Part shown: in pieces, positions 1 through 64,000 of the stretch
How positions within the stretch are numbered: position 1 is the stretch's first letter
Layout of the letters: every line of letters starts with the position of its first letter
Assembly (NCBI GenBank): GCA_026225275.1
Contig: JAMFSL010000154.1
Location: 1-64,000, forward strand
DNA length: 64,000 nt
Reading direction: 5' to 3'
Origin: Puia dinghuensis
GTDB taxonomy: Bacteria; Bacteroidota; Bacteroidia; Chitinophagales; Chitinophagaceae
Notes under the pieces: model-generated
Databases searched by the model: none
Seen by the model: only the letters and a program-made list of their open reading frames with translations
Told to the model about the DNA's origin: nothing
Position numbers and translations under genes: made by a program

Positions 1-1324
1 CTGGGTGGTCTTTTCTTTCGCGGGTTGGATCTCCCGGGTCGGACGACTTCTGTGTTGGCTTCCACCTGCTTGTCAAAGACAGCCAGGGCGCGCGTTACCA
101 TCCTTTTGATGAACATGCCGATCAGAATACCTTTTGTAGACCAATAGGCAAAGGTGCGATTGATCTTGCGTAGATGTTTGACCATTCCCTTTTTCCTGTC
201 CTCTTTATATTCCTTGATCACCCGCTCCTCTATCGGGAAAGCTAATGCAGCACACATGGTCATCATCATAGCCTTGGCATAGATATCCTGCTTGACTGCC
301 GTTGCCGTTTTTCCGCTGAAGGCTTCGACCTGGACACGTGCCTTATACATTTTATATCCTTCCTCAATGCCCCATCTTATGCGGTATAGGTCACCTAATT
401 CTGCCGGTTTGTATTTTGCATTGTCGAGCAGCGAAGTACAGATTACCTGCTGCTCACCGTTGTCCCCCAATACCTTTACCAGCCTGCATTTCACTGTCTT
501 TCTGATCGAGGGGAACTGTTGCTTATATCTTTCGTAGTCGCCGTCGGGCACTTCGAGTGTAACCTCCATATCCTGCTTCCGGCTTTGCATGAATTTCTTT
601 ACCGGCAACCAATTCATGACCATGCGTACTACAAAATGAATAGCCTTCGATTGTAAGGCAGCGAATAGCGCCCTGCTCGGGTAACCGCGATCCAGCATCA
701 ATATATCTCCCTTGCCAATTTTCGATAGATGCTTCATCAGTAGATCCATTTCGCTTCCATCGGTCGGACCGGTTTGAACATCCAGCGTCAGGTAGTTCAC
801 CGGATCATAGAGCATCGATAGCAGGCACATACTTTTAGGCACATCCTTTTTCGTTCCCCTGCCCATGCCCCGAACACCAAATTCCTCCCGGATGCTCTCG
901 TGGTTGGGCAGGTTCAGAAAGGTCCCGTCCACGGCCAGCAGCTTATGACCGTGATAACCCAAGTAGTCGACCTGTTGGTAAAATCGCCGCCAGACCAAAT
1001 CATTGAGCTCCAGAAAAGCTTCCGGCGCCAGGTTCCGACGCGACTTGCTGAAGCCTCCTTTGGTGATCCTCCGGATGCTGAACTCCTCGTTTTCCGTTTC
1101 CCTGAAGAAGCTATCCATCTCCCGTTGTAAGCCCGTCTTACCCATCCTTAATATGCTGATTATCAAATGACCGAAGGGAAGCAGGCGGTTCCTGGTGAAG
1201 GCCCCCTCCTGGCCGTGTGTGTGACGGCCTTTGAATGCTTCGTTGTCATTGATATGGTAGTTTAGTTCGTTGGTTAAATCAATTCGGTAATCGTTTATTG
1301 GTTTGCGTCTTAAAGACAGCCCCT
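1..1324 (-). mobile_element. IS4-family (DDE) transposase, C-terminus cut by window edge
   Basis: Manual reverse-strand translation gives ...GRHTHGQEGAFTRNRLLPFGHLIISILRMGKTGLQREMDSFF...LLAVDGTFLNLP...ILMLDRGYPS...YRIRWGIEEGYKMYK..., with DDE motifs and an exact Y-(2)-R-(3)-E-(6)-K signature. Open through base 1, so absent from the ORF track. N-terminal limit uncertain. Confidence 0.88.
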
Positions 1325-1367
1325 TCTTATATATCTACAAATTACTTCATTATCAATACTCATCTCA

Positions 1368-1419
1368 CCGTGGAAACACCCTTTTTTGCCTTAAGTAAAC
1401 GACATGGGTGTTTTCACGG
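1368..1419. repeat. Inverted repeat ccgtggaaacaccc / gggtgttttcacgg beside the transposase 5' end
   Basis: 14-nt arms 1368-1381 and 1406-1419, 13/14 pairing plus one G-T wobble. Confidence 0.75.
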
Positions 1420-1448
1420 GGTACAGATCGTGTCCTTTCATCGAATTG

Positions 1449-2309
1449 CTATTTGTCTTGCACGACCGGGCGATTACTCGCAATAAACCCAAAAATAGCG
1501 TCCCGAAGAAGTTCCATAGTGTAATAGGAAGGATCATCTAAGATAGCCTGGATGAGCTCCCTGTCCGGACTCGCACAATAGTCTTTCGCCTGCTGCACAA
1601 GCGCTAACTGGATAAAATAAGCAATGATGGGGGGAACCCTTGGAATCGGTTGAGCAGTTTTTATCAATAAATGGTGTTTGGTTAGGGGCACAATAAAATC
1701 TGAACCGAATATATTACTCGTATCGCGCGCTATGAATGGCCGATCACTGCAAATAAAAACCCCTTTGGGATTGTATAAAATCCCCCAATCCCGAAAATTC
1801 TGCGCTTTCGATTTTTCAATGGAAATTGTTCCTGCCAAAGGCCGCATAAGACTAATTAAGTCCTTATCGTCAAGAACAGGCTCGGGCAAACCCGTCGATG
1901 CCTGCCGGAATGTTTGACTAAAAAGGTTCCTAACATTCGAAAGATCCACCGTTTTTTCAAATTGTGCATCTGCGGCAGGGTTTCGCCAAAACAGGTTCGA
2001 AAGAAAATGATAAAGGCCAGTCATCTCATGTACCGAGAGTTTGGGAACACCCTGATAGGCCTGTAATTTCTGAAAGATTCCCGCCATCCGATTGTCCACT
2101 ATTGAGTAGGCTCGTTCGGGAATATCGGTCATGGCTCCGTTCAAGCGCATGGAATTGCGATCTTTGACAAAAAAATGTGAACTGGGTGGCTGCAAATTTC
2201 TTTTGATCCGGTTTTTCGGCACACTGTAGACAGCAAACAGCCCCTGGGAATTAGTAAAGCCCTTCAAATAGAATTCTGGCAAATAATGATGTCGGCGGGA
2301 AATGTTCAT
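1449..2309 (-). CDS. DUF4238-family protein
   Basis: 286 aa; N-terminal RRHHYLPEFYLKGFT motif typical of DUF4238. Confidence 0.75.
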   Translation of the reverse strand: MNISRRHHYLPEFYLKGFTNSQGLFAVYSVPKNRIKRNLQPPSSHFFVKDRNSMRLNGAMTDIPERAYSIVDNRMAGIFQKLQAYQGVPKLSVHEMTGLYHFLSNLFWRNPAADAQFEKTVDLSNVRNLFSQTFRQASTGLPEPVLDDKDLISLMRPLAGTISIEKSKAQNFRDWGILYNPKGVFICSDRPFIARDTSNIFGSDFIVPLTKHHLLIKTAQPIPRVPPIIAYFIQLALVQQAKDYCASPDRELIQAILDDPSYYTMELLRDAIFGFIASNRPVVQDK

Positions 2310-2332
2310 TTAAAACTATTATCATGTGCTCG

Positions 2333-2617
2333 TCAAAATGGAAGAATCCGCCCGGACAATAACAGATATTCGTCCAGTGCCTTGCCCAATGATCGAACGA
2401 GTGCATCAGTCTCCGAAGTGCTTCGATCATATAGATCGTGCCATACATTTCCGCGCTTCACGAGCATAGGCGATTTGTTCGCAGGAAAATGACGGATATG
2501 ATATTCAATCTCGCCTGTCTGATGCATTCGCCATGAATCCAACGTAACGTCGAACACTTTTCCCTCGTACTCAAAGTCGGGAATGAAAAAACTGCCTGCC
2601 GGAGAACCTGATGTCAT
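2333..2617 (-). CDS. Small hypothetical protein
   Basis: 94 aa ORF just upstream of and co-directional with the DUF4238 gene. Confidence 0.45.
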   Translation of the reverse strand: MTSGSPAGSFFIPDFEYEGKVFDVTLDSWRMHQTGEIEYHIRHFPANKSPMLVKRGNVWHDLYDRSTSETDALVRSLGKALDEYLLLSGRILPF

Positions 2618-3030
2618 GGAAATATAGGTTTAATACTAACAAAGATAGTATTTTTGATAAGAATATTAGTTTGCTGTTATCCACAGACCAAATTCTTGTC
2701 GTCGGCCTGTTAAAAGGAAGAGTCGCTATGTTTTTTCTCTACTTATCGGTCATATTCCCGCTGGAACCGCAGCGACATCGTCCGAACTCCATACCGTGGT
2801 CATGCCGTAGGTTTGTTGAAGCGCAATCGTGAATTCCTCTGCGAAAGGACAATCTGTTCCGATGACAAGGTGGTGAGCAGTTGACATAGCGATCGTTCGG
2901 CTACAACCAAATCAACTGCAGTCACGCTTCATGCAAACCTTCCCGCCTTGTCTATGTGGAATCATTTACATAACTTCCCTTACTATAGGATAAGGTTTAA
3001 ACGGTTACTGGTTTTTGGTTATAGCAACGG

Positions 3031-3062
3031 CGGCTCCGGCAGGAACGTCGGAGCCGATTTTT
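3031..3062 (+). terminator. Rho-independent terminator-like hairpin
   Basis: CGGCTCCG-gcaggaacgt-CGGAGCCG followed by ATTTTT. Confidence 0.4.
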
Positions 3063-3308
3063 CTTCACCGCGGCACGCTTTCCTTTTTTTGCGGCCTCTA
3101 AAATCATACATTACCTTCCTCAAAAGCTCAACAATGGCATTTGTATATTCCACGAGATTTACCATGCAGGCGTTTGATCAGCCCAAACCGACCACCTATC
3201 CTATATAGAACATTTAATGATTCCTATGGCTTAAATTTTGTCAACCTATTCATGGATGCCCGCATGTGTCCCTATATAATATGGGACAGGAAAAATATAA
3301 AGGATTGA

Positions 3309-3674
3309 CTAGGGCTGGAATGTCGGTAAGTATGAAATGTAGCCGTTTGTATCAATTTTATCTATTGCAGAGTCCGAAAACTTATCCCACCAGATTCTAA
3401 ATGGGCCTGAGCCAGACGTAATTCTGTTCTTAGGAGCGGTTTCGTTATCGGGCACACGATAAAATGAAACCTTATAAGCGCCTCGTTGAAACATTATAGT
3501 ATCACCCTCCTTCAATTCAATCTTAGAGTTCGGTTGACCTATTGCGATTCCATTTTCATCTAGCGTAAATCTCGCCGAGAAGAAATTTTTATCATAAATG
3601 CTTCTGTAAAAGCCAGCTTTAGGTCTTTTTGAACTGCATCCAACCAATAACAAAATAAAAATTAGGTTTCTCAT
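3309..3674 (-). CDS. Small lipoprotein, unknown function
   Basis: 121 aa; MRNLIFILLLVGCSSK has a lipobox-like signal. Confidence 0.65.
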   Translation of the reverse strand: MRNLIFILLLVGCSSKRPKAGFYRSIYDKNFFSARFTLDENGIAIGQPNSKIELKEGDTIMFQRGAYKVSFYRVPDNETAPKNRITSGSGPFRIWWDKFSDSAIDKIDTNGYISYLPTFQP

Positions 3675-3751
3675 TTTTGCGTTTTATAAAACATGTTTTG
3701 GTTAGGTTTTGGTCTCATCAAAATCGGCGTTTTTAGGGCTGTAGCCACTTA

Positions 3752-4111
3752 CTATGCGGACAAAGAATCAATCTGGCTGGCATTGTTATACGTCATTCCT
3801 AACGTCAAGCGGGTCCGAGCACTGTAAGTCTCATCATTAATCTTCTCAACAACCAATGCCAAATCAGGCGCCTTGGTATCCATCAAGTACAAAGGAAGCA
3901 ACAGCTGTATTTTATTATCATAAAAGCCGCCACAATTTACGGGAATTAAATCGGTAAGCAAGTTCATCGCAATAACGTTGCAGGTGTTTGGGGCTTGTCT
4001 CGTCCCAATCCGAAATCCCATAAAAAAGTCTAACTTTGTGCGACAGGCTTTTCCTAACCGCTCAGGGTTGTTCTCCTGCAAAACCCGGCGATCAAATGGC
4101 GAACAGAACAC
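3752..4111 (-). pseudogene. Possible C-terminal fragment of a DUF3825-like protein
   Basis: KIQLLLPLYLMDTKAPDLALVVEK...RLTLGMTYNNA resembles the DUF3825 C-terminus; N-terminal part missing. Confidence 0.4.
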
Positions 4112-4212
4112 ATAACTAATTGAAATACAGCGTCGGTTCGAATCTCATCCCGCGCACAAGATACTGATCAGTTTTTTAACATGCGGAAATGATGTAGTGT
4201 CAAACCTTATTG

Positions 4213-4602
4213 CTAGTTTGTTAAGGAGGTTACGGAATGTAAAAGTTGAGATTTTGTAAAGGGCTTAGCCAGAAAGGCATCTATTCCTGCCTTATACGCC
4301 GCCTCCTTGCGCTCGCCACCCTGTGCAGAAAGCATTATAAGCTTGGTGCCTGGGTGCTTTGCCTTAAGGTCTACGGCATACATTATCCCAGTATCCTCAA
4401 AAAAATTATTTTCAATAACAACCAGCAAGGGTTGTTGCACTTTCAGGTACTCAGCGGCTTGCTTTTTGTCTTTTACATGAAAGATTTTAAACTCATTGCT
4501 ATTCAGCATTTTGCTTAGCAAAAGGCAAATTTCCCCGTGCTCTTCGATGCACAAAATCTCTTTATGTTTCGAAGGATTAGTGACTAGTATACCCATTTTC
4601 AC
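4213..4602 (-). CDS. Receiver-domain protein with atypical phospho-site
   Basis: 129 aa; IEEHGEICLLL...LLVVIENNF...IMLSAQ...GIDAFLAKPFTKSQLL aligns with the receiver at 9284-9679. Confidence 0.8.
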   Translation of the reverse strand: MKMGILVTNPSKHKEILCIEEHGEICLLLSKMLNSNEFKIFHVKDKKQAAEYLKVQQPLLVVIENNFFEDTGIMYAVDLKAKHPGTKLIMLSAQGGERKEAAYKAGIDAFLAKPFTKSQLLHSVTSLTN

Positions 4603-4718
4603 ATCGCTTTGTTCAATATTTCGTGCAATTCCCAGACCAGCACTTGAACAAAAATATTCCGGTATTTATTTCTACGAACTATGTCCTTCTCCCTTACTTG
4701 TCAACGACGTCAAATCAA

Positions 4719-5026
4719 TTAGGAGGAACTTTTCAGATTGCTATTTGCCCCGCCCGGATGGTTCGACTCAAACCCGTCGGTTGCCTTTCCTATAAAGTCG
4801 CTCAAATCTGTTTCTTTCATGGGGTCCAGGTGAACCCATCTACCATCCTTTCGCAAGATCTCTAAATCGGGTAAGACGCTTTTACCTTTTTCGTTTGGGC
4901 TTTGGAAATTACTAACTACGTAATAAGACTTTCCGTGATGGAAAGTTATTTCACCAGCGAGGCGTATGACAATTTTGATTTGTCTACTGGAAAATTAAAA
5001 TCTATTTTAAATTTTTCGGCTACCAT
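4719..5026 (-). pseudogene. Frameshifted paralogue of the 5305-5580 protein
   Basis: ATG at 5026 gives MVAEKFKIDFNFPVDKSKLSYASLVK*; the other frame continues GEITFHHGKSYYVVSNFQSPNEKGKSVLPDLEILRKDGRWVHLDPMKETDLSDFIGKATD...*. Confidence 0.75.
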
Positions 5027-5304
5027 TTGAGTATGATGTTTCCTAAGCACCATTGCTCAATGGTAAGCCATTCACCAGTCAAACGCCGTAATATAATAAA
5101 TCTATTTTATGTATAAGGCTTTAAACCCAAGTGTAATATCCACTTGCTACCTGTTTAGCCCTAGTAATTTTCCAGCTGGTAACTCGATTATAAAGGAAAA
5201 TCTTATAAAGGCACATTTATGACTATTCGGCATTAAGTCTGCCAATTTATCTTCCTATTTTCACGCGGCATATTTTTTGAAAACCCCCGTAAAAAGCATT
5301 CCGT

Positions 5305-5580
5305 ATGATTGTCTCCAATTATAGCATTGCTTTTAATTATCCACTGGAAACTTCTGGCCGGGTAGTTCCGCTTATAGCACAGGTGGAGAAACACCATTCC
5401 CAAACATATTATATTGTCAAAAACTTCAGAACTAACCCAGGTCAAAACCGTTCGATCATGTCGGACATTAAGATCAAAAAAGTTAATGGCCGCTGGGTAC
5501 ATTGTGATAGCGAAAAAGAAAGCAACCTTAGCATTGCAATTGGTAAGGCCATAATGATACAGGAAGCTGATGGCAAATAG
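5305..5580 (+). CDS. Small conserved hypothetical protein
   Basis: 91 aa; YYIVKNFRTNPGQNRSIMSDIKIKKVNGRWVHCDSEKESNLSIAIGKAI shares its pattern with the 4719-5026 pseudogene. Confidence 0.65.
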   Translation: MIVSNYSIAFNYPLETSGRVVPLIAQVEKHHSQTYYIVKNFRTNPGQNRSIMSDIKIKKVNGRWVHCDSEKESNLSIAIGKAIMIQEADGK

Positions 5581-5606
5581 GTAAAAAGAAGCCGGACTTA
5601 AATGTT

Positions 5607-5846
5607 TTATTCATACCGGAAAAATAGCTCAAATACGGCCCCTTCCCCGGGCACTCCATGCGCCTGGTTAAACCCGCCGTTGTTATCCATAATCCTGCGG
5701 CAGATCGCCAGCCCGATGCCCGTACCTGTGTACTTATCTGGGCCGTGCAGCCGTTCAAACATATCGAAGACCCTTTCTTGATGCTCAGGAGCAAAGCCAT
5801 CCATCCCGGCATCCCCTTTAAATTTTTCAATATCCCAGCATGACAC
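5607..5846 (-). pseudogene. Histidine-kinase HATPase C-terminal remnant
   Basis: GFAPEHQERVFDMFERLHGPDKYTGTGIGLAICRRIMDNNGG has the F- and G2-boxes; no N-box or HisKA upstream. Confidence 0.75.
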
Positions 5847-5972
5847 AGCCGGACGCGTACATCTATAGTTGGTACAATCAAATGAAAACCATTTTCAGCG
5901 GCCAAAAGGATTACAGATGTTTACTGCCATGTGCATGAAAAATTCGCTAAGGGCAGGCGATAAGCGATGGTC

Positions 5973-6377
5973 TCATTCATTTCCTGCAGGCAGCAACGTG
6001 GAGAAGAGCAATGAAATTTTGGCTTTCAATTCTCCGAAATGCCCGGGCTTAGTCAGAAAGGCATTGGCTCCGACGTCCTCGGGCTGGACACCCTGCTTGT
6101 CGAAACTCGAGGTCGAGTACATGACGATAGGGATTTTCTGGACATGCGCGACGGATTTTAATTCTCTCAGACAATCCCATCCGTTGATATGAGGCATATT
6201 GATGTCCAGGAAAATAATGTCGGGCATGGGAATCGCTTTTTCCTTTAATTTTTCAACCCCTTTATTGCCGTCATAAAAATGGGCCACAACGGCGTCTATT
6301 TCCAGTTCGCTAAGCGCATCGGAAAATAGTTCAGCATCTTCCTGGTCGTCGTCGATTAAAAGGATATGCTTGCTCAT
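5973..6377 (-). CDS. CheY-like response regulator (receiver only)
   Basis: 134 aa; ILLIDDDQED...DIIFLDINMPHINGWD...VMYSTS...FLTKP. Confidence 0.9.
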   Translation of the reverse strand: MSKHILLIDDDQEDAELFSDALSELEIDAVVAHFYDGNKGVEKLKEKAIPMPDIIFLDINMPHINGWDCLRELKSVAHVQKIPIVMYSTSSFDKQGVQPEDVGANAFLTKPGHFGELKAKISLLFSTLLPAGNE

Positions 6378-6382
6378 GGAAC

Positions 6383-9238
6383 TTAAATCAATTTAGAAAA
6401 GAGTTGATGTTTGGGTAAATAAATGACGAATCGCGCACCCTTGTCAATTTCTCCATACGCCTCGATAGATCCATGATGCCGCAGCGTGATCTTTTTGCAA
6501 AGTGCAAGCCCAAGACCCGTGCCTTCATAATGATCCTTTGTGTTCAGCCTGGTAAAGGTATTGAAAATCTTTTCTGCATCAACCTGCTGGAATCCAATTC
6601 CGTTGTCAGCAACCTCTATTTTATAAAAATGGGCATTGCGATGCAGCACAGGCTCGGCTGTAATAGTAATAAATGGAGGGCGGTCGGCGGCTGCGAACTT
6701 CAAAGCGTTTATGATCAGGTTATAGACCAGCTGGTACAGCAATATCGGCGAACCTTCGACGGTGGGTAGCTCGCTGTATTTAAGGGTGGCGCCTTTTTCG
6801 GTGATCAGCACTTCAAGGTCGTATTGTATATTGGAAATAATGGCGCCGATGGATACGTCTTCCATTTCTTGATCGCCGGCATTGACCCTGGAGTAATTCA
6901 GAATGCCTTCGATCATGGTCTGCATACGGTTAACGGAGTGGTTGATCTTCTGGAAAAAGGTGACGCTTTTGGGCGAATAGACATTGGCCGTGTCGATCTC
7001 CAGCCGGCTAAGAAAGGTTTGGATCTTCCGCAGCGGTTCCTTCAGATCATGGCTGGCAACATGGGCGAATTGCTGCAGGTCCTGGTTGGAGATGTGGAGA
7101 TTATCGTTCGATTGGGTAAGCTCTTCATTAGTGACGGCGAGTTCTTCGTTGGTAACAGCCAGCTCTTCGTTGGCGGTGGCGAGCTCTTCATTGGCAGCCT
7201 GCAATTCTTCATTGCTGGCATCCAGTTCTTCCGTGCGTTGCTGGATCTCCTGTTCCAGGGCAAGTTGTAGGTGCCGGTGGACGGTGATATCCTGGGCAGT
7301 ACCAATTAGTTTGGCCGGGTTTCCCTGCGTATCCAGCAGGACTTTACCCTGGGAATGGACGACTCTTTTCCGGCCGGTTTCCAGGCTGTTGATCGTAAAT
7401 TCTTCGTCGAAGATGCCGTCGGAGCCGGATGTCATGGCCTTTTGAATGGCATCGGCCACTCTTTGCCGGTCACCAGGTTCGATCAGGTCGAATACGGCAC
7501 TGATATCGTGTTTTTCCGGATCGATTCCATACCAGTCATAGAGCCGGCTGGAATAGGTCAGCTGGCTGGTGTTGGCGTCGATGGTCCAGGTGGCCAGTTC
7601 GGCGACTTCAATGGCCTCCTTTAAAAAAGCCTCGCTCTCTTCGATCTTTTTCTTGATTAGGATATCCTGCGTCACGTCAATGGTAACGTCGAGGATAGCA
7701 TAGACCTTGCCTTCATTGTCGACCAGGGGAATGTAGGAAAAATTGAAATAGTGTTCGGTCAGGATTCCGTCTTGAATGATATTGCCCGGCATACCGACTG
7801 CTTCATAGGCTTTCCCGCCGCGGTAGACGTTATCCAGGATCTGCATAAAGGGTTGGTCGATGAGCTCGGGCATAGCCTCCCGCAGGGGTTTACCTGTGAT
7901 TTCCCTTCCCTTGCCGGCAATATCAAGAAAAGCCTGGTTGGGGATTTCGACGACCAGGTCAGGCCCCGAAAACAGCGCGATAGCAGCCGGCGCGAAATCG
8001 ATAACGGCCTTAAGTTTGGCCGCGCTCGCCTCAACAGCCTTTCTGGCAAGCACTAGTTCGGTGACTTCGGTGGCGAGTACCAGGACGCCGGAAACTTCGC
8101 CACCGGTGCGCATTGGGGTATAGGCAAAATTAAAATACACGTCTTCCAGGCGGCCATTCCGTTCCAGACGCGCCAGAGTGCCATTGCCAAAGAAGGGTTG
8201 GCCGGTGTCGTACACCTCTTGTAAAAGGGACATGAAGACCTGATCCCTGATCTCGGGAAGAGCGTCAAGCAGGTCTTTGCCAATAATGTTTCTGGTTTTC
8301 CCCCATACCTGGAAAATGACATCGTTGCCGAGCTCGACAACCATGTCACGGCCACGCAGCAGGCCGATAGCCATGGGGGATTGTTCGACGATGTTCCTGA
8401 AACGTTCTTCGCTATGAATGGCGGCCTGTTGCTGTTTGACAAGCTCATCGATGTCCATACAAAACCCGGCGTAGCCGGCATAGCTGCCATCCTCACGATA
8501 ATAAGGATCACCGGCTGCCCGGCACCAGACGACGGCGCCATCTCCCTTTTTAATCCTGAACCGGGTATCGTAATGGGCGCGGGCTGTAACTGCGGTAAGG
8601 AAAGTTTCCGCACTTCGGGCGCGGTCTTCCTCAATGATGGCATTGGCCCATCCTGCGCCCAGCAGGTCATCATAAGCCATTCCCGTCCACTCAACCAGTG
8701 TATTATTGAGGTACGTGAGGCCGCCGGCTTCGTCGGATAGCCAGAGACCCGTAGGCGCGCTGCTGGTGACATGCCGGAAAAGAGCTTCCTGGTCCCGGAG
8801 TGTTTGCTCCGTCTTTTTGAATAAACTATGGGGATTTGTGATATCCTGAGCTATACCGCCGAAGCGGATGGCCTGACCATGTTCATCGAAATAGGCCCGG
8901 CCGCTGAAATGGACCCACCGAAGTTTTCCATCGCTGGCGCCGATAGTCCTGTAGCGCATATCATAGTATCCATCATTCTCACCGGCGAGCGCTTTTTGAA
9001 CGGCAGCGTTTACAGGTTCCAGGTCATCGGGGTGGATGTATCGGATGGCTTCCGTATAGGGAATATAGAGGTCTTTAGTAAGGCCAAAAAGTTCCTGGCA
9101 ACGCCCATCCCATTTAACGGTATTTGTCGGGAGGTCAACTTCCCAAAATCCGATATTAGCTGCCCGGATGGCAAAGTGCAACCTTTCTATTTCTTCGTTC
9201 TGTAAATGACCTTCTTGCTCTTCGCCGGGCTGAAACAT
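6383..9238 (-). CDS. Multi-PAS sensor histidine kinase
   Basis: 951 aa; repeated PAS/PAC segments, NEELxxx coiled coil, HVASHDLKEPLRKI H-box, HATPase motifs. Confidence 0.95.
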   Translation of the reverse strand: MFQPGEEQEGHLQNEEIERLHFAIRAANIGFWEVDLPTNTVKWDGRCQELFGLTKDLYIPYTEAIRYIHPDDLEPVNAAVQKALAGENDGYYDMRYRTIGASDGKLRWVHFSGRAYFDEHGQAIRFGGIAQDITNPHSLFKKTEQTLRDQEALFRHVTSSAPTGLWLSDEAGGLTYLNNTLVEWTGMAYDDLLGAGWANAIIEEDRARSAETFLTAVTARAHYDTRFRIKKGDGAVVWCRAAGDPYYREDGSYAGYAGFCMDIDELVKQQQAAIHSEERFRNIVEQSPMAIGLLRGRDMVVELGNDVIFQVWGKTRNIIGKDLLDALPEIRDQVFMSLLQEVYDTGQPFFGNGTLARLERNGRLEDVYFNFAYTPMRTGGEVSGVLVLATEVTELVLARKAVEASAAKLKAVIDFAPAAIALFSGPDLVVEIPNQAFLDIAGKGREITGKPLREAMPELIDQPFMQILDNVYRGGKAYEAVGMPGNIIQDGILTEHYFNFSYIPLVDNEGKVYAILDVTIDVTQDILIKKKIEESEAFLKEAIEVAELATWTIDANTSQLTYSSRLYDWYGIDPEKHDISAVFDLIEPGDRQRVADAIQKAMTSGSDGIFDEEFTINSLETGRKRVVHSQGKVLLDTQGNPAKLIGTAQDITVHRHLQLALEQEIQQRTEELDASNEELQAANEELATANEELAVTNEELAVTNEELTQSNDNLHISNQDLQQFAHVASHDLKEPLRKIQTFLSRLEIDTANVYSPKSVTFFQKINHSVNRMQTMIEGILNYSRVNAGDQEMEDVSIGAIISNIQYDLEVLITEKGATLKYSELPTVEGSPILLYQLVYNLIINALKFAAADRPPFITITAEPVLHRNAHFYKIEVADNGIGFQQVDAEKIFNTFTRLNTKDHYEGTGLGLALCKKITLRHHGSIEAYGEIDKGARFVIYLPKHQLFSKLI
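7119..7244 (-). repeat. In-frame 21-bp tandem repeats coding NEELxxx heptads
   Basis: Units start at 7119, 7140, 7161, 7182, 7203, 7224 (agctcttcattgg...). Confidence 0.85.
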
Positions 9239-9283
9239 TTGTTGTGGGATAAATGAAGGAATGATGCTACAATGTAAGCGAAT

Positions 9284-9679
9284 TTAGCTCATCAGCATGT
9301 TGACGGATGCCAGTAATTTTGCCTTGGTAAAGGGCTTGCTTAAAAATGCATCGGCACCTAGTTCCAGGGCAACGTCTGCTGCGGCCGCGTCCACCCCCGT
9401 GATGAGGATGACCTTTATCCAGGGATATTTTGTTTTCAGCTGAACCAGATAATCAAGACCAAAACCGTCCGGCAGGCGGTTATCGAGCACGATCAGGGCA
9501 GGTAGTCTTTGGTCAAGATAGGCTTCAGCTGCGGCGATGGTTTTTACATGCTCGACGCTAAGGCCTTCCTGGTCAAGGATGAGATTTAAAAGCAGGCACA
9601 TTTCACCTTCATCTTCTATGAGCAGAACATTCCTGTTGACGGTGCTGGCGCTGGCTGTGTGGTTAGTGTTGGCAGGCAT
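9284..9679 (-). CDS. CheY-like response regulator
   Basis: 131 aa; VLLIEDEGE...LIVLDNRLPDG...LITG...FLSKPF. Confidence 0.9.
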   Translation of the reverse strand: MPANTNHTASASTVNRNVLLIEDEGEMCLLLNLILDQEGLSVEHVKTIAAAEAYLDQRLPALIVLDNRLPDGFGLDYLVQLKTKYPWIKVILITGVDAAAADVALELGADAFLSKPFTKAKLLASVNMLMS

Positions 9680-9937
9680 AACTCAAGATTTTGCGAGATA
9701 GCCGTTTGTCACACAATTATAAAGCCATTTTTTTTTGCGCATTCCCAGGTTGAAAAATTGCAGAAAAGACGGGTTTTTAAGCCGGACTAAAAAACTGCTG
9801 ACCCCTCAGAGTAGTGAGATGGGGCGACTTAGAAATGGTTGCGTGGAAATTTTTCCCCGCCCGAATGCGCGCGGACTTGTTTCCTGCTAGCTCCGTAACC
9901 TATTGCCCGTCAAAAATCCCCCGGGACGGCAAGGCGA

Positions 9938-12424
9938 TCAATAAATTTTAATCATTTTTTTTAACTCGATATGCGCTGCCGAACTCGCGATCAATACCGC
10001 AAATCTGCCGGCATCGAAGTCAAAGCGCCCTTCCTGTATTTTGTAGTAAGAAAAGGCTGATTCATCGAAATGTATGGTCACCCGGCGGGTTTCACCTTTA
10101 GCAAGAAATATCTTGTTAAACCCTTTCAGTTCTTCGACCGGGCGTAAGACCGGGCATGAAAGCTGCCCAACGTACAATTCCGCCACTTCGGCTCCGTCCA
10201 TGTCGCCGGTATTGGTAACATCGAAACTAGCCTTTCCAACGATGCGGCGCCCCTGCTGACGTACCGAGACGATCAGATTCGAATATTTAAAAGTGGAGTA
10301 TGAAAGCCCAAATCCGAAGGGATACTGCGGTTCCACTTTTTTGGTGGTATAGTACCGGTAACCTACAAGCACCCCTTCTTTATAGGACACATGTTTGTCA
10401 TGATCAGTATCATAATAATTCTGATAACAAGGGTTGTCGGCCCATTTTTTTTCAATGCTGACAGGCAGTTTACCGCTGGGGTTGATTTTACCTAACAGGA
10501 TTTCAGCGAGCGCTGTCCCCCCTTCCTGCCCGGGATAAAAAGCATGTATCAGCCCTTTCACCGACGACAGCCATTTTTCCATGTATATACCGCCGCCGGC
10601 ATTGAGGATCACGATAGTATTGGGATTAGCTTTTGCTACCACCTGGATCAGACTATCCTGGTCCGCCGGGAGCTCGAATGGCCTGTCCGCGCCCTCATGT
10701 TCAATATGTGGATTAAACCCTACGCATACAATAGCGGCATCGGCTGCGGAAGCGGTTTCAATGGCGTCATTATAATTTTCATCCGCCGGTTCATACCACG
10801 CAAAGCTGACGGATGCGTCGCCGCCGTTCTGATAATATTCCAATTTTACGCTATAGGTACTCCCCTCCTGTAATGGCAATATCACGTCCCTTTCAATAGC
10901 CTGGTGATCGCTCCAAAAGTCAATCACCAATTTATTATCGATCCAAAGCCGGTAGCCATCATCGCCTTTGACTGCGATCTTATAATCGGCCGTTTTTTTC
11001 GGGCGGATCACACCGGTCCAGCGTGCAGAAAAATTACCTTCGGCAATGCCGGCAATATCGGGTGCCTGGACCCATTCGTGGTCGACCGCTTTTTCTACCC
11101 TGACTCCCTTCGGCATACCCGACAAATCCCTGTTAGCGTAATATTCGGCTGTCAGACCTATTGTAGCCGCACTACTGTCCGGATAAAAAACAGATTTTTG
11201 AGCCAGATAGCTCAGGCTTGGGATACCGATGGCGTAGTTTACTTCTATGTTTCCCGCCAGTTTTTTCAGCCCCTGAAGGGTACTTACATAATGATACGGA
11301 TCGGTTTGTGAACTCCCTCCGCCCGTATTGAATACATCGGCATTGGGCCCGATGACGGCGATCTTCTTTACTTTATCGGCACGTAAGGGCAAAACGTCAG
11401 CCTCATTTTTCAATAAGACGATGCCACCGCGGGCCAGGTCAAGCGCTACCTTCGCGTTTTCCGGATCGTCATTCGGAATGGACGATAGTTGTTGCGGTCT
11501 GTCGAAAAAACTATAACTGAAGCATACCCGTAGAATCCTGGTGATTTTGGCGTCCAATTCTTTTTCAGTGATTTCGCCTTTCTTAAAAGCCGGCAGCAGG
11601 TATTTTGGTATCATATGGTCGTTTCCCGGCATTTCGAGGTCGGTCCCTCCTTTGAAAGCCGCGAGTCCGTCATGAACGCTACCCCAATCCGACATGACCA
11701 GGCCGGTAAAACCCCACTGCCCTTTTAATATTTCATTGTTCAGATGATTGTTTTCGGATGTATGCGTTCCGTTTAAAAGATTATAGCTGTTCATCACCGC
11801 GCCGACATTCCCTTTTTTTACTCCTGCTTTGAAGGCTCCGAGATATATTTCCTGCAACGTCCGCTGATCGATGTCTGAGCTGATATTGTCCCGGTCGTAT
11901 TCCTCGTTATTGGCGGCAAAATGTTTGATGGTCGCTACGACCTCCTGGCTTTGAACCCCCCGGATATAGCTGACTGCATAGCTGCCGGCTAAGAAAGGGT
12001 CCTCACCCGAATATTCGAAATTCCGGCCATCCATAGGCGCCCTGTATATATTTACGGCAGGCCCGAGCAGAAAATTTACTCCCCTGGAACGGGCGTCCCT
12101 CCCGAGCGCCACGCCGAGGCGGCCAATCAGGGTTGTATCCCACGTAGCGGTTGACAGGATACTTGCCGGGTAGGCCGTGCTTTTCCCTTCCGTCCTGGTA
12201 CCCACCGGGCCATCGCTCATTTTGAAACCGGGTACCGCCAAACGGGGAATAGCCTTGGTGTACATCCAGTTGATACCTCCGATATAGCTCAGTTTTTCTT
12301 CGAAGGTCATTCGGGACAGGAGATCGGCTACGCGGGCATCAACCGGAGCTTTCGGGTCTTTGTAGATCTGCGCCTTGACTAATGCAGTCGATAAAAGGAG
12401 CACAAAAAATAATGTTGTTTTCAA
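9938..12424 (-). CDS. GH3 beta-glucosidase-like enzyme with PA14 insert
   Basis: 828 aa; signal peptide; ATIKHFAANNEE, GLVMSDWGSVHDG, LLKNEADVLPL; PA14-like TADYKIAVKGDDGYRLWID; TTG start. Confidence 0.92.
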   Translation of the reverse strand: MKTTLFFVLLLSTALVKAQIYKDPKAPVDARVADLLSRMTFEEKLSYIGGINWMYTKAIPRLAVPGFKMSDGPVGTRTEGKSTAYPASILSTATWDTTLIGRLGVALGRDARSRGVNFLLGPAVNIYRAPMDGRNFEYSGEDPFLAGSYAVSYIRGVQSQEVVATIKHFAANNEEYDRDNISSDIDQRTLQEIYLGAFKAGVKKGNVGAVMNSYNLLNGTHTSENNHLNNEILKGQWGFTGLVMSDWGSVHDGLAAFKGGTDLEMPGNDHMIPKYLLPAFKKGEITEKELDAKITRILRVCFSYSFFDRPQQLSSIPNDDPENAKVALDLARGGIVLLKNEADVLPLRADKVKKIAVIGPNADVFNTGGGSSQTDPYHYVSTLQGLKKLAGNIEVNYAIGIPSLSYLAQKSVFYPDSSAATIGLTAEYYANRDLSGMPKGVRVEKAVDHEWVQAPDIAGIAEGNFSARWTGVIRPKKTADYKIAVKGDDGYRLWIDNKLVIDFWSDHQAIERDVILPLQEGSTYSVKLEYYQNGGDASVSFAWYEPADENYNDAIETASAADAAIVCVGFNPHIEHEGADRPFELPADQDSLIQVVAKANPNTIVILNAGGGIYMEKWLSSVKGLIHAFYPGQEGGTALAEILLGKINPSGKLPVSIEKKWADNPCYQNYYDTDHDKHVSYKEGVLVGYRYYTTKKVEPQYPFGFGLSYSTFKYSNLIVSVRQQGRRIVGKASFDVTNTGDMDGAEVAELYVGQLSCPVLRPVEELKGFNKIFLAKGETRRVTIHFDESAFSYYKIQEGRFDFDAGRFAVLIASSAAHIELKKMIKIY

Positions 12425-12569
12425 TTGGTAGTATTGATCAATATTTGGTTACCGTCCTTTATTTCTTTATCGGACACGAAATATCCCCGGATCTTTTGCT
12501 GTCCAAGCCTGATATCGACGATTTTATTACCGTCGCCTGTCTTCAGGATGGTAAATGTTTTCTTATCGC

Positions 12570-15500
12570 CTACTTGAATATCGACCCGCCTAAAAGAGGA
12601 ACGGAGACAATGTATCGGGGATCGGCCGGGGAGAAGGGGTAAAAGCCCATGGCATTGAATACATACCAGGAGGACATTTCACCTGCGTCATCCATGCCGG
12701 CATAAGCCAATCCATATTTGCCCATTCCATAGAAGTGATGCAGGATGCTATCCAGAATTACTTGCGCCTTCTCCTGTTTGCCGGCAAAATAATACATGAA
12801 AGGAACGCTGTGGTCGGGCTGGTTGCCCTGGCAATACTGTCCGATGAAACCAGAGATATTATAGGCCTCCACACCATCCCACGGAATGGTAAAAAGAGAA
12901 TCCAGCTTTTTTTCCAGCGCCTGTTTCCCCCCATACAAGCGAACGAGTCCCGGCACGTCCTGCGGGGCGAAAAACGAAGATTCCCAGCCATTAGCCTCCC
13001 GGTACATATATTCATAATAGGGATATTCAGGGTCGAAATTCCTGACCCAACTTCCATCCGCCAGCCTTCCCCGCATGAACCGGGTCGCAGGATCAAATAC
13101 GTTCTTGTAATTGCCGGTCCTCTTCATCAGCATCCGGTAGTTGGCGGTGTCTCCCAGCGCCCTGGCCAATAGTGCGACGGCATAGTCATCATAGGCATAT
13201 TCGAGCGTTTTGGTGACCCCGGCCTTAGCCTTGGTTTCGATGACAGGGCTGGCAATATCGGGCGTCGAAATATACCCCTTGTCATTGTACTCGGTTATAT
13301 ACGGCCGGGTCCCACCTTCGACGGTGGCATTACGCAGGAGGAGATAATAAGCGCTGTCGATGTCAAACCCGCGTAATCCCCTGAGATAAGATCCTGCAAT
13401 AAAAGGCGCGGCGTGGTCGCCATGGAAAAAAGTGGGCATAAATCCTGTCTTTTCTCCTTTGTCGATGAGCGACCGGATGACATCGGAAGTCACTGTAGGG
13501 GAAAGCATGCCCAGTAAAACCAGCTTGTTCCGGTAGTCATCCCACAAAGAGGGTTCTGTATAATAATTGAATCCTTTATTGACGACCTTCCCGCTGGCAT
13601 CAGTAAAGTCGCCATTAATGTCGCTGCGTAAAGCAGGCCAGAGAAATGACCGGTATAAACAGGAATAAAAGAGCTGCCGTTGATGATCGGTTCCGCCCGA
13701 CACTAAGACTTTGGACAACAGTTGCTGCCACATCAGGGCAGCGGCGGTCCTCACGTCGTCGAAAGATTTCGTCCCTATTTCCTTGTCCAGGTTTTCGCGG
13801 GCATTTTGAATGCTCACGAATGAAAAGCCCATGCGGATTTCCAGCGGCCCGGCGGTGTTGGAAAAATGAACGACCGGGATGATGCGATCACCTTTTTCAA
13901 GTGAATCGATACGCTGGATGCTGTGATTGGCGATGGCATAGAAATATATTTTTTCCCCGGCCTGCTGATACCCGGTGAAAACATAGTTGTCTTGCTGTGC
14001 GATATCCCAGGACCGGACACGTTCATTTGACCTGGCCAGGTCCACCAGCAATTCCTGTTCTTGCCTATCACCGAAGCTATACTTATGATACGCGCAGCGC
14101 AACGTGGACGTCAGTTCCGCATTGATGCCATAGCGCTGTAGGTAAACCTGGTAATAGCCAGGATGGGCGGACTCGTTGCTGTGATTATATCTGGAACAAT
14201 AATCATCGGCGGATACGGAGCCCGAAACCGGCAAGATGGGAATATTGCACAAATTCCAATGTCCCTTGCTGGTATGGGCAAAACCATAGATGACTGTATC
14301 TTCGTATTGATAGCCCGAACCGCTATGAAATTGCGTTACCGGGGTCAGCTGAACCATAGCGTTGGGAAGGGATGAGCCCGGGAAGACCTCCGCGCCCCAT
14401 GTCCGGTGCGTGGGCTTGAATCCGATGTCTGCGCTGTCCCACAAAGTAGCGGTACCCAGCAATGGATTGACGTAATCGACTATAGCCTTTTCCGCTTGTA
14501 TGGGATGCAACATCTTCGTCACCCCGTTCTCGCCGAAGGCATCCACGGCAAACCAGTAGGGTTGATCTTTATTCAGGCTACGGATCGTTATAACGGTGTC
14601 CCCATACACCTGGTAGACCCGGTTCAGGTTATTCTTCTGCACGCCAAACCGGATATTATAGCCCAGGGCATTCGCAGCCTTTTTCCATGATAACATAACA
14701 TTGCGGGTATCGGATTCGTCTCTTAGCACGACCAAAGACCTCACTTCTGCCGGCCGCTCGCCCGTTCCGATTCCGAAAACCCTGAAACCTGAAATGGCGA
14801 AGGTTCCGCCTGGTACTCTGTAATTGGTCACTTTCAGATAACGGGCTTTAACCGGCGTATTGAAAGCATGATACTGATGGGTCAGGTCTTCCTCGTTTGT
14901 CCTTTTATCGACCAGCGTTTTCCAGCTGCTGTTGTCATTGGAGTATTCCAACAGGTATTGCTGCGCCAATATGCCCTCCCGGCCGAAGAGCCGCGTATTG
15001 TTTTCCGCAAAATTCAGCTGGACGGCTCTGACCGTCGATATGGCTCCCAGGTCTACGCTCAGCCATTCGCCTTTATCGCCCGTTTTAGCACTCCAAAAGT
15101 CCCTCACATCTTCATCGAATGCAAGTGCAGCAGGATGATTCTCCAGGCTGGACGAAGCCGTGGCCGGTTTTTTATAGGACAGCAGCATCCAGCCGGGGAA
15201 GAGCTCGCTGACATCTTTAATTTTATGATCGGGCATGATCATCGGATAATCGCCGAATTCCGTATGGGCAATGATATGATCTTCTTTATCGAAGGTTACC
15301 GGGAAGAGGCCGAGCCTGCGTTCGAAAATATGCTTGACGGATATGGACAGACTGGAAATATGCCAGTAATTACCATATTTATCAGCGAATGTCGCGCTGT
15401 GACCGGCGCCGTCGATATAACCCTCCGGTTTGGCGCAAAATGGACTGGAAGGCGCGTATGTGAATGGGCCCAGCGGCTTATCGGAAATATAATAGCCATC

Positions 15501-16196
15501 AGCATAACTTTTATACTGTGTGCCCGGCGCGGAATATTGGTAGTAGTATTTACCGTTATGCTTATTCACCCAGGGCGCTTCCGTCCAGGGATTGTCGGTT
15601 TGCGTATTGTAATCGCCGGTCCGTTCCCAGCCATGATCGACAGGATCACCCTTTAAAACATTCACAGGTTTTCCGATGGGATTCAGTTTGTTGTTCACAT
15701 CCAATTCCACCGCCTGCAGATAGCCGTTATTGGTACAGCCAAAATACAGGTACACTTTTCCATCCGTATCCTGGAAAAAGTCCGGGTCGCCTATGGCCAG
15801 CGGAAAGTTATCATTATATTTTTCCCATTTTCCGCTGACCGGGTCATTCGTTCTGTAAATAATATGACTGTTCAACGGCATATAATAGAGTGCCCCGTTG
15901 ATGACTGCTGCGGCGGGTGCATCTTTCTCGAAAGGCAGGTCAGGGGTCGTCATAAAAGTCCACCGAAGTAGGTCATTGGAATACCAGTAACCCCCGGAGG
16001 ATGTCGCGAACAAGTAATATTTGTTTTTATATAGTACGATGACCGGATCGGCGGCCGAACGGCGTGAGGGCTTGTCCAAAGCAAACCGATAACTTATATT
16101 CAAAGGGTTGCAGAAAGTTTGCTGACTTCTCACCGCTGAGGATATCAGCAGGCTTACCGCAACCAGGCATACGATTAATCGTGTGGGCATGTTCAA
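12570..16196 (-). CDS. GH43-like + F5/8C (CBM32-like) + GH92 fusion; frameshifted near its C-terminus
   Basis: 1208 aa; GH43 motifs (AADPVIVLYKNKYYLFAT, AIGDPDFFQDTDG, TEAPWVNKHNGKYY), F5/8C segment, GH92 motifs (GNQPDHSVPFMYYFAG, GMDDAGEMSSWYVFNAMGFYP). A further 56 codons lie in the -1 frame, ending at 12421. Confidence 0.88.
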   Translation of the reverse strand: MNMPTRLIVCLVAVSLLISSAVRSQQTFCNPLNISYRFALDKPSRRSAADPVIVLYKNKYYLFATSSGGYWYSNDLLRWTFMTTPDLPFEKDAPAAAVINGALYYMPLNSHIIYRTNDPVSGKWEKYNDNFPLAIGDPDFFQDTDGKVYLYFGCTNNGYLQAVELDVNNKLNPIGKPVNVLKGDPVDHGWERTGDYNTQTDNPWTEAPWVNKHNGKYYYQYSAPGTQYKSYADGYYISDKPLGPFTYAPSSPFCAKPEGYIDGAGHSATFADKYGNYWHISSLSISVKHIFERRLGLFPVTFDKEDHIIAHTEFGDYPMIMPDHKIKDVSELFPGWMLLSYKKPATASSSLENHPAALAFDEDVRDFWSAKTGDKGEWLSVDLGAISTVRAVQLNFAENNTRLFGREGILAQQYLLEYSNDNSSWKTLVDKRTNEEDLTHQYHAFNTPVKARYLKVTNYRVPGGTFAISGFRVFGIGTGERPAEVRSLVVLRDESDTRNVMLSWKKAANALGYNIRFGVQKNNLNRVYQVYGDTVITIRSLNKDQPYWFAVDAFGENGVTKMLHPIQAEKAIVDYVNPLLGTATLWDSADIGFKPTHRTWGAEVFPGSSLPNAMVQLTPVTQFHSGSGYQYEDTVIYGFAHTSKGHWNLCNIPILPVSGSVSADDYCSRYNHSNESAHPGYYQVYLQRYGINAELTSTLRCAYHKYSFGDRQEQELLVDLARSNERVRSWDIAQQDNYVFTGYQQAGEKIYFYAIANHSIQRIDSLEKGDRIIPVVHFSNTAGPLEIRMGFSFVSIQNARENLDKEIGTKSFDDVRTAAALMWQQLLSKVLVSGGTDHQRQLFYSCLYRSFLWPALRSDINGDFTDASGKVVNKGFNYYTEPSLWDDYRNKLVLLGMLSPTVTSDVIRSLIDKGEKTGFMPTFFHGDHAAPFIAGSYLRGLRGFDIDSAYYLLLRNATVEGGTRPYITEYNDKGYISTPDIASPVIETKAKAGVTKTLEYAYDDYAVALLARALGDTANYRMLMKRTGNYKNVFDPATRFMRGRLADGSWVRNFDPEYPYYEYMYREANGWESSFFAPQDVPGLVRLYGGKQALEKKLDSLFTIPWDGVEAYNISGFIGQYCQGNQPDHSVPFMYYFAGKQEKAQVILDSILHHFYGMGKYGLAYAGMDDAGEMSSWYVFNAMGFYPFSPADPRYIVSVPLLGGSIFK

Positions 16197-16199
16197 CTA

Positions 16200-19100
16200 T
16201 TAATTCAACTTTATCTGGTAACTGAATGTTGCCGGTTTTGCATAGACCCGGTAGGGTTCAAGTGGTCTTGGTCCGCAGCCATTCGACCCTACCCCCAATG
16301 TTTGATGACTGATGACCAGCACGGTACCTTTGCTTTTCGGCAGGTCTATCTTATATTCCACAGGTTCCATTTCCTCGTCACTGTAAGGCAGTGCGGAGAC
16401 CTGCATTAATGCCGTGTCCGATGTAATGGTCAGACCTGCTCCTTTTGCAGAGGTCAGATTCGCCCAGCGCACGTCTTCATGATTGCCGCAATCCATTGGT
16501 TTTTCATAGGGCGTCATTTGTTGGTGAACGCTGCTCGCATAATGCGCTACATCGGAACCCTGTTTGCGGTCGGCATAATTCTCCATCGGCCCGCGGCCGA
16601 GATAATCCAGCCGGTCCAGATCACTATTCAGGAACATTCTGACCCCGAGTCTGGCTAATACCAATGTAGGGTCGCTGAAATGTACATTATTGGCAACATC
16701 GATCACCCCTTTGGCGTAAATGGTATAGACCACCTGGTGCTGCACCGAGAAATTCCTTTTACCCGTTCCGGTCAGTTCCACGCGAAGATTTACTACACCC
16801 GGGGAGGGCTGGGTAAAGGAGACAGAGTCAGCCACCCAATGCAGGGACTTTAATCCATTTTCTTCCCAGCCACGATACGCCCACATATCATCTTTCTGAT
16901 GGGGCGCCCGCCACAGGTGCAGCATCGGGCCGCCCCCATTCCTCAATACTTCCTCGCCTCGTCTTGTTATTTTGGAGAAAGTTCCTTTTATTTTGTCGAA
17001 TTCGAGGTTAAAATCCGTCCCTGCGATATCGATGGCACCTGCAGTATCATGTACCGTTAATTGTCCAGCTTGCAGATCCACCGGAACGGCGGGTATGGAC
17101 ACCTGCAGGGCAATTTGCTGTTCGGCCACTTCGAATCCCTTGGGAGCCCACAACTGATCGTCGGCGAGGTCGAAAGAAATCCGCAAAAAATAGATGCGGC
17201 CCGGTTTGGGCTTAACGGTATACGGTACTTTAATATCCTTTTCCTGGCCCGGATCGATCGGCCCGACGTTCAGGGGGCCCGAAGCAATATCGGTTCCGTC
17301 TTCGCTTAATGTCCACTTGGCAGTCAACCCGCTCAGGTTGAGGAATTGATAGCGGTTCTTAATGGTAAACAGCTGCTGGCTGAAATCTTTCGCCCGGATG
17401 GTGATCCATTGATAGGCGTGCTTAAGCTCGGGGTAATGTGGTTTTGGCGACCTGTCAGAGAATACCACGCCTTTATGAATAAAATAACGATCATTGGGCG
17501 TTTCGCCGAATCCGCCGCCATAGGCGGTAATCGGGTGATTAGGATCCCTTTTGTTGTAAATACCCTGATCCTGCCATTCCCATATCGCACCGCCCAGTAA
17601 GGTTGGGTATTTATCAAAGAGATCATTATAAATGTCTACTGACCCCATTGAATTGAACATCGCGTGGGCATATTCACAGAGATAGAATGGTTTGGTCAGC
17701 GTGGCGTCATTGGCATGCTTGACCAGGTTCTCGACGTCGGTATACATTTCACTGTCGATATCTGTTGGATTTCCCGACCCTATTCCGAAACCCTGGTAGT
17801 GCGTGGGCCTGGTGCTGTCAATGCTCCTGATGACTTGCAGGATCGCCCGGAAATTGGACCCGCCCGATCCGCATTCGTTACCCAGTGACCAAATGAGGAC
17901 CGAAGGGTGATTCTTGAAATTCTCTACGTTGGCCCTGTTTCTTTCAATCAATGCAGCCTTGATCCTCGGATCTTCGTTAAACTCGTCCCAGGAACCATGG
18001 CACTCGAGATTCGCCTCCGCCACCAGGTAGATACCGTATTCGTCGCACAACTCATACCACCGCGGGTCATCGGAATAATGGCAGGTCCGCACATGGTTGC
18101 AATTGGCCTGCTTGATGAGCACGAGGTCGCGAATCATCTGCGCTTCGGTGATCGCATGGCCGTCATCGGGCCAGTTTTCGTGACGATTGACCCCCTTTAA
18201 TTTGACAGGCACGCCGTTGACGGTAAATATCCGGCCTTTGATCTCTATCTGGCGGAACCCGGTGCGGGAAGACATGGTTTCGAGCGTCTGATCACCGTGG
18301 TGCATGGTCAGCACAGTGGTATACAGCTTTGGCGTTTCGGCGGTCCACTTCTCCGGGTTCTGCACCGGGATGTCGACCTGAAGGGTCACTTCTTCACCGG
18401 GCTTCAACGCAGGAACCTGGTGTTTGGCTACCGCACCCGGCACTTTTGTGTCCCCGTTATACAAGCATACTTCCAGCTGGCTTGCGGCTGATGGGATGCT
18501 GCCGTAGTTCTTTACTTTTGTCGCTACGAGCAAATCCGCATTCCGGAATGCTGTATCAAACACCGTTTTGATAAAGTAATCCCGGATATGTTCTTCGGGA
18601 GCAGTCCATAAGGTGACATTCCTGAATATACCACTGAGGCGCCACATATCCTGGTCCTCCAGGTAGCTTCCCACCGTAAAGCGATACACTTCCACGGCGA
18701 TCATATTGCCGCCTGGTTTGACGTATGAAGTGACGTCGAATTCCGCCGCGTTCCGGCTGTTGACGCTATAACCGACTTTTTTACCGTTGATCCACAGAAA
18801 AAAACCGGCATCTACTCCATCGAACGTCAAAAAAATACGCCTGCCTTTCCACTCCAGCGGCACATCGAAATTTCTCCGGTAACTGCCGACCGGGTTGCGT
18901 TCCTGGTAAGCTGTCCAGCTGACAGGCGGCGCGCTCATGACATGCGGGAAGTTCTTTTCAAAAATGTAGGTAAAATTACTGTAATAGGGTGTGCCATACC
19001 CTTCCACCTGGAAGCTGGAGGGAACTTTGATCTCTTTCCAGCCAGACACGTCGTAGCCGGGTTTGTAAAAATTGACCGGTCGTTTCTGAGGCCAATCCAC

Positions 19101-19448
19101 CCAGTTGAATTTCCATGCGCCATTCAGGCTGCGGGCATAGGAAGAGGCGTGCCGGTTGGCCGCCAGGGCCTCTTTCAACGAGCCATAGGGCATTAACGTG
19201 GCATGGTCGGGCTCCTTATTGATGCCGATACATTCCGGGTCTTCGATCTCTTTTGGTACACCCGCGGTATCGGTCAAGGAAAAAAGGTGGTTCTCCGGGG
19301 ATCCCTGACTAAAAACGATTTTATTGCTAACCACCAGCAGGACTACTAAAAAAAATCTATCGAATGCGATCATAGTTAAATTTGATTGAATGTATGATTT
19401 CGTCCGGTTCGCAAAGGACCGGAATAATGGACGCGGATCATTGCTCAT
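16200..19448 (-). CDS. GH2 beta-galactosidase-like (large form with Bgal_small domain)
   Basis: 1082 aa; RTCHYSDDPRWYELCDEYGIYLVAEANLECHG, VLIWSLGNECGSGGSN, YLCEYAHAMFNSMG; start may be the internal Met at 19373. Confidence 0.92.
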   Translation of the reverse strand: MSNDPRPLFRSFANRTKSYIQSNLTMIAFDRFFLVVLLVVSNKIVFSQGSPENHLFSLTDTAGVPKEIEDPECIGINKEPDHATLMPYGSLKEALAANRHASSYARSLNGAWKFNWVDWPQKRPVNFYKPGYDVSGWKEIKVPSSFQVEGYGTPYYSNFTYIFEKNFPHVMSAPPVSWTAYQERNPVGSYRRNFDVPLEWKGRRIFLTFDGVDAGFFLWINGKKVGYSVNSRNAAEFDVTSYVKPGGNMIAVEVYRFTVGSYLEDQDMWRLSGIFRNVTLWTAPEEHIRDYFIKTVFDTAFRNADLLVATKVKNYGSIPSAASQLEVCLYNGDTKVPGAVAKHQVPALKPGEEVTLQVDIPVQNPEKWTAETPKLYTTVLTMHHGDQTLETMSSRTGFRQIEIKGRIFTVNGVPVKLKGVNRHENWPDDGHAITEAQMIRDLVLIKQANCNHVRTCHYSDDPRWYELCDEYGIYLVAEANLECHGSWDEFNEDPRIKAALIERNRANVENFKNHPSVLIWSLGNECGSGGSNFRAILQVIRSIDSTRPTHYQGFGIGSGNPTDIDSEMYTDVENLVKHANDATLTKPFYLCEYAHAMFNSMGSVDIYNDLFDKYPTLLGGAIWEWQDQGIYNKRDPNHPITAYGGGFGETPNDRYFIHKGVVFSDRSPKPHYPELKHAYQWITIRAKDFSQQLFTIKNRYQFLNLSGLTAKWTLSEDGTDIASGPLNVGPIDPGQEKDIKVPYTVKPKPGRIYFLRISFDLADDQLWAPKGFEVAEQQIALQVSIPAVPVDLQAGQLTVHDTAGAIDIAGTDFNLEFDKIKGTFSKITRRGEEVLRNGGGPMLHLWRAPHQKDDMWAYRGWEENGLKSLHWVADSVSFTQPSPGVVNLRVELTGTGKRNFSVQHQVVYTIYAKGVIDVANNVHFSDPTLVLARLGVRMFLNSDLDRLDYLGRGPMENYADRKQGSDVAHYASSVHQQMTPYEKPMDCGNHEDVRWANLTSAKGAGLTITSDTALMQVSALPYSDEEMEPVEYKIDLPKSKGTVLVISHQTLGVGSNGCGPRPLEPYRVYAKPATFSYQIKLN

Positions 19449-19487
19449 TTGTACATATTTATTGTCGTATTGTTCCCCAGTTCTGCT

Positions 19488-22400
19488 TTAATGGGCCTCC
19501 TGGTATGTTTTTAACAACCCCTTATCCATGGAAAACAGTAATATATTATTTATTTTTTCTGCGGCGCGCACATCACCACACAGGTTAAAGCCGGACTGTC
19601 GCTGATCCACATAAGTAAATTCTCCCTTGTCGTTCCCATGCAGCAGCACGCCATAATTAGCATCGTATTTGCCAAACCGCAGCCGGGCATGATTCATATT
19701 TCCACACAGCAACAAGTCTCCCCTCCCGTCGTGGTCGTAATCCAGAGAAGTGATCGTGCAGATGGGGGCATACTGGACCTGCAACGGCAAGGGTGCTTCG
19801 TGGTATTTTCCACCGGAGTCGCTGAGAAACAAGGCGGTCGCCAAATGGTTCGCTCTTAAGATTTTCGCGCCCGCCAGCTCTTCGGGGGTGAATACCTGCG
19901 CGATCGTGGCATCGGCATAGCTCTTGTAATCAGGGAACCGCTGTCGAAGCATGGGGACCTGGTCCAGCATTTCGTCCCTTGAGACAAACGGATAGCTCTT
20001 GTGCTGGATATAAAAGCAAAGAATAGGATCGATCCTTCCATCCCCATCAAAATCTTTATAATATAGTTCGGCAGGTTCCCTATCCGACACCTGGCATTGG
20101 CTGTTCAATCCCAGGTTACCTACGATCAGGTCAGGATGTCCGTCTGCATTCCAATCGCCGACCGCGATACAATTCCACCACCCCCAATAACGCTTGTCAA
20201 AATAGCGGCTGGTAGCATCGACCAGCCGCCCCCGCCTGTTCTCCAGTACGGTAATGGGCATCCATTCTCCTACCAGCACCAGGTCGGGAAGATGATTACC
20301 GTTCAGATCGACCCAAGCCGCATCGGTGACCATTCCTATGTGTTTCAATGTTGGATTATACGTATCCGTTTGATCGGTAAAATGACCTTTGCCGTCGTTG
20401 ATCAAAAGATAGCTGTCCGGTGTTTCGGGATAACGGCCGGGAATGACATGTCCGCCTACAAAGAGATCCGGAAAACCGTCGCCATTGACGTCCGCCGTTT
20501 TTACGCAGCTTTTGCTGCTCAACATTTCCGGCAGCGCATGGGCCGATCGGGTGAAATTCCCATGACCGTCGTTCAGATACAGCCTGTCCTGCAATCGCCG
20601 GTCGCCGGGCACGAGATCGTTATAACCGCCCGAGCATACATAGAGGTCCGGTTTCCCATCGCCATTGGCGTCGAAAAAAAGCGCGGCGGCGTCGGTGCAG
20701 GCCTTGTCTTCGTCGAATGCGGATATCTGTTTTTTAATAAACTTTCCGTTTTTTTGCTGCAACCAGATCGTGCCGGGCCTCCCGTCGTGGCCGCCAATAT
20801 AAATATCTTCCAGCCCGTCTCCGTTGACGTCTGCTTTTGCCAGGCAGGATCCCGAAAAGGAGATCGGGGCCGTCATCAGGTGTTGGCGTTTAAAGTCATT
20901 GGTGGTCGTACGGACCGTATCGGAAGGTATAGGCGATGCCGTCTCTTTGAAAAATGGTTTTATCACCGGATGGGCTGGCTCCCACGGCACGGCATCGGCC
21001 TCTTTCAATTCGATGAGCCGATCGGTATGGACGCTGGTGAGTATTTGTGAGGCCCCCCGCGGCCAGATGATCCTCAGAGAGTCGATAATGGTGGCGGAGC
21101 CGAGACCGAAATGCAGGATAGGTGTGACGCTGGATTGAAAACCCCGCGTGGGCATCTGTTCGAGATATTGTTGGTTCGCGCCGGTGTAGCAATATAGTTT
21201 AGCTCCTATCCCCTGGGTGTTTTTATCCGCGCCGATCAGCCGGACTTCTACATAATGATTTCGACCATTTGAGACGTTCTCATACACAAAGGCAGGCTGA
21301 TTGATATTATTGACTACGAGGTCCAGATCCCCGTCGTTGTCGAGGTCGGCGTAGGCGGCACCGTTGCTGTTCGACGGCATGTTGATACCCCACTGGCTGC
21401 TGACATCAGTGAACGTGCCGTTGCCATTGTTTTTGAACAGGTAGCTTTTCAGCTGGGATACCGGCATGCGGTTGACCAGCTCTAACAGATCCTGTCTCAT
21501 CACATTCCGGTTGCCGAGATTATCGCCGGCGAGCTTCAGGAAGTCCAGGTTTGTGTAGTCGCGGACGTATCCATTGGAAATAAAAAGATCTTTCCAACCG
21601 TCGTTGTCATAGTCGGCGAATAAGGGCGCCCAGCTCCAATCGGTGTGAGAGATTCCCGCGAGCTGGCCCACCTCGCTAAAGGTATTGTTGCCATTATTCA
21701 GGTGCAGCATATTGCGCATGTACTGGTAGTAGAACCCCACCCGCAGATTCAGATCGAACGATTCGGCGTTGTCGGCGCCTGCCAGTAGTTTTTGCCGCCG
21801 GTTGTCTTCCGGCAGCATATCGAGGGTAAAGATATCCGGGCGGCCATCATTATTGATATCGGCGATGTCGTTGCCCATGGAGGAGAACGATGTATGGCCC
21901 AGCTGGTGCGGCAGTTCATCCGTAAAACCGCCCTTTTGGTTATTGATATATAGCCGGTCAGGCACATTGTAGTCATTGGAAATGTAAATATCCGGCCACC
22001 CATCTCCATTGACATCCGCAATGCCCGCGGCCAGCCCATAAGAAAGGGTCGTATTGACGATACCGGAGGAAGCGGTAACGTCGGTAAACAGGCCGTTGTC
22101 ATTCCTGAGCAGCCGGATGCCTGACTGCATGTCGGGCGTGTTCATTAATGCACGAACGGAATCGTCGCCGGCGAGGTTGATCCGCTGAGGACTATGGTTA
22201 ACCAGGAGGAGATCGAGGTCGCCATCGCGGTCGTAGTCGAAAAAATAAGCCTGGGTGGAATAAGAGGGAAAGGCGAGTCCATAGTCGGCGGCCATTTCTT
22301 TGAAGTGCGGGACACCGGCGGCGTCATTACCCTGGTTGATGAAGAGCTGGTTAACGCGTTTTTCGGCCCGCAATTTACCGGAGTAGCAGACAAAAATATC

Positions 22401-22808
22401 GAGTTTTCCGTCGCCATTGACATCTGCCATTGTCACCCCGGTTTTCCAGGGACCAGGGCGGCCGGCCAATCCTACCTCATCGGTAATGTCCCGGAACCGC
22501 AGGTGGCCTTCATTCAAATACAACTTATTGTCGACCATGTTACCGGTAAAATAGATATCGGGCAATCCATCTCCGTTCAGGTCGCCAATGGCTACACCTC
22601 CGCCGTTATAAAAGTATTCATACATCAGGACGTTTGTATTCAACCCTTCGGTCAGCTGATTCGTAAAATCAATATGCGTTTGTTCAGGTGTCAATAACCT
22701 GAATAGAGTTTTTTGACCGGTATGGGTGCCCCGATCGCTGTCGCGGTTGTGGCAGGCCCACAGCGTGCAACAGGAAAGCAAAATGGCAAAGGACCGTAGT
22801 TCCATCAT
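19488..22808 (-). CDS. FG-GAP/VCBS repeat lipoprotein with ASPIC/UnbV domain
   Basis: 1106 aa; many DxNxDGxxD repeats; lipobox LLSCCTLWAC; GIGAKLYCYTG...LHFGLGSATIIDSLRIIWP. Confidence 0.88.
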   Translation of the reverse strand: MMELRSFAILLSCCTLWACHNRDSDRGTHTGQKTLFRLLTPEQTHIDFTNQLTEGLNTNVLMYEYFYNGGGVAIGDLNGDGLPDIYFTGNMVDNKLYLNEGHLRFRDITDEVGLAGRPGPWKTGVTMADVNGDGKLDIFVCYSGKLRAEKRVNQLFINQGNDAAGVPHFKEMAADYGLAFPSYSTQAYFFDYDRDGDLDLLLVNHSPQRINLAGDDSVRALMNTPDMQSGIRLLRNDNGLFTDVTASSGIVNTTLSYGLAAGIADVNGDGWPDIYISNDYNVPDRLYINNQKGGFTDELPHQLGHTSFSSMGNDIADINNDGRPDIFTLDMLPEDNRRQKLLAGADNAESFDLNLRVGFYYQYMRNMLHLNNGNNTFSEVGQLAGISHTDWSWAPLFADYDNDGWKDLFISNGYVRDYTNLDFLKLAGDNLGNRNVMRQDLLELVNRMPVSQLKSYLFKNNGNGTFTDVSSQWGINMPSNSNGAAYADLDNDGDLDLVVNNINQPAFVYENVSNGRNHYVEVRLIGADKNTQGIGAKLYCYTGANQQYLEQMPTRGFQSSVTPILHFGLGSATIIDSLRIIWPRGASQILTSVHTDRLIELKEADAVPWEPAHPVIKPFFKETASPIPSDTVRTTTNDFKRQHLMTAPISFSGSCLAKADVNGDGLEDIYIGGHDGRPGTIWLQQKNGKFIKKQISAFDEDKACTDAAALFFDANGDGKPDLYVCSGGYNDLVPGDRRLQDRLYLNDGHGNFTRSAHALPEMLSSKSCVKTADVNGDGFPDLFVGGHVIPGRYPETPDSYLLINDGKGHFTDQTDTYNPTLKHIGMVTDAAWVDLNGNHLPDLVLVGEWMPITVLENRRGRLVDATSRYFDKRYWGWWNCIAVGDWNADGHPDLIVGNLGLNSQCQVSDREPAELYYKDFDGDGRIDPILCFYIQHKSYPFVSRDEMLDQVPMLRQRFPDYKSYADATIAQVFTPEELAGAKILRANHLATALFLSDSGGKYHEAPLPLQVQYAPICTITSLDYDHDGRGDLLLCGNMNHARLRFGKYDANYGVLLHGNDKGEFTYVDQRQSGFNLCGDVRAAEKINNILLFSMDKGLLKTYQEAH

Positions 22809-22865
22809 TTAAAAATAAAGATCACAATCCCGGGATCCAGGACTGTGATCTGCTGATATAGTTGT

Positions 22866-24563
22866 CTAGTAGCCTGGGTTTTGCACCAGTTGCTGATTTT
22901 GATCCAGCACGGATTGCGGAATCGGCAGCCAGTTCATGTACTCCGAAAATCTGTTGGTCAGTATAGGTGTCACCTGGTATAAAGTGGGTGCTCCGGGCGT
23001 TCCGGTGATCACCATAGCATAGTCTGGATGGACCAGTACCCCCGGACCATTCACTGTAATATCCCAGCGTCGGATATCGAACCATCGCTTGTCCTCGAAA
23101 GCCAGCTCTATCCGGCGTTCGCGGCGAATAATATTCCGCATTGAATCCTGCGATATGCCGGTAGGCACGGCGGGTAAAAAAACCCGTGCACGCACAAGAT
23201 TTACTGCATTTTGTACTGTCGGGTCGGGACCTACTGCCTCGTTTTGCGCTTCGGCATAACTCAGCAATACTTCGGCATACCGGAAGAGGGTATAGTTGGA
23301 AGTATTGGGCCCATTACCAAGGCTATTCTGTCCATTGATGGAGGAGTCCAGCGTTTTCTTGCCATAGTAGCCCGTATTGGAAATATCGCTGGTGGCTGCA
23401 ATGTCGCTCTGGTTATTGCCGCCAATCCTCATCAACATCAGGTAATTCTGCCAAATGGAGCTATCATACACGATCGATTGGTAGAACCTCGGTTCGCGGC
23501 CGACATAGGGATGCTGAGGGTCATAACCGGAACCCGGGTCGGTAATGGCCATTCCATTATCCATTTCGTAGTCGTCAACCAAATTCTGGGTAGGCGAGAG
23601 ATTTCCCCAAGCCTGCTCGGTTCCGTTCACAATAGTCGGTCCCAGGTAGCCTTCCCGTTTGTGACCTTTGCCTGGCAGGGAATAGCCCCGGGCAAAAATT
23701 TGCTCCGGATTCCAATTGTTTTGCTGTAGGAACTGATCCCGGAATCCCGTCCCGGTGGCATCCTGGAACAAGGAATAGATACCCAGGTTCATCACCTGGA
23801 GGTTAGTGGCGGCCGCCGCAGCCCAACGGGTCAGATCCTTGCTGGGATTGGCGAGCGGACTGGCATAAAAAAGCTGCACCCAACCTTTCAGCGTCAGGGC
23901 CGCACCCTGGGACGCCCGCCCGCTCTGCGTTGCGGCCGGCGGCAAATCCATCGCAGCGGTATCGCAATCCGCCTCGATATAGGCCACCGTTTGATCGGCG
24001 GTGGCCCGGGGGTAAAATAGTTGGGCGCTGTCCATGGTCTGGTTATCCAGCGGGACGGAGATCAGCGGCACACCGCCGTAATTCGTATACAAAAAAGTAT
24101 AGAACAGCGCGCGTAAAAAATGGACCTCTCCCACGCGCTGCGCATACCACGTGGGGTCATATATGCTCTTATTCAAGGCCGCCTGTTGGAAGAAGACATT
24201 GCACTTCCGGATCACGTTATAATTGGTACCCCAGGTGAACATATTGTTGGGGCCGGTGGGCACATTATTGGGATTGATGGCATTGTTGCGCACGGTAGCC
24301 TCCCCGGTCTGGTAGTTGGCGCCGCAAAAACTATTATCCGTATACTGGTCCAGGTTTTCATCCACATTATTCACGTCGGGAATATTGTTGTAGATATCGT
24401 TGACGAACAGGTCGGCATTGTCCTGAGAGCTGAATGTCGATAAATTAGTCAACGCACCTTTGTTCGTGACGTTCAGGAAATTATCTTTGGTACACGCCCC
24501 GATAGCCAGCAAAAGACAGCCTATAATAAAATAGGGTGCGTTTTTTATAATTCTTGGTTTCAT
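22866..24563 (-). CDS. SusD/RagB-family lipoprotein
   Basis: MKPRIIKNAPYFIIGCLLLAIGACTKD start preferred; RRERRIELAFEDKRWFDIRRW SusD signature. ORF track starts at 24593, overlapping SusC. Confidence 0.93.
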   Translation of the reverse strand: MKPRIIKNAPYFIIGCLLLAIGACTKDNFLNVTNKGALTNLSTFSSQDNADLFVNDIYNNIPDVNNVDENLDQYTDNSFCGANYQTGEATVRNNAINPNNVPTGPNNMFTWGTNYNVIRKCNVFFQQAALNKSIYDPTWYAQRVGEVHFLRALFYTFLYTNYGGVPLISVPLDNQTMDSAQLFYPRATADQTVAYIEADCDTAAMDLPPAATQSGRASQGAALTLKGWVQLFYASPLANPSKDLTRWAAAAATNLQVMNLGIYSLFQDATGTGFRDQFLQQNNWNPEQIFARGYSLPGKGHKREGYLGPTIVNGTEQAWGNLSPTQNLVDDYEMDNGMAITDPGSGYDPQHPYVGREPRFYQSIVYDSSIWQNYLMLMRIGGNNQSDIAATSDISNTGYYGKKTLDSSINGQNSLGNGPNTSNYTLFRYAEVLLSYAEAQNEAVGPDPTVQNAVNLVRARVFLPAVPTGISQDSMRNIIRRERRIELAFEDKRWFDIRRWDITVNGPGVLVHPDYAMVITGTPGAPTLYQVTPILTNRFSEYMNWLPIPQSVLDQNQQLVQNPGY

Positions 24564-24579
24564 TGCTTTAATTTTTTTA

Positions 24580-27500
24580 CTAAAATGTCGCATTAAGTCC
24601 TATTGAAAGAACCCGCTGTTGATAATAAGTCTGAGCGGCACCGCTGTTTTCCGGATCGATCTGCTCTTTCATCCAGGGCGTCCAGTTAATGATGTTATTG
24701 CCCGCTGCAAATACGCGCAAAGACTGAATAGCGTTGCCGATCATCTTGCTGGGGAAGGTATAGCCGAACTCGACACTTCTCAGCCGAATATAACTGTCGT
24801 TCCTCATCCACCATGAAGACTGCTGGGTGTTGCTGGAAGTCGCAGTCGTGTGTAACGCAGGATATCGCTCATCCCTGGGATTGGCAGCCATCCAATGGTG
24901 ATGGTACACTTGTTCGGTTGATGAGCCATTGCCGTTAAACGGCCAGACAATGTAATTGTTGACGTAAATATCGCTCAAGGCCGATCCCTGGAACAAGAGA
25001 TCCAGGTAAAAATGCTTGTAGGTCAACCGTGGGTCCAGGCCGTAAATAATCTCGGGCGTCTGAGAATGGCCGACTGGTACAATGTCATTGTCGTCGATTT
25101 TTCCGTCATGGTTCACGTCTGCATATTGGATGTCGCCGGGATGGACGGGCCCAATGAGAGAGACAGGTATTCCGGGTTTAAGCGTTCCGGCAATGGGATC
25201 GCTAAAATCGCCGGGGGAATACAACCCGACGGCTTTCAGTCCGAACTGCTCTCCATTTGGCCTTCCGGTCTGCCGACGGTTCGGGTTATCATAAGTTGCA
25301 GAGTTCTCATAGACCTTGAGCAGCTTGTTCTGGGCGTACGTAAATGTCCCCCTGATATCCAGCAGCAACCCATTGGAAAAAGTCTTTTGAGAGGTCAGGG
25401 TCAGATCGACCCCATGGTTTTGCATGATGCCGCCATTGACATCTCCAATCGAAACGCCATATTCTGCGGGAAGGGAATTGCCGATACCGACCAGCATATT
25501 CGACCGTTTTTCGTAAAAGTAATCCGCCTCGATACCCAATGCGCCCCTCCAAAGGGTAGCTTCGAATCCCACATCTGTCTTCTTCGCTTTCTCCCAGGTG
25601 ATATCCGGATTTCCCTGGAGGGCTTCATACACACCTTCCGTCGCAGTTCCGTTGATGACCGCGGAATTACCATACGCCGTATATTGGCTTAGATATTGAT
25701 AAGTTTGAATACCCCCAATGCTCGGATAAAAACCTGATTCACCCCAGGAGGCCCTGAGCTTCAGATTTTCGATCCAGGTAATAGGCTGCATGAATTTTTC
25801 CTGCGATATCCTCCAGCCGGCGGAGAAGGCGGGAAAATAGCCAAACCGGTGGCCCGGTGCAAAAAGGTAGCTGCCGTCATAACGGCCGGCCGCCTCGAAC
25901 AAATATTTTTTATCATAATCATACCCAACCCTGTACACATACCCCAGTTGTTTTACCCCGCCGGACGAACCGCCGTTGGATGCATCTCCCGCGCCGGAGC
26001 CGCCGAAGTTCAACTCGTCGATATTCAAACTATAGTTGATCCGTTGCGCAGTGAAGGTTTCATTCTTAATCACCCGGTCTTCCACGACGGCCAGGGCTGT
26101 GATGTCGTTCTTCCCAAAGGATACTGCGTAGTTCAACAGGCCCTGGAGGGTCAGCATATGCTGCTGATAAAAAGTTTCCGTAAAAATAGGCTGGCTTGAG
26201 CCCTGGTTACCCTCATTATACGTATAAGGATGCGTACTGGTATCTACGTTGTAAAAAGGAATGGGCGTTTGCCAGAGCCGTTGTATCGCAGAACTGCCAC
26301 CAAAAATGGGGTCGGGGCCATTGTCGTAATTAACTACCGCTTTTGCGCTAAGCCCTTTGAACAGCTTTTGTTCGACGTAAAGCTGGGTATACCATACAGT
26401 ATTCTCGTTGAACTGGTAGCCGCTGTGGTAAGCCTCCCCGATCAGTGACTGTCCTACCCATGCTGACCAGTCCCCATTAGAATAATAGATCGGCACAAAC
26501 GGAGGCGTATGCTGCGCCTGGTTGATAATGGACCCGGAACCTACCGCAGGATAATACTGGTCTTCTACCCAGCCATTCACCGATAAGCCCACCGTAGTCG
26601 TTTTAGTGGCTTTTGCAGTTAAGTTCAGCGATGCATTGTATTTTTTTAGGCGGGAAGTGGTCCACATAGCGTCCTGGGTCGCATATCCCACCGAAGCGAA
26701 GTAATGGATGTCGTCCGTACCTCCCGACAACGTCAGGTTATTATAGCTTAACGGACGATTGGGGATGATAAGGTCCTGCAGGGGGTGTCCATCCGGATGC
26801 CCGTCCGGATCCGTATGATTTTTAAACAGCGCGATATCATTGGCAGTGTATGTGGGCGGCGCACCATCGTTGGCATCCGCCTCGTTCCGCATCAGCGCGT
26901 ATTCATACGAATTGACGAATGTGGGCAGCTTGGTCGGATTCTGGATTCCCACATAGCCATTGTAAGTTAAGGAAGGCTTTCCCGTTTTACCCTGTTTAGT
27001 GGTGATCAGGATAACTCCATTCGCCCCTGCCACGCCATAAGGCGCTACTGCGGCGGCATCCTTCAGTACGCTGATGCTGGCAATAGTATTGGGGTCGAGG
27101 CGGCTGAAGTCACGCGGAACGCCGTCGACGATATACAGCGCCTGGGTGCTGCCGATCGAGCCCGTACCCCTGATCTGGATATTTGATCCGTCAAAACCCG
27201 GTTCGCCGCTACCCTGGGTGATGATGAGGCCCGATGCTCTTCCTACCAGGTCATTCGTCACATTGATGACCGGTTTCTCGGCGATGTCCTGTGGACTGAT
27301 CGTCGAGACAGCTGCCGTATTCAGAACCTTCTTTTGGGTGCCATACCCGATGACGATCACATCATTGAGGCTTTTTGAAGAAAGCTTCAGCCCGACAACG
27401 AGACCGTTTTGGTCCCGGGCAGTGATCACCGTCGCATCATAACCGATATGGGTGAATACCAGAGTCGCTTTCGGATCCGCCTGTAACGAGAAGTATCCGG

Positions 27501-27717
27501 TTGAATCGGTGATAGTGCCCCGGTTCGTTCCCTTTACGTTCACGCTGACACCGCCGATACCCTGCCCGTTGCCCGGATCAACCACCTTCCCGGTAACCAG
27601 GCGGGATTGTCCATTTTGGGCAACCAGCGTGCCCGGAAGAAATAAAAATGTGAGAATGCCCAGATAGATCAGGGACATTTTAAAAATGGGATTTTCTACA
27701 AGCAATGTCATTTTCAT
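24580..27717 (-). CDS. SusC/RagA TonB-dependent outer-membrane receptor
   Basis: 1045 aa; CarboxypepD_reg-like domain, DVIVIGYGTQKK TonB box, plug IQIRGTGSIGSTQALYIVDGVPRD. Confidence 0.95.
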   Translation of the reverse strand: MKMTLLVENPIFKMSLIYLGILTFLFLPGTLVAQNGQSRLVTGKVVDPGNGQGIGGVSVNVKGTNRGTITDSTGYFSLQADPKATLVFTHIGYDATVITARDQNGLVVGLKLSSKSLNDVIVIGYGTQKKVLNTAAVSTISPQDIAEKPVINVTNDLVGRASGLIITQGSGEPGFDGSNIQIRGTGSIGSTQALYIVDGVPRDFSRLDPNTIASISVLKDAAAVAPYGVAGANGVILITTKQGKTGKPSLTYNGYVGIQNPTKLPTFVNSYEYALMRNEADANDGAPPTYTANDIALFKNHTDPDGHPDGHPLQDLIIPNRPLSYNNLTLSGGTDDIHYFASVGYATQDAMWTTSRLKKYNASLNLTAKATKTTTVGLSVNGWVEDQYYPAVGSGSIINQAQHTPPFVPIYYSNGDWSAWVGQSLIGEAYHSGYQFNENTVWYTQLYVEQKLFKGLSAKAVVNYDNGPDPIFGGSSAIQRLWQTPIPFYNVDTSTHPYTYNEGNQGSSQPIFTETFYQQHMLTLQGLLNYAVSFGKNDITALAVVEDRVIKNETFTAQRINYSLNIDELNFGGSGAGDASNGGSSGGVKQLGYVYRVGYDYDKKYLFEAAGRYDGSYLFAPGHRFGYFPAFSAGWRISQEKFMQPITWIENLKLRASWGESGFYPSIGGIQTYQYLSQYTAYGNSAVINGTATEGVYEALQGNPDITWEKAKKTDVGFEATLWRGALGIEADYFYEKRSNMLVGIGNSLPAEYGVSIGDVNGGIMQNHGVDLTLTSQKTFSNGLLLDIRGTFTYAQNKLLKVYENSATYDNPNRRQTGRPNGEQFGLKAVGLYSPGDFSDPIAGTLKPGIPVSLIGPVHPGDIQYADVNHDGKIDDNDIVPVGHSQTPEIIYGLDPRLTYKHFYLDLLFQGSALSDIYVNNYIVWPFNGNGSSTEQVYHHHWMAANPRDERYPALHTTATSSNTQQSSWWMRNDSYIRLRSVEFGYTFPSKMIGNAIQSLRVFAAGNNIINWTPWMKEQIDPENSGAAQTYYQQRVLSIGLNATF

Positions 27718-27820
27718 ATTGAAGCATTTAATTAAACGAATAAGAGTGTAGTTTGGCGTAAATCTTACTTGGGAGAGTATGAAGATTGTTTCTTTTCATT
27801 GGCAGCCACCAGGCATTTTG

Positions 27821-27856
27821 TTTAACAAGTGATTACGTTGCAAAGAACTTGTTAAA
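27821..27856. repeat. Perfect inverted repeat TTTAACAAGT-N16-ACTTGTTAAA
   Basis: 10-bp arms 27821-27830 and 27847-27856, about 105 bp upstream of SusC. Confidence 0.8.
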
Positions 27857-27871
27857 TCTTTTTATAAGGTT

Positions 27872-27904
27872 GCCAAATCGTCCCGTTTTTTTGACATTTC
27901 ATAC
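27872..27904. promoter_or_regulatory. Candidate operator, site A
   Basis: GCCAAATCGTC-ccgttttttt-GACATTTCATAC; 21-bp half-site spacing shared with sites B, C, D. Confidence 0.45.
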
Positions 27905-28090
27905 ATTTATCAGGCGTTCCATGAAGTACTTTATCGTCCAGAGCTCTTTAAGCAGCTGCCTTGAATTGACAAAATGTTCATTATATTGTCAGTATGTCCC
28001 GACACCGGTCAAAAAGGTTCATCGAATGATCCAACCCTCCAGCGTGATGTCTAAAACAGGCTCCAAAAAATGCGGAGAACCATTATAATG

Positions 28091-28122
28091 GACAATCCGA
28101 CAAGAAAAATGGACGTTTTGGC
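28091..28122. promoter_or_regulatory. Candidate operator, site B
   Basis: GACAATCCGAC-aagaaaaatg-GACGTTTTGGC, 51 bp upstream of the 28173 ORF. Confidence 0.5.
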
Positions 28123-28172
28123 AAAGACCCGCATGGCAGAAGCGTGATATTTGAACGGAGCAATGCCAGATT

Positions 28173-29795
28173 ATGAAAAAAGTCTCAAGGAAGCTTTTCG
28201 CCCTCTGTATTATCACACTAACGATCAGCTTAGCCGATGTCCAATCCCTTTTCGGCCAGCAGGCGCTGAAACTGTCCGGCTGGTTCACTGCTCAGGACGT
28301 AAATAATTTATTGTCACGCACTTCCGGCCTGGATAGCGCCGTGAGCTGGTGTAAAGTCCACGGGGTGACAAAAGTATACCTGGAAGCCTTTGGAAGAGGG
28401 TCTTATGCCGACAAAAAGACCCTCCTGACCGCAAAAAGCCGATTTCTTAATGAAGGACTGGCGGTCGGAAGCGGTCTCACGACCAGCGGCTTTGGCAAAG
28501 AAGGCGTCGGCGACGGCTGGAATGGCGCTTTGTGTTATACTGACAGGGAAACACAGGAACAACTTCAGCAGATCTTCGAATATGCTGCTGGCCTCTTCGA
28601 TGAGATCATTATAGACGACTGGTTCTTTACCCAATGCCAATGCGAAGAATGTATCCGGGCCAAAGGAGACGAGTCGTGGTCTAAATATTACAGTGACCTG
28701 CTGGTCAAAATAAGCCGGGAACGTATTATGCAGCCCGCCCACGCGGTCAATCCCCAAGTGAAGGTCATTATCAAATTCCCGCAATGGTATGACAACTTCC
28801 ATTTGCGCGGCTACGATGTAGGCCGTGAGTCTGTGATCTTTGATGGCATCTGGTGTGGAACGGAATCCCGTAATTTCGACTATAATGGTCGGGGATTCGA
28901 GATCGGCTACAACGCCTTTTTCAACATGCGCTGGCTGGGAAGCCTTGGGTCTGTCGGGGGCGGATGGTTTGATGCCGATGCTACCACGGTAAATTATTTC
29001 CTTGAACAGGCCCGTCATACCGTCCTGGGTGGGGGGAAGGAGATCATTCTTTGGTGTTATGGAAGAATGCGGGACAAAACCAATAACTATGGACCTTTCA
29101 GGGGCACACCCGCGGCCGACATGACGGCACTCAGCAACGAGCTCCCCGGGCTCGCAAAGCTGGCTGCCCTCATAGGTGACAAACCGCTGAAAGGCGTCCA
29201 CCTGCTCAAACCACCGAACAGTGAACCGTTCGAAGAAGAATGGGTCTGCAGCTTTCTGGGTAACCTTGGAATCCCCTTTGTCCCCGCTTCAACAATCGAC
29301 GAACAGGCGCTTGCCGCGGTCTTTCCGGTGCATGCGTTAAAAGATACCGGCTTCATCGATGCCATCCGGCGCATGCTAGCCAAAGGAACCCCGGTGGTCA
29401 TTACGGACGGCCTTGCCAAAAGACTGGCCGACTGTCCGGATATCCTCACCGATAAGAACCTCGCTGTGCTGAAAGTCAACGGCAGCCCTAAAAAACTCCT
29501 GAACCTATCCCCTGATGCAATAAAACCCATCAGAGACAAACTCCTGGCTCCCCTGGGTGTACAATTCGACGCACCGGATAAAGTGGAATTGTACTTATTC
29601 GGCGATGACTATTTTGTTGTGCAGAATTTAAACGATGAGGCTATCGATGTCACTCTTCACTTGTCGCACCGATCGCCCGCCCGCCAGGCTTTGATACTTC
29701 CCGAAACCGGGAGTAACGTGACGCTTTCACAAAACAACGGCACCATAAAAATGCATCTTTCCGCAAGAACGCTTGTCGCCGGGGAATATCATTAA
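28173..29795 (+). CDS. Secreted TIM-barrel-like protein, possible glycosidase of unassigned family
   Basis: 540 aa; signal peptide; FDEIIIDDWFFTQCQCEECIRAKG, IIKFPQWYDNFHLRGYD; first gene of a GH operon. Confidence 0.6.
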   Translation: MKKVSRKLFALCIITLTISLADVQSLFGQQALKLSGWFTAQDVNNLLSRTSGLDSAVSWCKVHGVTKVYLEAFGRGSYADKKTLLTAKSRFLNEGLAVGSGLTTSGFGKEGVGDGWNGALCYTDRETQEQLQQIFEYAAGLFDEIIIDDWFFTQCQCEECIRAKGDESWSKYYSDLLVKISRERIMQPAHAVNPQVKVIIKFPQWYDNFHLRGYDVGRESVIFDGIWCGTESRNFDYNGRGFEIGYNAFFNMRWLGSLGSVGGGWFDADATTVNYFLEQARHTVLGGGKEIILWCYGRMRDKTNNYGPFRGTPAADMTALSNELPGLAKLAALIGDKPLKGVHLLKPPNSEPFEEEWVCSFLGNLGIPFVPASTIDEQALAAVFPVHALKDTGFIDAIRRMLAKGTPVVITDGLAKRLADCPDILTDKNLAVLKVNGSPKKLLNLSPDAIKPIRDKLLAPLGVQFDAPDKVELYLFGDDYFVVQNLNDEAIDVTLHLSHRSPARQALILPETGSNVTLSQNNGTIKMHLSARTLVAGEYH

Positions 29796-29827
29796 CACCA
29801 GATTCAATCACTGTCCAAAAAATAAAG

Positions 29828-32800
29828 ATGAAACGACGATCTTATCTTCTTCTTGCTGCAGGTCTTTTACCATTCTTAACGATTGCCCAGCCAATCGAGC
29901 ATCGTGAAAAGTACGACATTGCCAGGGATAAAGTGTTATATGTCATCGGCTACGCTCACCTGGATACGGAATGGAACTGGGAATATCCGACCGTCATCAA
30001 CGATTATATCCGGAAGACGATGGTGGATAACTTCGCCCTTTTTGAAAAGTATCCCGACTATGTATTCAACTTTACCGGCTCCCGCCGGTACAATATGATG
30101 AAGGAATATTATCCCGATCTGTATAAAAAAGTAAAAGACTATATCGGGCAGGGGCGTTGGTATATTGCCGGTTCCTCGGTGGATGAGGCGGAGGTCAATA
30201 TCTCGTCCTCCGAATCGCTGCTGCGTCAGGTACTCTACGGAAATCTTTTCTTCAAACGTGAGTTTAACAAGCAAAGTTCCGATTATCTGCTGCCTGACTG
30301 TTTTGGCTTTGTGGCCACCACGCCGTCGATATGGGCGCATGCAGGGCTCCTGGGTTTCTCCACCCAGAAACTCACATGGGGTTCCGCCAATGGCATCCCA
30401 TTTAATGTAGGCGTGTGGGAAGGCCCGGATGGGAAAGGCCTGGTGGCTGCCCTGAATGCCACGAGCTACAATGGAGATATCGTGCCCAGACTGGACAGGG
30501 ATCGTGCCTGGACCGCCCGGATGACAGGCGATAGCAAAAAATACGGCCTTTTATTTGACTACCGGTACTATGGCACGGGCGACCAGGGCGGCGCGCCCAG
30601 GGAAAGGGACGTTCAACATGCCGTGGAAAGCCTTAAACACGGCGACAGCAGTAACTTCAAAGTTATCCTGACATCCTCCGATCAGCTTTTCAAAGACATC
30701 ACACCCGCGCTGCGGGCCAAGCTGCCTACCTATTCCGGCGACCTGCTGCTGGTCGAGCACAGCGCAGGCTCGCTGACGTCCCAGGCCTTTATGAAACGCG
30801 CCAACAGGAAAAATGAGTTACTGGCCAAATCGGCCGAGCAGCTCTCATCCGTCGCATCCTGGCTTGGCGGGGCATCCTATCCGCTGGATAAGCTCAATAA
30901 TTCCTGGGACCTCGTCCTGGGCAGCCAGTTCCACGATATCATGTCAGGAACGGCTACGCCAAAATCGTATGAATATGCCTGGAACGATGAATTTATCGCG
31001 ATGAACGGGTTCTCCGAAGCGGTAAAGCATTCTGCGAGCGCCATTACGCATCAGCTCAACACCCAGACCCAGGGTAAAGCCATTGTCGTATATAACCCCG
31101 TGGCCATCGACAGAGAAGACGTGGTTACTGCCGAGCTGATCTATGCGAAAAAACCTGACCACCTACAAGTGATCGATAAGGATGGCAACACCGTTCCTTC
31201 ACAGATCATTGCCGCCAAAGGGGATAAGGTCACCCTGCTCTTTTTGGCGAAAATCCCGTCGGCCGGGCTGTCTGTCTTCGACGTCCGGGAGACCAGTGAA
31301 AAGCCGGCTGCCTCGCCATTGATCGTAACGGACAATACGCTGGAGAACGATTTCTTCAAGATCACGATCAATGTCAACGGAGACATTGCCAGCATCTACG
31401 ACAAGAGCGCCCGAAAGGAAGTTCTTTCGCAACCCGCATCCCTCCAGTTCCAAAAAGAAGATCCTACGGACTGGCCGGCCTGGAATATGTATTGGAAGGA
31501 CCGGAAGAACCCACCCATCGACGTCATGAACAAAGACGTCACCATAAAGATCATCGAACAGGGTCCGGTTCGCGTCGCGATCGAGGTAACCAAAAAGGGG
31601 CAGAACTCAAGTATCACCCAGATCATAAGCCTGGCTGCCGGCGAACCCGGTAAAAGGATCGAAGTAAGCAATACCATCGACTGGCAGTCAAAAGGAGTAA
31701 GCCTTAAGGCCGCCTTCCCTACCACCGTCGAAAATGAACAGGCCACCTACGGCTTGAATACGGCTGCCGTGCAGCGATCCACCAACAACGAGGTCAAGTT
31801 CGAGGTCCCCGCCCGTCAGTGGTTCGACCTCACGGACAGGTCTGACAGCTATGGCGTTTCCATCCTGGAAGACGGCAAATATGGTTCGGACAAGCCGGAC
31901 AACAGCACCGTACGCCTTACGCTGATGTTTACTCCCCTGGCCCATCAGTATGTTTATCAGAACTCACAGGATTGGGGCATTCATCATTTTACCTACGCGA
32001 TTTACCCGCACGCGGGCGACTGGGTCCACGCCATGTCCCCCTGGCAGGGCAGCTTCGTCAATGCACCGCTGATTGCCTTCGAAACGGGCAAACACGATGG
32101 GCCATTGGGCAAAGAATTCTCGCTGGTCAGCCTCAATAAGGCCAATGTAGATATCATGGCTTTCAAAAAAGCCGAAGAGAGCGACTACTACATTGTTCGA
32201 TTCAACGAATTATACGGTAAGGATGCAGCAGCCATCGCTGCCCGGTTCCCTGGAAAGATTGTGGACGCCTACGAGGTAAACGGCCAGGAACAAAAGATCG
32301 GCGGGGCCAGCTTTGCCGATGGGAACCTTCACTTCGACATGACCCGGTTTTTGATCCGGAGTTTTGCCATCAAGCTGGATAAGGCCACGCAGCCCGGCTC
32401 GCTTCCCGCGCAAAAGCAACTCGATCTACCCTACAATGAAGACGCCATTAGTTCCGACGCCAACAGGAGCGACGGGAATATGTCCGATAGCCTGACCTTG
32501 CCGGCCGAACTCATTCCTGCGGAGATCGTAAGCGAGGATATCCAATTCCAGATGGGCTCCACAGCCGATGGCGCAAAGAATGTATTGACGGCAAAAGGCC
32601 AGACCATCGATCTGCCCGCTGGAAACTATAACAAATTGTATCTCCTGGCCGCGGCAACCCATGATACCACGGGCGAACTCTCCATCGGCAGGCAAAAGAT
32701 CCGGCTGGGTTTCCAGGATTGGACAGGCTATATCGGCCAGCACTACGGGCGTAAACTGACCGACCACGATACCAAAGTCACGGAAATTACCCCCGCATTT

Positions 32801-33052
32801 GTAAAGGGCGACGACATCGCCTGGTATGCGTCGCATTGCCATTCGCCAAAAGGTAACGAAGCCTATCGATATAGCTACCTTTACAAGTATGCCATCAATA
32901 TCCCCAAAGGGGCACGAAGCATCACCCTACCAAAGAATGAAGCCATTAAAATATTTGCCATGACGGTAGCCGACGACGGCGATGAAGACGTGACGCCGCT
33001 GCAACCTTTGTATGATCATTTCAAAGACGATGGACCAGTTAAATTGAGATAA
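29828..33052 (+). CDS. GH38 alpha-mannosidase
   Basis: 1074 aa; VIGYAHLDTEWNWEYP, RWYIAGSSVDEAEVNISSSESLLRQ, YLLPDCFGF, SQFHDIMSGT. Confidence 0.93.
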   Translation: MKRRSYLLLAAGLLPFLTIAQPIEHREKYDIARDKVLYVIGYAHLDTEWNWEYPTVINDYIRKTMVDNFALFEKYPDYVFNFTGSRRYNMMKEYYPDLYKKVKDYIGQGRWYIAGSSVDEAEVNISSSESLLRQVLYGNLFFKREFNKQSSDYLLPDCFGFVATTPSIWAHAGLLGFSTQKLTWGSANGIPFNVGVWEGPDGKGLVAALNATSYNGDIVPRLDRDRAWTARMTGDSKKYGLLFDYRYYGTGDQGGAPRERDVQHAVESLKHGDSSNFKVILTSSDQLFKDITPALRAKLPTYSGDLLLVEHSAGSLTSQAFMKRANRKNELLAKSAEQLSSVASWLGGASYPLDKLNNSWDLVLGSQFHDIMSGTATPKSYEYAWNDEFIAMNGFSEAVKHSASAITHQLNTQTQGKAIVVYNPVAIDREDVVTAELIYAKKPDHLQVIDKDGNTVPSQIIAAKGDKVTLLFLAKIPSAGLSVFDVRETSEKPAASPLIVTDNTLENDFFKITINVNGDIASIYDKSARKEVLSQPASLQFQKEDPTDWPAWNMYWKDRKNPPIDVMNKDVTIKIIEQGPVRVAIEVTKKGQNSSITQIISLAAGEPGKRIEVSNTIDWQSKGVSLKAAFPTTVENEQATYGLNTAAVQRSTNNEVKFEVPARQWFDLTDRSDSYGVSILEDGKYGSDKPDNSTVRLTLMFTPLAHQYVYQNSQDWGIHHFTYAIYPHAGDWVHAMSPWQGSFVNAPLIAFETGKHDGPLGKEFSLVSLNKANVDIMAFKKAEESDYYIVRFNELYGKDAAAIAARFPGKIVDAYEVNGQEQKIGGASFADGNLHFDMTRFLIRSFAIKLDKATQPGSLPAQKQLDLPYNEDAISSDANRSDGNMSDSLTLPAELIPAEIVSEDIQFQMGSTADGAKNVLTAKGQTIDLPAGNYNKLYLLAAATHDTTGELSIGRQKIRLGFQDWTGYIGQHYGRKLTDHDTKVTEITPAFVKGDDIAWYASHCHSPKGNEAYRYSYLYKYAINIPKGARSITLPKNEAIKIFAMTVADDGDEDVTPLQPLYDHFKDDGPVKLR

Positions 33053-33055
33053 AAA

Positions 33056-34066
33056 ATGAATACACCTATTATATGGCGCCTTGGTATGCTTTTGATGTGC
33101 ATTGCCCTCAATAAGGCAGCCGACGCACAGCAAACCGATGCTCCTGCAGTAACAGCATCATTGGCCCCGACGGTATTGCCGGGAAAAGGAGTGCAACAAT
33201 ACGACTTCTTTTACGCGGGCGAAAGTAAGGCACGTAATATGTACATCGTCCGCAATGGCAGGATCACCTGGTCGTACATCGATACCGCCGGTAAGGGAGA
33301 GATCAGCGATGCCGTATTGATGGCTAATGGAAATGTTTTGTTTGCCCACCAGTTTGGCGTTACGTTGATCAACCGGGACAAGCAAATACTTTGGCACTAC
33401 GACGCGCCGGATGGTTTTGAAACACACACCGCCCAGCCCATAGGCAGCGATCACGTGGTTTTTGTTCAAAACGGCAATCCCGCTCAGGTATTTGTGATGA
33501 ACATCCGGACTAATACGGTTGAAAAAAAATTTCCACTACCCTTTAAAAGCGGCACCCATGGCCAGATCAGACATGCCCGGTTAACCCCGCAGGGCACCTT
33601 GCTGGTGGCGCACATGGACCTCGGCAAAGTCTGCGAATACGATGTCGATGGCCATCAGCTTTCGTCGATTGACGTTGCCTCCGTGTGGTCAGCGGTGCCG
33701 TTAAAAAACGGGCATATCCTGGTGACCAGCAACCTGGGCTTCGTCAGCGAGATCACGAACGGAGGGGACTCTGTATGGAAATGCTCCGTGAAAGATATCG
33801 CCGGTTATTCGCTAAAAAATCCGCAGCTGGCCGTCAGGCTTGCGAATGGAAATACGCTTGTCAATAACTGGTTCAATCAATGGTCGGCCACGGTTGACCC
33901 CGCCAATCCACCTGTACAAGCAGTGGAGATAACACCCGGAAAAAAAATAGTATGGGCTTTGCGCTCCTGGTCTGTACCTTTAAATCTGGGACCTTCTACC
34001 ACCATCCAGATCCTTGACGATCCCGATGCTCTAACAAATGATGTTCACTTTGGTGATATAAAATAG
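33056..34066 (+). CDS. Secreted beta-propeller (PQQ/WD-like) protein
   Basis: 336 aa; repeated NGxILVT/NGNTLVNN blades; signal peptide. Confidence 0.7.
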   Translation: MNTPIIWRLGMLLMCIALNKAADAQQTDAPAVTASLAPTVLPGKGVQQYDFFYAGESKARNMYIVRNGRITWSYIDTAGKGEISDAVLMANGNVLFAHQFGVTLINRDKQILWHYDAPDGFETHTAQPIGSDHVVFVQNGNPAQVFVMNIRTNTVEKKFPLPFKSGTHGQIRHARLTPQGTLLVAHMDLGKVCEYDVDGHQLSSIDVASVWSAVPLKNGHILVTSNLGFVSEITNGGDSVWKCSVKDIAGYSLKNPQLAVRLANGNTLVNNWFNQWSATVDPANPPVQAVEITPGKKIVWALRSWSVPLNLGPSTTIQILDDPDALTNDVHFGDIK

Positions 34067-34099
34067 CAGGGCAGATGCCCTATATTCTTAAACGTTAAA

Positions 34100-36862
34100 A
34101 TGAAAAATGCTTTTCTCCAGTTACTGCTCACTTTGATTAGCCCCTTCACGTTTTCGCAGGGAACGATTATTAAATATCTGTCCGGAACGGACAAGGACCA
34201 TACAGTCCAATGGGATTTTTACTGTACGGGAGGGAGCAACAGTGGAAAATGGACAACGATTGCCGTCCCGTCCAACTGGGAATTGCAAGGTTTCGGCACC
34301 TATAACTACGGGCATGATAAAACAAAAGGCAACGAACAGGGCCTCTATAAACATGAGTTCTTTGCGGAGCGATGGACAGGCAAAAAAGTGTTTATCGTGT
34401 TTGAAGGGTCGATGACGGATACAAAAGTCATGATCAACGGCCAACTGGCAGGCCCCATACATCAGGGTGGCTTCTACCAGTTTAAATATGATATAACCGG
34501 CTTAATAAAAACAAATGCCAAAAATGTACTCGAGGTTACGGTAGACAAAACATCCGCAAATGCCTCCGTTAACGACGCAGAACGGAGAAACAGTGATTTT
34601 TGGGTGTTTGGCGGCATTTTCCGGCCTGTATACCTGGAAATCGTTCCCCAAACTTTTATTGATCGGATCGCTATTGATGCCACTGCCGGCGGCTTATTTA
34701 AGCTTGACGTGTACCTTCAGCATGTAGTTGGCGGCGAAGCGGTTGAAGCACAGCTGCAGAAACGGGATGGCACTAATATCGGAACGCCTTTTTCAACAGC
34801 GGCGGATACCACATCGGAAAAAGTGCATTTGGAAAGCTATTTGGAAAGACCACTGCTGTGGAGCAGTGAGTTTCCTAATTTGTACCAGGTCGTTATTACG
34901 GTAAAAAGCAAATCAGGCCCGGTTATCCATCGTGTTTGGCAAAGGTTCGGTTTTCGAACTATTGAATTGCGGGCTAATGACGGATTTTACGTCAATGGGA
35001 TAAAAGTAGTACTGAAAGGCTGTTGCCGGCATAGCTTTTGGCCTGAATCCGGCAGAACCCTAAGCTATGGCATAAATTTGTCAGATGTGAATTTAATGAA
35101 GCAAATGAACATGAACGCCGTAAGGATGTCACATTATCCGCCGGATCGTGACTTTTTAGACATTTGCGATTCGCTCGGATTATATGTGCTTGACGAATTG
35201 ACGGGCTGGCAGGCAAAATATGATACAGTAGTGGGACGTAAATTAGTAAAAGAGCTGGTGATCAGGGATGTAAATCATCCATCTATTGTTTTTTGGGATA
35301 ACGGCAATGAAGGCGGATGGAATACCGGATTAGATAATGATTATTCCCTGTATGACCCTCAGAAACGTACCGTATTGCATCCATGGGCAGATTTTAACGG
35401 AGCGGATAACCACCATTATCCTGACTACAAGTACCTATTGAAAACTGTAGCAACCGGAAAAGATGTTTTTTTCCCGACGGAATTTTTGCATGGTTTATAC
35501 GATGGCGGCGCCGGGGCAGGGCTGGACGATTTTTGGGACTGCATGACGAAGTATCCGCACAACGCCGGCGGTTTTATCTGGGCCTTCCTGGATGAAGCCG
35601 TTCTTCGTAAAGATAAGAACGGCCTTTATGATACGGACGGTAATCACGCGCCTGACGGCATTGTCGGCCCACACCGGGAAAAAGAGGCCAGTTTCTATAC
35701 CATTAAAGAAATTTGGTCACCGGTGTATATTAACCTTCAATCGGTTGATAAAAGCTTCAACGGGGAAATACCTGTTGAAAACAGGTATGCTTTTACCAAC
35801 CTTAGCCAGTGCTTATTCAGATGGAAGCTGGTTAAATTCCCGACTGCCCGCGAAAAGGCGACAAAGGAAACAATAAAAGCGGAAGGCACCGTTGTCAACA
35901 CTAATATTAAATCATCCGGCAAAGGCATACTTAAGCTCGGCCTGCCTGCGTCCTGGGCAAAAAATGACGCCCTTTATTTAACCGCGTTCGGGCCGGACCA
36001 TAAAGAAATATATACCTGGACCTGGCCTATCCCATCCACGAAAGATTTACCAAAAGGGTTTCCGGTATTTGCTTCCAAATCGACCATACAAGCTATGGAG
36101 ACTTCAAATACTGTAGCGGTAAAATGCGATGGGATAACTTATTATTTTAGTAAGGGTACGGGATATATCCTAAAGGTCGTCAGGCCGGGTTGCACGATAT
36201 CCCTGTCAGGCGGACCGGTTTTGGCAGGAGTAAAAACAGAACTAAACCAATTCGTTTATGAACGGCTAAACGAGCAATACATCATTGAAGCGAATTACCG
36301 GGGTGAAGACTCGCTGCACGTTAAATGGACTTTCACGCCGGGACATCCTGTTAAACTCGAGTATACCTATTCGCAGAGCGGAGATGTGGATTTTTCCGGG
36401 ATCACTTTTAATTATCCCGAAGAAAAGATGGAGGGCATGAAATGGCTGGGTCGTGGTCCGTACCGGGTGTGGAAAAACAGGCTGAAAGGAGAACGTTTTG
36501 GTGTTTGGCATAAGGCTTACAACAATACTGTTACAGGACAGACCTGGGATTATCCCGAATTCAAAGGTTATCACGGAGCGGTCAAATGGGTGGTGATCGA
36601 AAATAATCAGTCCCCCTTTACTGTATATTGCGGCAATAACGATGTGTATCTGCAAATGCTGCATCCGGCGAGGGAAGCGGACGCCTTGAAAAACAATAAT
36701 GTAGAACCGGCATTTCCCGAAGGTAGCATCGGTTTCCTGCATGCTATTGCACCGATAGGTACAAAATTTCATTCTGCCGATGCAATGGGCCCGCAAGGTC
36801 AAAAGACCCCAGCTGCCGGTCAACCGATAAGCGGCATACTCTGGTTTGATTTTCTTAAATGA
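34100..36862 (+). CDS. GH2-family glycosidase
   Basis: 920 aa; VPSNWELQGFGTYNYG, VRMSHYPPDRDFLDICDSLGLYVLDEL, SIVFWDNGNEGGWN, FFPTEFLHG. Confidence 0.9.
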   Translation: MKNAFLQLLLTLISPFTFSQGTIIKYLSGTDKDHTVQWDFYCTGGSNSGKWTTIAVPSNWELQGFGTYNYGHDKTKGNEQGLYKHEFFAERWTGKKVFIVFEGSMTDTKVMINGQLAGPIHQGGFYQFKYDITGLIKTNAKNVLEVTVDKTSANASVNDAERRNSDFWVFGGIFRPVYLEIVPQTFIDRIAIDATAGGLFKLDVYLQHVVGGEAVEAQLQKRDGTNIGTPFSTAADTTSEKVHLESYLERPLLWSSEFPNLYQVVITVKSKSGPVIHRVWQRFGFRTIELRANDGFYVNGIKVVLKGCCRHSFWPESGRTLSYGINLSDVNLMKQMNMNAVRMSHYPPDRDFLDICDSLGLYVLDELTGWQAKYDTVVGRKLVKELVIRDVNHPSIVFWDNGNEGGWNTGLDNDYSLYDPQKRTVLHPWADFNGADNHHYPDYKYLLKTVATGKDVFFPTEFLHGLYDGGAGAGLDDFWDCMTKYPHNAGGFIWAFLDEAVLRKDKNGLYDTDGNHAPDGIVGPHREKEASFYTIKEIWSPVYINLQSVDKSFNGEIPVENRYAFTNLSQCLFRWKLVKFPTAREKATKETIKAEGTVVNTNIKSSGKGILKLGLPASWAKNDALYLTAFGPDHKEIYTWTWPIPSTKDLPKGFPVFASKSTIQAMETSNTVAVKCDGITYYFSKGTGYILKVVRPGCTISLSGGPVLAGVKTELNQFVYERLNEQYIIEANYRGEDSLHVKWTFTPGHPVKLEYTYSQSGDVDFSGITFNYPEEKMEGMKWLGRGPYRVWKNRLKGERFGVWHKAYNNTVTGQTWDYPEFKGYHGAVKWVVIENNQSPFTVYCGNNDVYLQMLHPAREADALKNNNVEPAFPEGSIGFLHAIAPIGTKFHSADAMGPQGQKTPAAGQPISGILWFDFLK

Positions 36863-38034
36863 TGATAATAATGACCCAAAAAAAAGAAATACTTCGCTCT
36901 CCATATTGGAACATTGTTTCATTTTGCCTGCTTACGATCACCCTTTCTCACAGGGTCTCCGGCCAGGGCATTACCACCAGCCCCGACACGGCCTCTACCG
37001 GGACGAGCCGATATCAGCAGGAGCTGTCGTCCCTGCAACGGGCCATCTCCAGGAACTTTTACGACAGCGCCGCGGGTTACTATAAGGAATGGCCGGGTCC
37101 CGATCAACCGAGACACCCCTACACCTATTTGTGGTCGCTCTGTGCCTTGTTCCAGGCGGACAACGAAATAGAAAAACTGGAGCCTCGGGCTACCCTTTTG
37201 CAACCCCTTCTCTCTATCATCCGGGATTACGAAGATCCTGCTCCACCGCAACCCGGATTCGCGGACTACATCCGCAAATTCTCCGGCGGCGAACGCTATT
37301 ACGACGATAACCAATGGCTGGGCATCACCGCGCTCGACGCCTATGCCCGGACAAAAGACACAGGATATTTATCGCTAGGCCGGGAGATCTATACGTTTAT
37401 GATGACAGGTTACGACACCGTTCTCACTGGCGGATTATACTGGAAGGAGAACAGGAAGACAAGCAAGAACACCTGCTCGAATGGTCCTGGTATTCTGGTG
37501 GCCCTTCAATTATACGAGGCCACCAAGGATCGCGGCTACCTGGACACCGCCCTGATGTTATACCATTGGGTGAATAAAACATTGAAAGCGCCATCAGGGC
37601 TATACTACGATAACATCACTATCAAAGGCCGGATCAGCACGCCTATCCTGTCCTATAATACCGGCACGATGCTCGAATCCAATATCTACCTGTACGAATG
37701 TACCGGCGATAAAAACTACCTGCAGGAGGCCATATCTATCGCCGATAGCTCCCTTCCTTATTTCTATGGCGGAACACGATTCCGGGACACTTACTGGTTC
37801 AACGTCGTACTCCTGCGTGCCTACCAGCACCTTTTGACATACGATAAAGACACCAAATATATCATGGGTTTTAAGCAATGCCTGGACTACGTCCTGCAAA
37901 ACGAAAAGAACGAAAGAGGACTGTTCGCGGAAAAGGGCAAGCCCCTCGATCTGGTAGCGCATGCAGGTATGCTGGAGATGCTGACACGATTCGCCTGGTT
38001 AGACCAAAAGGGCATTATAGCCCATCAACAATAA
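36859..38034 (+). CDS. GH76 alpha-1,6-mannanase-like
   Basis: 391 aa; RYYDDNQWLGITALDAY (Asp-Asp), GGLYWKENRKTSKNTCSNGPGILVALQLY; 4-bp overlap with the preceding gene. Confidence 0.88.
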   Translation: MMIIMTQKKEILRSPYWNIVSFCLLTITLSHRVSGQGITTSPDTASTGTSRYQQELSSLQRAISRNFYDSAAGYYKEWPGPDQPRHPYTYLWSLCALFQADNEIEKLEPRATLLQPLLSIIRDYEDPAPPQPGFADYIRKFSGGERYYDDNQWLGITALDAYARTKDTGYLSLGREIYTFMMTGYDTVLTGGLYWKENRKTSKNTCSNGPGILVALQLYEATKDRGYLDTALMLYHWVNKTLKAPSGLYYDNITIKGRISTPILSYNTGTMLESNIYLYECTGDKNYLQEAISIADSSLPYFYGGTRFRDTYWFNVVLLRAYQHLLTYDKDTKYIMGFKQCLDYVLQNEKNERGLFAEKGKPLDLVAHAGMLEMLTRFAWLDQKGIIAHQQ

Positions 38035-38042
38035 ATCTGTGT

Positions 38043-38903
38043 ATGATAAAAGAACTGACAGCGCAACAGATTATCGACCGCATCCGGGTCGAATGCGGCG
38101 ACACCTGGAGAACGTCTGCAGCAGATGTATTTGACTGCGGAAACCCGGATACGCTCATCACAGGAATCGCAACCAGTTACACTCCTTCTATCGACGTCCT
38201 GCAACGAGCCGTCACGGCCGGTAAGAATCTCCTCATCACCCAGCAGCCCGCGTTCTATGGCGAGACTGCTGCGTACCTGGCAAAAGACCCAGCCTATCTT
38301 TTTAAAAAAGAGTTTATCGAAAAAAATAACCTCGTCATCTGGAGGTTCTATGACAATTGGATGGCGCGTCGTATGGATGGCCAGCTCCTCGGCCTTGCCA
38401 AGGCGCTCGGCTGGGAAAAATACCATCTCCCTCCGGATCGTCGCGAAAGCGCAGCCGCGTTCGATGATCCCGCCTATGCCTCAACCAACAACTATTTCAT
38501 GCTTCCCGAAACCTCCCTCCGGGAGATCATCCCCTACATCGAACAAAAACTCGATATAAAAGGTATCCGCGTCATCGGTGATCCGGCGACGAAAATCCGC
38601 AAAGTCGCCGTATCACATGGTATGTTCCAGTTTTCCCAACTACTGAGATTCCTAAGCGTCCCTGATGTCGATCTCATCCTGGTCGCAGAGGCCATCGAAT
38701 GGGAAAGTCCGGAATATTTCCGGGACCTGCTGACCTGGAAAGGAAATGACAAAGCGATGATCCTTCTCGGCCGTGAGGCTTCGGAAGATCCGGGCTATGG
38801 CGTGGTGGCATCGTGGCTAAAAACGTTTATCCCGGAAGTGCCCATAGAATGGTTGTCGGCAGGAGAGCCCTTTGGGGTACCTTCCGCTCCGTCGGCAAAA
38901 TAA
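38043..38903 (+). CDS. NIF3-like protein lacking metal-ligand histidines
   Basis: 286 aa from ATG 38043 in the 37878-38903 ORF; TGIATSYTPSIDVLQRAVTAGKNLLITQQPAFY, IRVIGDPATKIRKV. Confidence 0.8.
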   Translation: MIKELTAQQIIDRIRVECGDTWRTSAADVFDCGNPDTLITGIATSYTPSIDVLQRAVTAGKNLLITQQPAFYGETAAYLAKDPAYLFKKEFIEKNNLVIWRFYDNWMARRMDGQLLGLAKALGWEKYHLPPDRRESAAAFDDPAYASTNNYFMLPETSLREIIPYIEQKLDIKGIRVIGDPATKIRKVAVSHGMFQFSQLLRFLSVPDVDLILVAEAIEWESPEYFRDLLTWKGNDKAMILLGREASEDPGYGVVASWLKTFIPEVPIEWLSAGEPFGVPSAPSAK

Positions 38904-38911
38904 AAATCTTT

Positions 38912-39823
38912 ATGAAAAAAAACGATTTTTCCAGAAGAACGTTCCTGCGGCTATCAGGCATGGGTATGGCCGGCATCGGTCTGCCCATTATGAGTCTGGC
39001 CGTTTCCGGCGGCAAATCTACTCCGCTGACTGCCGGTGATGTGATCGAAAGGATCAAGGCGCATGTCGGCGTTCCCTGGAAAACACCCACTGTCGATACC
39101 ATCAAAGGCGGTAACGCCGGTATTGCCGTCACCGGTATAACCACGACATTCATGGCCACGCTCGATGTCATCCAACGGTCGGCGGCGGCAGGCAGGAACA
39201 TGATCATTACGCACGAGCCGACCTTCTGGAGCAACCTGGACCTGCCCGACGGCCTCACCGACAATCCCCTCTACCAGCATAAAATGGAGGTGATCAACCG
39301 CGGTCATCTTGTTGTCTGGCGTTTTCACGACCACTGGCATGCCCGCCAGCCGGACGGCATCATGGAAGGACAGCAGCACATCCTTGGCTGGGATCAATAC
39401 CAGAATGTCGCCGTGGATGGGATCAGGAACGGTGTATTTGAGCTGCCCCAAACGATCACCCTTCGGGTATTCGCGGAAGACATTGCCCGCAAACTGCAAA
39501 GCGATAATATCCGCGTCATCGGTGACCCCGCGACAAAAGTGTCCAAAGTATGCAATACAGCCAACCACCTCAGGGGCAGCGTAGAGGCGCTGCCGGTCGC
39601 CGATGCCTTTATCATCAAGGAGGCAGATCGGGAAAATGACCTGGCCGAATGGTGCCGCGACATTGTACTATCCGGCCAAAAGAAGGGTTTTATCTTCATT
39701 TCGCACAACCGGGGCGAAGAATTTGGGATGGTTAACTGCGCGCATTGGCTGCGCACGTTCATCCCGGAACTGCCTGTGGAATTTATTGCTTCCGGAGATC
39801 CGTTCTGGCGGACCTTACCGTGA
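38912..39823 (+). CDS. NIF3-like dinuclear-metal protein with Tat-type signal peptide
   Basis: 303 aa from ATG 38912; SRRTFLRLSGMGMAGIGLP, MIITHEPTFW, WRFHDHWHARQ, IRVIGDPATKVSKV. Confidence 0.82.
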   Translation: MKKNDFSRRTFLRLSGMGMAGIGLPIMSLAVSGGKSTPLTAGDVIERIKAHVGVPWKTPTVDTIKGGNAGIAVTGITTTFMATLDVIQRSAAAGRNMIITHEPTFWSNLDLPDGLTDNPLYQHKMEVINRGHLVVWRFHDHWHARQPDGIMEGQQHILGWDQYQNVAVDGIRNGVFELPQTITLRVFAEDIARKLQSDNIRVIGDPATKVSKVCNTANHLRGSVEALPVADAFIIKEADRENDLAEWCRDIVLSGQKKGFIFISHNRGEEFGMVNCAHWLRTFIPELPVEFIASGDPFWRTLP

Positions 39824-39936
39824 TCGGACTCGCGGGTCAGTCGCGACAGCGATCACTTAAAAAGTCGACAGCGAACAAATGGTGGAAGATGGATCCATCA
39901 CCCTTTTTGGCCGTAAAGTGGGTGTCCTAACGACTT

Positions 39937-39969
39937 GACAATTCGTCCATTTTATTTGACGAATTGTAC
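39937..39969. promoter_or_regulatory. Candidate operator, site C (near-perfect palindrome)
   Basis: GACAATTCGTC-cattttattt-GACGAATTGTAC; arms match 10/11 as an inverted repeat; upstream of the HTCS. Confidence 0.55.
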
Positions 39970-40080
39970 AAATTTGTAAAAGCAAATATTCAAAATCATT
40001 GATTTACAGATTAGAATACCTGCCCTGCGCCAACCGTACACCGTTTTTCCCTTTAACTTATTAACTTTATCATATATTAA

Positions 40081-43000
40081 GTGCACTGGTTATGTGCCGG
40101 ATGCATAATGTTCAATATGAGGAGACGAAACTTCTTTAATGCTTGCTGGCTGTTGCTATCCACTATCTCCATAGGTCTGCCCGGCATTTCCTCCGGCCAG
40201 ACCTATCCCTATCAATTCAATTACCTGACGGTAGATGAAGGGCTTTCCCACACCGATGCCAACGATATTGCCCAGGACCGCCTGGGGTATATTTGGGTGG
40301 CTACCTATTTTGGCCTCGACCGGTTTGACGGTTATGTCACCCGACAGTACTATAACAATAATGACCCTGTCAACAATGCTTTTAAGAACCGGATACGCTG
40401 CATTTTCCCGGACGATTCCGGGAAAATCTGGCTGGGTACGGAATTCGGGCTACAGTGTTTTGATCCCCGGACGGAGCAATATACCGACTATACGGCGCCG
40501 GATCAGAAAACCATTCTTCATTTTGAAAAGCTTTATAAACCGGAAGGCCAGCTCATCTATGGCTTCGTGGATGACCGGGTGGAGCTATATTCTGTTGCCC
40601 ATCGGACGCTGGTGAAGATTCCGCTGACCATTCCGGCAGGCATTCATCTGACCGACATGACCGCAGACCGGCAAGGCGTGATCTATCTGTCCAGTGACCA
40701 TGGCTTGTGGATCCTGGATAAAAACGGCCGGTTTCATCCAGTGAATATACAAGGACTTACCGCGGTTAATTGCTCGACAGTCTGTTTTGACGAGGGTAAC
40801 CACCTGATGACGGCGTCGGCCAACACTTTGTATGTTACCGGGATGAAGCCCGCTGGTGACAGCGTCCGGCCGGTCCTCTATGTCCGGGGAAAATTTGATG
40901 CGCCACGAACGAATTTTATCCGAAATATCCTGCATGGCCGAAACGGCGATTTCTGGATTAATAACGGATCTGAATTGTTCCGGTTGGACCAGCACCTCCA
41001 GCTGCTGCAGGAGGTGAGCCGCGGGTCAGGGCCCCGGTCACTAAATACCAGTTCCCTGACAAAAGCGTTTATTGACCGCTCGCAATGCCTGTGGGTATGT
41101 ACTTTCGGGGGCGGGTTGAACTATTGCGACCTGAATGAAAAGCATTTCTATACTTTTCAGCATGAACCGGAAAACCCTAACTCATTAAGCGGAAACCATA
41201 TCCGGAGCGTGCTGGAAGACGGTAACGACGTTTGGATCGGCACGACAGCCAACGGGTTGAACCGCTATGACCGCAGGACGAGACAATTTTCCTTTTATAA
41301 TACTTATAACTCGCCGGTACGGATCAGAGACAATGTCGTCGAATCGCTGGCGCTGGATGACGACCACAATTTGTGGATCGGCTGCGGATCCGGCATCCAA
41401 ATCTTAAGCCCGGATAGAAAAACATGCTGGCAGCCGCCGGGCTACAAGGATTTTCCCACCTATGGTGTCGAGACCCTGGCCAAAGATTGTTTCGGCAATA
41501 TGTGGTTTGGCGACCATATGGACCATTACGGCGTCGTGTGGAAAGACAAAAAACGACAATACCATGTACGCTATTACGGCGAAAGCTACTTCATTCTTGC
41601 CGATAAGACCAAACCCCAGCTGATAGCTTCGAGCACCCATGGATTAAAACGCTATCTCATCGACGACCAGGGCAATATCCTCAAAACCTATTCCTACAAT
41701 GCCTCCACGGCCGCCAACTCCCTGAGTTCCAACTACACGTATCCCATCTGCCGTCAAAACGACAGCGTGTACTGGGTCGGTACCATCGGCGGCGGAGTGG
41801 ACCGGCTAACGCTCGATCCCGATGATGAACATTATTCGGTTCGATCCTACACGGATAAAGACGGCGTGTTTAAAGATATCGAGAGCATGGAGATCGATAA
41901 TGCCGGTAAGATCTGGATGGGGGGAAACGGGTTGGAATGCCTGGACCCGTCCACCGACAAGGTAATCCGGTATGATAAGAACGACGGCTTGCAGGGAAAC
42001 AGCTTCAAAGTGGGTTCGTCCTGTAAAGGCGCAGAAGGCATCCTTTATTTCGGAGGCATTAATGGCCTCAACTACTTTTACCCTGATGAGATCCGGGCGA
42101 ATACCATCGGCGCGACGCCGAGACTCACCGACATCATTATCAATAACCAGCACCCTGCCGTAGGCAGTCCCCAAAGCAAGAATTCGATCCCCGAGACCAT
42201 TGGATATGACTCGTCCCTGGTCCTGAACTATCTGCAAAATAATTTCACGATCTCATTCAGCGCCATGCATTTCGCCGGCCCGCTAAAATGCAGGTATCGC
42301 TACCGCCTGATCGGCTTCGACAAACAATGGAAATATACCGATGGTAAAAACCCGAATGCCGCTTATAGCAATCTCGAATTCAAGCCGTACACTTTCCAGG
42401 TGCAGGCCACGAATAACGACGGCCTTTGGAGTAACGATATAGCTGGAATAGACATCATTATTACGCCCCCCTGGTGGAAGTCGCCGCCGGCGAAAGTGGT
42501 GTATTTCCTGCTCGTCCTGATGGCGCTTGCCGGCATCTATCTGTACCAGGCCCGTTGGTACCGGCTAAAACGAGAATTGGAGGTGCGCGCCGTCAATGAA
42601 AGAAAAAGAGAGGAGATGCATCAGCACCGCGAGGAACTGTATAAACAGCAGCTCACGTTTTTTACGAACATTTCGCATGAGTTCCGCACGCCGCTTACCC
42701 TGATCCTTGGCCCGCTCGAAGCCCTGATCAGCGAAAATAAGAACAGGGCACTCGACACGTCCTATCAGCTGATGCTCAGAAACGCGAAACGGCTCATCAA
42801 CCTGATCAGTGAGCTGATGAACTTCAAAAAGGTAACCGACAGCGTCATAAAACTCCATGTAGAACCCCTCTCCGTCCAGCAATTCTGCAGGGACGTCGCC
42901 GGTGAATTTCAAACCCTGGCCGACAGCAAGGGTATCGCTTTTACGATTGCGGATCATACGGCTGAAAAGGGAGAAGGCGACGTCACTGGCTTCTTTGATG

Positions 43001-44298
43001 TCCAGGTGCTCGAAAAGATCTTGTTTAACCTGCTCAACAATGCGTTCAAATACACTAACTCCGGCGGTCGTGTCACCTTTGACATCTTCGAAGACCTTCA
43101 GCACCTGAAGCCCTCTTATTCTCATGGGTTCCGGCTGCTCAACGAATCTCATCGCGCCCGCCAATATCTGTACTTCCGCATTGCAGACTCCGGTATCGGC
43201 ATTTCGGGCGACTCGCTGCACAGCATCTTCGACCGCTATTTCCGCGTAAGCGCGAACCACCTAGGTTCCGGCATCGGCCTGGCGCTGGTGAAAAGCCTTA
43301 CCCAGCTGCATAAAGGAGATATCTATGTCTATAGCGAACGGAACGTCGGCACGGAGATCATCATCGGTATTCCGTGGGGGCAAGAAAATTATTCCGGGTC
43401 GGAAAAAGACCGGTCTGCCGTCAGGCTGGACACGCGACTTGAATTTGCCGTTAACCCTATCCCGGCGCCGGTTCCCGATACGGAAGAGGAAGCGCCGGCC
43501 CCCCCTGTTGCAGGCAGAAAGCGAATTTTGCTTGTGGACGACAATAAGGAGTTAAGGGTCTTTCTGCGCCAGGTGTTTGAAAAAAGTTACTACATCTTCG
43601 AAGCGGAAGATGGCCTGCAAGCCCTGGAAATGGCGACCTATAATATTCCCGACCTGATCATCAGCGACGTCATGATGCCCGGCATGAACGGGGTCGAACT
43701 GTGTAAAGCGGTAAAAGAACGGTTCGAAACCAGCCATATTCCATTCATCATACTCTCTGCCAAGGACGCCCTGGAATCAAAATTAGCCGGAATGGAGTCC
43801 GGGGCAGACTATTATTTTGCCAAACCATTGAGCGTCGACCTGCTGCGGTTGACGGTACATAATATATTCGAGCAAAGTGAAAAGCTCAAACAACGCTTCA
43901 CTACCAACTACCTGACAGACGCCACAGAACTGGTACACTCGGAGAAGGACAAAAAGTTTTTCCAAGAGCTGCTGGCGCTTATAGAAGAACATATCCAGGA
44001 TGCGGAGCTGGATGTCGATTTTCTTTGTGACCGCCTCTATATCAGCCGCACCAGGTTGTATCAGAAGGTACAAAGCACGTCGGATCAGTCGGTAGCGGAA
44101 TTTATCCGCACCATTCGGCTGAAAAAAGCCATCCAGATGATGACCCATGAAGACGTCACCATGAACGACGTGGCCATCCGGGTCGGGATGCAAAGCTCCT
44201 CCCATTTCTCACGGGTCTTCAAAAAAGAATACGGCAAATCGCCGCTGCAGTACATGCAGTCACTGAAAAAAGACAATTTCCGGTCAGGCCCATACTAG
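40081..44298 (+). CDS. Hybrid two-component system regulator (HTCS): propeller sensor, HK, receiver, AraC HTH
   Basis: 1405 aa; two-component propeller repeats, FFTNISHEFRTPLTLILGP, DLIISDVMMPGMNG, AraC HTH SSSHFSRVFKKEYGKSPLQYM; ATG at 40108 also plausible. Confidence 0.95.
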   Translation: MHWLCAGCIMFNMRRRNFFNACWLLLSTISIGLPGISSGQTYPYQFNYLTVDEGLSHTDANDIAQDRLGYIWVATYFGLDRFDGYVTRQYYNNNDPVNNAFKNRIRCIFPDDSGKIWLGTEFGLQCFDPRTEQYTDYTAPDQKTILHFEKLYKPEGQLIYGFVDDRVELYSVAHRTLVKIPLTIPAGIHLTDMTADRQGVIYLSSDHGLWILDKNGRFHPVNIQGLTAVNCSTVCFDEGNHLMTASANTLYVTGMKPAGDSVRPVLYVRGKFDAPRTNFIRNILHGRNGDFWINNGSELFRLDQHLQLLQEVSRGSGPRSLNTSSLTKAFIDRSQCLWVCTFGGGLNYCDLNEKHFYTFQHEPENPNSLSGNHIRSVLEDGNDVWIGTTANGLNRYDRRTRQFSFYNTYNSPVRIRDNVVESLALDDDHNLWIGCGSGIQILSPDRKTCWQPPGYKDFPTYGVETLAKDCFGNMWFGDHMDHYGVVWKDKKRQYHVRYYGESYFILADKTKPQLIASSTHGLKRYLIDDQGNILKTYSYNASTAANSLSSNYTYPICRQNDSVYWVGTIGGGVDRLTLDPDDEHYSVRSYTDKDGVFKDIESMEIDNAGKIWMGGNGLECLDPSTDKVIRYDKNDGLQGNSFKVGSSCKGAEGILYFGGINGLNYFYPDEIRANTIGATPRLTDIIINNQHPAVGSPQSKNSIPETIGYDSSLVLNYLQNNFTISFSAMHFAGPLKCRYRYRLIGFDKQWKYTDGKNPNAAYSNLEFKPYTFQVQATNNDGLWSNDIAGIDIIITPPWWKSPPAKVVYFLLVLMALAGIYLYQARWYRLKRELEVRAVNERKREEMHQHREELYKQQLTFFTNISHEFRTPLTLILGPLEALISENKNRALDTSYQLMLRNAKRLINLISELMNFKKVTDSVIKLHVEPLSVQQFCRDVAGEFQTLADSKGIAFTIADHTAEKGEGDVTGFFDVQVLEKILFNLLNNAFKYTNSGGRVTFDIFEDLQHLKPSYSHGFRLLNESHRARQYLYFRIADSGIGISGDSLHSIFDRYFRVSANHLGSGIGLALVKSLTQLHKGDIYVYSERNVGTEIIIGIPWGQENYSGSEKDRSAVRLDTRLEFAVNPIPAPVPDTEEEAPAPPVAGRKRILLVDDNKELRVFLRQVFEKSYYIFEAEDGLQALEMATYNIPDLIISDVMMPGMNGVELCKAVKERFETSHIPFIILSAKDALESKLAGMESGADYYFAKPLSVDLLRLTVHNIFEQSEKLKQRFTTNYLTDATELVHSEKDKKFFQELLALIEEHIQDAELDVDFLCDRLYISRTRLYQKVQSTSDQSVAEFIRTIRLKKAIQMMTHEDVTMNDVAIRVGMQSSSHFSRVFKKEYGKSPLQYMQSLKKDNFRSGPY

Positions 44299-44346
44299 AA
44301 TCCTGATCATACCGGGCGGAAAAAACAATGGCTGACCTGGCTACTG

Positions 44347-45988
44347 TTACTTAAGATCCTCCATTGCCATCGTCTCCCCGGGCGACTTTCGTGTCATCAG
44401 GCTAATGGACGCCGGCTTTAAATCATCTGCCTCTATGTTTAGCTGCAGACTACCGGGATTGCGGTCCGCTTGTACAACTGCGTAAGCATGACCTTTAAAA
44501 GCCTTTCGCTCCTGTAATTTAAACGGGTTAAGATCACTTTGATTTCCATTGTCAACCGCCAAAAGCTTCCCATTGCCGGTCACGTTAAACCGGATAAGAT
44601 CATCGGCATCCGGTACGAGGTTCCCGTCTGCATCAACAACGTCGATATCGAACAGCGCTACATCGCTAGCGTCAGCGTAGACCGTCGTGCTGTCCCTGGT
44701 GATCCGAAGGGCGGCTGCTTTACCTGAGGTATGCAGCTCTTCGATGATCACCTGCCTGCCGTTCTTATGGCCAACAGCTTTAATGATACCCGGCTCATAA
44801 GCCACATCCCAGGTTAAATGCAGATCGGCAGTCGTCACGTTAACCAGGGGTCTTGCATAGCTGTCCCAACCGCCCGAAGTGCCCTGCCTCGGAAATTCCT
44901 TCACCTTGATCCCGTACGATCTGTTATTGACAAACAATTCTACGGTATCGCAATTGGTGTAAGCGAGTACAGGCATGATCTGCCCTTCGTGTCCTTTCCA
45001 GTTCCAGTGCGGAAAGAGGTGCAGCACCGGTTGGGCGGTCCATTGACTTTGATAAAAATAAAAACCATCCTTTGGGCGATTCGTCAGGTCAATTTCGCCA
45101 TATACCGACCCTCTTGCACGCCCGTGCGCTTCACCTAAATAATCGATGCCTGTCCACATAAAGTCGCCGATAACATAATCGTGTACCGCAACAAATTTCC
45201 ATAATTGTTCGGCACGCACGATTCCGCTGTTATAGTTGGGCGTTACCCGCCCCTGTTTAATGGTTAATGAATCTTCAGGCGGATTCTGCAATGCTTCACT
45301 TTCCGTGCCGATCATTTTCCAACCCGGATAGTCGTAATGATCAATGCTGTAATAAAGTTCGCGACGCTCATGCCAGCGGTCAACGTAATTGAAGCCGACT
45401 ATATCTTCTGCGTTCAGGAAAGCCAGCTTGGTCGAGCCGCCATCAGCAGCTATCTGATCATTACCAGTCGTCACCAGCCGTGTGGGGTCCTCCCCATGAA
45501 AAACGTCCAGCAGTTTTTTCAAAATCGTGACGCCACGGTCCGAGCTCTGATCGCCGATTTCATTACCCGCGCTCCATAACACCACGGATGGGTGATTGCG
45601 GTCGCGCGGTATCTGGGGCGCTGTTCTTATATATTCCGTCAAACTGAATATTGACCTGCTTGCTGCTGACCCATGCCGGTAGCTGGAAGGTTTTGCGGTA
45701 CCAGCCAATTCCGGCAGGCAGATAACCGCCGCCATGGCCCGTTGGTGCATCCATATTGAAAGTGCCCTCAATACTCCAGTCATGCGGCAGATCGAGCTGC
45801 CGCCAGGCAACGTCGTTAAAATTCGATGTAGAGGCATTTTTATCATCTCCCAAAAAAAACTTCCAGTCCCGGTCCATTGACAGGTGATACCGGCTGGCTT
45901 TCGGATGGACTTGAGCAGTGAGCTTAAACGGAAGGGTCAATATTGCCATGTACCCCAGACATGCTGCAACAGTAAGATATCGTCTCAT
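44347..45988 (-). pseudogene. GH2 pseudogene with internal deletion and frameshift
   Basis: 45563-45988 carries the N-terminal sugar-binding domain (to IQFDGIYKNS); 44347-45846 resumes at PRDRNHPSVVLWSAGNEIG in another frame; intervening domain absent. Confidence 0.88.
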
Positions 45989-45998
45989 GGCCTTTAAT

Positions 45999-48900
45999 TT
46001 ATTTTTTTACCAGGTCCTGCATGAATTGCATGGGGGTCTTGCCATATTGCTTTTTAAAGGCTTTTGTAAAATAGGACTGGGTCTGGATGCCGATCCGGCA
46101 GGCGATTTCCATGAGGGAGACATCTTCATGGAGCATGATGTTCACCGCCTTCTTCAAACGGATAGTACGAATGAAATCCCCGGTGGCCTGCCCGGTGAGG
46201 GCCTTTATCTTTTCATGGAGCTTTGAACGGCTCATATTGACTTTCCTGCAGACATATTGAATATCAAGGTCGGGGTTCATCAGCTGGGAGTCGATGATGG
46301 CCAGTAATTCATCCATGAATTCCCTGTCTTTGGCCGATTGCAGCAGTTCGCGGGCATCTGCCTGGTAATCCTTTACGTAATGATCACGCAGTTTCTGCCG
46401 CTGGTCGAAGACATTGCGGATCGTCAACAGCAGGAATTCTACATTCACCGGTTTAGAGAAATGGAAATCGGCGCCCGCTTCCGCGCCTTCGACTTTGGCC
46501 GGATTGGCATCTTTGGCCGTCAGCATGATGAAGGGGATGTGGCTGGTGTCTATATCCTGGCGGATAGCTTTACAAAATTCATTGCCATTCATCACCGGCA
46601 TCATGACATCGCTGATGATCAGGTCCGGAGGGGCGGATTTGGCTTTCTGCAATCCTTCCGCACCGTCGGCGGCTTCCGACACCTGGTAATAAGGAATCAG
46701 GCAATCCCTGATGAAATGTCTCAGCTCTTCATTGTCGTCTGTCACCAGGATATGCCGGGCAGGAGTCCGCCGCCTGATGGGTAAAGCCTCTGCCGTGTCG
46801 TCGCCGACGGGGAATTCTCCATCATACCGGTTATGCAGGCTTTCCAGCCTGGTGCGGTTTTCTCCCGCCTGGTTGATCCATTTTTCTTCAGGCAGGTAGT
46901 TGTCCTCTTCCGCCGGGATGCCGACAATGATCTCCGTACCGCGATCCCGTTCACTATAAACAAAGATGTCGCCCTTGTGGAGGGAGGTCAGGCTCCTGAC
47001 GAAAGCCAGGCCGATGCCCGATCCCAGGTGGTATTCGCTGACCCGGTAGTAGCGCTCGAAGATATGCCGGATGGAGTTGCCTGAGATGCCGATGCCGTTG
47101 TCACGGATGCGGATATAGTTATATCGTTGCGCCCGGTAATCATTCAGCAGGATGATTTCGTTGGCAAATGAAGGTTTGAACCCGACAAGGGAATCCAGGA
47201 CGTCCATTTCAATCGTTCCGCCGGGCGACGTGTATTTAAAAGCATTGCTGAGCAGGTTCAGCACGATTTTTTCCAATACCTGCCGGTCATACCAGCTGTC
47301 CGACCGGACCTTATCGGGCCGGACGACAAAGTGAATATTTTTCTTATCGGCCCATTCATAAAATTCGGCGGCGACTTCTTCCAGGAAGTTGCTCAGGTTA
47401 CCCGGCACGATCTGCAACTTCAGCGCCCCTGCCTGTAGCTTCCGGTAATCCATGAGTTCATTGATCAGGTAAAGCAGCCGGCCGGCATTCCGGTGGATCG
47501 ACCTGTATTGCTTCATGACGACCGGCGTGGCCTCTTCCTTCAGCAATCTTTCTGCGGGTCCCATGATCAGCATGAGCGGCGTACGCAGCTCATGGGAAAT
47601 GTTGGTAAAGAACTGCAGTTGCATCTGGACGAGCTCCTGTTGCTTGCGGGCCTCCATTTTTTTCAATTGCCGCCGCCGCTTTGTAAGGTATATCGCATAG
47701 GCACTGCCGACGATAACCAGGGAAACAAGAAAGAGGAACCAGCTCGTCTTCCAGAAAGGGGGACGGATAATGATCCGGATGGACGTACCCTTGTCATTCC
47801 AGACCCCATCATTATTGGAGGCACGTACATGAAATACATATTCACCGAAGTCAAGATTGGTATAATTGGTCTTGTTTTCATTATTCGTGTAGTGCCAGTC
47901 TTTATCGAATCCTTCCAGCTTGTAGGCATAGTGGTTATTCTCCGAGTTGGTATAGTTCAGTGCCGAAAAGGTGAATGCGATGGAGGACTGTTTGTGGGAC
48001 AGCCCGATCGCAGGGGTCAGGCTGATATCATTTTGCAGGATGCCGGTGGGGTCTCCGGGCTGGATCTTCTCATTGAAGATACGAAGCTCAGTGATATATA
48101 CCGGCGGGACATAGTGGTTGATCCGGATCTCTGAGGGGTAGAAGTAATTGAAGCCGTCGGCGCCGCCGAAGAACATTTCTCCATCACGGGTTTGCAGGCA
48201 GGAATTGGTATAAAATTCCAGCCCCTGCAGGCCATCGCTGGTATTGTAGGTGGAAAAGGAAGAATCTGTGGGATTGAAGCGGATGAGTCCTCTTGAAGTA
48301 GATATCCAGAAGTTATTTGCTGTATCTTCTTCTATTCCCTTGATAAATTCATGGGCCAGGCCGCCGCGCCGGGTATAAATAGAAAAGCTCTTTTTAAGTG
48401 GATCGAAAAGATATAGCCCTTCCTGTCCCACCCATAGCCGGCCGTGTTTATCGATGAAGATCACCCGAAGATCGGCAGTGCTTGCCTGGTCACTGAAATA
48501 ATGATAAAAATGCTGCCGCACGGGATCGTAGCAATTCAGCCCGCCGTCGTCCGTTCCGAACCACAATTTACCGCTCTTGTCCTCCGCCATAGACACAATA
48601 TCGTTGCCCCGCAGGCCAGTCTGCCCCGACGGGTCAGTCGTGACGCGATGGAAGCGCCCTGTCCGGCGGTCCAGCAGGTTCAGTCCACCATAATAGGTAG
48701 CTACCCAGAAATTGCCATGGCTGTCTTCAAGGGTGCCCTGAACATAATCGGAGCTGATGGAACTGCTGTCCGCAGCATTGTTGGTGTAATGGACGAAGCT
48801 GCCGTTTTTGACCATCCGGTTGAGGCCTCCGCCCCAGGTGGAGACCCATAATTCATTGTGGCTGTCCGTAACGATATTCATGATAGCGTCGGAACTGATA

Positions 48901-50162
48901 CTGCGCGGCTTGTCCGGGTCAAAACAATAGTAGGTGAAGCTGTTCCGGCGCCTGTCGAAATAATTCAGTCCGCCACCGGTAGTCCCTACCCAGATATTGC
49001 CTTTGCGATCTTCACCGAAAGCAATGATGTCATTATCATTCAGGGAATGGCCCGTAAGCTTCTTGGTATACAGGCCGAATTTTTCGCCGTAAGGAGAGTA
49101 AAGATTGACACCCCCGCGGTGAGTGCCTACCCAGAAATTGCCCACTTTGTCTTCGAAGATGGCAGAGATGGTTCGGTTGGACAGTCCCTGCCGTGTTTCC
49201 GGCTCTTCATTATAATGATACCAGCAGTCCGAGCCGGGATGGAAAAGATTCAGCCCGCAGTTGATCGTACCTACCCAAATATTGCCCTTCTTGTCCAGGA
49301 ACAGGCTTTCGATCATATTGCCGGACAGGCTGCTGTCATTCTTTTCGTCGTTCTGGAAAAGCTTTGCCTTACCGGTCTGCAGGTCGAGCCGGTAGAGGCC
49401 GCTGCTTTGGGTGCCCAGCCACAGGTCATTGTTTTGCCGGACGACAAATTTGATGAGTACATTGTCGAGGGAAGGTTGCGATGTAAATTTCATAAAGGCC
49501 GGTCGGCTGGGATCGAAAAAGAGCAATCCTTTATTAGTGGCTGCCCATATCCGGCCATTAGTGCCTTCGCAGATGGCATTGATGCGGTCATTACCCCCAT
49601 ATTCCGGGAACCATTCCGTAGGACGAAAGGAGGCAAAACGCCGCGAATTTTCATCCAGTAAGCTCAGTCCGTCGTTAGTGGCGATCCACAGCCTCCGGCG
49701 GTTGTCCTCGCAAATGGACGTCACCGTATTGCCTGCGAGGCTGTTGGGGTCGTTATCCCCGCCCTGTAAATGGGTAAATTTATCGGTATAGGGGTCGAAG
49801 CAGTTCAGCCCGTTCAGGGTCCCTACCCATAGCCTCCGCCGGCTGTCTTCATACAGGGCGGTAATATAATTTCCGCTGATGCTGCCCGTGTCGCCCTGGA
49901 TATGCCGGAATGTGATCATTTCGTGGCCGTCAAACCGGTTGAGTCCGTCGCGGGTACCAAACCACATATAGCCACGGTAGTCCTGGATCATACATTGGAT
50001 GACAAGATTGGAAAGACCTTGTTCATAGCCTAAATGTTTGAAAGACAGTTTCGGAGCCTGGCCATAACCGCTAACCGGCAAGAAGTGCAGCATGATGGTC
50101 AGACAGAAAAGAAAGGGTAAAAACCGGACCCTTTGCGGTGAGTCATTGAAGAAAATTTCCAT
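45999..50162 (-). CDS. Second HTCS regulator
   Basis: 1387 aa; propeller repeats (GNIWVGTTGGGLNYFD), FFTNISHELRTPLMLIMGP, DLIISDVMMPVMNG, AraC HTH TQSYFTKAFKKQYGKTPMQFM. Confidence 0.95.
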   Translation of the reverse strand: MEIFFNDSPQRVRFLPFLFCLTIMLHFLPVSGYGQAPKLSFKHLGYEQGLSNLVIQCMIQDYRGYMWFGTRDGLNRFDGHEMITFRHIQGDTGSISGNYITALYEDSRRRLWVGTLNGLNCFDPYTDKFTHLQGGDNDPNSLAGNTVTSICEDNRRRLWIATNDGLSLLDENSRRFASFRPTEWFPEYGGNDRINAICEGTNGRIWAATNKGLLFFDPSRPAFMKFTSQPSLDNVLIKFVVRQNNDLWLGTQSSGLYRLDLQTGKAKLFQNDEKNDSSLSGNMIESLFLDKKGNIWVGTINCGLNLFHPGSDCWYHYNEEPETRQGLSNRTISAIFEDKVGNFWVGTHRGGVNLYSPYGEKFGLYTKKLTGHSLNDNDIIAFGEDRKGNIWVGTTGGGLNYFDRRRNSFTYYCFDPDKPRSISSDAIMNIVTDSHNELWVSTWGGGLNRMVKNGSFVHYTNNAADSSSISSDYVQGTLEDSHGNFWVATYYGGLNLLDRRTGRFHRVTTDPSGQTGLRGNDIVSMAEDKSGKLWFGTDDGGLNCYDPVRQHFYHYFSDQASTADLRVIFIDKHGRLWVGQEGLYLFDPLKKSFSIYTRRGGLAHEFIKGIEEDTANNFWISTSRGLIRFNPTDSSFSTYNTSDGLQGLEFYTNSCLQTRDGEMFFGGADGFNYFYPSEIRINHYVPPVYITELRIFNEKIQPGDPTGILQNDISLTPAIGLSHKQSSIAFTFSALNYTNSENNHYAYKLEGFDKDWHYTNNENKTNYTNLDFGEYVFHVRASNNDGVWNDKGTSIRIIIRPPFWKTSWFLFLVSLVIVGSAYAIYLTKRRRQLKKMEARKQQELVQMQLQFFTNISHELRTPLMLIMGPAERLLKEEATPVVMKQYRSIHRNAGRLLYLINELMDYRKLQAGALKLQIVPGNLSNFLEEVAAEFYEWADKKNIHFVVRPDKVRSDSWYDRQVLEKIVLNLLSNAFKYTSPGGTIEMDVLDSLVGFKPSFANEIILLNDYRAQRYNYIRIRDNGIGISGNSIRHIFERYYRVSEYHLGSGIGLAFVRSLTSLHKGDIFVYSERDRGTEIIVGIPAEEDNYLPEEKWINQAGENRTRLESLHNRYDGEFPVGDDTAEALPIRRRTPARHILVTDDNEELRHFIRDCLIPYYQVSEAADGAEGLQKAKSAPPDLIISDVMMPVMNGNEFCKAIRQDIDTSHIPFIMLTAKDANPAKVEGAEAGADFHFSKPVNVEFLLLTIRNVFDQRQKLRDHYVKDYQADARELLQSAKDREFMDELLAIIDSQLMNPDLDIQYVCRKVNMSRSKLHEKIKALTGQATGDFIRTIRLKKAVNIMLHEDVSLMEIACRIGIQTQSYFTKAFKKQYGKTPMQFMQDLVKK

Positions 50163-50412
50163 GGTCAGGCATTATCGTAGTACTAAATGTAAACAATTAT
50201 TTATTCAACTCTCTCCCTACCCTGCCGGGGCAACCGTCATTTGGTCAATCCAACCAAAAATATAAACGATCAAAACAAAAATGCCTGACGGGCCAGCCCA
50301 GTCCGGCGCACCAAGTCCGGATTTAGGATGATCCGACCAAAATCCCGGACCTCTGCATTGTCTTAATGTGTTAGTCGCGGCTACCTTAGCTGCGGACGAT
50401 TGACATCTTAAT

Positions 50413-52587
50413 ATGAGAAAGACATTTGCCGTATTGATTGTTTTATTTACCCTGGCTGGTTGCAGGCGTAATGTTAGAGAAGGTACTGACTGGCCGGCTT
50501 ATGGCGGCAACAAGGCGGGTAATCGTTATTCGACGCTGGCACAGATCAACCTGCGTAATGTCAGTCAACTGAAAGTAGCCTGGATGTACGATGCCAGGGA
50601 TGGCGGCCAGGCCGGCAAGCAGCCGCGGGAAATCGAATGTCAGCCTATCGTCGTACACGGCATCTTATACGGGACGACGCCTGAGTTGAAGCTGTTTGCG
50701 CTCGATGCGGCTACGGGGCGGCAATTGTGGCTATTCAATCCGTCGGCAAAGCAACAGGGGTACAATAGCATGAACAGGGGGGTCGATTATTGGGAAGATG
50801 GCGATGACCGGCGCATCCTGTACCCTGCTGGCCCCAACCTCTATGCTGTCGACGCCATGACCGGACAGCCGGTGACCGGCTTTGGCAATAATGGTAAAGT
50901 GGACCTGCATACAGGCCTGGAAAATGACCGGTATGGTATCAAGGATTTGGCCATTACGGCCACCTCTCCGGGCGTCATTTATAAGGATATCCTGGTAATG
51001 GGCAGTACCGTCAGTGAAATGGGGGATGCGTTGCCGGGCCACATCCGTGCCTTCGACGTGCGGACGGGTAAATTGCTCTGGATATTTCATACGATCCCTC
51101 AGCCCGGCGATGCGGGATACGATACATGGCCCAGGGATGCCTATAAGAAAATAGGTGCTGCGAACTGCTGGGCCGGCCTGGTGCTGGATGACAAGCGGGG
51201 CGTGGTCTATTTCGGAACTGGCGCGCCTGCCGTCGACTTCTATGGCGGGACCCGTACGGGGATGAACCTGTTCGCCGACTGTATTATTGCCCTTGATGTG
51301 ACGACGGGGCATCTCAAGTGGTATTACCAGTTGACCCATCACGATCTATGGGACAATGACATCCCCTGTCCGCCGAATTTGGTCACGGTGATGCACAACG
51401 GAAAAAAGACGGATGCCGTCGTACAGACAACGAAGGACGGGCTGATCTATGTGCTGGACCGGGATAGCGGCGCCGCCCTCTTTCCGGTGGAAGAACGGCC
51501 GGTGCCGACGACGTCGCTGCCGGGTGAGCATCCGTGGCCGACGCAACGTTTCCCTCTGAAGCCGGCTCCTTTAACCCGACAATTTATCAGCAATGCGGAC
51601 CTGCCGGATTCTGTCCTGTTCCCTGACAGCTATCGCTGGGCCCGGCAACAATACAGCGAACTGCAACACGGGCAAAAATTTATGCCGCCCAGTCTGCAGG
51701 GTACCTTGTATATCGGTATCAGCGGGGGTGCGGAATGGGGGGGTAGCGCTGTCGATACTGGTGGCGTGCTTTACCAGAATGTGAGTGAGATGCCGTGGAA
51801 GGTCAGGATGGTGGACCTGGCAACGAGCCTCAGGGAGACCACCTCGCGCGGCAACGCGCTGTATGTGACCAATTGTTCGGTCTGCCACGGCGTAGACCGA
51901 AAAGGAGGAGGCTTTCCGAACCTGTTGCATGTAGATGAGCGGCTCAGCGCCGCCGATATCAGCGGCATCCTGCAGAATGGCAGGGGGCGTATGCCTCCGT
52001 TCCAGAGCCTGCCGGAATGGGACCGTAACAGCATTATCCAGTTCTTATTGAATAAAGAAGGGAAGGCAGAAAGGAATGGGATGGAAGGAAAGGATGAACA
52101 CAGTGATAAAGGTATGCTGGATGCCGGGAACACAGGCTTTCCTTATGTCCCGCCTTACATGCGGGGCAGCGGCGGCAAATTCCGCGACTCCAGCGGATAT
52201 CCTGGCCTCCGGCCGCCGTGGGGGACGCTAAATGCCGTCGACCTGAATTCCGGCGATTACGTATGGCGGGCTCCGTTAGGTGAATATCCGGCGCTGAAGA
52301 AGAAGGGCATTCCGGCCACCGGTACTGAAAATTCCGGCGGACCCCTGGCTACCGCCGGCGGGTTGGTGTTTATCGCCGGTACTGAAGATGAGAAACTGCG
52401 GGCTTTCGATAGTCATACAGGCAAGGTGGTGTGGGAATATCAGCTGCCGTACGGTGCATTTGCCACACCGATCACCTATTCGGTCGATGGCAGGCAATAT
52501 ATCGCGATTGCCGCCGGTGGCGTCCGTAATAATCATAAACCCGGCGGCTATTATATCGCCTTTGCGCTGCCTAAAACAGATCTATGA
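50413..52587 (+). CDS. PQQ-dependent dehydrogenase with inserted cytochrome c domain
   Basis: 724 aa; WPAYGGNKAGNRYSTLAQI, GALFPVEERPVP, heme motif CSVCH, NSGGPLATAGGLVFIAGT. Confidence 0.92.
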   Translation: MRKTFAVLIVLFTLAGCRRNVREGTDWPAYGGNKAGNRYSTLAQINLRNVSQLKVAWMYDARDGGQAGKQPREIECQPIVVHGILYGTTPELKLFALDAATGRQLWLFNPSAKQQGYNSMNRGVDYWEDGDDRRILYPAGPNLYAVDAMTGQPVTGFGNNGKVDLHTGLENDRYGIKDLAITATSPGVIYKDILVMGSTVSEMGDALPGHIRAFDVRTGKLLWIFHTIPQPGDAGYDTWPRDAYKKIGAANCWAGLVLDDKRGVVYFGTGAPAVDFYGGTRTGMNLFADCIIALDVTTGHLKWYYQLTHHDLWDNDIPCPPNLVTVMHNGKKTDAVVQTTKDGLIYVLDRDSGAALFPVEERPVPTTSLPGEHPWPTQRFPLKPAPLTRQFISNADLPDSVLFPDSYRWARQQYSELQHGQKFMPPSLQGTLYIGISGGAEWGGSAVDTGGVLYQNVSEMPWKVRMVDLATSLRETTSRGNALYVTNCSVCHGVDRKGGGFPNLLHVDERLSAADISGILQNGRGRMPPFQSLPEWDRNSIIQFLLNKEGKAERNGMEGKDEHSDKGMLDAGNTGFPYVPPYMRGSGGKFRDSSGYPGLRPPWGTLNAVDLNSGDYVWRAPLGEYPALKKKGIPATGTENSGGPLATAGGLVFIAGTEDEKLRAFDSHTGKVVWEYQLPYGAFATPITYSVDGRQYIAIAAGGVRNNHKPGGYYIAFALPKTDL

Positions 52588-54578
52588 AAAAGCTGCTTAT
52601 GAAGATAGCCCCTGGTCTTGCCGCATCAATAAATAAAACTATTATGACAACCAAAACGATGCTTGGATCATCCATTCTTCTGACCGCCCTGCTGGCCGTC
52701 AAATGCAGTTCAGGGCCGGGCGGTAGCAGGCAGGAATGGGCCGATCTCAACACGAAGGTGATCGCGGAGTATCATGTAAAGGGAAGGACGCGTACCGATA
52801 TACCCGATACGAAAGTACCATCCAACCTGACGGGCGGCAAAGTGACGAATATGTCCACGCTGCCCGACATCCAGCTGGCCGGGGGCGTAATAGCCAAGGC
52901 GTACTGGGGAAAAGGAGCGCTGATGAGTTTTATTACCATGGCTCCGAATGCGGCGATTCCGGAGAGCAAGATTTCCGGTGAGCGTTTTCTCTTTGTGCTG
53001 TCCGGAGAAGTGAAGGAATGGGTGGATGGCAGCCAGGCTACCTTGCGGGGAGTGCCGCGCGATACGATCGACGGGATTCACGGGAAGGCCCCCGTCCGGG
53101 AATTCCTCTATCTGCAGGACGACGCCCGTACGGCGGTTGCTGCCGGTCCCGGGGGAGCGAAGATCCTGGAAGTATTCAGCCCCGTGCCTGTGGAATATTT
53201 GCACAAGGCCGGCGTCAAGGACATTCCCGATCCCATTTCCATCGATCAGTTCCCGATTCCACCGAGCGTGGAGCCGAATAAAGTATACAATCTTTATGAT
53301 TTGCAGTACGCTCAACTGGTGCCGGGCAGCAATTCCCGAATCGTTTCGGGGAAAGGGGTACAGATGAGTTTTCTGCGGATGAATCCCAACACGAAATTCG
53401 CACGCCATATTCATCCTGAAGAACAGGTGATGTACACCTGGAGGGGAGCGATAGACGAGATACTGCTGGACAAGACCATCAAAATGACGCCGGGCGATAT
53501 CGTGGATCTCCCTTCCGACTTCGTACATGGCGGCAATCTCAGCGCGGAGGGATGTGATGTCATGGACGTATTCTTTCCGCCGCGTACCGACTACAACCAG
53601 TTTCGCGTCAGTCGTGACAGCGGGTATGATGCCATCATTCCAAAGGATGCGACAATAAAGACAGTTGTGGACGGCGGGGCCTCGAAACCGGGCCTTACTT
53701 TCACCGAAGGGCCGGTGTGGCTTGACGGCAAGCTTTATTTTTCCAATATGTATTTCGACAAGGACTTCAAGGGAAATCCCCGCAAGAGTTCACTGGTGGT
53801 AATGAACCCGGATGGAAGGTACCGCAATATCATTCAGGGCCAGATGCAGACCAACGGCCTGCTGGCTGCACCGGACGGTCATCTGATCGTCTGCGATATG
53901 TTCGGCCACAGGCTGCTAAAGATGGATACAACGGGTACTATCCTCAAGGTGCTGGCGGACCAATACCAGGGCAAACCGCTGGACGGTCCCAACGATCTTT
54001 GCATGGATGCGAAAGGCGGCATTTACTTTTCCGACCCGCAGTTCACCGGCGATGCGGTGAAGAATCAGCCGGGCAGGACAGTTTATTACCTTGCGGCTGA
54101 CGGCAAACTGACGCGGTTACTGCCGCCCAATGACTTTGCGATGCCCAATTGTCTCGCGCTGAGCCCTGATGGAAAAACATTGTACATCGATAATACCTAT
54201 GACGACGAGAAATTCTGGAATGTCAATAGCGATAAGGACAACTACGTGTGGGCCTACGACGTGCAGCCCGATGGCACGATTAGGAACGGCCGCAAATTCG
54301 CTGAGCTGTACCTGATGGAGCAGGTGCTGGACCGTCACGGTAAATCATCAGGCGCCGACGGGCTGAGGGTGGATGAGCGGGGCAATGTGTATGTGGCTAC
54401 CTGGGACGGCCTGCAGATCTTCAATCCGCGGGGTGAGTTTGTGGGCATCATCAACTTTCCGACTTATCCCGTCAATCTTGCTTTTGGCGGATCTGACGGC
54501 AAGACCATTTATGTCACCAGCTATAACAAGATCTACAGTATACACAGCAATGTAAAAGGATTATCCCGTGTTCAATAA
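52584..54578 (+). CDS. Fusion of two cupin-like domains and SMP-30/gluconolactonase
   Basis: 664 aa; cupin region (MNPNTKFARHIHPEEQVMYTWRG) then LTFTEGPVWLDGKLYFSNM, GKPLDGPNDLCMDAKGGIYFSDP; ATG at 52644 preferred (lipoprotein signal). Confidence 0.88.
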   Translation: MKKLLMKIAPGLAASINKTIMTTKTMLGSSILLTALLAVKCSSGPGGSRQEWADLNTKVIAEYHVKGRTRTDIPDTKVPSNLTGGKVTNMSTLPDIQLAGGVIAKAYWGKGALMSFITMAPNAAIPESKISGERFLFVLSGEVKEWVDGSQATLRGVPRDTIDGIHGKAPVREFLYLQDDARTAVAAGPGGAKILEVFSPVPVEYLHKAGVKDIPDPISIDQFPIPPSVEPNKVYNLYDLQYAQLVPGSNSRIVSGKGVQMSFLRMNPNTKFARHIHPEEQVMYTWRGAIDEILLDKTIKMTPGDIVDLPSDFVHGGNLSAEGCDVMDVFFPPRTDYNQFRVSRDSGYDAIIPKDATIKTVVDGGASKPGLTFTEGPVWLDGKLYFSNMYFDKDFKGNPRKSSLVVMNPDGRYRNIIQGQMQTNGLLAAPDGHLIVCDMFGHRLLKMDTTGTILKVLADQYQGKPLDGPNDLCMDAKGGIYFSDPQFTGDAVKNQPGRTVYYLAADGKLTRLLPPNDFAMPNCLALSPDGKTLYIDNTYDDEKFWNVNSDKDNYVWAYDVQPDGTIRNGRKFAELYLMEQVLDRHGKSSGADGLRVDERGNVYVATWDGLQIFNPRGEFVGIINFPTYPVNLAFGGSDGKTIYVTSYNKIYSIHSNVKGLSRVQ

Positions 54579-57500
54579 AACGATGCTTATGCCAAACTAT
54601 CTATTACCGATGCGCAGTGAGCCCTTGTTGCGCGGGCGATCCTTGCTCAATGGAAGGACCAGTCTGCGCAAGGCTGTGTGCTGCCTGGCCGCCGTTCTTT
54701 GCATGGCTTTCGTCGCCAGGGCGCAGCAGGGACGGACCGAGCAGGATCTGTCAGGAAGCGGCTGGTCGCTCTGGCTCGACCGCGGTGCCGTATGGTACAA
54801 TGACAGCGTCTATCTGCCGCCTGTGGACGTGGCCAAACTGCCGGTCAACCCGCCGACGGAGGGCTGGCAGCGGCTCCATAGCAGTCCGGCTCTGGCCGTC
54901 AGTGTGCCCGGCACCGTGGAGCAGCATTACTGGGGGGCTATTGGCGGCGCAATACAGGATACCGGCGGCAATTATATCGGCGTTTCCTGGTGGAGCCGGA
55001 CTTTCAGGGCGGACCCCGCGTTGAAGGGTAAACATATTACACTGCAATTCCAGTCCGTCAATCTTCGCGCTGAAGTTTTCGTCAACGAGCAGCTGGTCGG
55101 GTATGATGTTGTCGGTAACACACCCTTCGAGGTCGATGCTACCAATGCCATCGACTTTGGCGGCGACAACCGACTGGATATCCGTATCACGGATCCCGTA
55201 GGCAATTTCGAATGGAACGATAACATCCTCATGCGATGGGGCCGCAATCTCGTTCCTGCTGTCCATGGCTTCGGCGGCATTACCGGCAATATTGTGCTGC
55301 GGGCAACCGATGCCCTCCATGTGTCGGATATATACGTGCAGAATCAGCCTGATCCGCATATAGTGAAGATCTTCGTTACGCTGGACAATCGTTCCGCCGC
55401 GCCCCGGGGCGGCCGGCTGAAACTAGCCATACATGAAAAGGGGTCAGCGGCTGTGGTCTGGACGAAGGAGGTGGCGGTTACCGCCTTTTCCGGGGCAAGT
55501 ACTGTCATGGCCGAAGCTAATGTACCTGCCGCACGGTTGTGGGAACTGGCAGTCAACAAGGAGGTTAAACAGGCGGCGGTGTATGAGGCATTTGTTAACT
55601 ATACCGGCGATGACGGCAGCCATGATGTAGCGCAACAACGCTTTGGCTTCCGCTGGTTCGACGTCGAGGACAGGCAGAAAGATCATGATCCCCGGTTCTA
55701 TCTCAACGGGAAGAGGGTGTTCATCATTGCCGCCATGACCCGGGGTTTCTGGCCGACCAACGGCATCTTTCCGACGCCCGCCATGGCGCAACGGGATTTA
55801 AAGACGGTGGAAGATCTCGGTATGAACACGATGCTGATGCATCGGGCTATAGGTCAGCCAATGGTCATGGAATATGCCGATTCTTCGGGATTGTTCACCT
55901 ATGAAGAGCCTGGCGGCTACAGGATCATGCCAAATCCCAATGACTCCATCGACGGACCCGACGACCAGGCCCGCCGCTGGCGGCGCGAAAAACTGCGCCG
56001 TATGATCCTACGTGACCGCTCGCTGCCTTCGTTGATTACCTATAACCTGGAGAATGAAGCGACGATACCGCCAAATGAATACGATATCGCAGACATGAAG
56101 ATGGTGCATGAGCTGGACCCTTCCCGCATCCTCACCTATAACAGCGGCAGCGATATAGATCTGGACTATCATAAGGTGATACCCCACAATCCTTTCAAGC
56201 TTCATATGTACCCATATAACCAACAGCTGCTATATGATGGCTGGTGGGATCAGCATCACTGGTTCGGCTATTCGGGTTATGTCGACGAGAATTACCGCAA
56301 TCCGCGGTTTTACGTGCGGGGCGTAATCAACGGCCCGCGGGCTCCGATGTTGGAAGATTCACTCTATCGCCTCGACAAACGGGAGATCATTTTCTTTGGT
56401 GAGGAAGGGGCTTTTGGTACTATCGTCCGGCTCCAGAAGATCAAGGAGGAGCTCGATACTATCGGGTCTGCCGGATTCCGGGAGAAAGAGCATCTCGATT
56501 GGTACGCTTATTACGACAAATTCCTGGATGAGACTGGTTTTCGGGCATCCTATCCCGATGTCGATAGCCTGACCAGGAGCCTCGGGCGCAACATGCATTA
56601 TTTCCAGGCCCGGAATATTGAGAATGTCCGGATGGGCAATATTGCCGACGCGTATAATATGAATGGTTGGGGATCTGCGAAAACCCGGACCGATGTAGTG
56701 GATATGTACCGAAACCCGACTGCGGATGCCTCTATCATCCGCTATTACACCCGGCCGCTGTATGTAGCCGTGAAGCTCCGCAACAAGGTCGTCCCTTCCG
56801 GGACCACGCCTATCGCGGATTTTTATATCATCAATGAGCTGGATCTGCATGGGCAGTATACGCTTTCGGTCACCCTGACAGGTCCCGGCGCACCTGCTTT
56901 CCACCGGCAGATACCCGTCACCGTAGCGGGTGGGGAAACTTTCGGTCAGCTGCTGACGGAAGGGGTGCAGCTGCCGGCGCTGACTGCTGCGGGTTACTAT
57001 ACGGTTCATGCGGAATTGCTGACCGCATCGCCAGCGGCAAAGGGTGGGTCTGCGGCGGCAATGGGCGCGTCGCCTGCCGCAAAGGGCGCCGACGATATTT
57101 ACGTCGTGGAAGAGAATGCGCGTCATGGAATTTCCAGTCATAGTCTCGTTTTTGAAAATGATCCTATTGTTCACGACTACCTAAAGAATGCAAAAGGCGT
57201 AGACGCGGGTGTCTATAGCCCGGCAGCCGGACGGACGGATGTCATCGTCATTGGGAATGTGCCGGCGACGGCGCTGGATGAGGCGACGCTGAATGACCTG
57301 CTGAATCGTGCTGCGGGCGGGACGCGTATCATCGTTCTCGAACATGCCGACCTTTTCGCCAGGGCCATCAACGATCTTTTGAGGGACAGGCCGCCTCTCT
57401 ATAATGGCGGCGGCATTATCCATTGGGCAGGTGCCGGCAGGTTGTTCGTCGGGAGAAGCCCGCTGCTGGAAGGGCTGCCGCAGGGGCAGGGCATGAGTTG

Positions 57501-57759
57501 GGAATACCAGTGTTTTTATAAGACCACAGATAACGGTGGCAACGGGCTGGTCTCGGGTCTGGCGCTCAATCATGCGCGATCGGAATGGGTAGTGGCTTTG
57601 GGGAACCAGGGCAAAAAGGATATTTTAGGCGCCCTGGTGCGACTGCCGGTTGGACTAGGGAGTGTAACCCTGTCCACCCTTGGTATCCTGCCCAACCTCT
57701 CCACGCACGAGCTCAGCGCAGTGGTAGCAAAACGTCTATTTCTAAATATGTTCGAATAA
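54568..57759 (+). CDS. GH2-like glycosidase
   Basis: 1063 aa; GH2 sugar-binding domain, LGMNTMLMHRAIGQPMVMEYADSSGLFTYEEPGG, LITYNLENEA, IIFFGEEGAFG. Confidence 0.82.
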   Translation: MFNKTMLMPNYLLPMRSEPLLRGRSLLNGRTSLRKAVCCLAAVLCMAFVARAQQGRTEQDLSGSGWSLWLDRGAVWYNDSVYLPPVDVAKLPVNPPTEGWQRLHSSPALAVSVPGTVEQHYWGAIGGAIQDTGGNYIGVSWWSRTFRADPALKGKHITLQFQSVNLRAEVFVNEQLVGYDVVGNTPFEVDATNAIDFGGDNRLDIRITDPVGNFEWNDNILMRWGRNLVPAVHGFGGITGNIVLRATDALHVSDIYVQNQPDPHIVKIFVTLDNRSAAPRGGRLKLAIHEKGSAAVVWTKEVAVTAFSGASTVMAEANVPAARLWELAVNKEVKQAAVYEAFVNYTGDDGSHDVAQQRFGFRWFDVEDRQKDHDPRFYLNGKRVFIIAAMTRGFWPTNGIFPTPAMAQRDLKTVEDLGMNTMLMHRAIGQPMVMEYADSSGLFTYEEPGGYRIMPNPNDSIDGPDDQARRWRREKLRRMILRDRSLPSLITYNLENEATIPPNEYDIADMKMVHELDPSRILTYNSGSDIDLDYHKVIPHNPFKLHMYPYNQQLLYDGWWDQHHWFGYSGYVDENYRNPRFYVRGVINGPRAPMLEDSLYRLDKREIIFFGEEGAFGTIVRLQKIKEELDTIGSAGFREKEHLDWYAYYDKFLDETGFRASYPDVDSLTRSLGRNMHYFQARNIENVRMGNIADAYNMNGWGSAKTRTDVVDMYRNPTADASIIRYYTRPLYVAVKLRNKVVPSGTTPIADFYIINELDLHGQYTLSVTLTGPGAPAFHRQIPVTVAGGETFGQLLTEGVQLPALTAAGYYTVHAELLTASPAAKGGSAAAMGASPAAKGADDIYVVEENARHGISSHSLVFENDPIVHDYLKNAKGVDAGVYSPAAGRTDVIVIGNVPATALDEATLNDLLNRAAGGTRIIVLEHADLFARAINDLLRDRPPLYNGGGIIHWAGAGRLFVGRSPLLEGLPQGQGMSWEYQCFYKTTDNGGNGLVSGLALNHARSEWVVALGNQGKKDILGALVRLPVGLGSVTLSTLGILPNLSTHELSAVVAKRLFLNMFE

Positions 57760-57768
57760 GCAACTACT

Positions 57769-59262
57769 ATGAAAAAATTGATTTTCGCTGCCTTGCTTCC
57801 GGCGCTGTCGGGCATTACCAGTCAGGCGCAGAATCCGCCGTCCTTCGCCAACCAGTCTCCCCGGCCTCCGGCGCAGCCAGGACAGGAAAGACATTTTCTC
57901 CGGGCGCCCGACGTGTTGCCCGGCACCTTACCAGAAATGCGAACAGCCGCTTACTGGACAGGCAGGATGGAGCATCCCGACGAAGTGGTGATGGGAATGG
58001 AAAAGATCCGGAAGATGAACATGGACTTCATGGAAAGGATGCGGCATCCCGAGCGGATCGACAGTCTTGCCCGGCAACTTATCCTGGCCAAGATAGCGGC
58101 TTATCCCGGACTCTTCTTTTCCGAACCTGATCTTTTCGGGCAAACCGCTGCCCGGCGTGCCGATATTATCCGGTCGACGATCGGGGCGGAGATCAAATAC
58201 ATGCGTCATACCGAATACGGGAACATCCTGGGTATCCAGTATTCCGCCTATGAGCTGGACCGCCTGGAGGCGGAGATGTCGGCGGAAACGGCAGGCGATT
58301 TGCCGCAGGTGCAGCAGGGCATGGCCGTAGAAGCAGCCGACCTGCGCATTGTGCCAATGATCAGTCCCGAGTATGTAGGTCTCGGCGATAAGAACCGTGC
58401 CAGGTGGGATGTATGGAGCCTGGACATCGTCGATATCGGTACACCCGTTCAGATCCTGCATGTATCGAAATCCGGAGGCTATTTGTTCGTGCTGACGTCT
58501 AACGGGTTTGGCTGGCTGCCGGCTGAAAAGATAGCAATTGCCGGGCGGGATGCTGTGGATCGTTATGTGACCGATCAGCATTTTGCGGTCTGCACGGGAG
58601 ATAAGGTACCCTTCTTTGGCGATCCGGACGGGAAGTTCGCATCGGGGTGGCTTCGTATGGGTGATCGCATTCCGCTGGCAGGCGGGGCGGGTCAAAATGC
58701 GGCCGGGACGGGTCCCTACAAGATCATGGTGCCGGTCCGGCAGGCCGATGGCTCTTTGTCCGTGCAGGCCGCATGGCTGAGGGCAGGTGCGGATGTGCAG
58801 GCAGGATATCTTCCCTATACGCGGAGCAACGTCGTTCTGCAATCGCTTAAGCTGCTGGACAACATCTATGATTGGACAGGCGCCTGGATGGGCCGTAACC
58901 ATGCCACCGTGTTACGGGATATTTTCAGCTGTTTTGGCTTCCGTCTTCCGTCCTGCGGGGAACTGCTGTCCGTATACACCGATCACCCGAAATGGATGTC
59001 CGCCAGCACGCCGCGGGAGCGGCAATACAGGGAAGTATTGGCGAATGAGCCTTTCCTGACCTTACAGATCTGCAGCAGCGGTCACAGCCAGTTGTTCCTG
59101 GGGGGCTATGACGGCGTTCCTATCGTCTACGATACTCATGGATACAACTATACGGATACCAGCAGCGGCAAATCGTTGGATATCCGACGCGAGTGTATAG
59201 AGACTATTGCTTTGCCCGATTATTTCCTGAAACAGGACGTGGTGTTTGTCGAGTTGAAATAG
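57769..59262 (+). CDS. SH3-domain NlpC/P60-like protein, catalytic Cys apparently lost
   Basis: 497 aa; signal peptide; YDWTGAWMGRNHATVLRDIFSCFGFRLPS ... EPFLTLQICSSGHSQLFLGGYDGVPIVYDTHGYN. Confidence 0.7.
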   Translation: MKKLIFAALLPALSGITSQAQNPPSFANQSPRPPAQPGQERHFLRAPDVLPGTLPEMRTAAYWTGRMEHPDEVVMGMEKIRKMNMDFMERMRHPERIDSLARQLILAKIAAYPGLFFSEPDLFGQTAARRADIIRSTIGAEIKYMRHTEYGNILGIQYSAYELDRLEAEMSAETAGDLPQVQQGMAVEAADLRIVPMISPEYVGLGDKNRARWDVWSLDIVDIGTPVQILHVSKSGGYLFVLTSNGFGWLPAEKIAIAGRDAVDRYVTDQHFAVCTGDKVPFFGDPDGKFASGWLRMGDRIPLAGGAGQNAAGTGPYKIMVPVRQADGSLSVQAAWLRAGADVQAGYLPYTRSNVVLQSLKLLDNIYDWTGAWMGRNHATVLRDIFSCFGFRLPSCGELLSVYTDHPKWMSASTPRERQYREVLANEPFLTLQICSSGHSQLFLGGYDGVPIVYDTHGYNYTDTSSGKSLDIRRECIETIALPDYFLKQDVVFVELK

Positions 59263-59315
59263 AACGAATAAACCTTCTTAACTATAACATTATTAATTTG
59301 CAAATCAATTACAAT

Positions 59316-61040
59316 ATGATAAAAATAAAAAAGTTTTTAACCGTAGTATTTTCCTTAGCATTCTGTTTAAAAGTTGCTGGTCAGGAGCCCGGCATCAACC
59401 GTGGAAAACAAAATAATGGACCAGGATCCCAGCCAGTCCCGCTGGACAATGTTGAGTGTCTGTTTGATTCTGCGTTCCAGGTAAAAACGGCTGTGATACT
59501 ATCACAGGCTGCGGCTCAACGAAATAGTGTTCCATTAAGCCTGGTACGTATTGCCAACAATAAGCTGGCCGTCATGGCTCAGGACAAAAACGGAAAACTC
59601 CAGCCTTTTTACATGCGAGGTATTGAAACCGGTTTTTGGGACACTAGAACTGATACCACTAATTATGACACAGTATTTGAAGCCTACCGCAAAATGAACG
59701 CTGATGCCGCCATGTTTATGATACACTGGAGCGACATAGAGCCTGCAGATGGCAAATTCAATTTTTCGTTTACTGACAGCATAGTGGCAACAGCGAAAAA
59801 ATATGGGGTAAAAATTGTATGGGTGCTTTTTATGCATGAACATAGTCATGACATGAAGTGTTTGCCCCCACCCGAAAATTTATGGATGTATAACCTTGAT
59901 ACCAGGGACAGCGTCAATTATGCCATACAATGGATAAAGGACAAAAATGGAGCTATCATAAAAGATATTCCGACACAAAGGCAGAAATTCAGCGAAATAG
60001 TGCCCTGTTATGCAAACCCGATCGTTTATAATCGGATCATCGGGATGCTTGGCCAGCTTGGCGCTCATTATAAAAATTCGGAGTCAGTTATCGGGGTGCA
60101 GATTGGAAATGAGGAAGGCATTAGTTATATGGGATCAGATGCGGATCTCAATCCTTATACAATTTCCTCATTTGAAAGATGGAAAAAGCTGACCGGTGAC
60201 ACCTCGTGGACCAGGTTCAAACTGGCCATAGTGAAGTTATGGTGGTCGAGATTTACAACCGCCTATCATTTGCAGGAACCCTATAAGCTGACTATGTTTA
60301 ATCCCATTGGCGGCGGCCCGGAGAAGGGCGACAGCGGCATTATTGCACGCAGCGGCACAAATGTCACTACTTTCCGCGACAGTAAAATAGATGTTATCGC
60401 TACCATGTTTTATGGTACCGATGCTACCCGGATATGGAAAAATCTTGACGCGATCTACAAAGTTGATAATACCTACAGTTATCCCACGCAGCTGCCTGTT
60501 TTAATGAGCACGGAAATCGGCATCGGAAGGCTTAACACCCTGCCCTATACCCAGGAATTTATGATTAATTTCCTCGAGCGGGGTTCGCAGGGGTTTGCGG
60601 TTTTTGAATATGGCCATATGGCAAGCCTGGAAGGGATGATCAATGCAAACGGAGATGTTTTTCAAAAGTTTATGGCGATGGTGAAAGCTAACGAAGACAT
60701 TATTTGGCCTGGCCTGCCGGGCTCGGGAGATAATATTTCACTATCTGCGAAGACTGGCGGAGCCAAAATTAGCTGCCTTCACAAAGGCAATGAAGGAACG
60801 CTTGGAATCCTGCATTTTCCGGAGGCTATTGATGAAAAGATTTTGGAAACCCAGGTTGAGGTGCCCATAGAAATAACTGTTCAGAAAACAGGCGTGTACG
60901 TTACTGAAATATACAAAGACGGTATTTTGACAGCATCGCGGAAAGACAATATGACAGCCACGAAAGGCAGTCTAGTCACCGTCCATCTGTCAAATAAAGC
61001 AACTGCTTTTATCAAAGTCACAAAGCTCGGTATAAAATAA
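59316..61040 (+). CDS. Clan GH-A glycosidase (GH35/GH42-like)
   Basis: MIKIKKFLTVVFSLAFCLKVAGQ start; MIHWSDIEPADGKFNF, VIGVQIGNEEG, PVLMSTEIGIG. Confidence 0.75.
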   Translation: MIKIKKFLTVVFSLAFCLKVAGQEPGINRGKQNNGPGSQPVPLDNVECLFDSAFQVKTAVILSQAAAQRNSVPLSLVRIANNKLAVMAQDKNGKLQPFYMRGIETGFWDTRTDTTNYDTVFEAYRKMNADAAMFMIHWSDIEPADGKFNFSFTDSIVATAKKYGVKIVWVLFMHEHSHDMKCLPPPENLWMYNLDTRDSVNYAIQWIKDKNGAIIKDIPTQRQKFSEIVPCYANPIVYNRIIGMLGQLGAHYKNSESVIGVQIGNEEGISYMGSDADLNPYTISSFERWKKLTGDTSWTRFKLAIVKLWWSRFTTAYHLQEPYKLTMFNPIGGGPEKGDSGIIARSGTNVTTFRDSKIDVIATMFYGTDATRIWKNLDAIYKVDNTYSYPTQLPVLMSTEIGIGRLNTLPYTQEFMINFLERGSQGFAVFEYGHMASLEGMINANGDVFQKFMAMVKANEDIIWPGLPGSGDNISLSAKTGGAKISCLHKGNEGTLGILHFPEAIDEKILETQVEVPIEITVQKTGVYVTEIYKDGILTASRKDNMTATKGSLVTVHLSNKATAFIKVTKLGIK

Positions 61041-61080
61041 ACACAAAAACAGGGGGATTTAGGGCTAAGGCGCATATTAG

Positions 61081-61153
61081 GTCAATCGGATCAATTTTTT
61101 GGACAATCGAATTAACAATTCGACAAGTCGCATTTTACATTTGACCCACAAAA
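61081..61153. promoter_or_regulatory. Candidate operator/promoter region of second SusC (site D array)
   Basis: Half-site-like elements at 61081 (GTCAATCGGAT), 61102 (GACAATCGAAT), 61122 (GACAAGTCGCA), 61143 (GACCC...); TACATTTG at 61136-61143 fits the Bacteroidota -7 box TAnnTTTG. Confidence 0.5.
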
Positions 61154-61167
61154 GTAAAACTGCCAAA

Positions 61168-64000
61168 ATGAAAAAAAGACGATTGCTTTGCGCCCTATTG
61201 GGTATCATGACTGTGCTCTCCGCCCTGACACTCAGGGCCCAGCAAAAAACAATCACCGGTAAAGTACTGGATTCAGAAAACAACCCTGTGGCAGGTGTGA
61301 CGGTGACTGTGCAGGGCCAGAACCGGGCTACGCAGACCAGGGAGAAAGGTGATTTCAGCATCCTGGCTTCTCCGGGCGATGTACTTGTATTCACCTCTGT
61401 GGGCTATGAAATGACCGAATCCAGGGTCAGGGCGGGATCGAATATCAAGGTATCGCTGACTGCGGCGGCCAACAGTTTGAATGAGGCCATCGTGGTCGGT
61501 TATGGTACGCAGCAAAAAAAGGAAATTACCGGGTCTATAGTCAGCCTTAAGACGGCGGATCTGCCTAAGGACGTTACGCCTTCGATCAACAATATGCTGC
61601 AAGGGCAGGCGGCGGGTTTGAATGTAGACAGCCGGAGCGCACAGCCCGGCGGTGGATTAAACATCAATATCCGAGGACAGAACTATCCTTTGTATGTGAT
61701 AGACGGGGTGCCCCTCTTTGATAACCAGGCGGCGGAGCCGTCGATCAGCAGCGGGGGGACTTCGAACGAATTAGGCTTTGGCGGCGGTGTGGACCGGGAT
61801 CCTTTAGAAAATATTAACCCATCAGACATCGAATCGATAGAAATTCTGAAGGACGCCAGCGCGACGGCCATTTATGGGTCGGCTGCGGCAAATGGGGTCA
61901 TTCTTATTACTACGAAACATCCAAAAGGCAATAATACCGTGACCACGGAATATTCCGGCGGCTATACAGTTGAAACGCCCAAGCCCTATTTTCATATGCT
62001 GAATGCCACAGACTTCGAGATCCAGCATAACAGGCTGGCATATGATCAGTATCTGTATAACAACGGCCTGCCGCCTTATGGCACGAATACCACAGGTCCC
62101 GGATATTTTCCGCTTTTCAGCCAGGAGCAGATCGATACGGCCGGACAAGGCACGGGCTGGCTGGGATTATTAATGCGGCACGGGATCGTCGATCAGCATA
62201 ATATTTCCATCAATGGGGGCAGCGACCGGACGCAGGTCTTTGCGTCGTTCAACTATTATGATAATAAGGCCATCATGAAGAATTCTGATTTCGTCCGTTA
62301 TGTGGGGCGAGTCAATATTGTGCAGAAGATCAACGACTGGGTAAAAGTGGGTGTCAACCTGACCTTTAGCCAGATCAACAGCAATAATGCCTCTACCGGG
62401 TCCAATGACGGCGGGGCGGAAAAGTACAACTCGTTGCAGGCGGCATACGCCTTTTCCCCTGCCGTCAAGATCTATGACAGTACCGGCGGATTTACCCAGA
62501 CTTTGAATTCTCAGATCATGAACCCGGCAGCTTTCCTGATCATCCAGGACAAATTGCAGACGGGCAGGATCCTGGCTGCTCCCAATGTGGAAGTCAAGGT
62601 GCTGGATCATCTGAAGGTCAACCTCGTAGGGGGCATCGACAGGACTTCTTCGAACCGGCAGTTCTTTCTTCCTTCGGCCGCCAACAATTTCCTTTATCCC
62701 GACGGGATGGCGCAGCTCTCAACGCAGTCCGTCCAGAACTATAGTGCGGAGGGGTATGCGACATATTCGCAGGCATTCGGGGATCATCATATCTCCCTGG
62801 TCGGCGGCGGCGGGTATTATAAGAGTTTCAATGAAAGCACGGGCATGCAGGGAGTAGGCTTTTTTACGGATGCGCTAGGCTATAATGACATTGGCCTGGC
62901 CACCAATCTTGCACAAAACTATGTTCAGTCCTATCATTCGATAGATGTAATCAAGGTATCGCAATTCTTTCGGGCCAACTACGACTACCTGGGTAAATAT
63001 ATGGTGACGATCAATGCCAGGAGGGACGGATCGAGCGACTTTGCAACCAATAAAAAATATGGGGTCTTCGGTGGGGTGTCGGGTGCGTGGCGGATCAGCC
63101 AGGAGGCGTTCCTGGCCGACTCCAAAGTCATCTCCGATCTGAAGTTACGGGCAGGCTATGGGACGGTGGGTGATGATGCCGGCTTGAACGCGCTGGAGCT
63201 GTATTCGACCAATGGCGGAAGTTTCCTGATCGGGAGAGGGGGGGCAGCCACGTATTATCCCAGCGTATCTTCCTCGCAGCTGGCCAATCCGAACCTGACG
63301 TGGGAAACCATCCGGAACACGAATTTTGGTATTGACTACGGGTTTTTAAAGAACAGGATCACCGGTGCGATAGATCTGTTCAGGAATGACAGGATCAACC
63401 TCTTGAACTCCGTGCCTTTGCCTCCCAATAATGCGGTGAGCTATTTGAACACCAACATTGGCTCCCAGCGCAGTCAGGGGGTTGAGTTTTCTATCACCAC
63501 TAAAAATATCCAGGTTAAATCATTCCGGTGGGAAACTTCCTTTAATATAGCTGATTATGTCAACCGCTGGCTGACGAGGGATCCCTACAATCCACTGCAA
63601 CCGTACCAGGGCGTACATGATCGGACCGATGAAGTCTATGGATGGGAGACGGCTGGCATCATTAAATCCGCCTCCCAAATCCCGAGCTATATGCCGTTGG
63701 CAACTCTCGGCAACATCATCTACAAAGACGTCAGCGGAAAGGGTCAATTAGGCGTCGCAGACGTGGTCAAGCTGGGACACGGCAGTCCGGCCTGGAACCT
63801 GGGCATGACCAACCGGTTTTCCTATAAAGCGTTCGACCTGTCTGTCTACATGTATGCGAAGCTGAAAATGTACATGGGAAACAATTTAGCCGGGTTCCTT
63901 AGCCCCTCGATTATCTCGACGTCCACCGCACAGAATACGATAACGGCCATCAAGGGTGTGTGGACGGCCAGCAATCCGAATGGTACGTTGCCGGGAATAG
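61168..64000 (+). CDS. SusC/RagA TonB-dependent receptor, cut by window end
   Basis: MKKRRLLCALLGIMTVLSALTLRAQQKTITGKVLD, NEAIVVGYGTQQKKEITGS, LNINIRGQNYPLYVIDGVPLFD; frame open to 64000, absent from ORF track. Confidence 0.95.
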   Translation, partial: MKKRRLLCALLGIMTVLSALTLRAQQKTITGKVLDSENNPVAGVTVTVQGQNRATQTREKGDFSILASPGDVLVFTSVGYEMTESRVRAGSNIKVSLTAAANSLNEAIVVGYGTQQKKEITGSIVSLKTADLPKDVTPSINNMLQGQAAGLNVDSRSAQPGGGLNINIRGQNYPLYVIDGVPLFDNQAAEPSISSGGTSNELGFGGGVDRDPLENINPSDIESIEILKDASATAIYGSAAANGVILITTKHPKGNNTVTTEYSGGYTVETPKPYFHMLNATDFEIQHNRLAYDQYLYNNGLPPYGTNTTGPGYFPLFSQEQIDTAGQGTGWLGLLMRHGIVDQHNISINGGSDRTQVFASFNYYDNKAIMKNSDFVRYVGRVNIVQKINDWVKVGVNLTFSQINSNNASTGSNDGGAEKYNSLQAAYAFSPAVKIYDSTGGFTQTLNSQIMNPAAFLIIQDKLQTGRILAAPNVEVKVLDHLKVNLVGGIDRTSSNRQFFLPSAANNFLYPDGMAQLSTQSVQNYSAEGYATYSQAFGDHHISLVGGGGYYKSFNESTGMQGVGFFTDALGYNDIGLATNLAQNYVQSYHSIDVIKVSQFFRANYDYLGKYMVTINARRDGSSDFATNKKYGVFGGVSGAWRISQEAFLADSKVISDLKLRAGYGTVGDDAGLNALELYSTNGGSFLIGRGGAATYYPSVSSSQLANPNLTWETIRNTNFGIDYGFLKNRITGAIDLFRNDRINLLNSVPLPPNNAVSYLNTNIGSQRSQGVEFSITTKNIQVKSFRWETSFNIADYVNRWLTRDPYNPLQPYQGVHDRTDEVYGWETAGIIKSASQIPSYMPLATLGNIIYKDVSGKGQLGVADVVKLGHGSPAWNLGMTNRFSYKAFDLSVYMYAKLKMYMGNNLAGFLSPSIISTSTAQNTITAIKGVWTASNPNGTLPGI

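Follow-up and report, generated by a model that had tools for sequence, protein, structure and literature searches.

Putative HTCS operators with half-sites repeated directly at 21 bp in a SusC/SusD gene cluster of Puia dinghuensis

The window, that is, the whole stretch of DNA analysed, comprises 64,000 nt of Puia dinghuensis (GCA_026225275.1, contig JAMFSL010000154.1, positions 1–64,000, forward strand). It carries six non-coding sites built on a 21-bp direct repeat, with a half-site of approximately WCRATYNGnMCAA in the sites of the window and of its relatives. We read them, with a probability of about 0.87, as operators of activators of the hybrid two-component type (HTCS), with direct half-sites 21 bp apart, abutting promoters and divided between HTCS-1 and HTCS-2 as proposed below. 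The HTCS/AraC-type identity is well supported by the 21-bp direct repeats, the intergenic position of the sites beside HTCS orthologues and the variants that appear to track HTCS lineage; HTCS binding, phosphorylation and activation at these sites are what the sequence leads one to expect.

19439–19476, minus strand: operator F (new), precedes the GH2 gene
27868–27905, minus strand: operator A, half-sites ATGAAATGTCAA / ACGATTTGGCAA, directed at SusC-1
28089–28126, plus strand: operator B, directed at the GH38/GH2/GH76 operon starting at 28173
39935–39972, strand undefined: operator C, near-symmetric, 5′ of HTCS-1
50242–50279, plus strand: operator E, HTCS-2 type AACGATCAAAACAA, between HTCS-2 and the PQQ operon
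61079–61116, plus strand: operator D′, GGTCAATCGGATC-N8-GGACAATCGAATT, upstream of SusC-2

The repeat is apparent in an alignment-free lag test based on 12-bp self-matches. In the combined run, which covered four intergenic regions of the window and eight regions from relatives, lag 21 is the single strong peak, with a z-sum of 28.9 (99% null 12.6). The peak is present in the four window regions alone (10.9; 99% null 7.3) and in ten regions of relatives alone (20.9; 99% null 11.1); lag 21 is also the maximum for regions 5′ of 25 HTCSs that are more distant, with a value of 16.6 that has no null of its own. The initial annotation had listed sites A, B, C, D and E as pairs of 11-bp halves separated by 10 bp, with starts 21 bp apart, and their letters are present at the coordinates it gave. 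Its 21-bp period holds; the repeat is direct, not inverted. Direct matches outnumber inverted ones at A, D′ (9/11 against 2/11), E and F, and the reverse is seen only at B (7 inverted, 6 direct) and C (10 inverted, 7 direct). The palindromic reading was accordingly dropped except for C, which is indeed the 10/11 inverted repeat first described. Re-orienting the sites raises their mean pairwise identity from 0.52 to 0.56, a gain too small to count.

A profile trained on the relatives' sites only (R1; 38 positions, about 0.55 bits per position) was used to scan the window, and a window-trained profile to scan the relatives. The relatives' sites were first located with the window-trained profile, which introduces some circularity into both tests. 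With this proviso, out of about 128,000 window positions the first six ranks go, in order, to E, B, F, C, D′ and A, and in seven of the nine relative loci the top match of the window-trained profile falls in the intergenic DNA next to the HTCS, the match there ranking second in L024 and fourth in L034. The window has six matches of at least 13.5 bits, whereas 60 shuffles average 0.23 (maximum 2); with the spacer shifted by −8 to +10, the six matches in the window fall to between 0 and 4. All six best matches are non-coding, though non-coding DNA makes up 3.1% of positions 9938–64000, an enrichment measured within the window, with F counting as non-coding only if GH2 starts at 19373. A chance likeness in AT-rich intergenic DNA has in its favour that the half-sites are short and degenerate and the information content of R1 low, and is nevertheless extremely improbable in view of the shuffle, spacer-shift and lag tests, the promoter spacing given below and the ranking of the sites genome-wide. 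Both the lag test and the −7 spacing are free of any profile; together with the discovery of F and of a site on contig C134, they give the more independent support.

The primary-sigma promoters of Bacteroidota carry TAnnTTTG as their −7 element (PMC7366714). A TTG lies 25–27 nt past the second half-site in 13 of the 16 operators tabulated, one of which (L034) was picked by eye, and is part of TTTG in ten; the fixed offset has p = 1.3e-12 for TTG and p = 2.4e-11 for TTTG. TTTG occurs at the same offset in A, B, F and D′, the TA part of the element being kept in D′ only. At 25–27 nt, a −7 element was not found for C, E or the first G004 site.

27841–27848, minus strand: −7 element GTTCTTTG of the SusC-1 promoter, 25 nt past operator A
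28146–28153, plus strand: −7 element GATATTTG of B
19419–19412, minus strand: −7 element GTCCTTTG of F
61136–61143, plus strand: −7 element TACATTTG of D′
61122–61153, plus strand: earlier site D, core promoter region containing −7 TACATTTG

Because the distance from operator to −7 is fixed, the operator borders on the −33 region in the manner of class II activation, a geometry familiar from the AraC family. According to the proposed mechanism, a phosphorylated HTCS dimer would set its two AraC-type DNA-binding domains on the two directly repeated half-sites, which, being 21 bp or two helical turns apart, would present the same face of the DNA. The promoter-proximal half-site would end about 25 bp before the −7 TTTG and adjoin the −33 region, so that the bound protein could contact RNA polymerase.

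Four of the five sites first listed lie in operator regions; D is a core promoter. Its second half begins at the last base of the −7 TACATTTG, and D was rejected as an operator; the operator proper is D′, about 40 bp upstream, which had been overlooked. D thus illustrates how the motif might be nothing other than a core promoter (−33 TTG, −7 TAnnTTTG) mistaken for an operator. For the set as a whole this is very unlikely: in A, B, F and D′ a gap of 25 nt parts the −7 from the second half-site, which keeps operator and promoter separate, the repeat occurs at C and E in the absence of a −7, and a promoter alone would not give repetition at lag 21. For A the place was correct and the strand was not, since the minus-strand reading toward SusC-1 matches B (83% over 24 nt). 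F, absent from the initial list, was found by the model; a caveat is that it lies shortly before a re-annotated start codon.

The genes concerned are as follows:

16200–19373, minus strand: GH2 (LacZ-like), target of F; ORF listed from 19448, start likely at 19373
22866–24593, minus strand: SusD-1
24580–27717, minus strand: SusC-1, target of A; orthologues divergent to HTCS-1 orthologues
28173–39823, plus strand: operon behind B, with an unassigned gene, GH38, Mal s 1-like, GH2, GH76 and two NIF3-like genes
40081–44298, plus strand: HTCS-1, with propeller sensor, Y_Y_Y, HisKA, HATPase, receiver and HTH_18
45999–50162, minus strand: HTCS-2, domain architecture as in HTCS-1
50413–61040, plus strand: PQQ dehydrogenase operon behind E
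61168–64000, plus strand: SusC-2, target of D′; continues beyond the window

Each of the two regulators is a single chain that combines propeller sensor, kinase, receiver and AraC-type HTH, the arrangement that defines an HTCS. HTCS-1 groups with its orthologues in L024 (Pedobacter sp. UBA5917), G014 and G022, to which it is 58%, 52% and 49% identical, respectively; HTCS-2 belongs to a sister group with G004. The DNA-binding domains of HTCS-1 and HTCS-2 are 46% identical to each other, that of HTCS-1 is 77% identical to its counterpart in L024 and that of HTCS-2 is 89% identical to its counterpart in G004. A partial GH2 (end of the TIM barrel, DUF4982 and a C5 domain; the N-terminus looks truncated) lies between the two HTCS genes at 44347–45846. 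At 19488–22808, between SusD-1 and GH2 in the SusC-1 operon, there is an FG-GAP/ASPIC-UnbV repeat protein, which is not at the equivalent position in G014 (L027). The end of the GH38 operon, 37878–39823, consists of two adjacent NIF3/DUF34-like genes.

Site variants seem to split as the HTCS lineages do, E going with G004 and A, B, F and C with L024, as judged from few loci. The G004 site AACGATCAGAACAA matches AACGATCAAAACAA of E, and AACGATCARAACAA is common to both, whereas the sites of A, B, C, F and L024 mostly end in GNCAA. The operators most likely form two cognate sets. HTCS-1 would act at A on the SusC-1/SusD-1 operon, at F on GH2 and at B on the GH38 operon, C lying next to the regulator's own gene, and HTCS-2 at E and probably at D′ (SusC-2). 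The last assignment is weak, because SusC-2 shares only about 30% identity with the SusCs next to relatives of HTCS-2; SusC-1 is about 60% identical to those divergent from HTCS-1 orthologues (G014 and G022). Downstream of E, a candidate second HTCS-2 operator, E2 (ATGATCCGACCAA, 50328–50390), has TACCTTA at 50382, about 25 nt past a weak second half. A second G004 site akin to E2 (L038, minus strand from 566) has TATCTTG.

The clusters had first been viewed as linked in a single regulon by HTCS/AraC-type operators. The operator type is well supported; one regulon is doubtful in the presence of two HTCSs with only 46% identity between their DNA-binding domains, E following the HTCS-2 group and A, B, C and F the HTCS-1 group. 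It is true that the two types of half-site are alike and that an HTCS-2-type profile scores B and C highly too, as would be expected if HTCS-1 alone, or both HTCSs interchangeably, served all six sites. This we consider unlikely, given the divergence of the DNA-binding domains, the distinct half-site endings and the behaviour of R3, an HTCS-1-type profile whose training sites were A, B, F and two from L024, and which recovers C and not E or D′.

The whole genome (6.6 Mb) was searched with the profiles. E is the sole match of R1 at E ≤ 10; C is the best match of R3 outside its training set (E = 0.0017), and the HTCS-1-type regulon thus looks local; A is matched by R2 and R3 as a member of the training set. 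An unexpected match, C134:601–665, is flanked by an HTCS and by a SusC, a paralogue with 85% identity to SusC-2; in the promoter of this paralogue the match occupies the position of D′. This segment (G000:C134:1–2165, L091) holds a second, divergent HTCS–SusC pair of the genome, with the operator 55 bp 5′ of the SusC start codon. Other matches (C308, C224, C230, C253 and C200) overlap or lie near unrelated genes at E values of 0.05–2 and were set aside as chance. The genome scan proposed with the initial annotation recovers E, C and C134, the remaining extra matches being attributed to chance, and the comparison of orthologous promoters that it also proposed shows the site kept at orthologues of SusC-1 (L027 and L028) and GH2 (L024). 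Site L024b lies upstream of the GH2 orthologue in L024, which is 70% identical to GH2 of the window. In the same Pedobacter genome, an operator with a −7 lies about 570 nt 5′ of a SusC-like ORF (L024:1536–1604), leaving a long leader.

Operator C was originally taken as evidence that HTCS-1 regulates itself. C does adjoin the gene, 108 nt 5′ of it, and this position is kept in three orthologous loci; it scores in both orientations, and its near-perfect symmetry might permit reading both ways. The best orientation is minus, pointing away from HTCS-1, a −7 element at the usual distance was not found in either orientation, including that toward HTCS-1, and the equivalent site of orthologous loci is directed at the divergent SusC or at GH2. 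C may be a relic of a promoter that served a SusC or GH2 and has since moved away, and an autoregulatory role is conceivable at somewhat under even odds.

A lineage rule may be put forward tentatively, as one that could well prove wrong. The rule would be rigid, with the operator a 21-bp direct repeat about 25 bp ahead of the −7 TTTG; GH or PQQ operons would have been inserted between the HTCS and its ancestral SusC; the target would keep a working operator and its −7, and an operator lacking the −7 (C, E) would stay by the HTCS and may regulate it. The HTCS-to-operon assignments are testable for this alpha-mannan-type degradation cluster, and the fixed operator-to-promoter distance offers a means of finding HTCS targets and active promoters. 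The HTCS operator code predicted in gut Bacteroides is extended to another lineage of Bacteroidota.

Ravcheev et al. (2013; PMC3878776) predicted the motifs of Bacteroides HTCSs to be direct repeats with a mean of 21 bp between sites, and HTCS dimers to bind two helical turns apart. The B. thetaiotaomicron operators predicted in that work are, like those of the window, direct repeats of about 21 bp 5′ of susC/susD and GH operons; related HTCSs have similar motifs there, and the set includes the alpha-mannan HTCSs BT2628, BT3302 and BT3786. The window likewise shows a direct repeat of about 21 bp, placement 5′ of susC/susD or GH operons in the neighbourhood of an HTCS gene and conservation in orthologues. 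It represents a different lineage, was compared in architecture, and differs in having a measured, constant −7 distance and two HTCS types in one cluster. The response-regulator parts of BT4124 and BT4663 share the receiver and AraC-type domain and bind susC promoters in EMSA (PMC11253607); binding by the window HTCSs is predicted from sequence. The S/CHIP-DK motif has been linked to phosphorylation-gated DNA binding (PMC11253607), and its SHIP part is present in both window HTCSs. Among solved structures, the DNA-binding region of HTCS-1 comes closest to PDB 12aw_A (E = 9.6e-17), an HTCS chain of a different protein, matched at the level of sequence only. The 21-bp direct-repeat form of HTCS operator is already known, as a prediction, from gut Bacteroides, and the window sites are further examples of it, with a corrected list of sites and a promoter-spacing rule that is of use.
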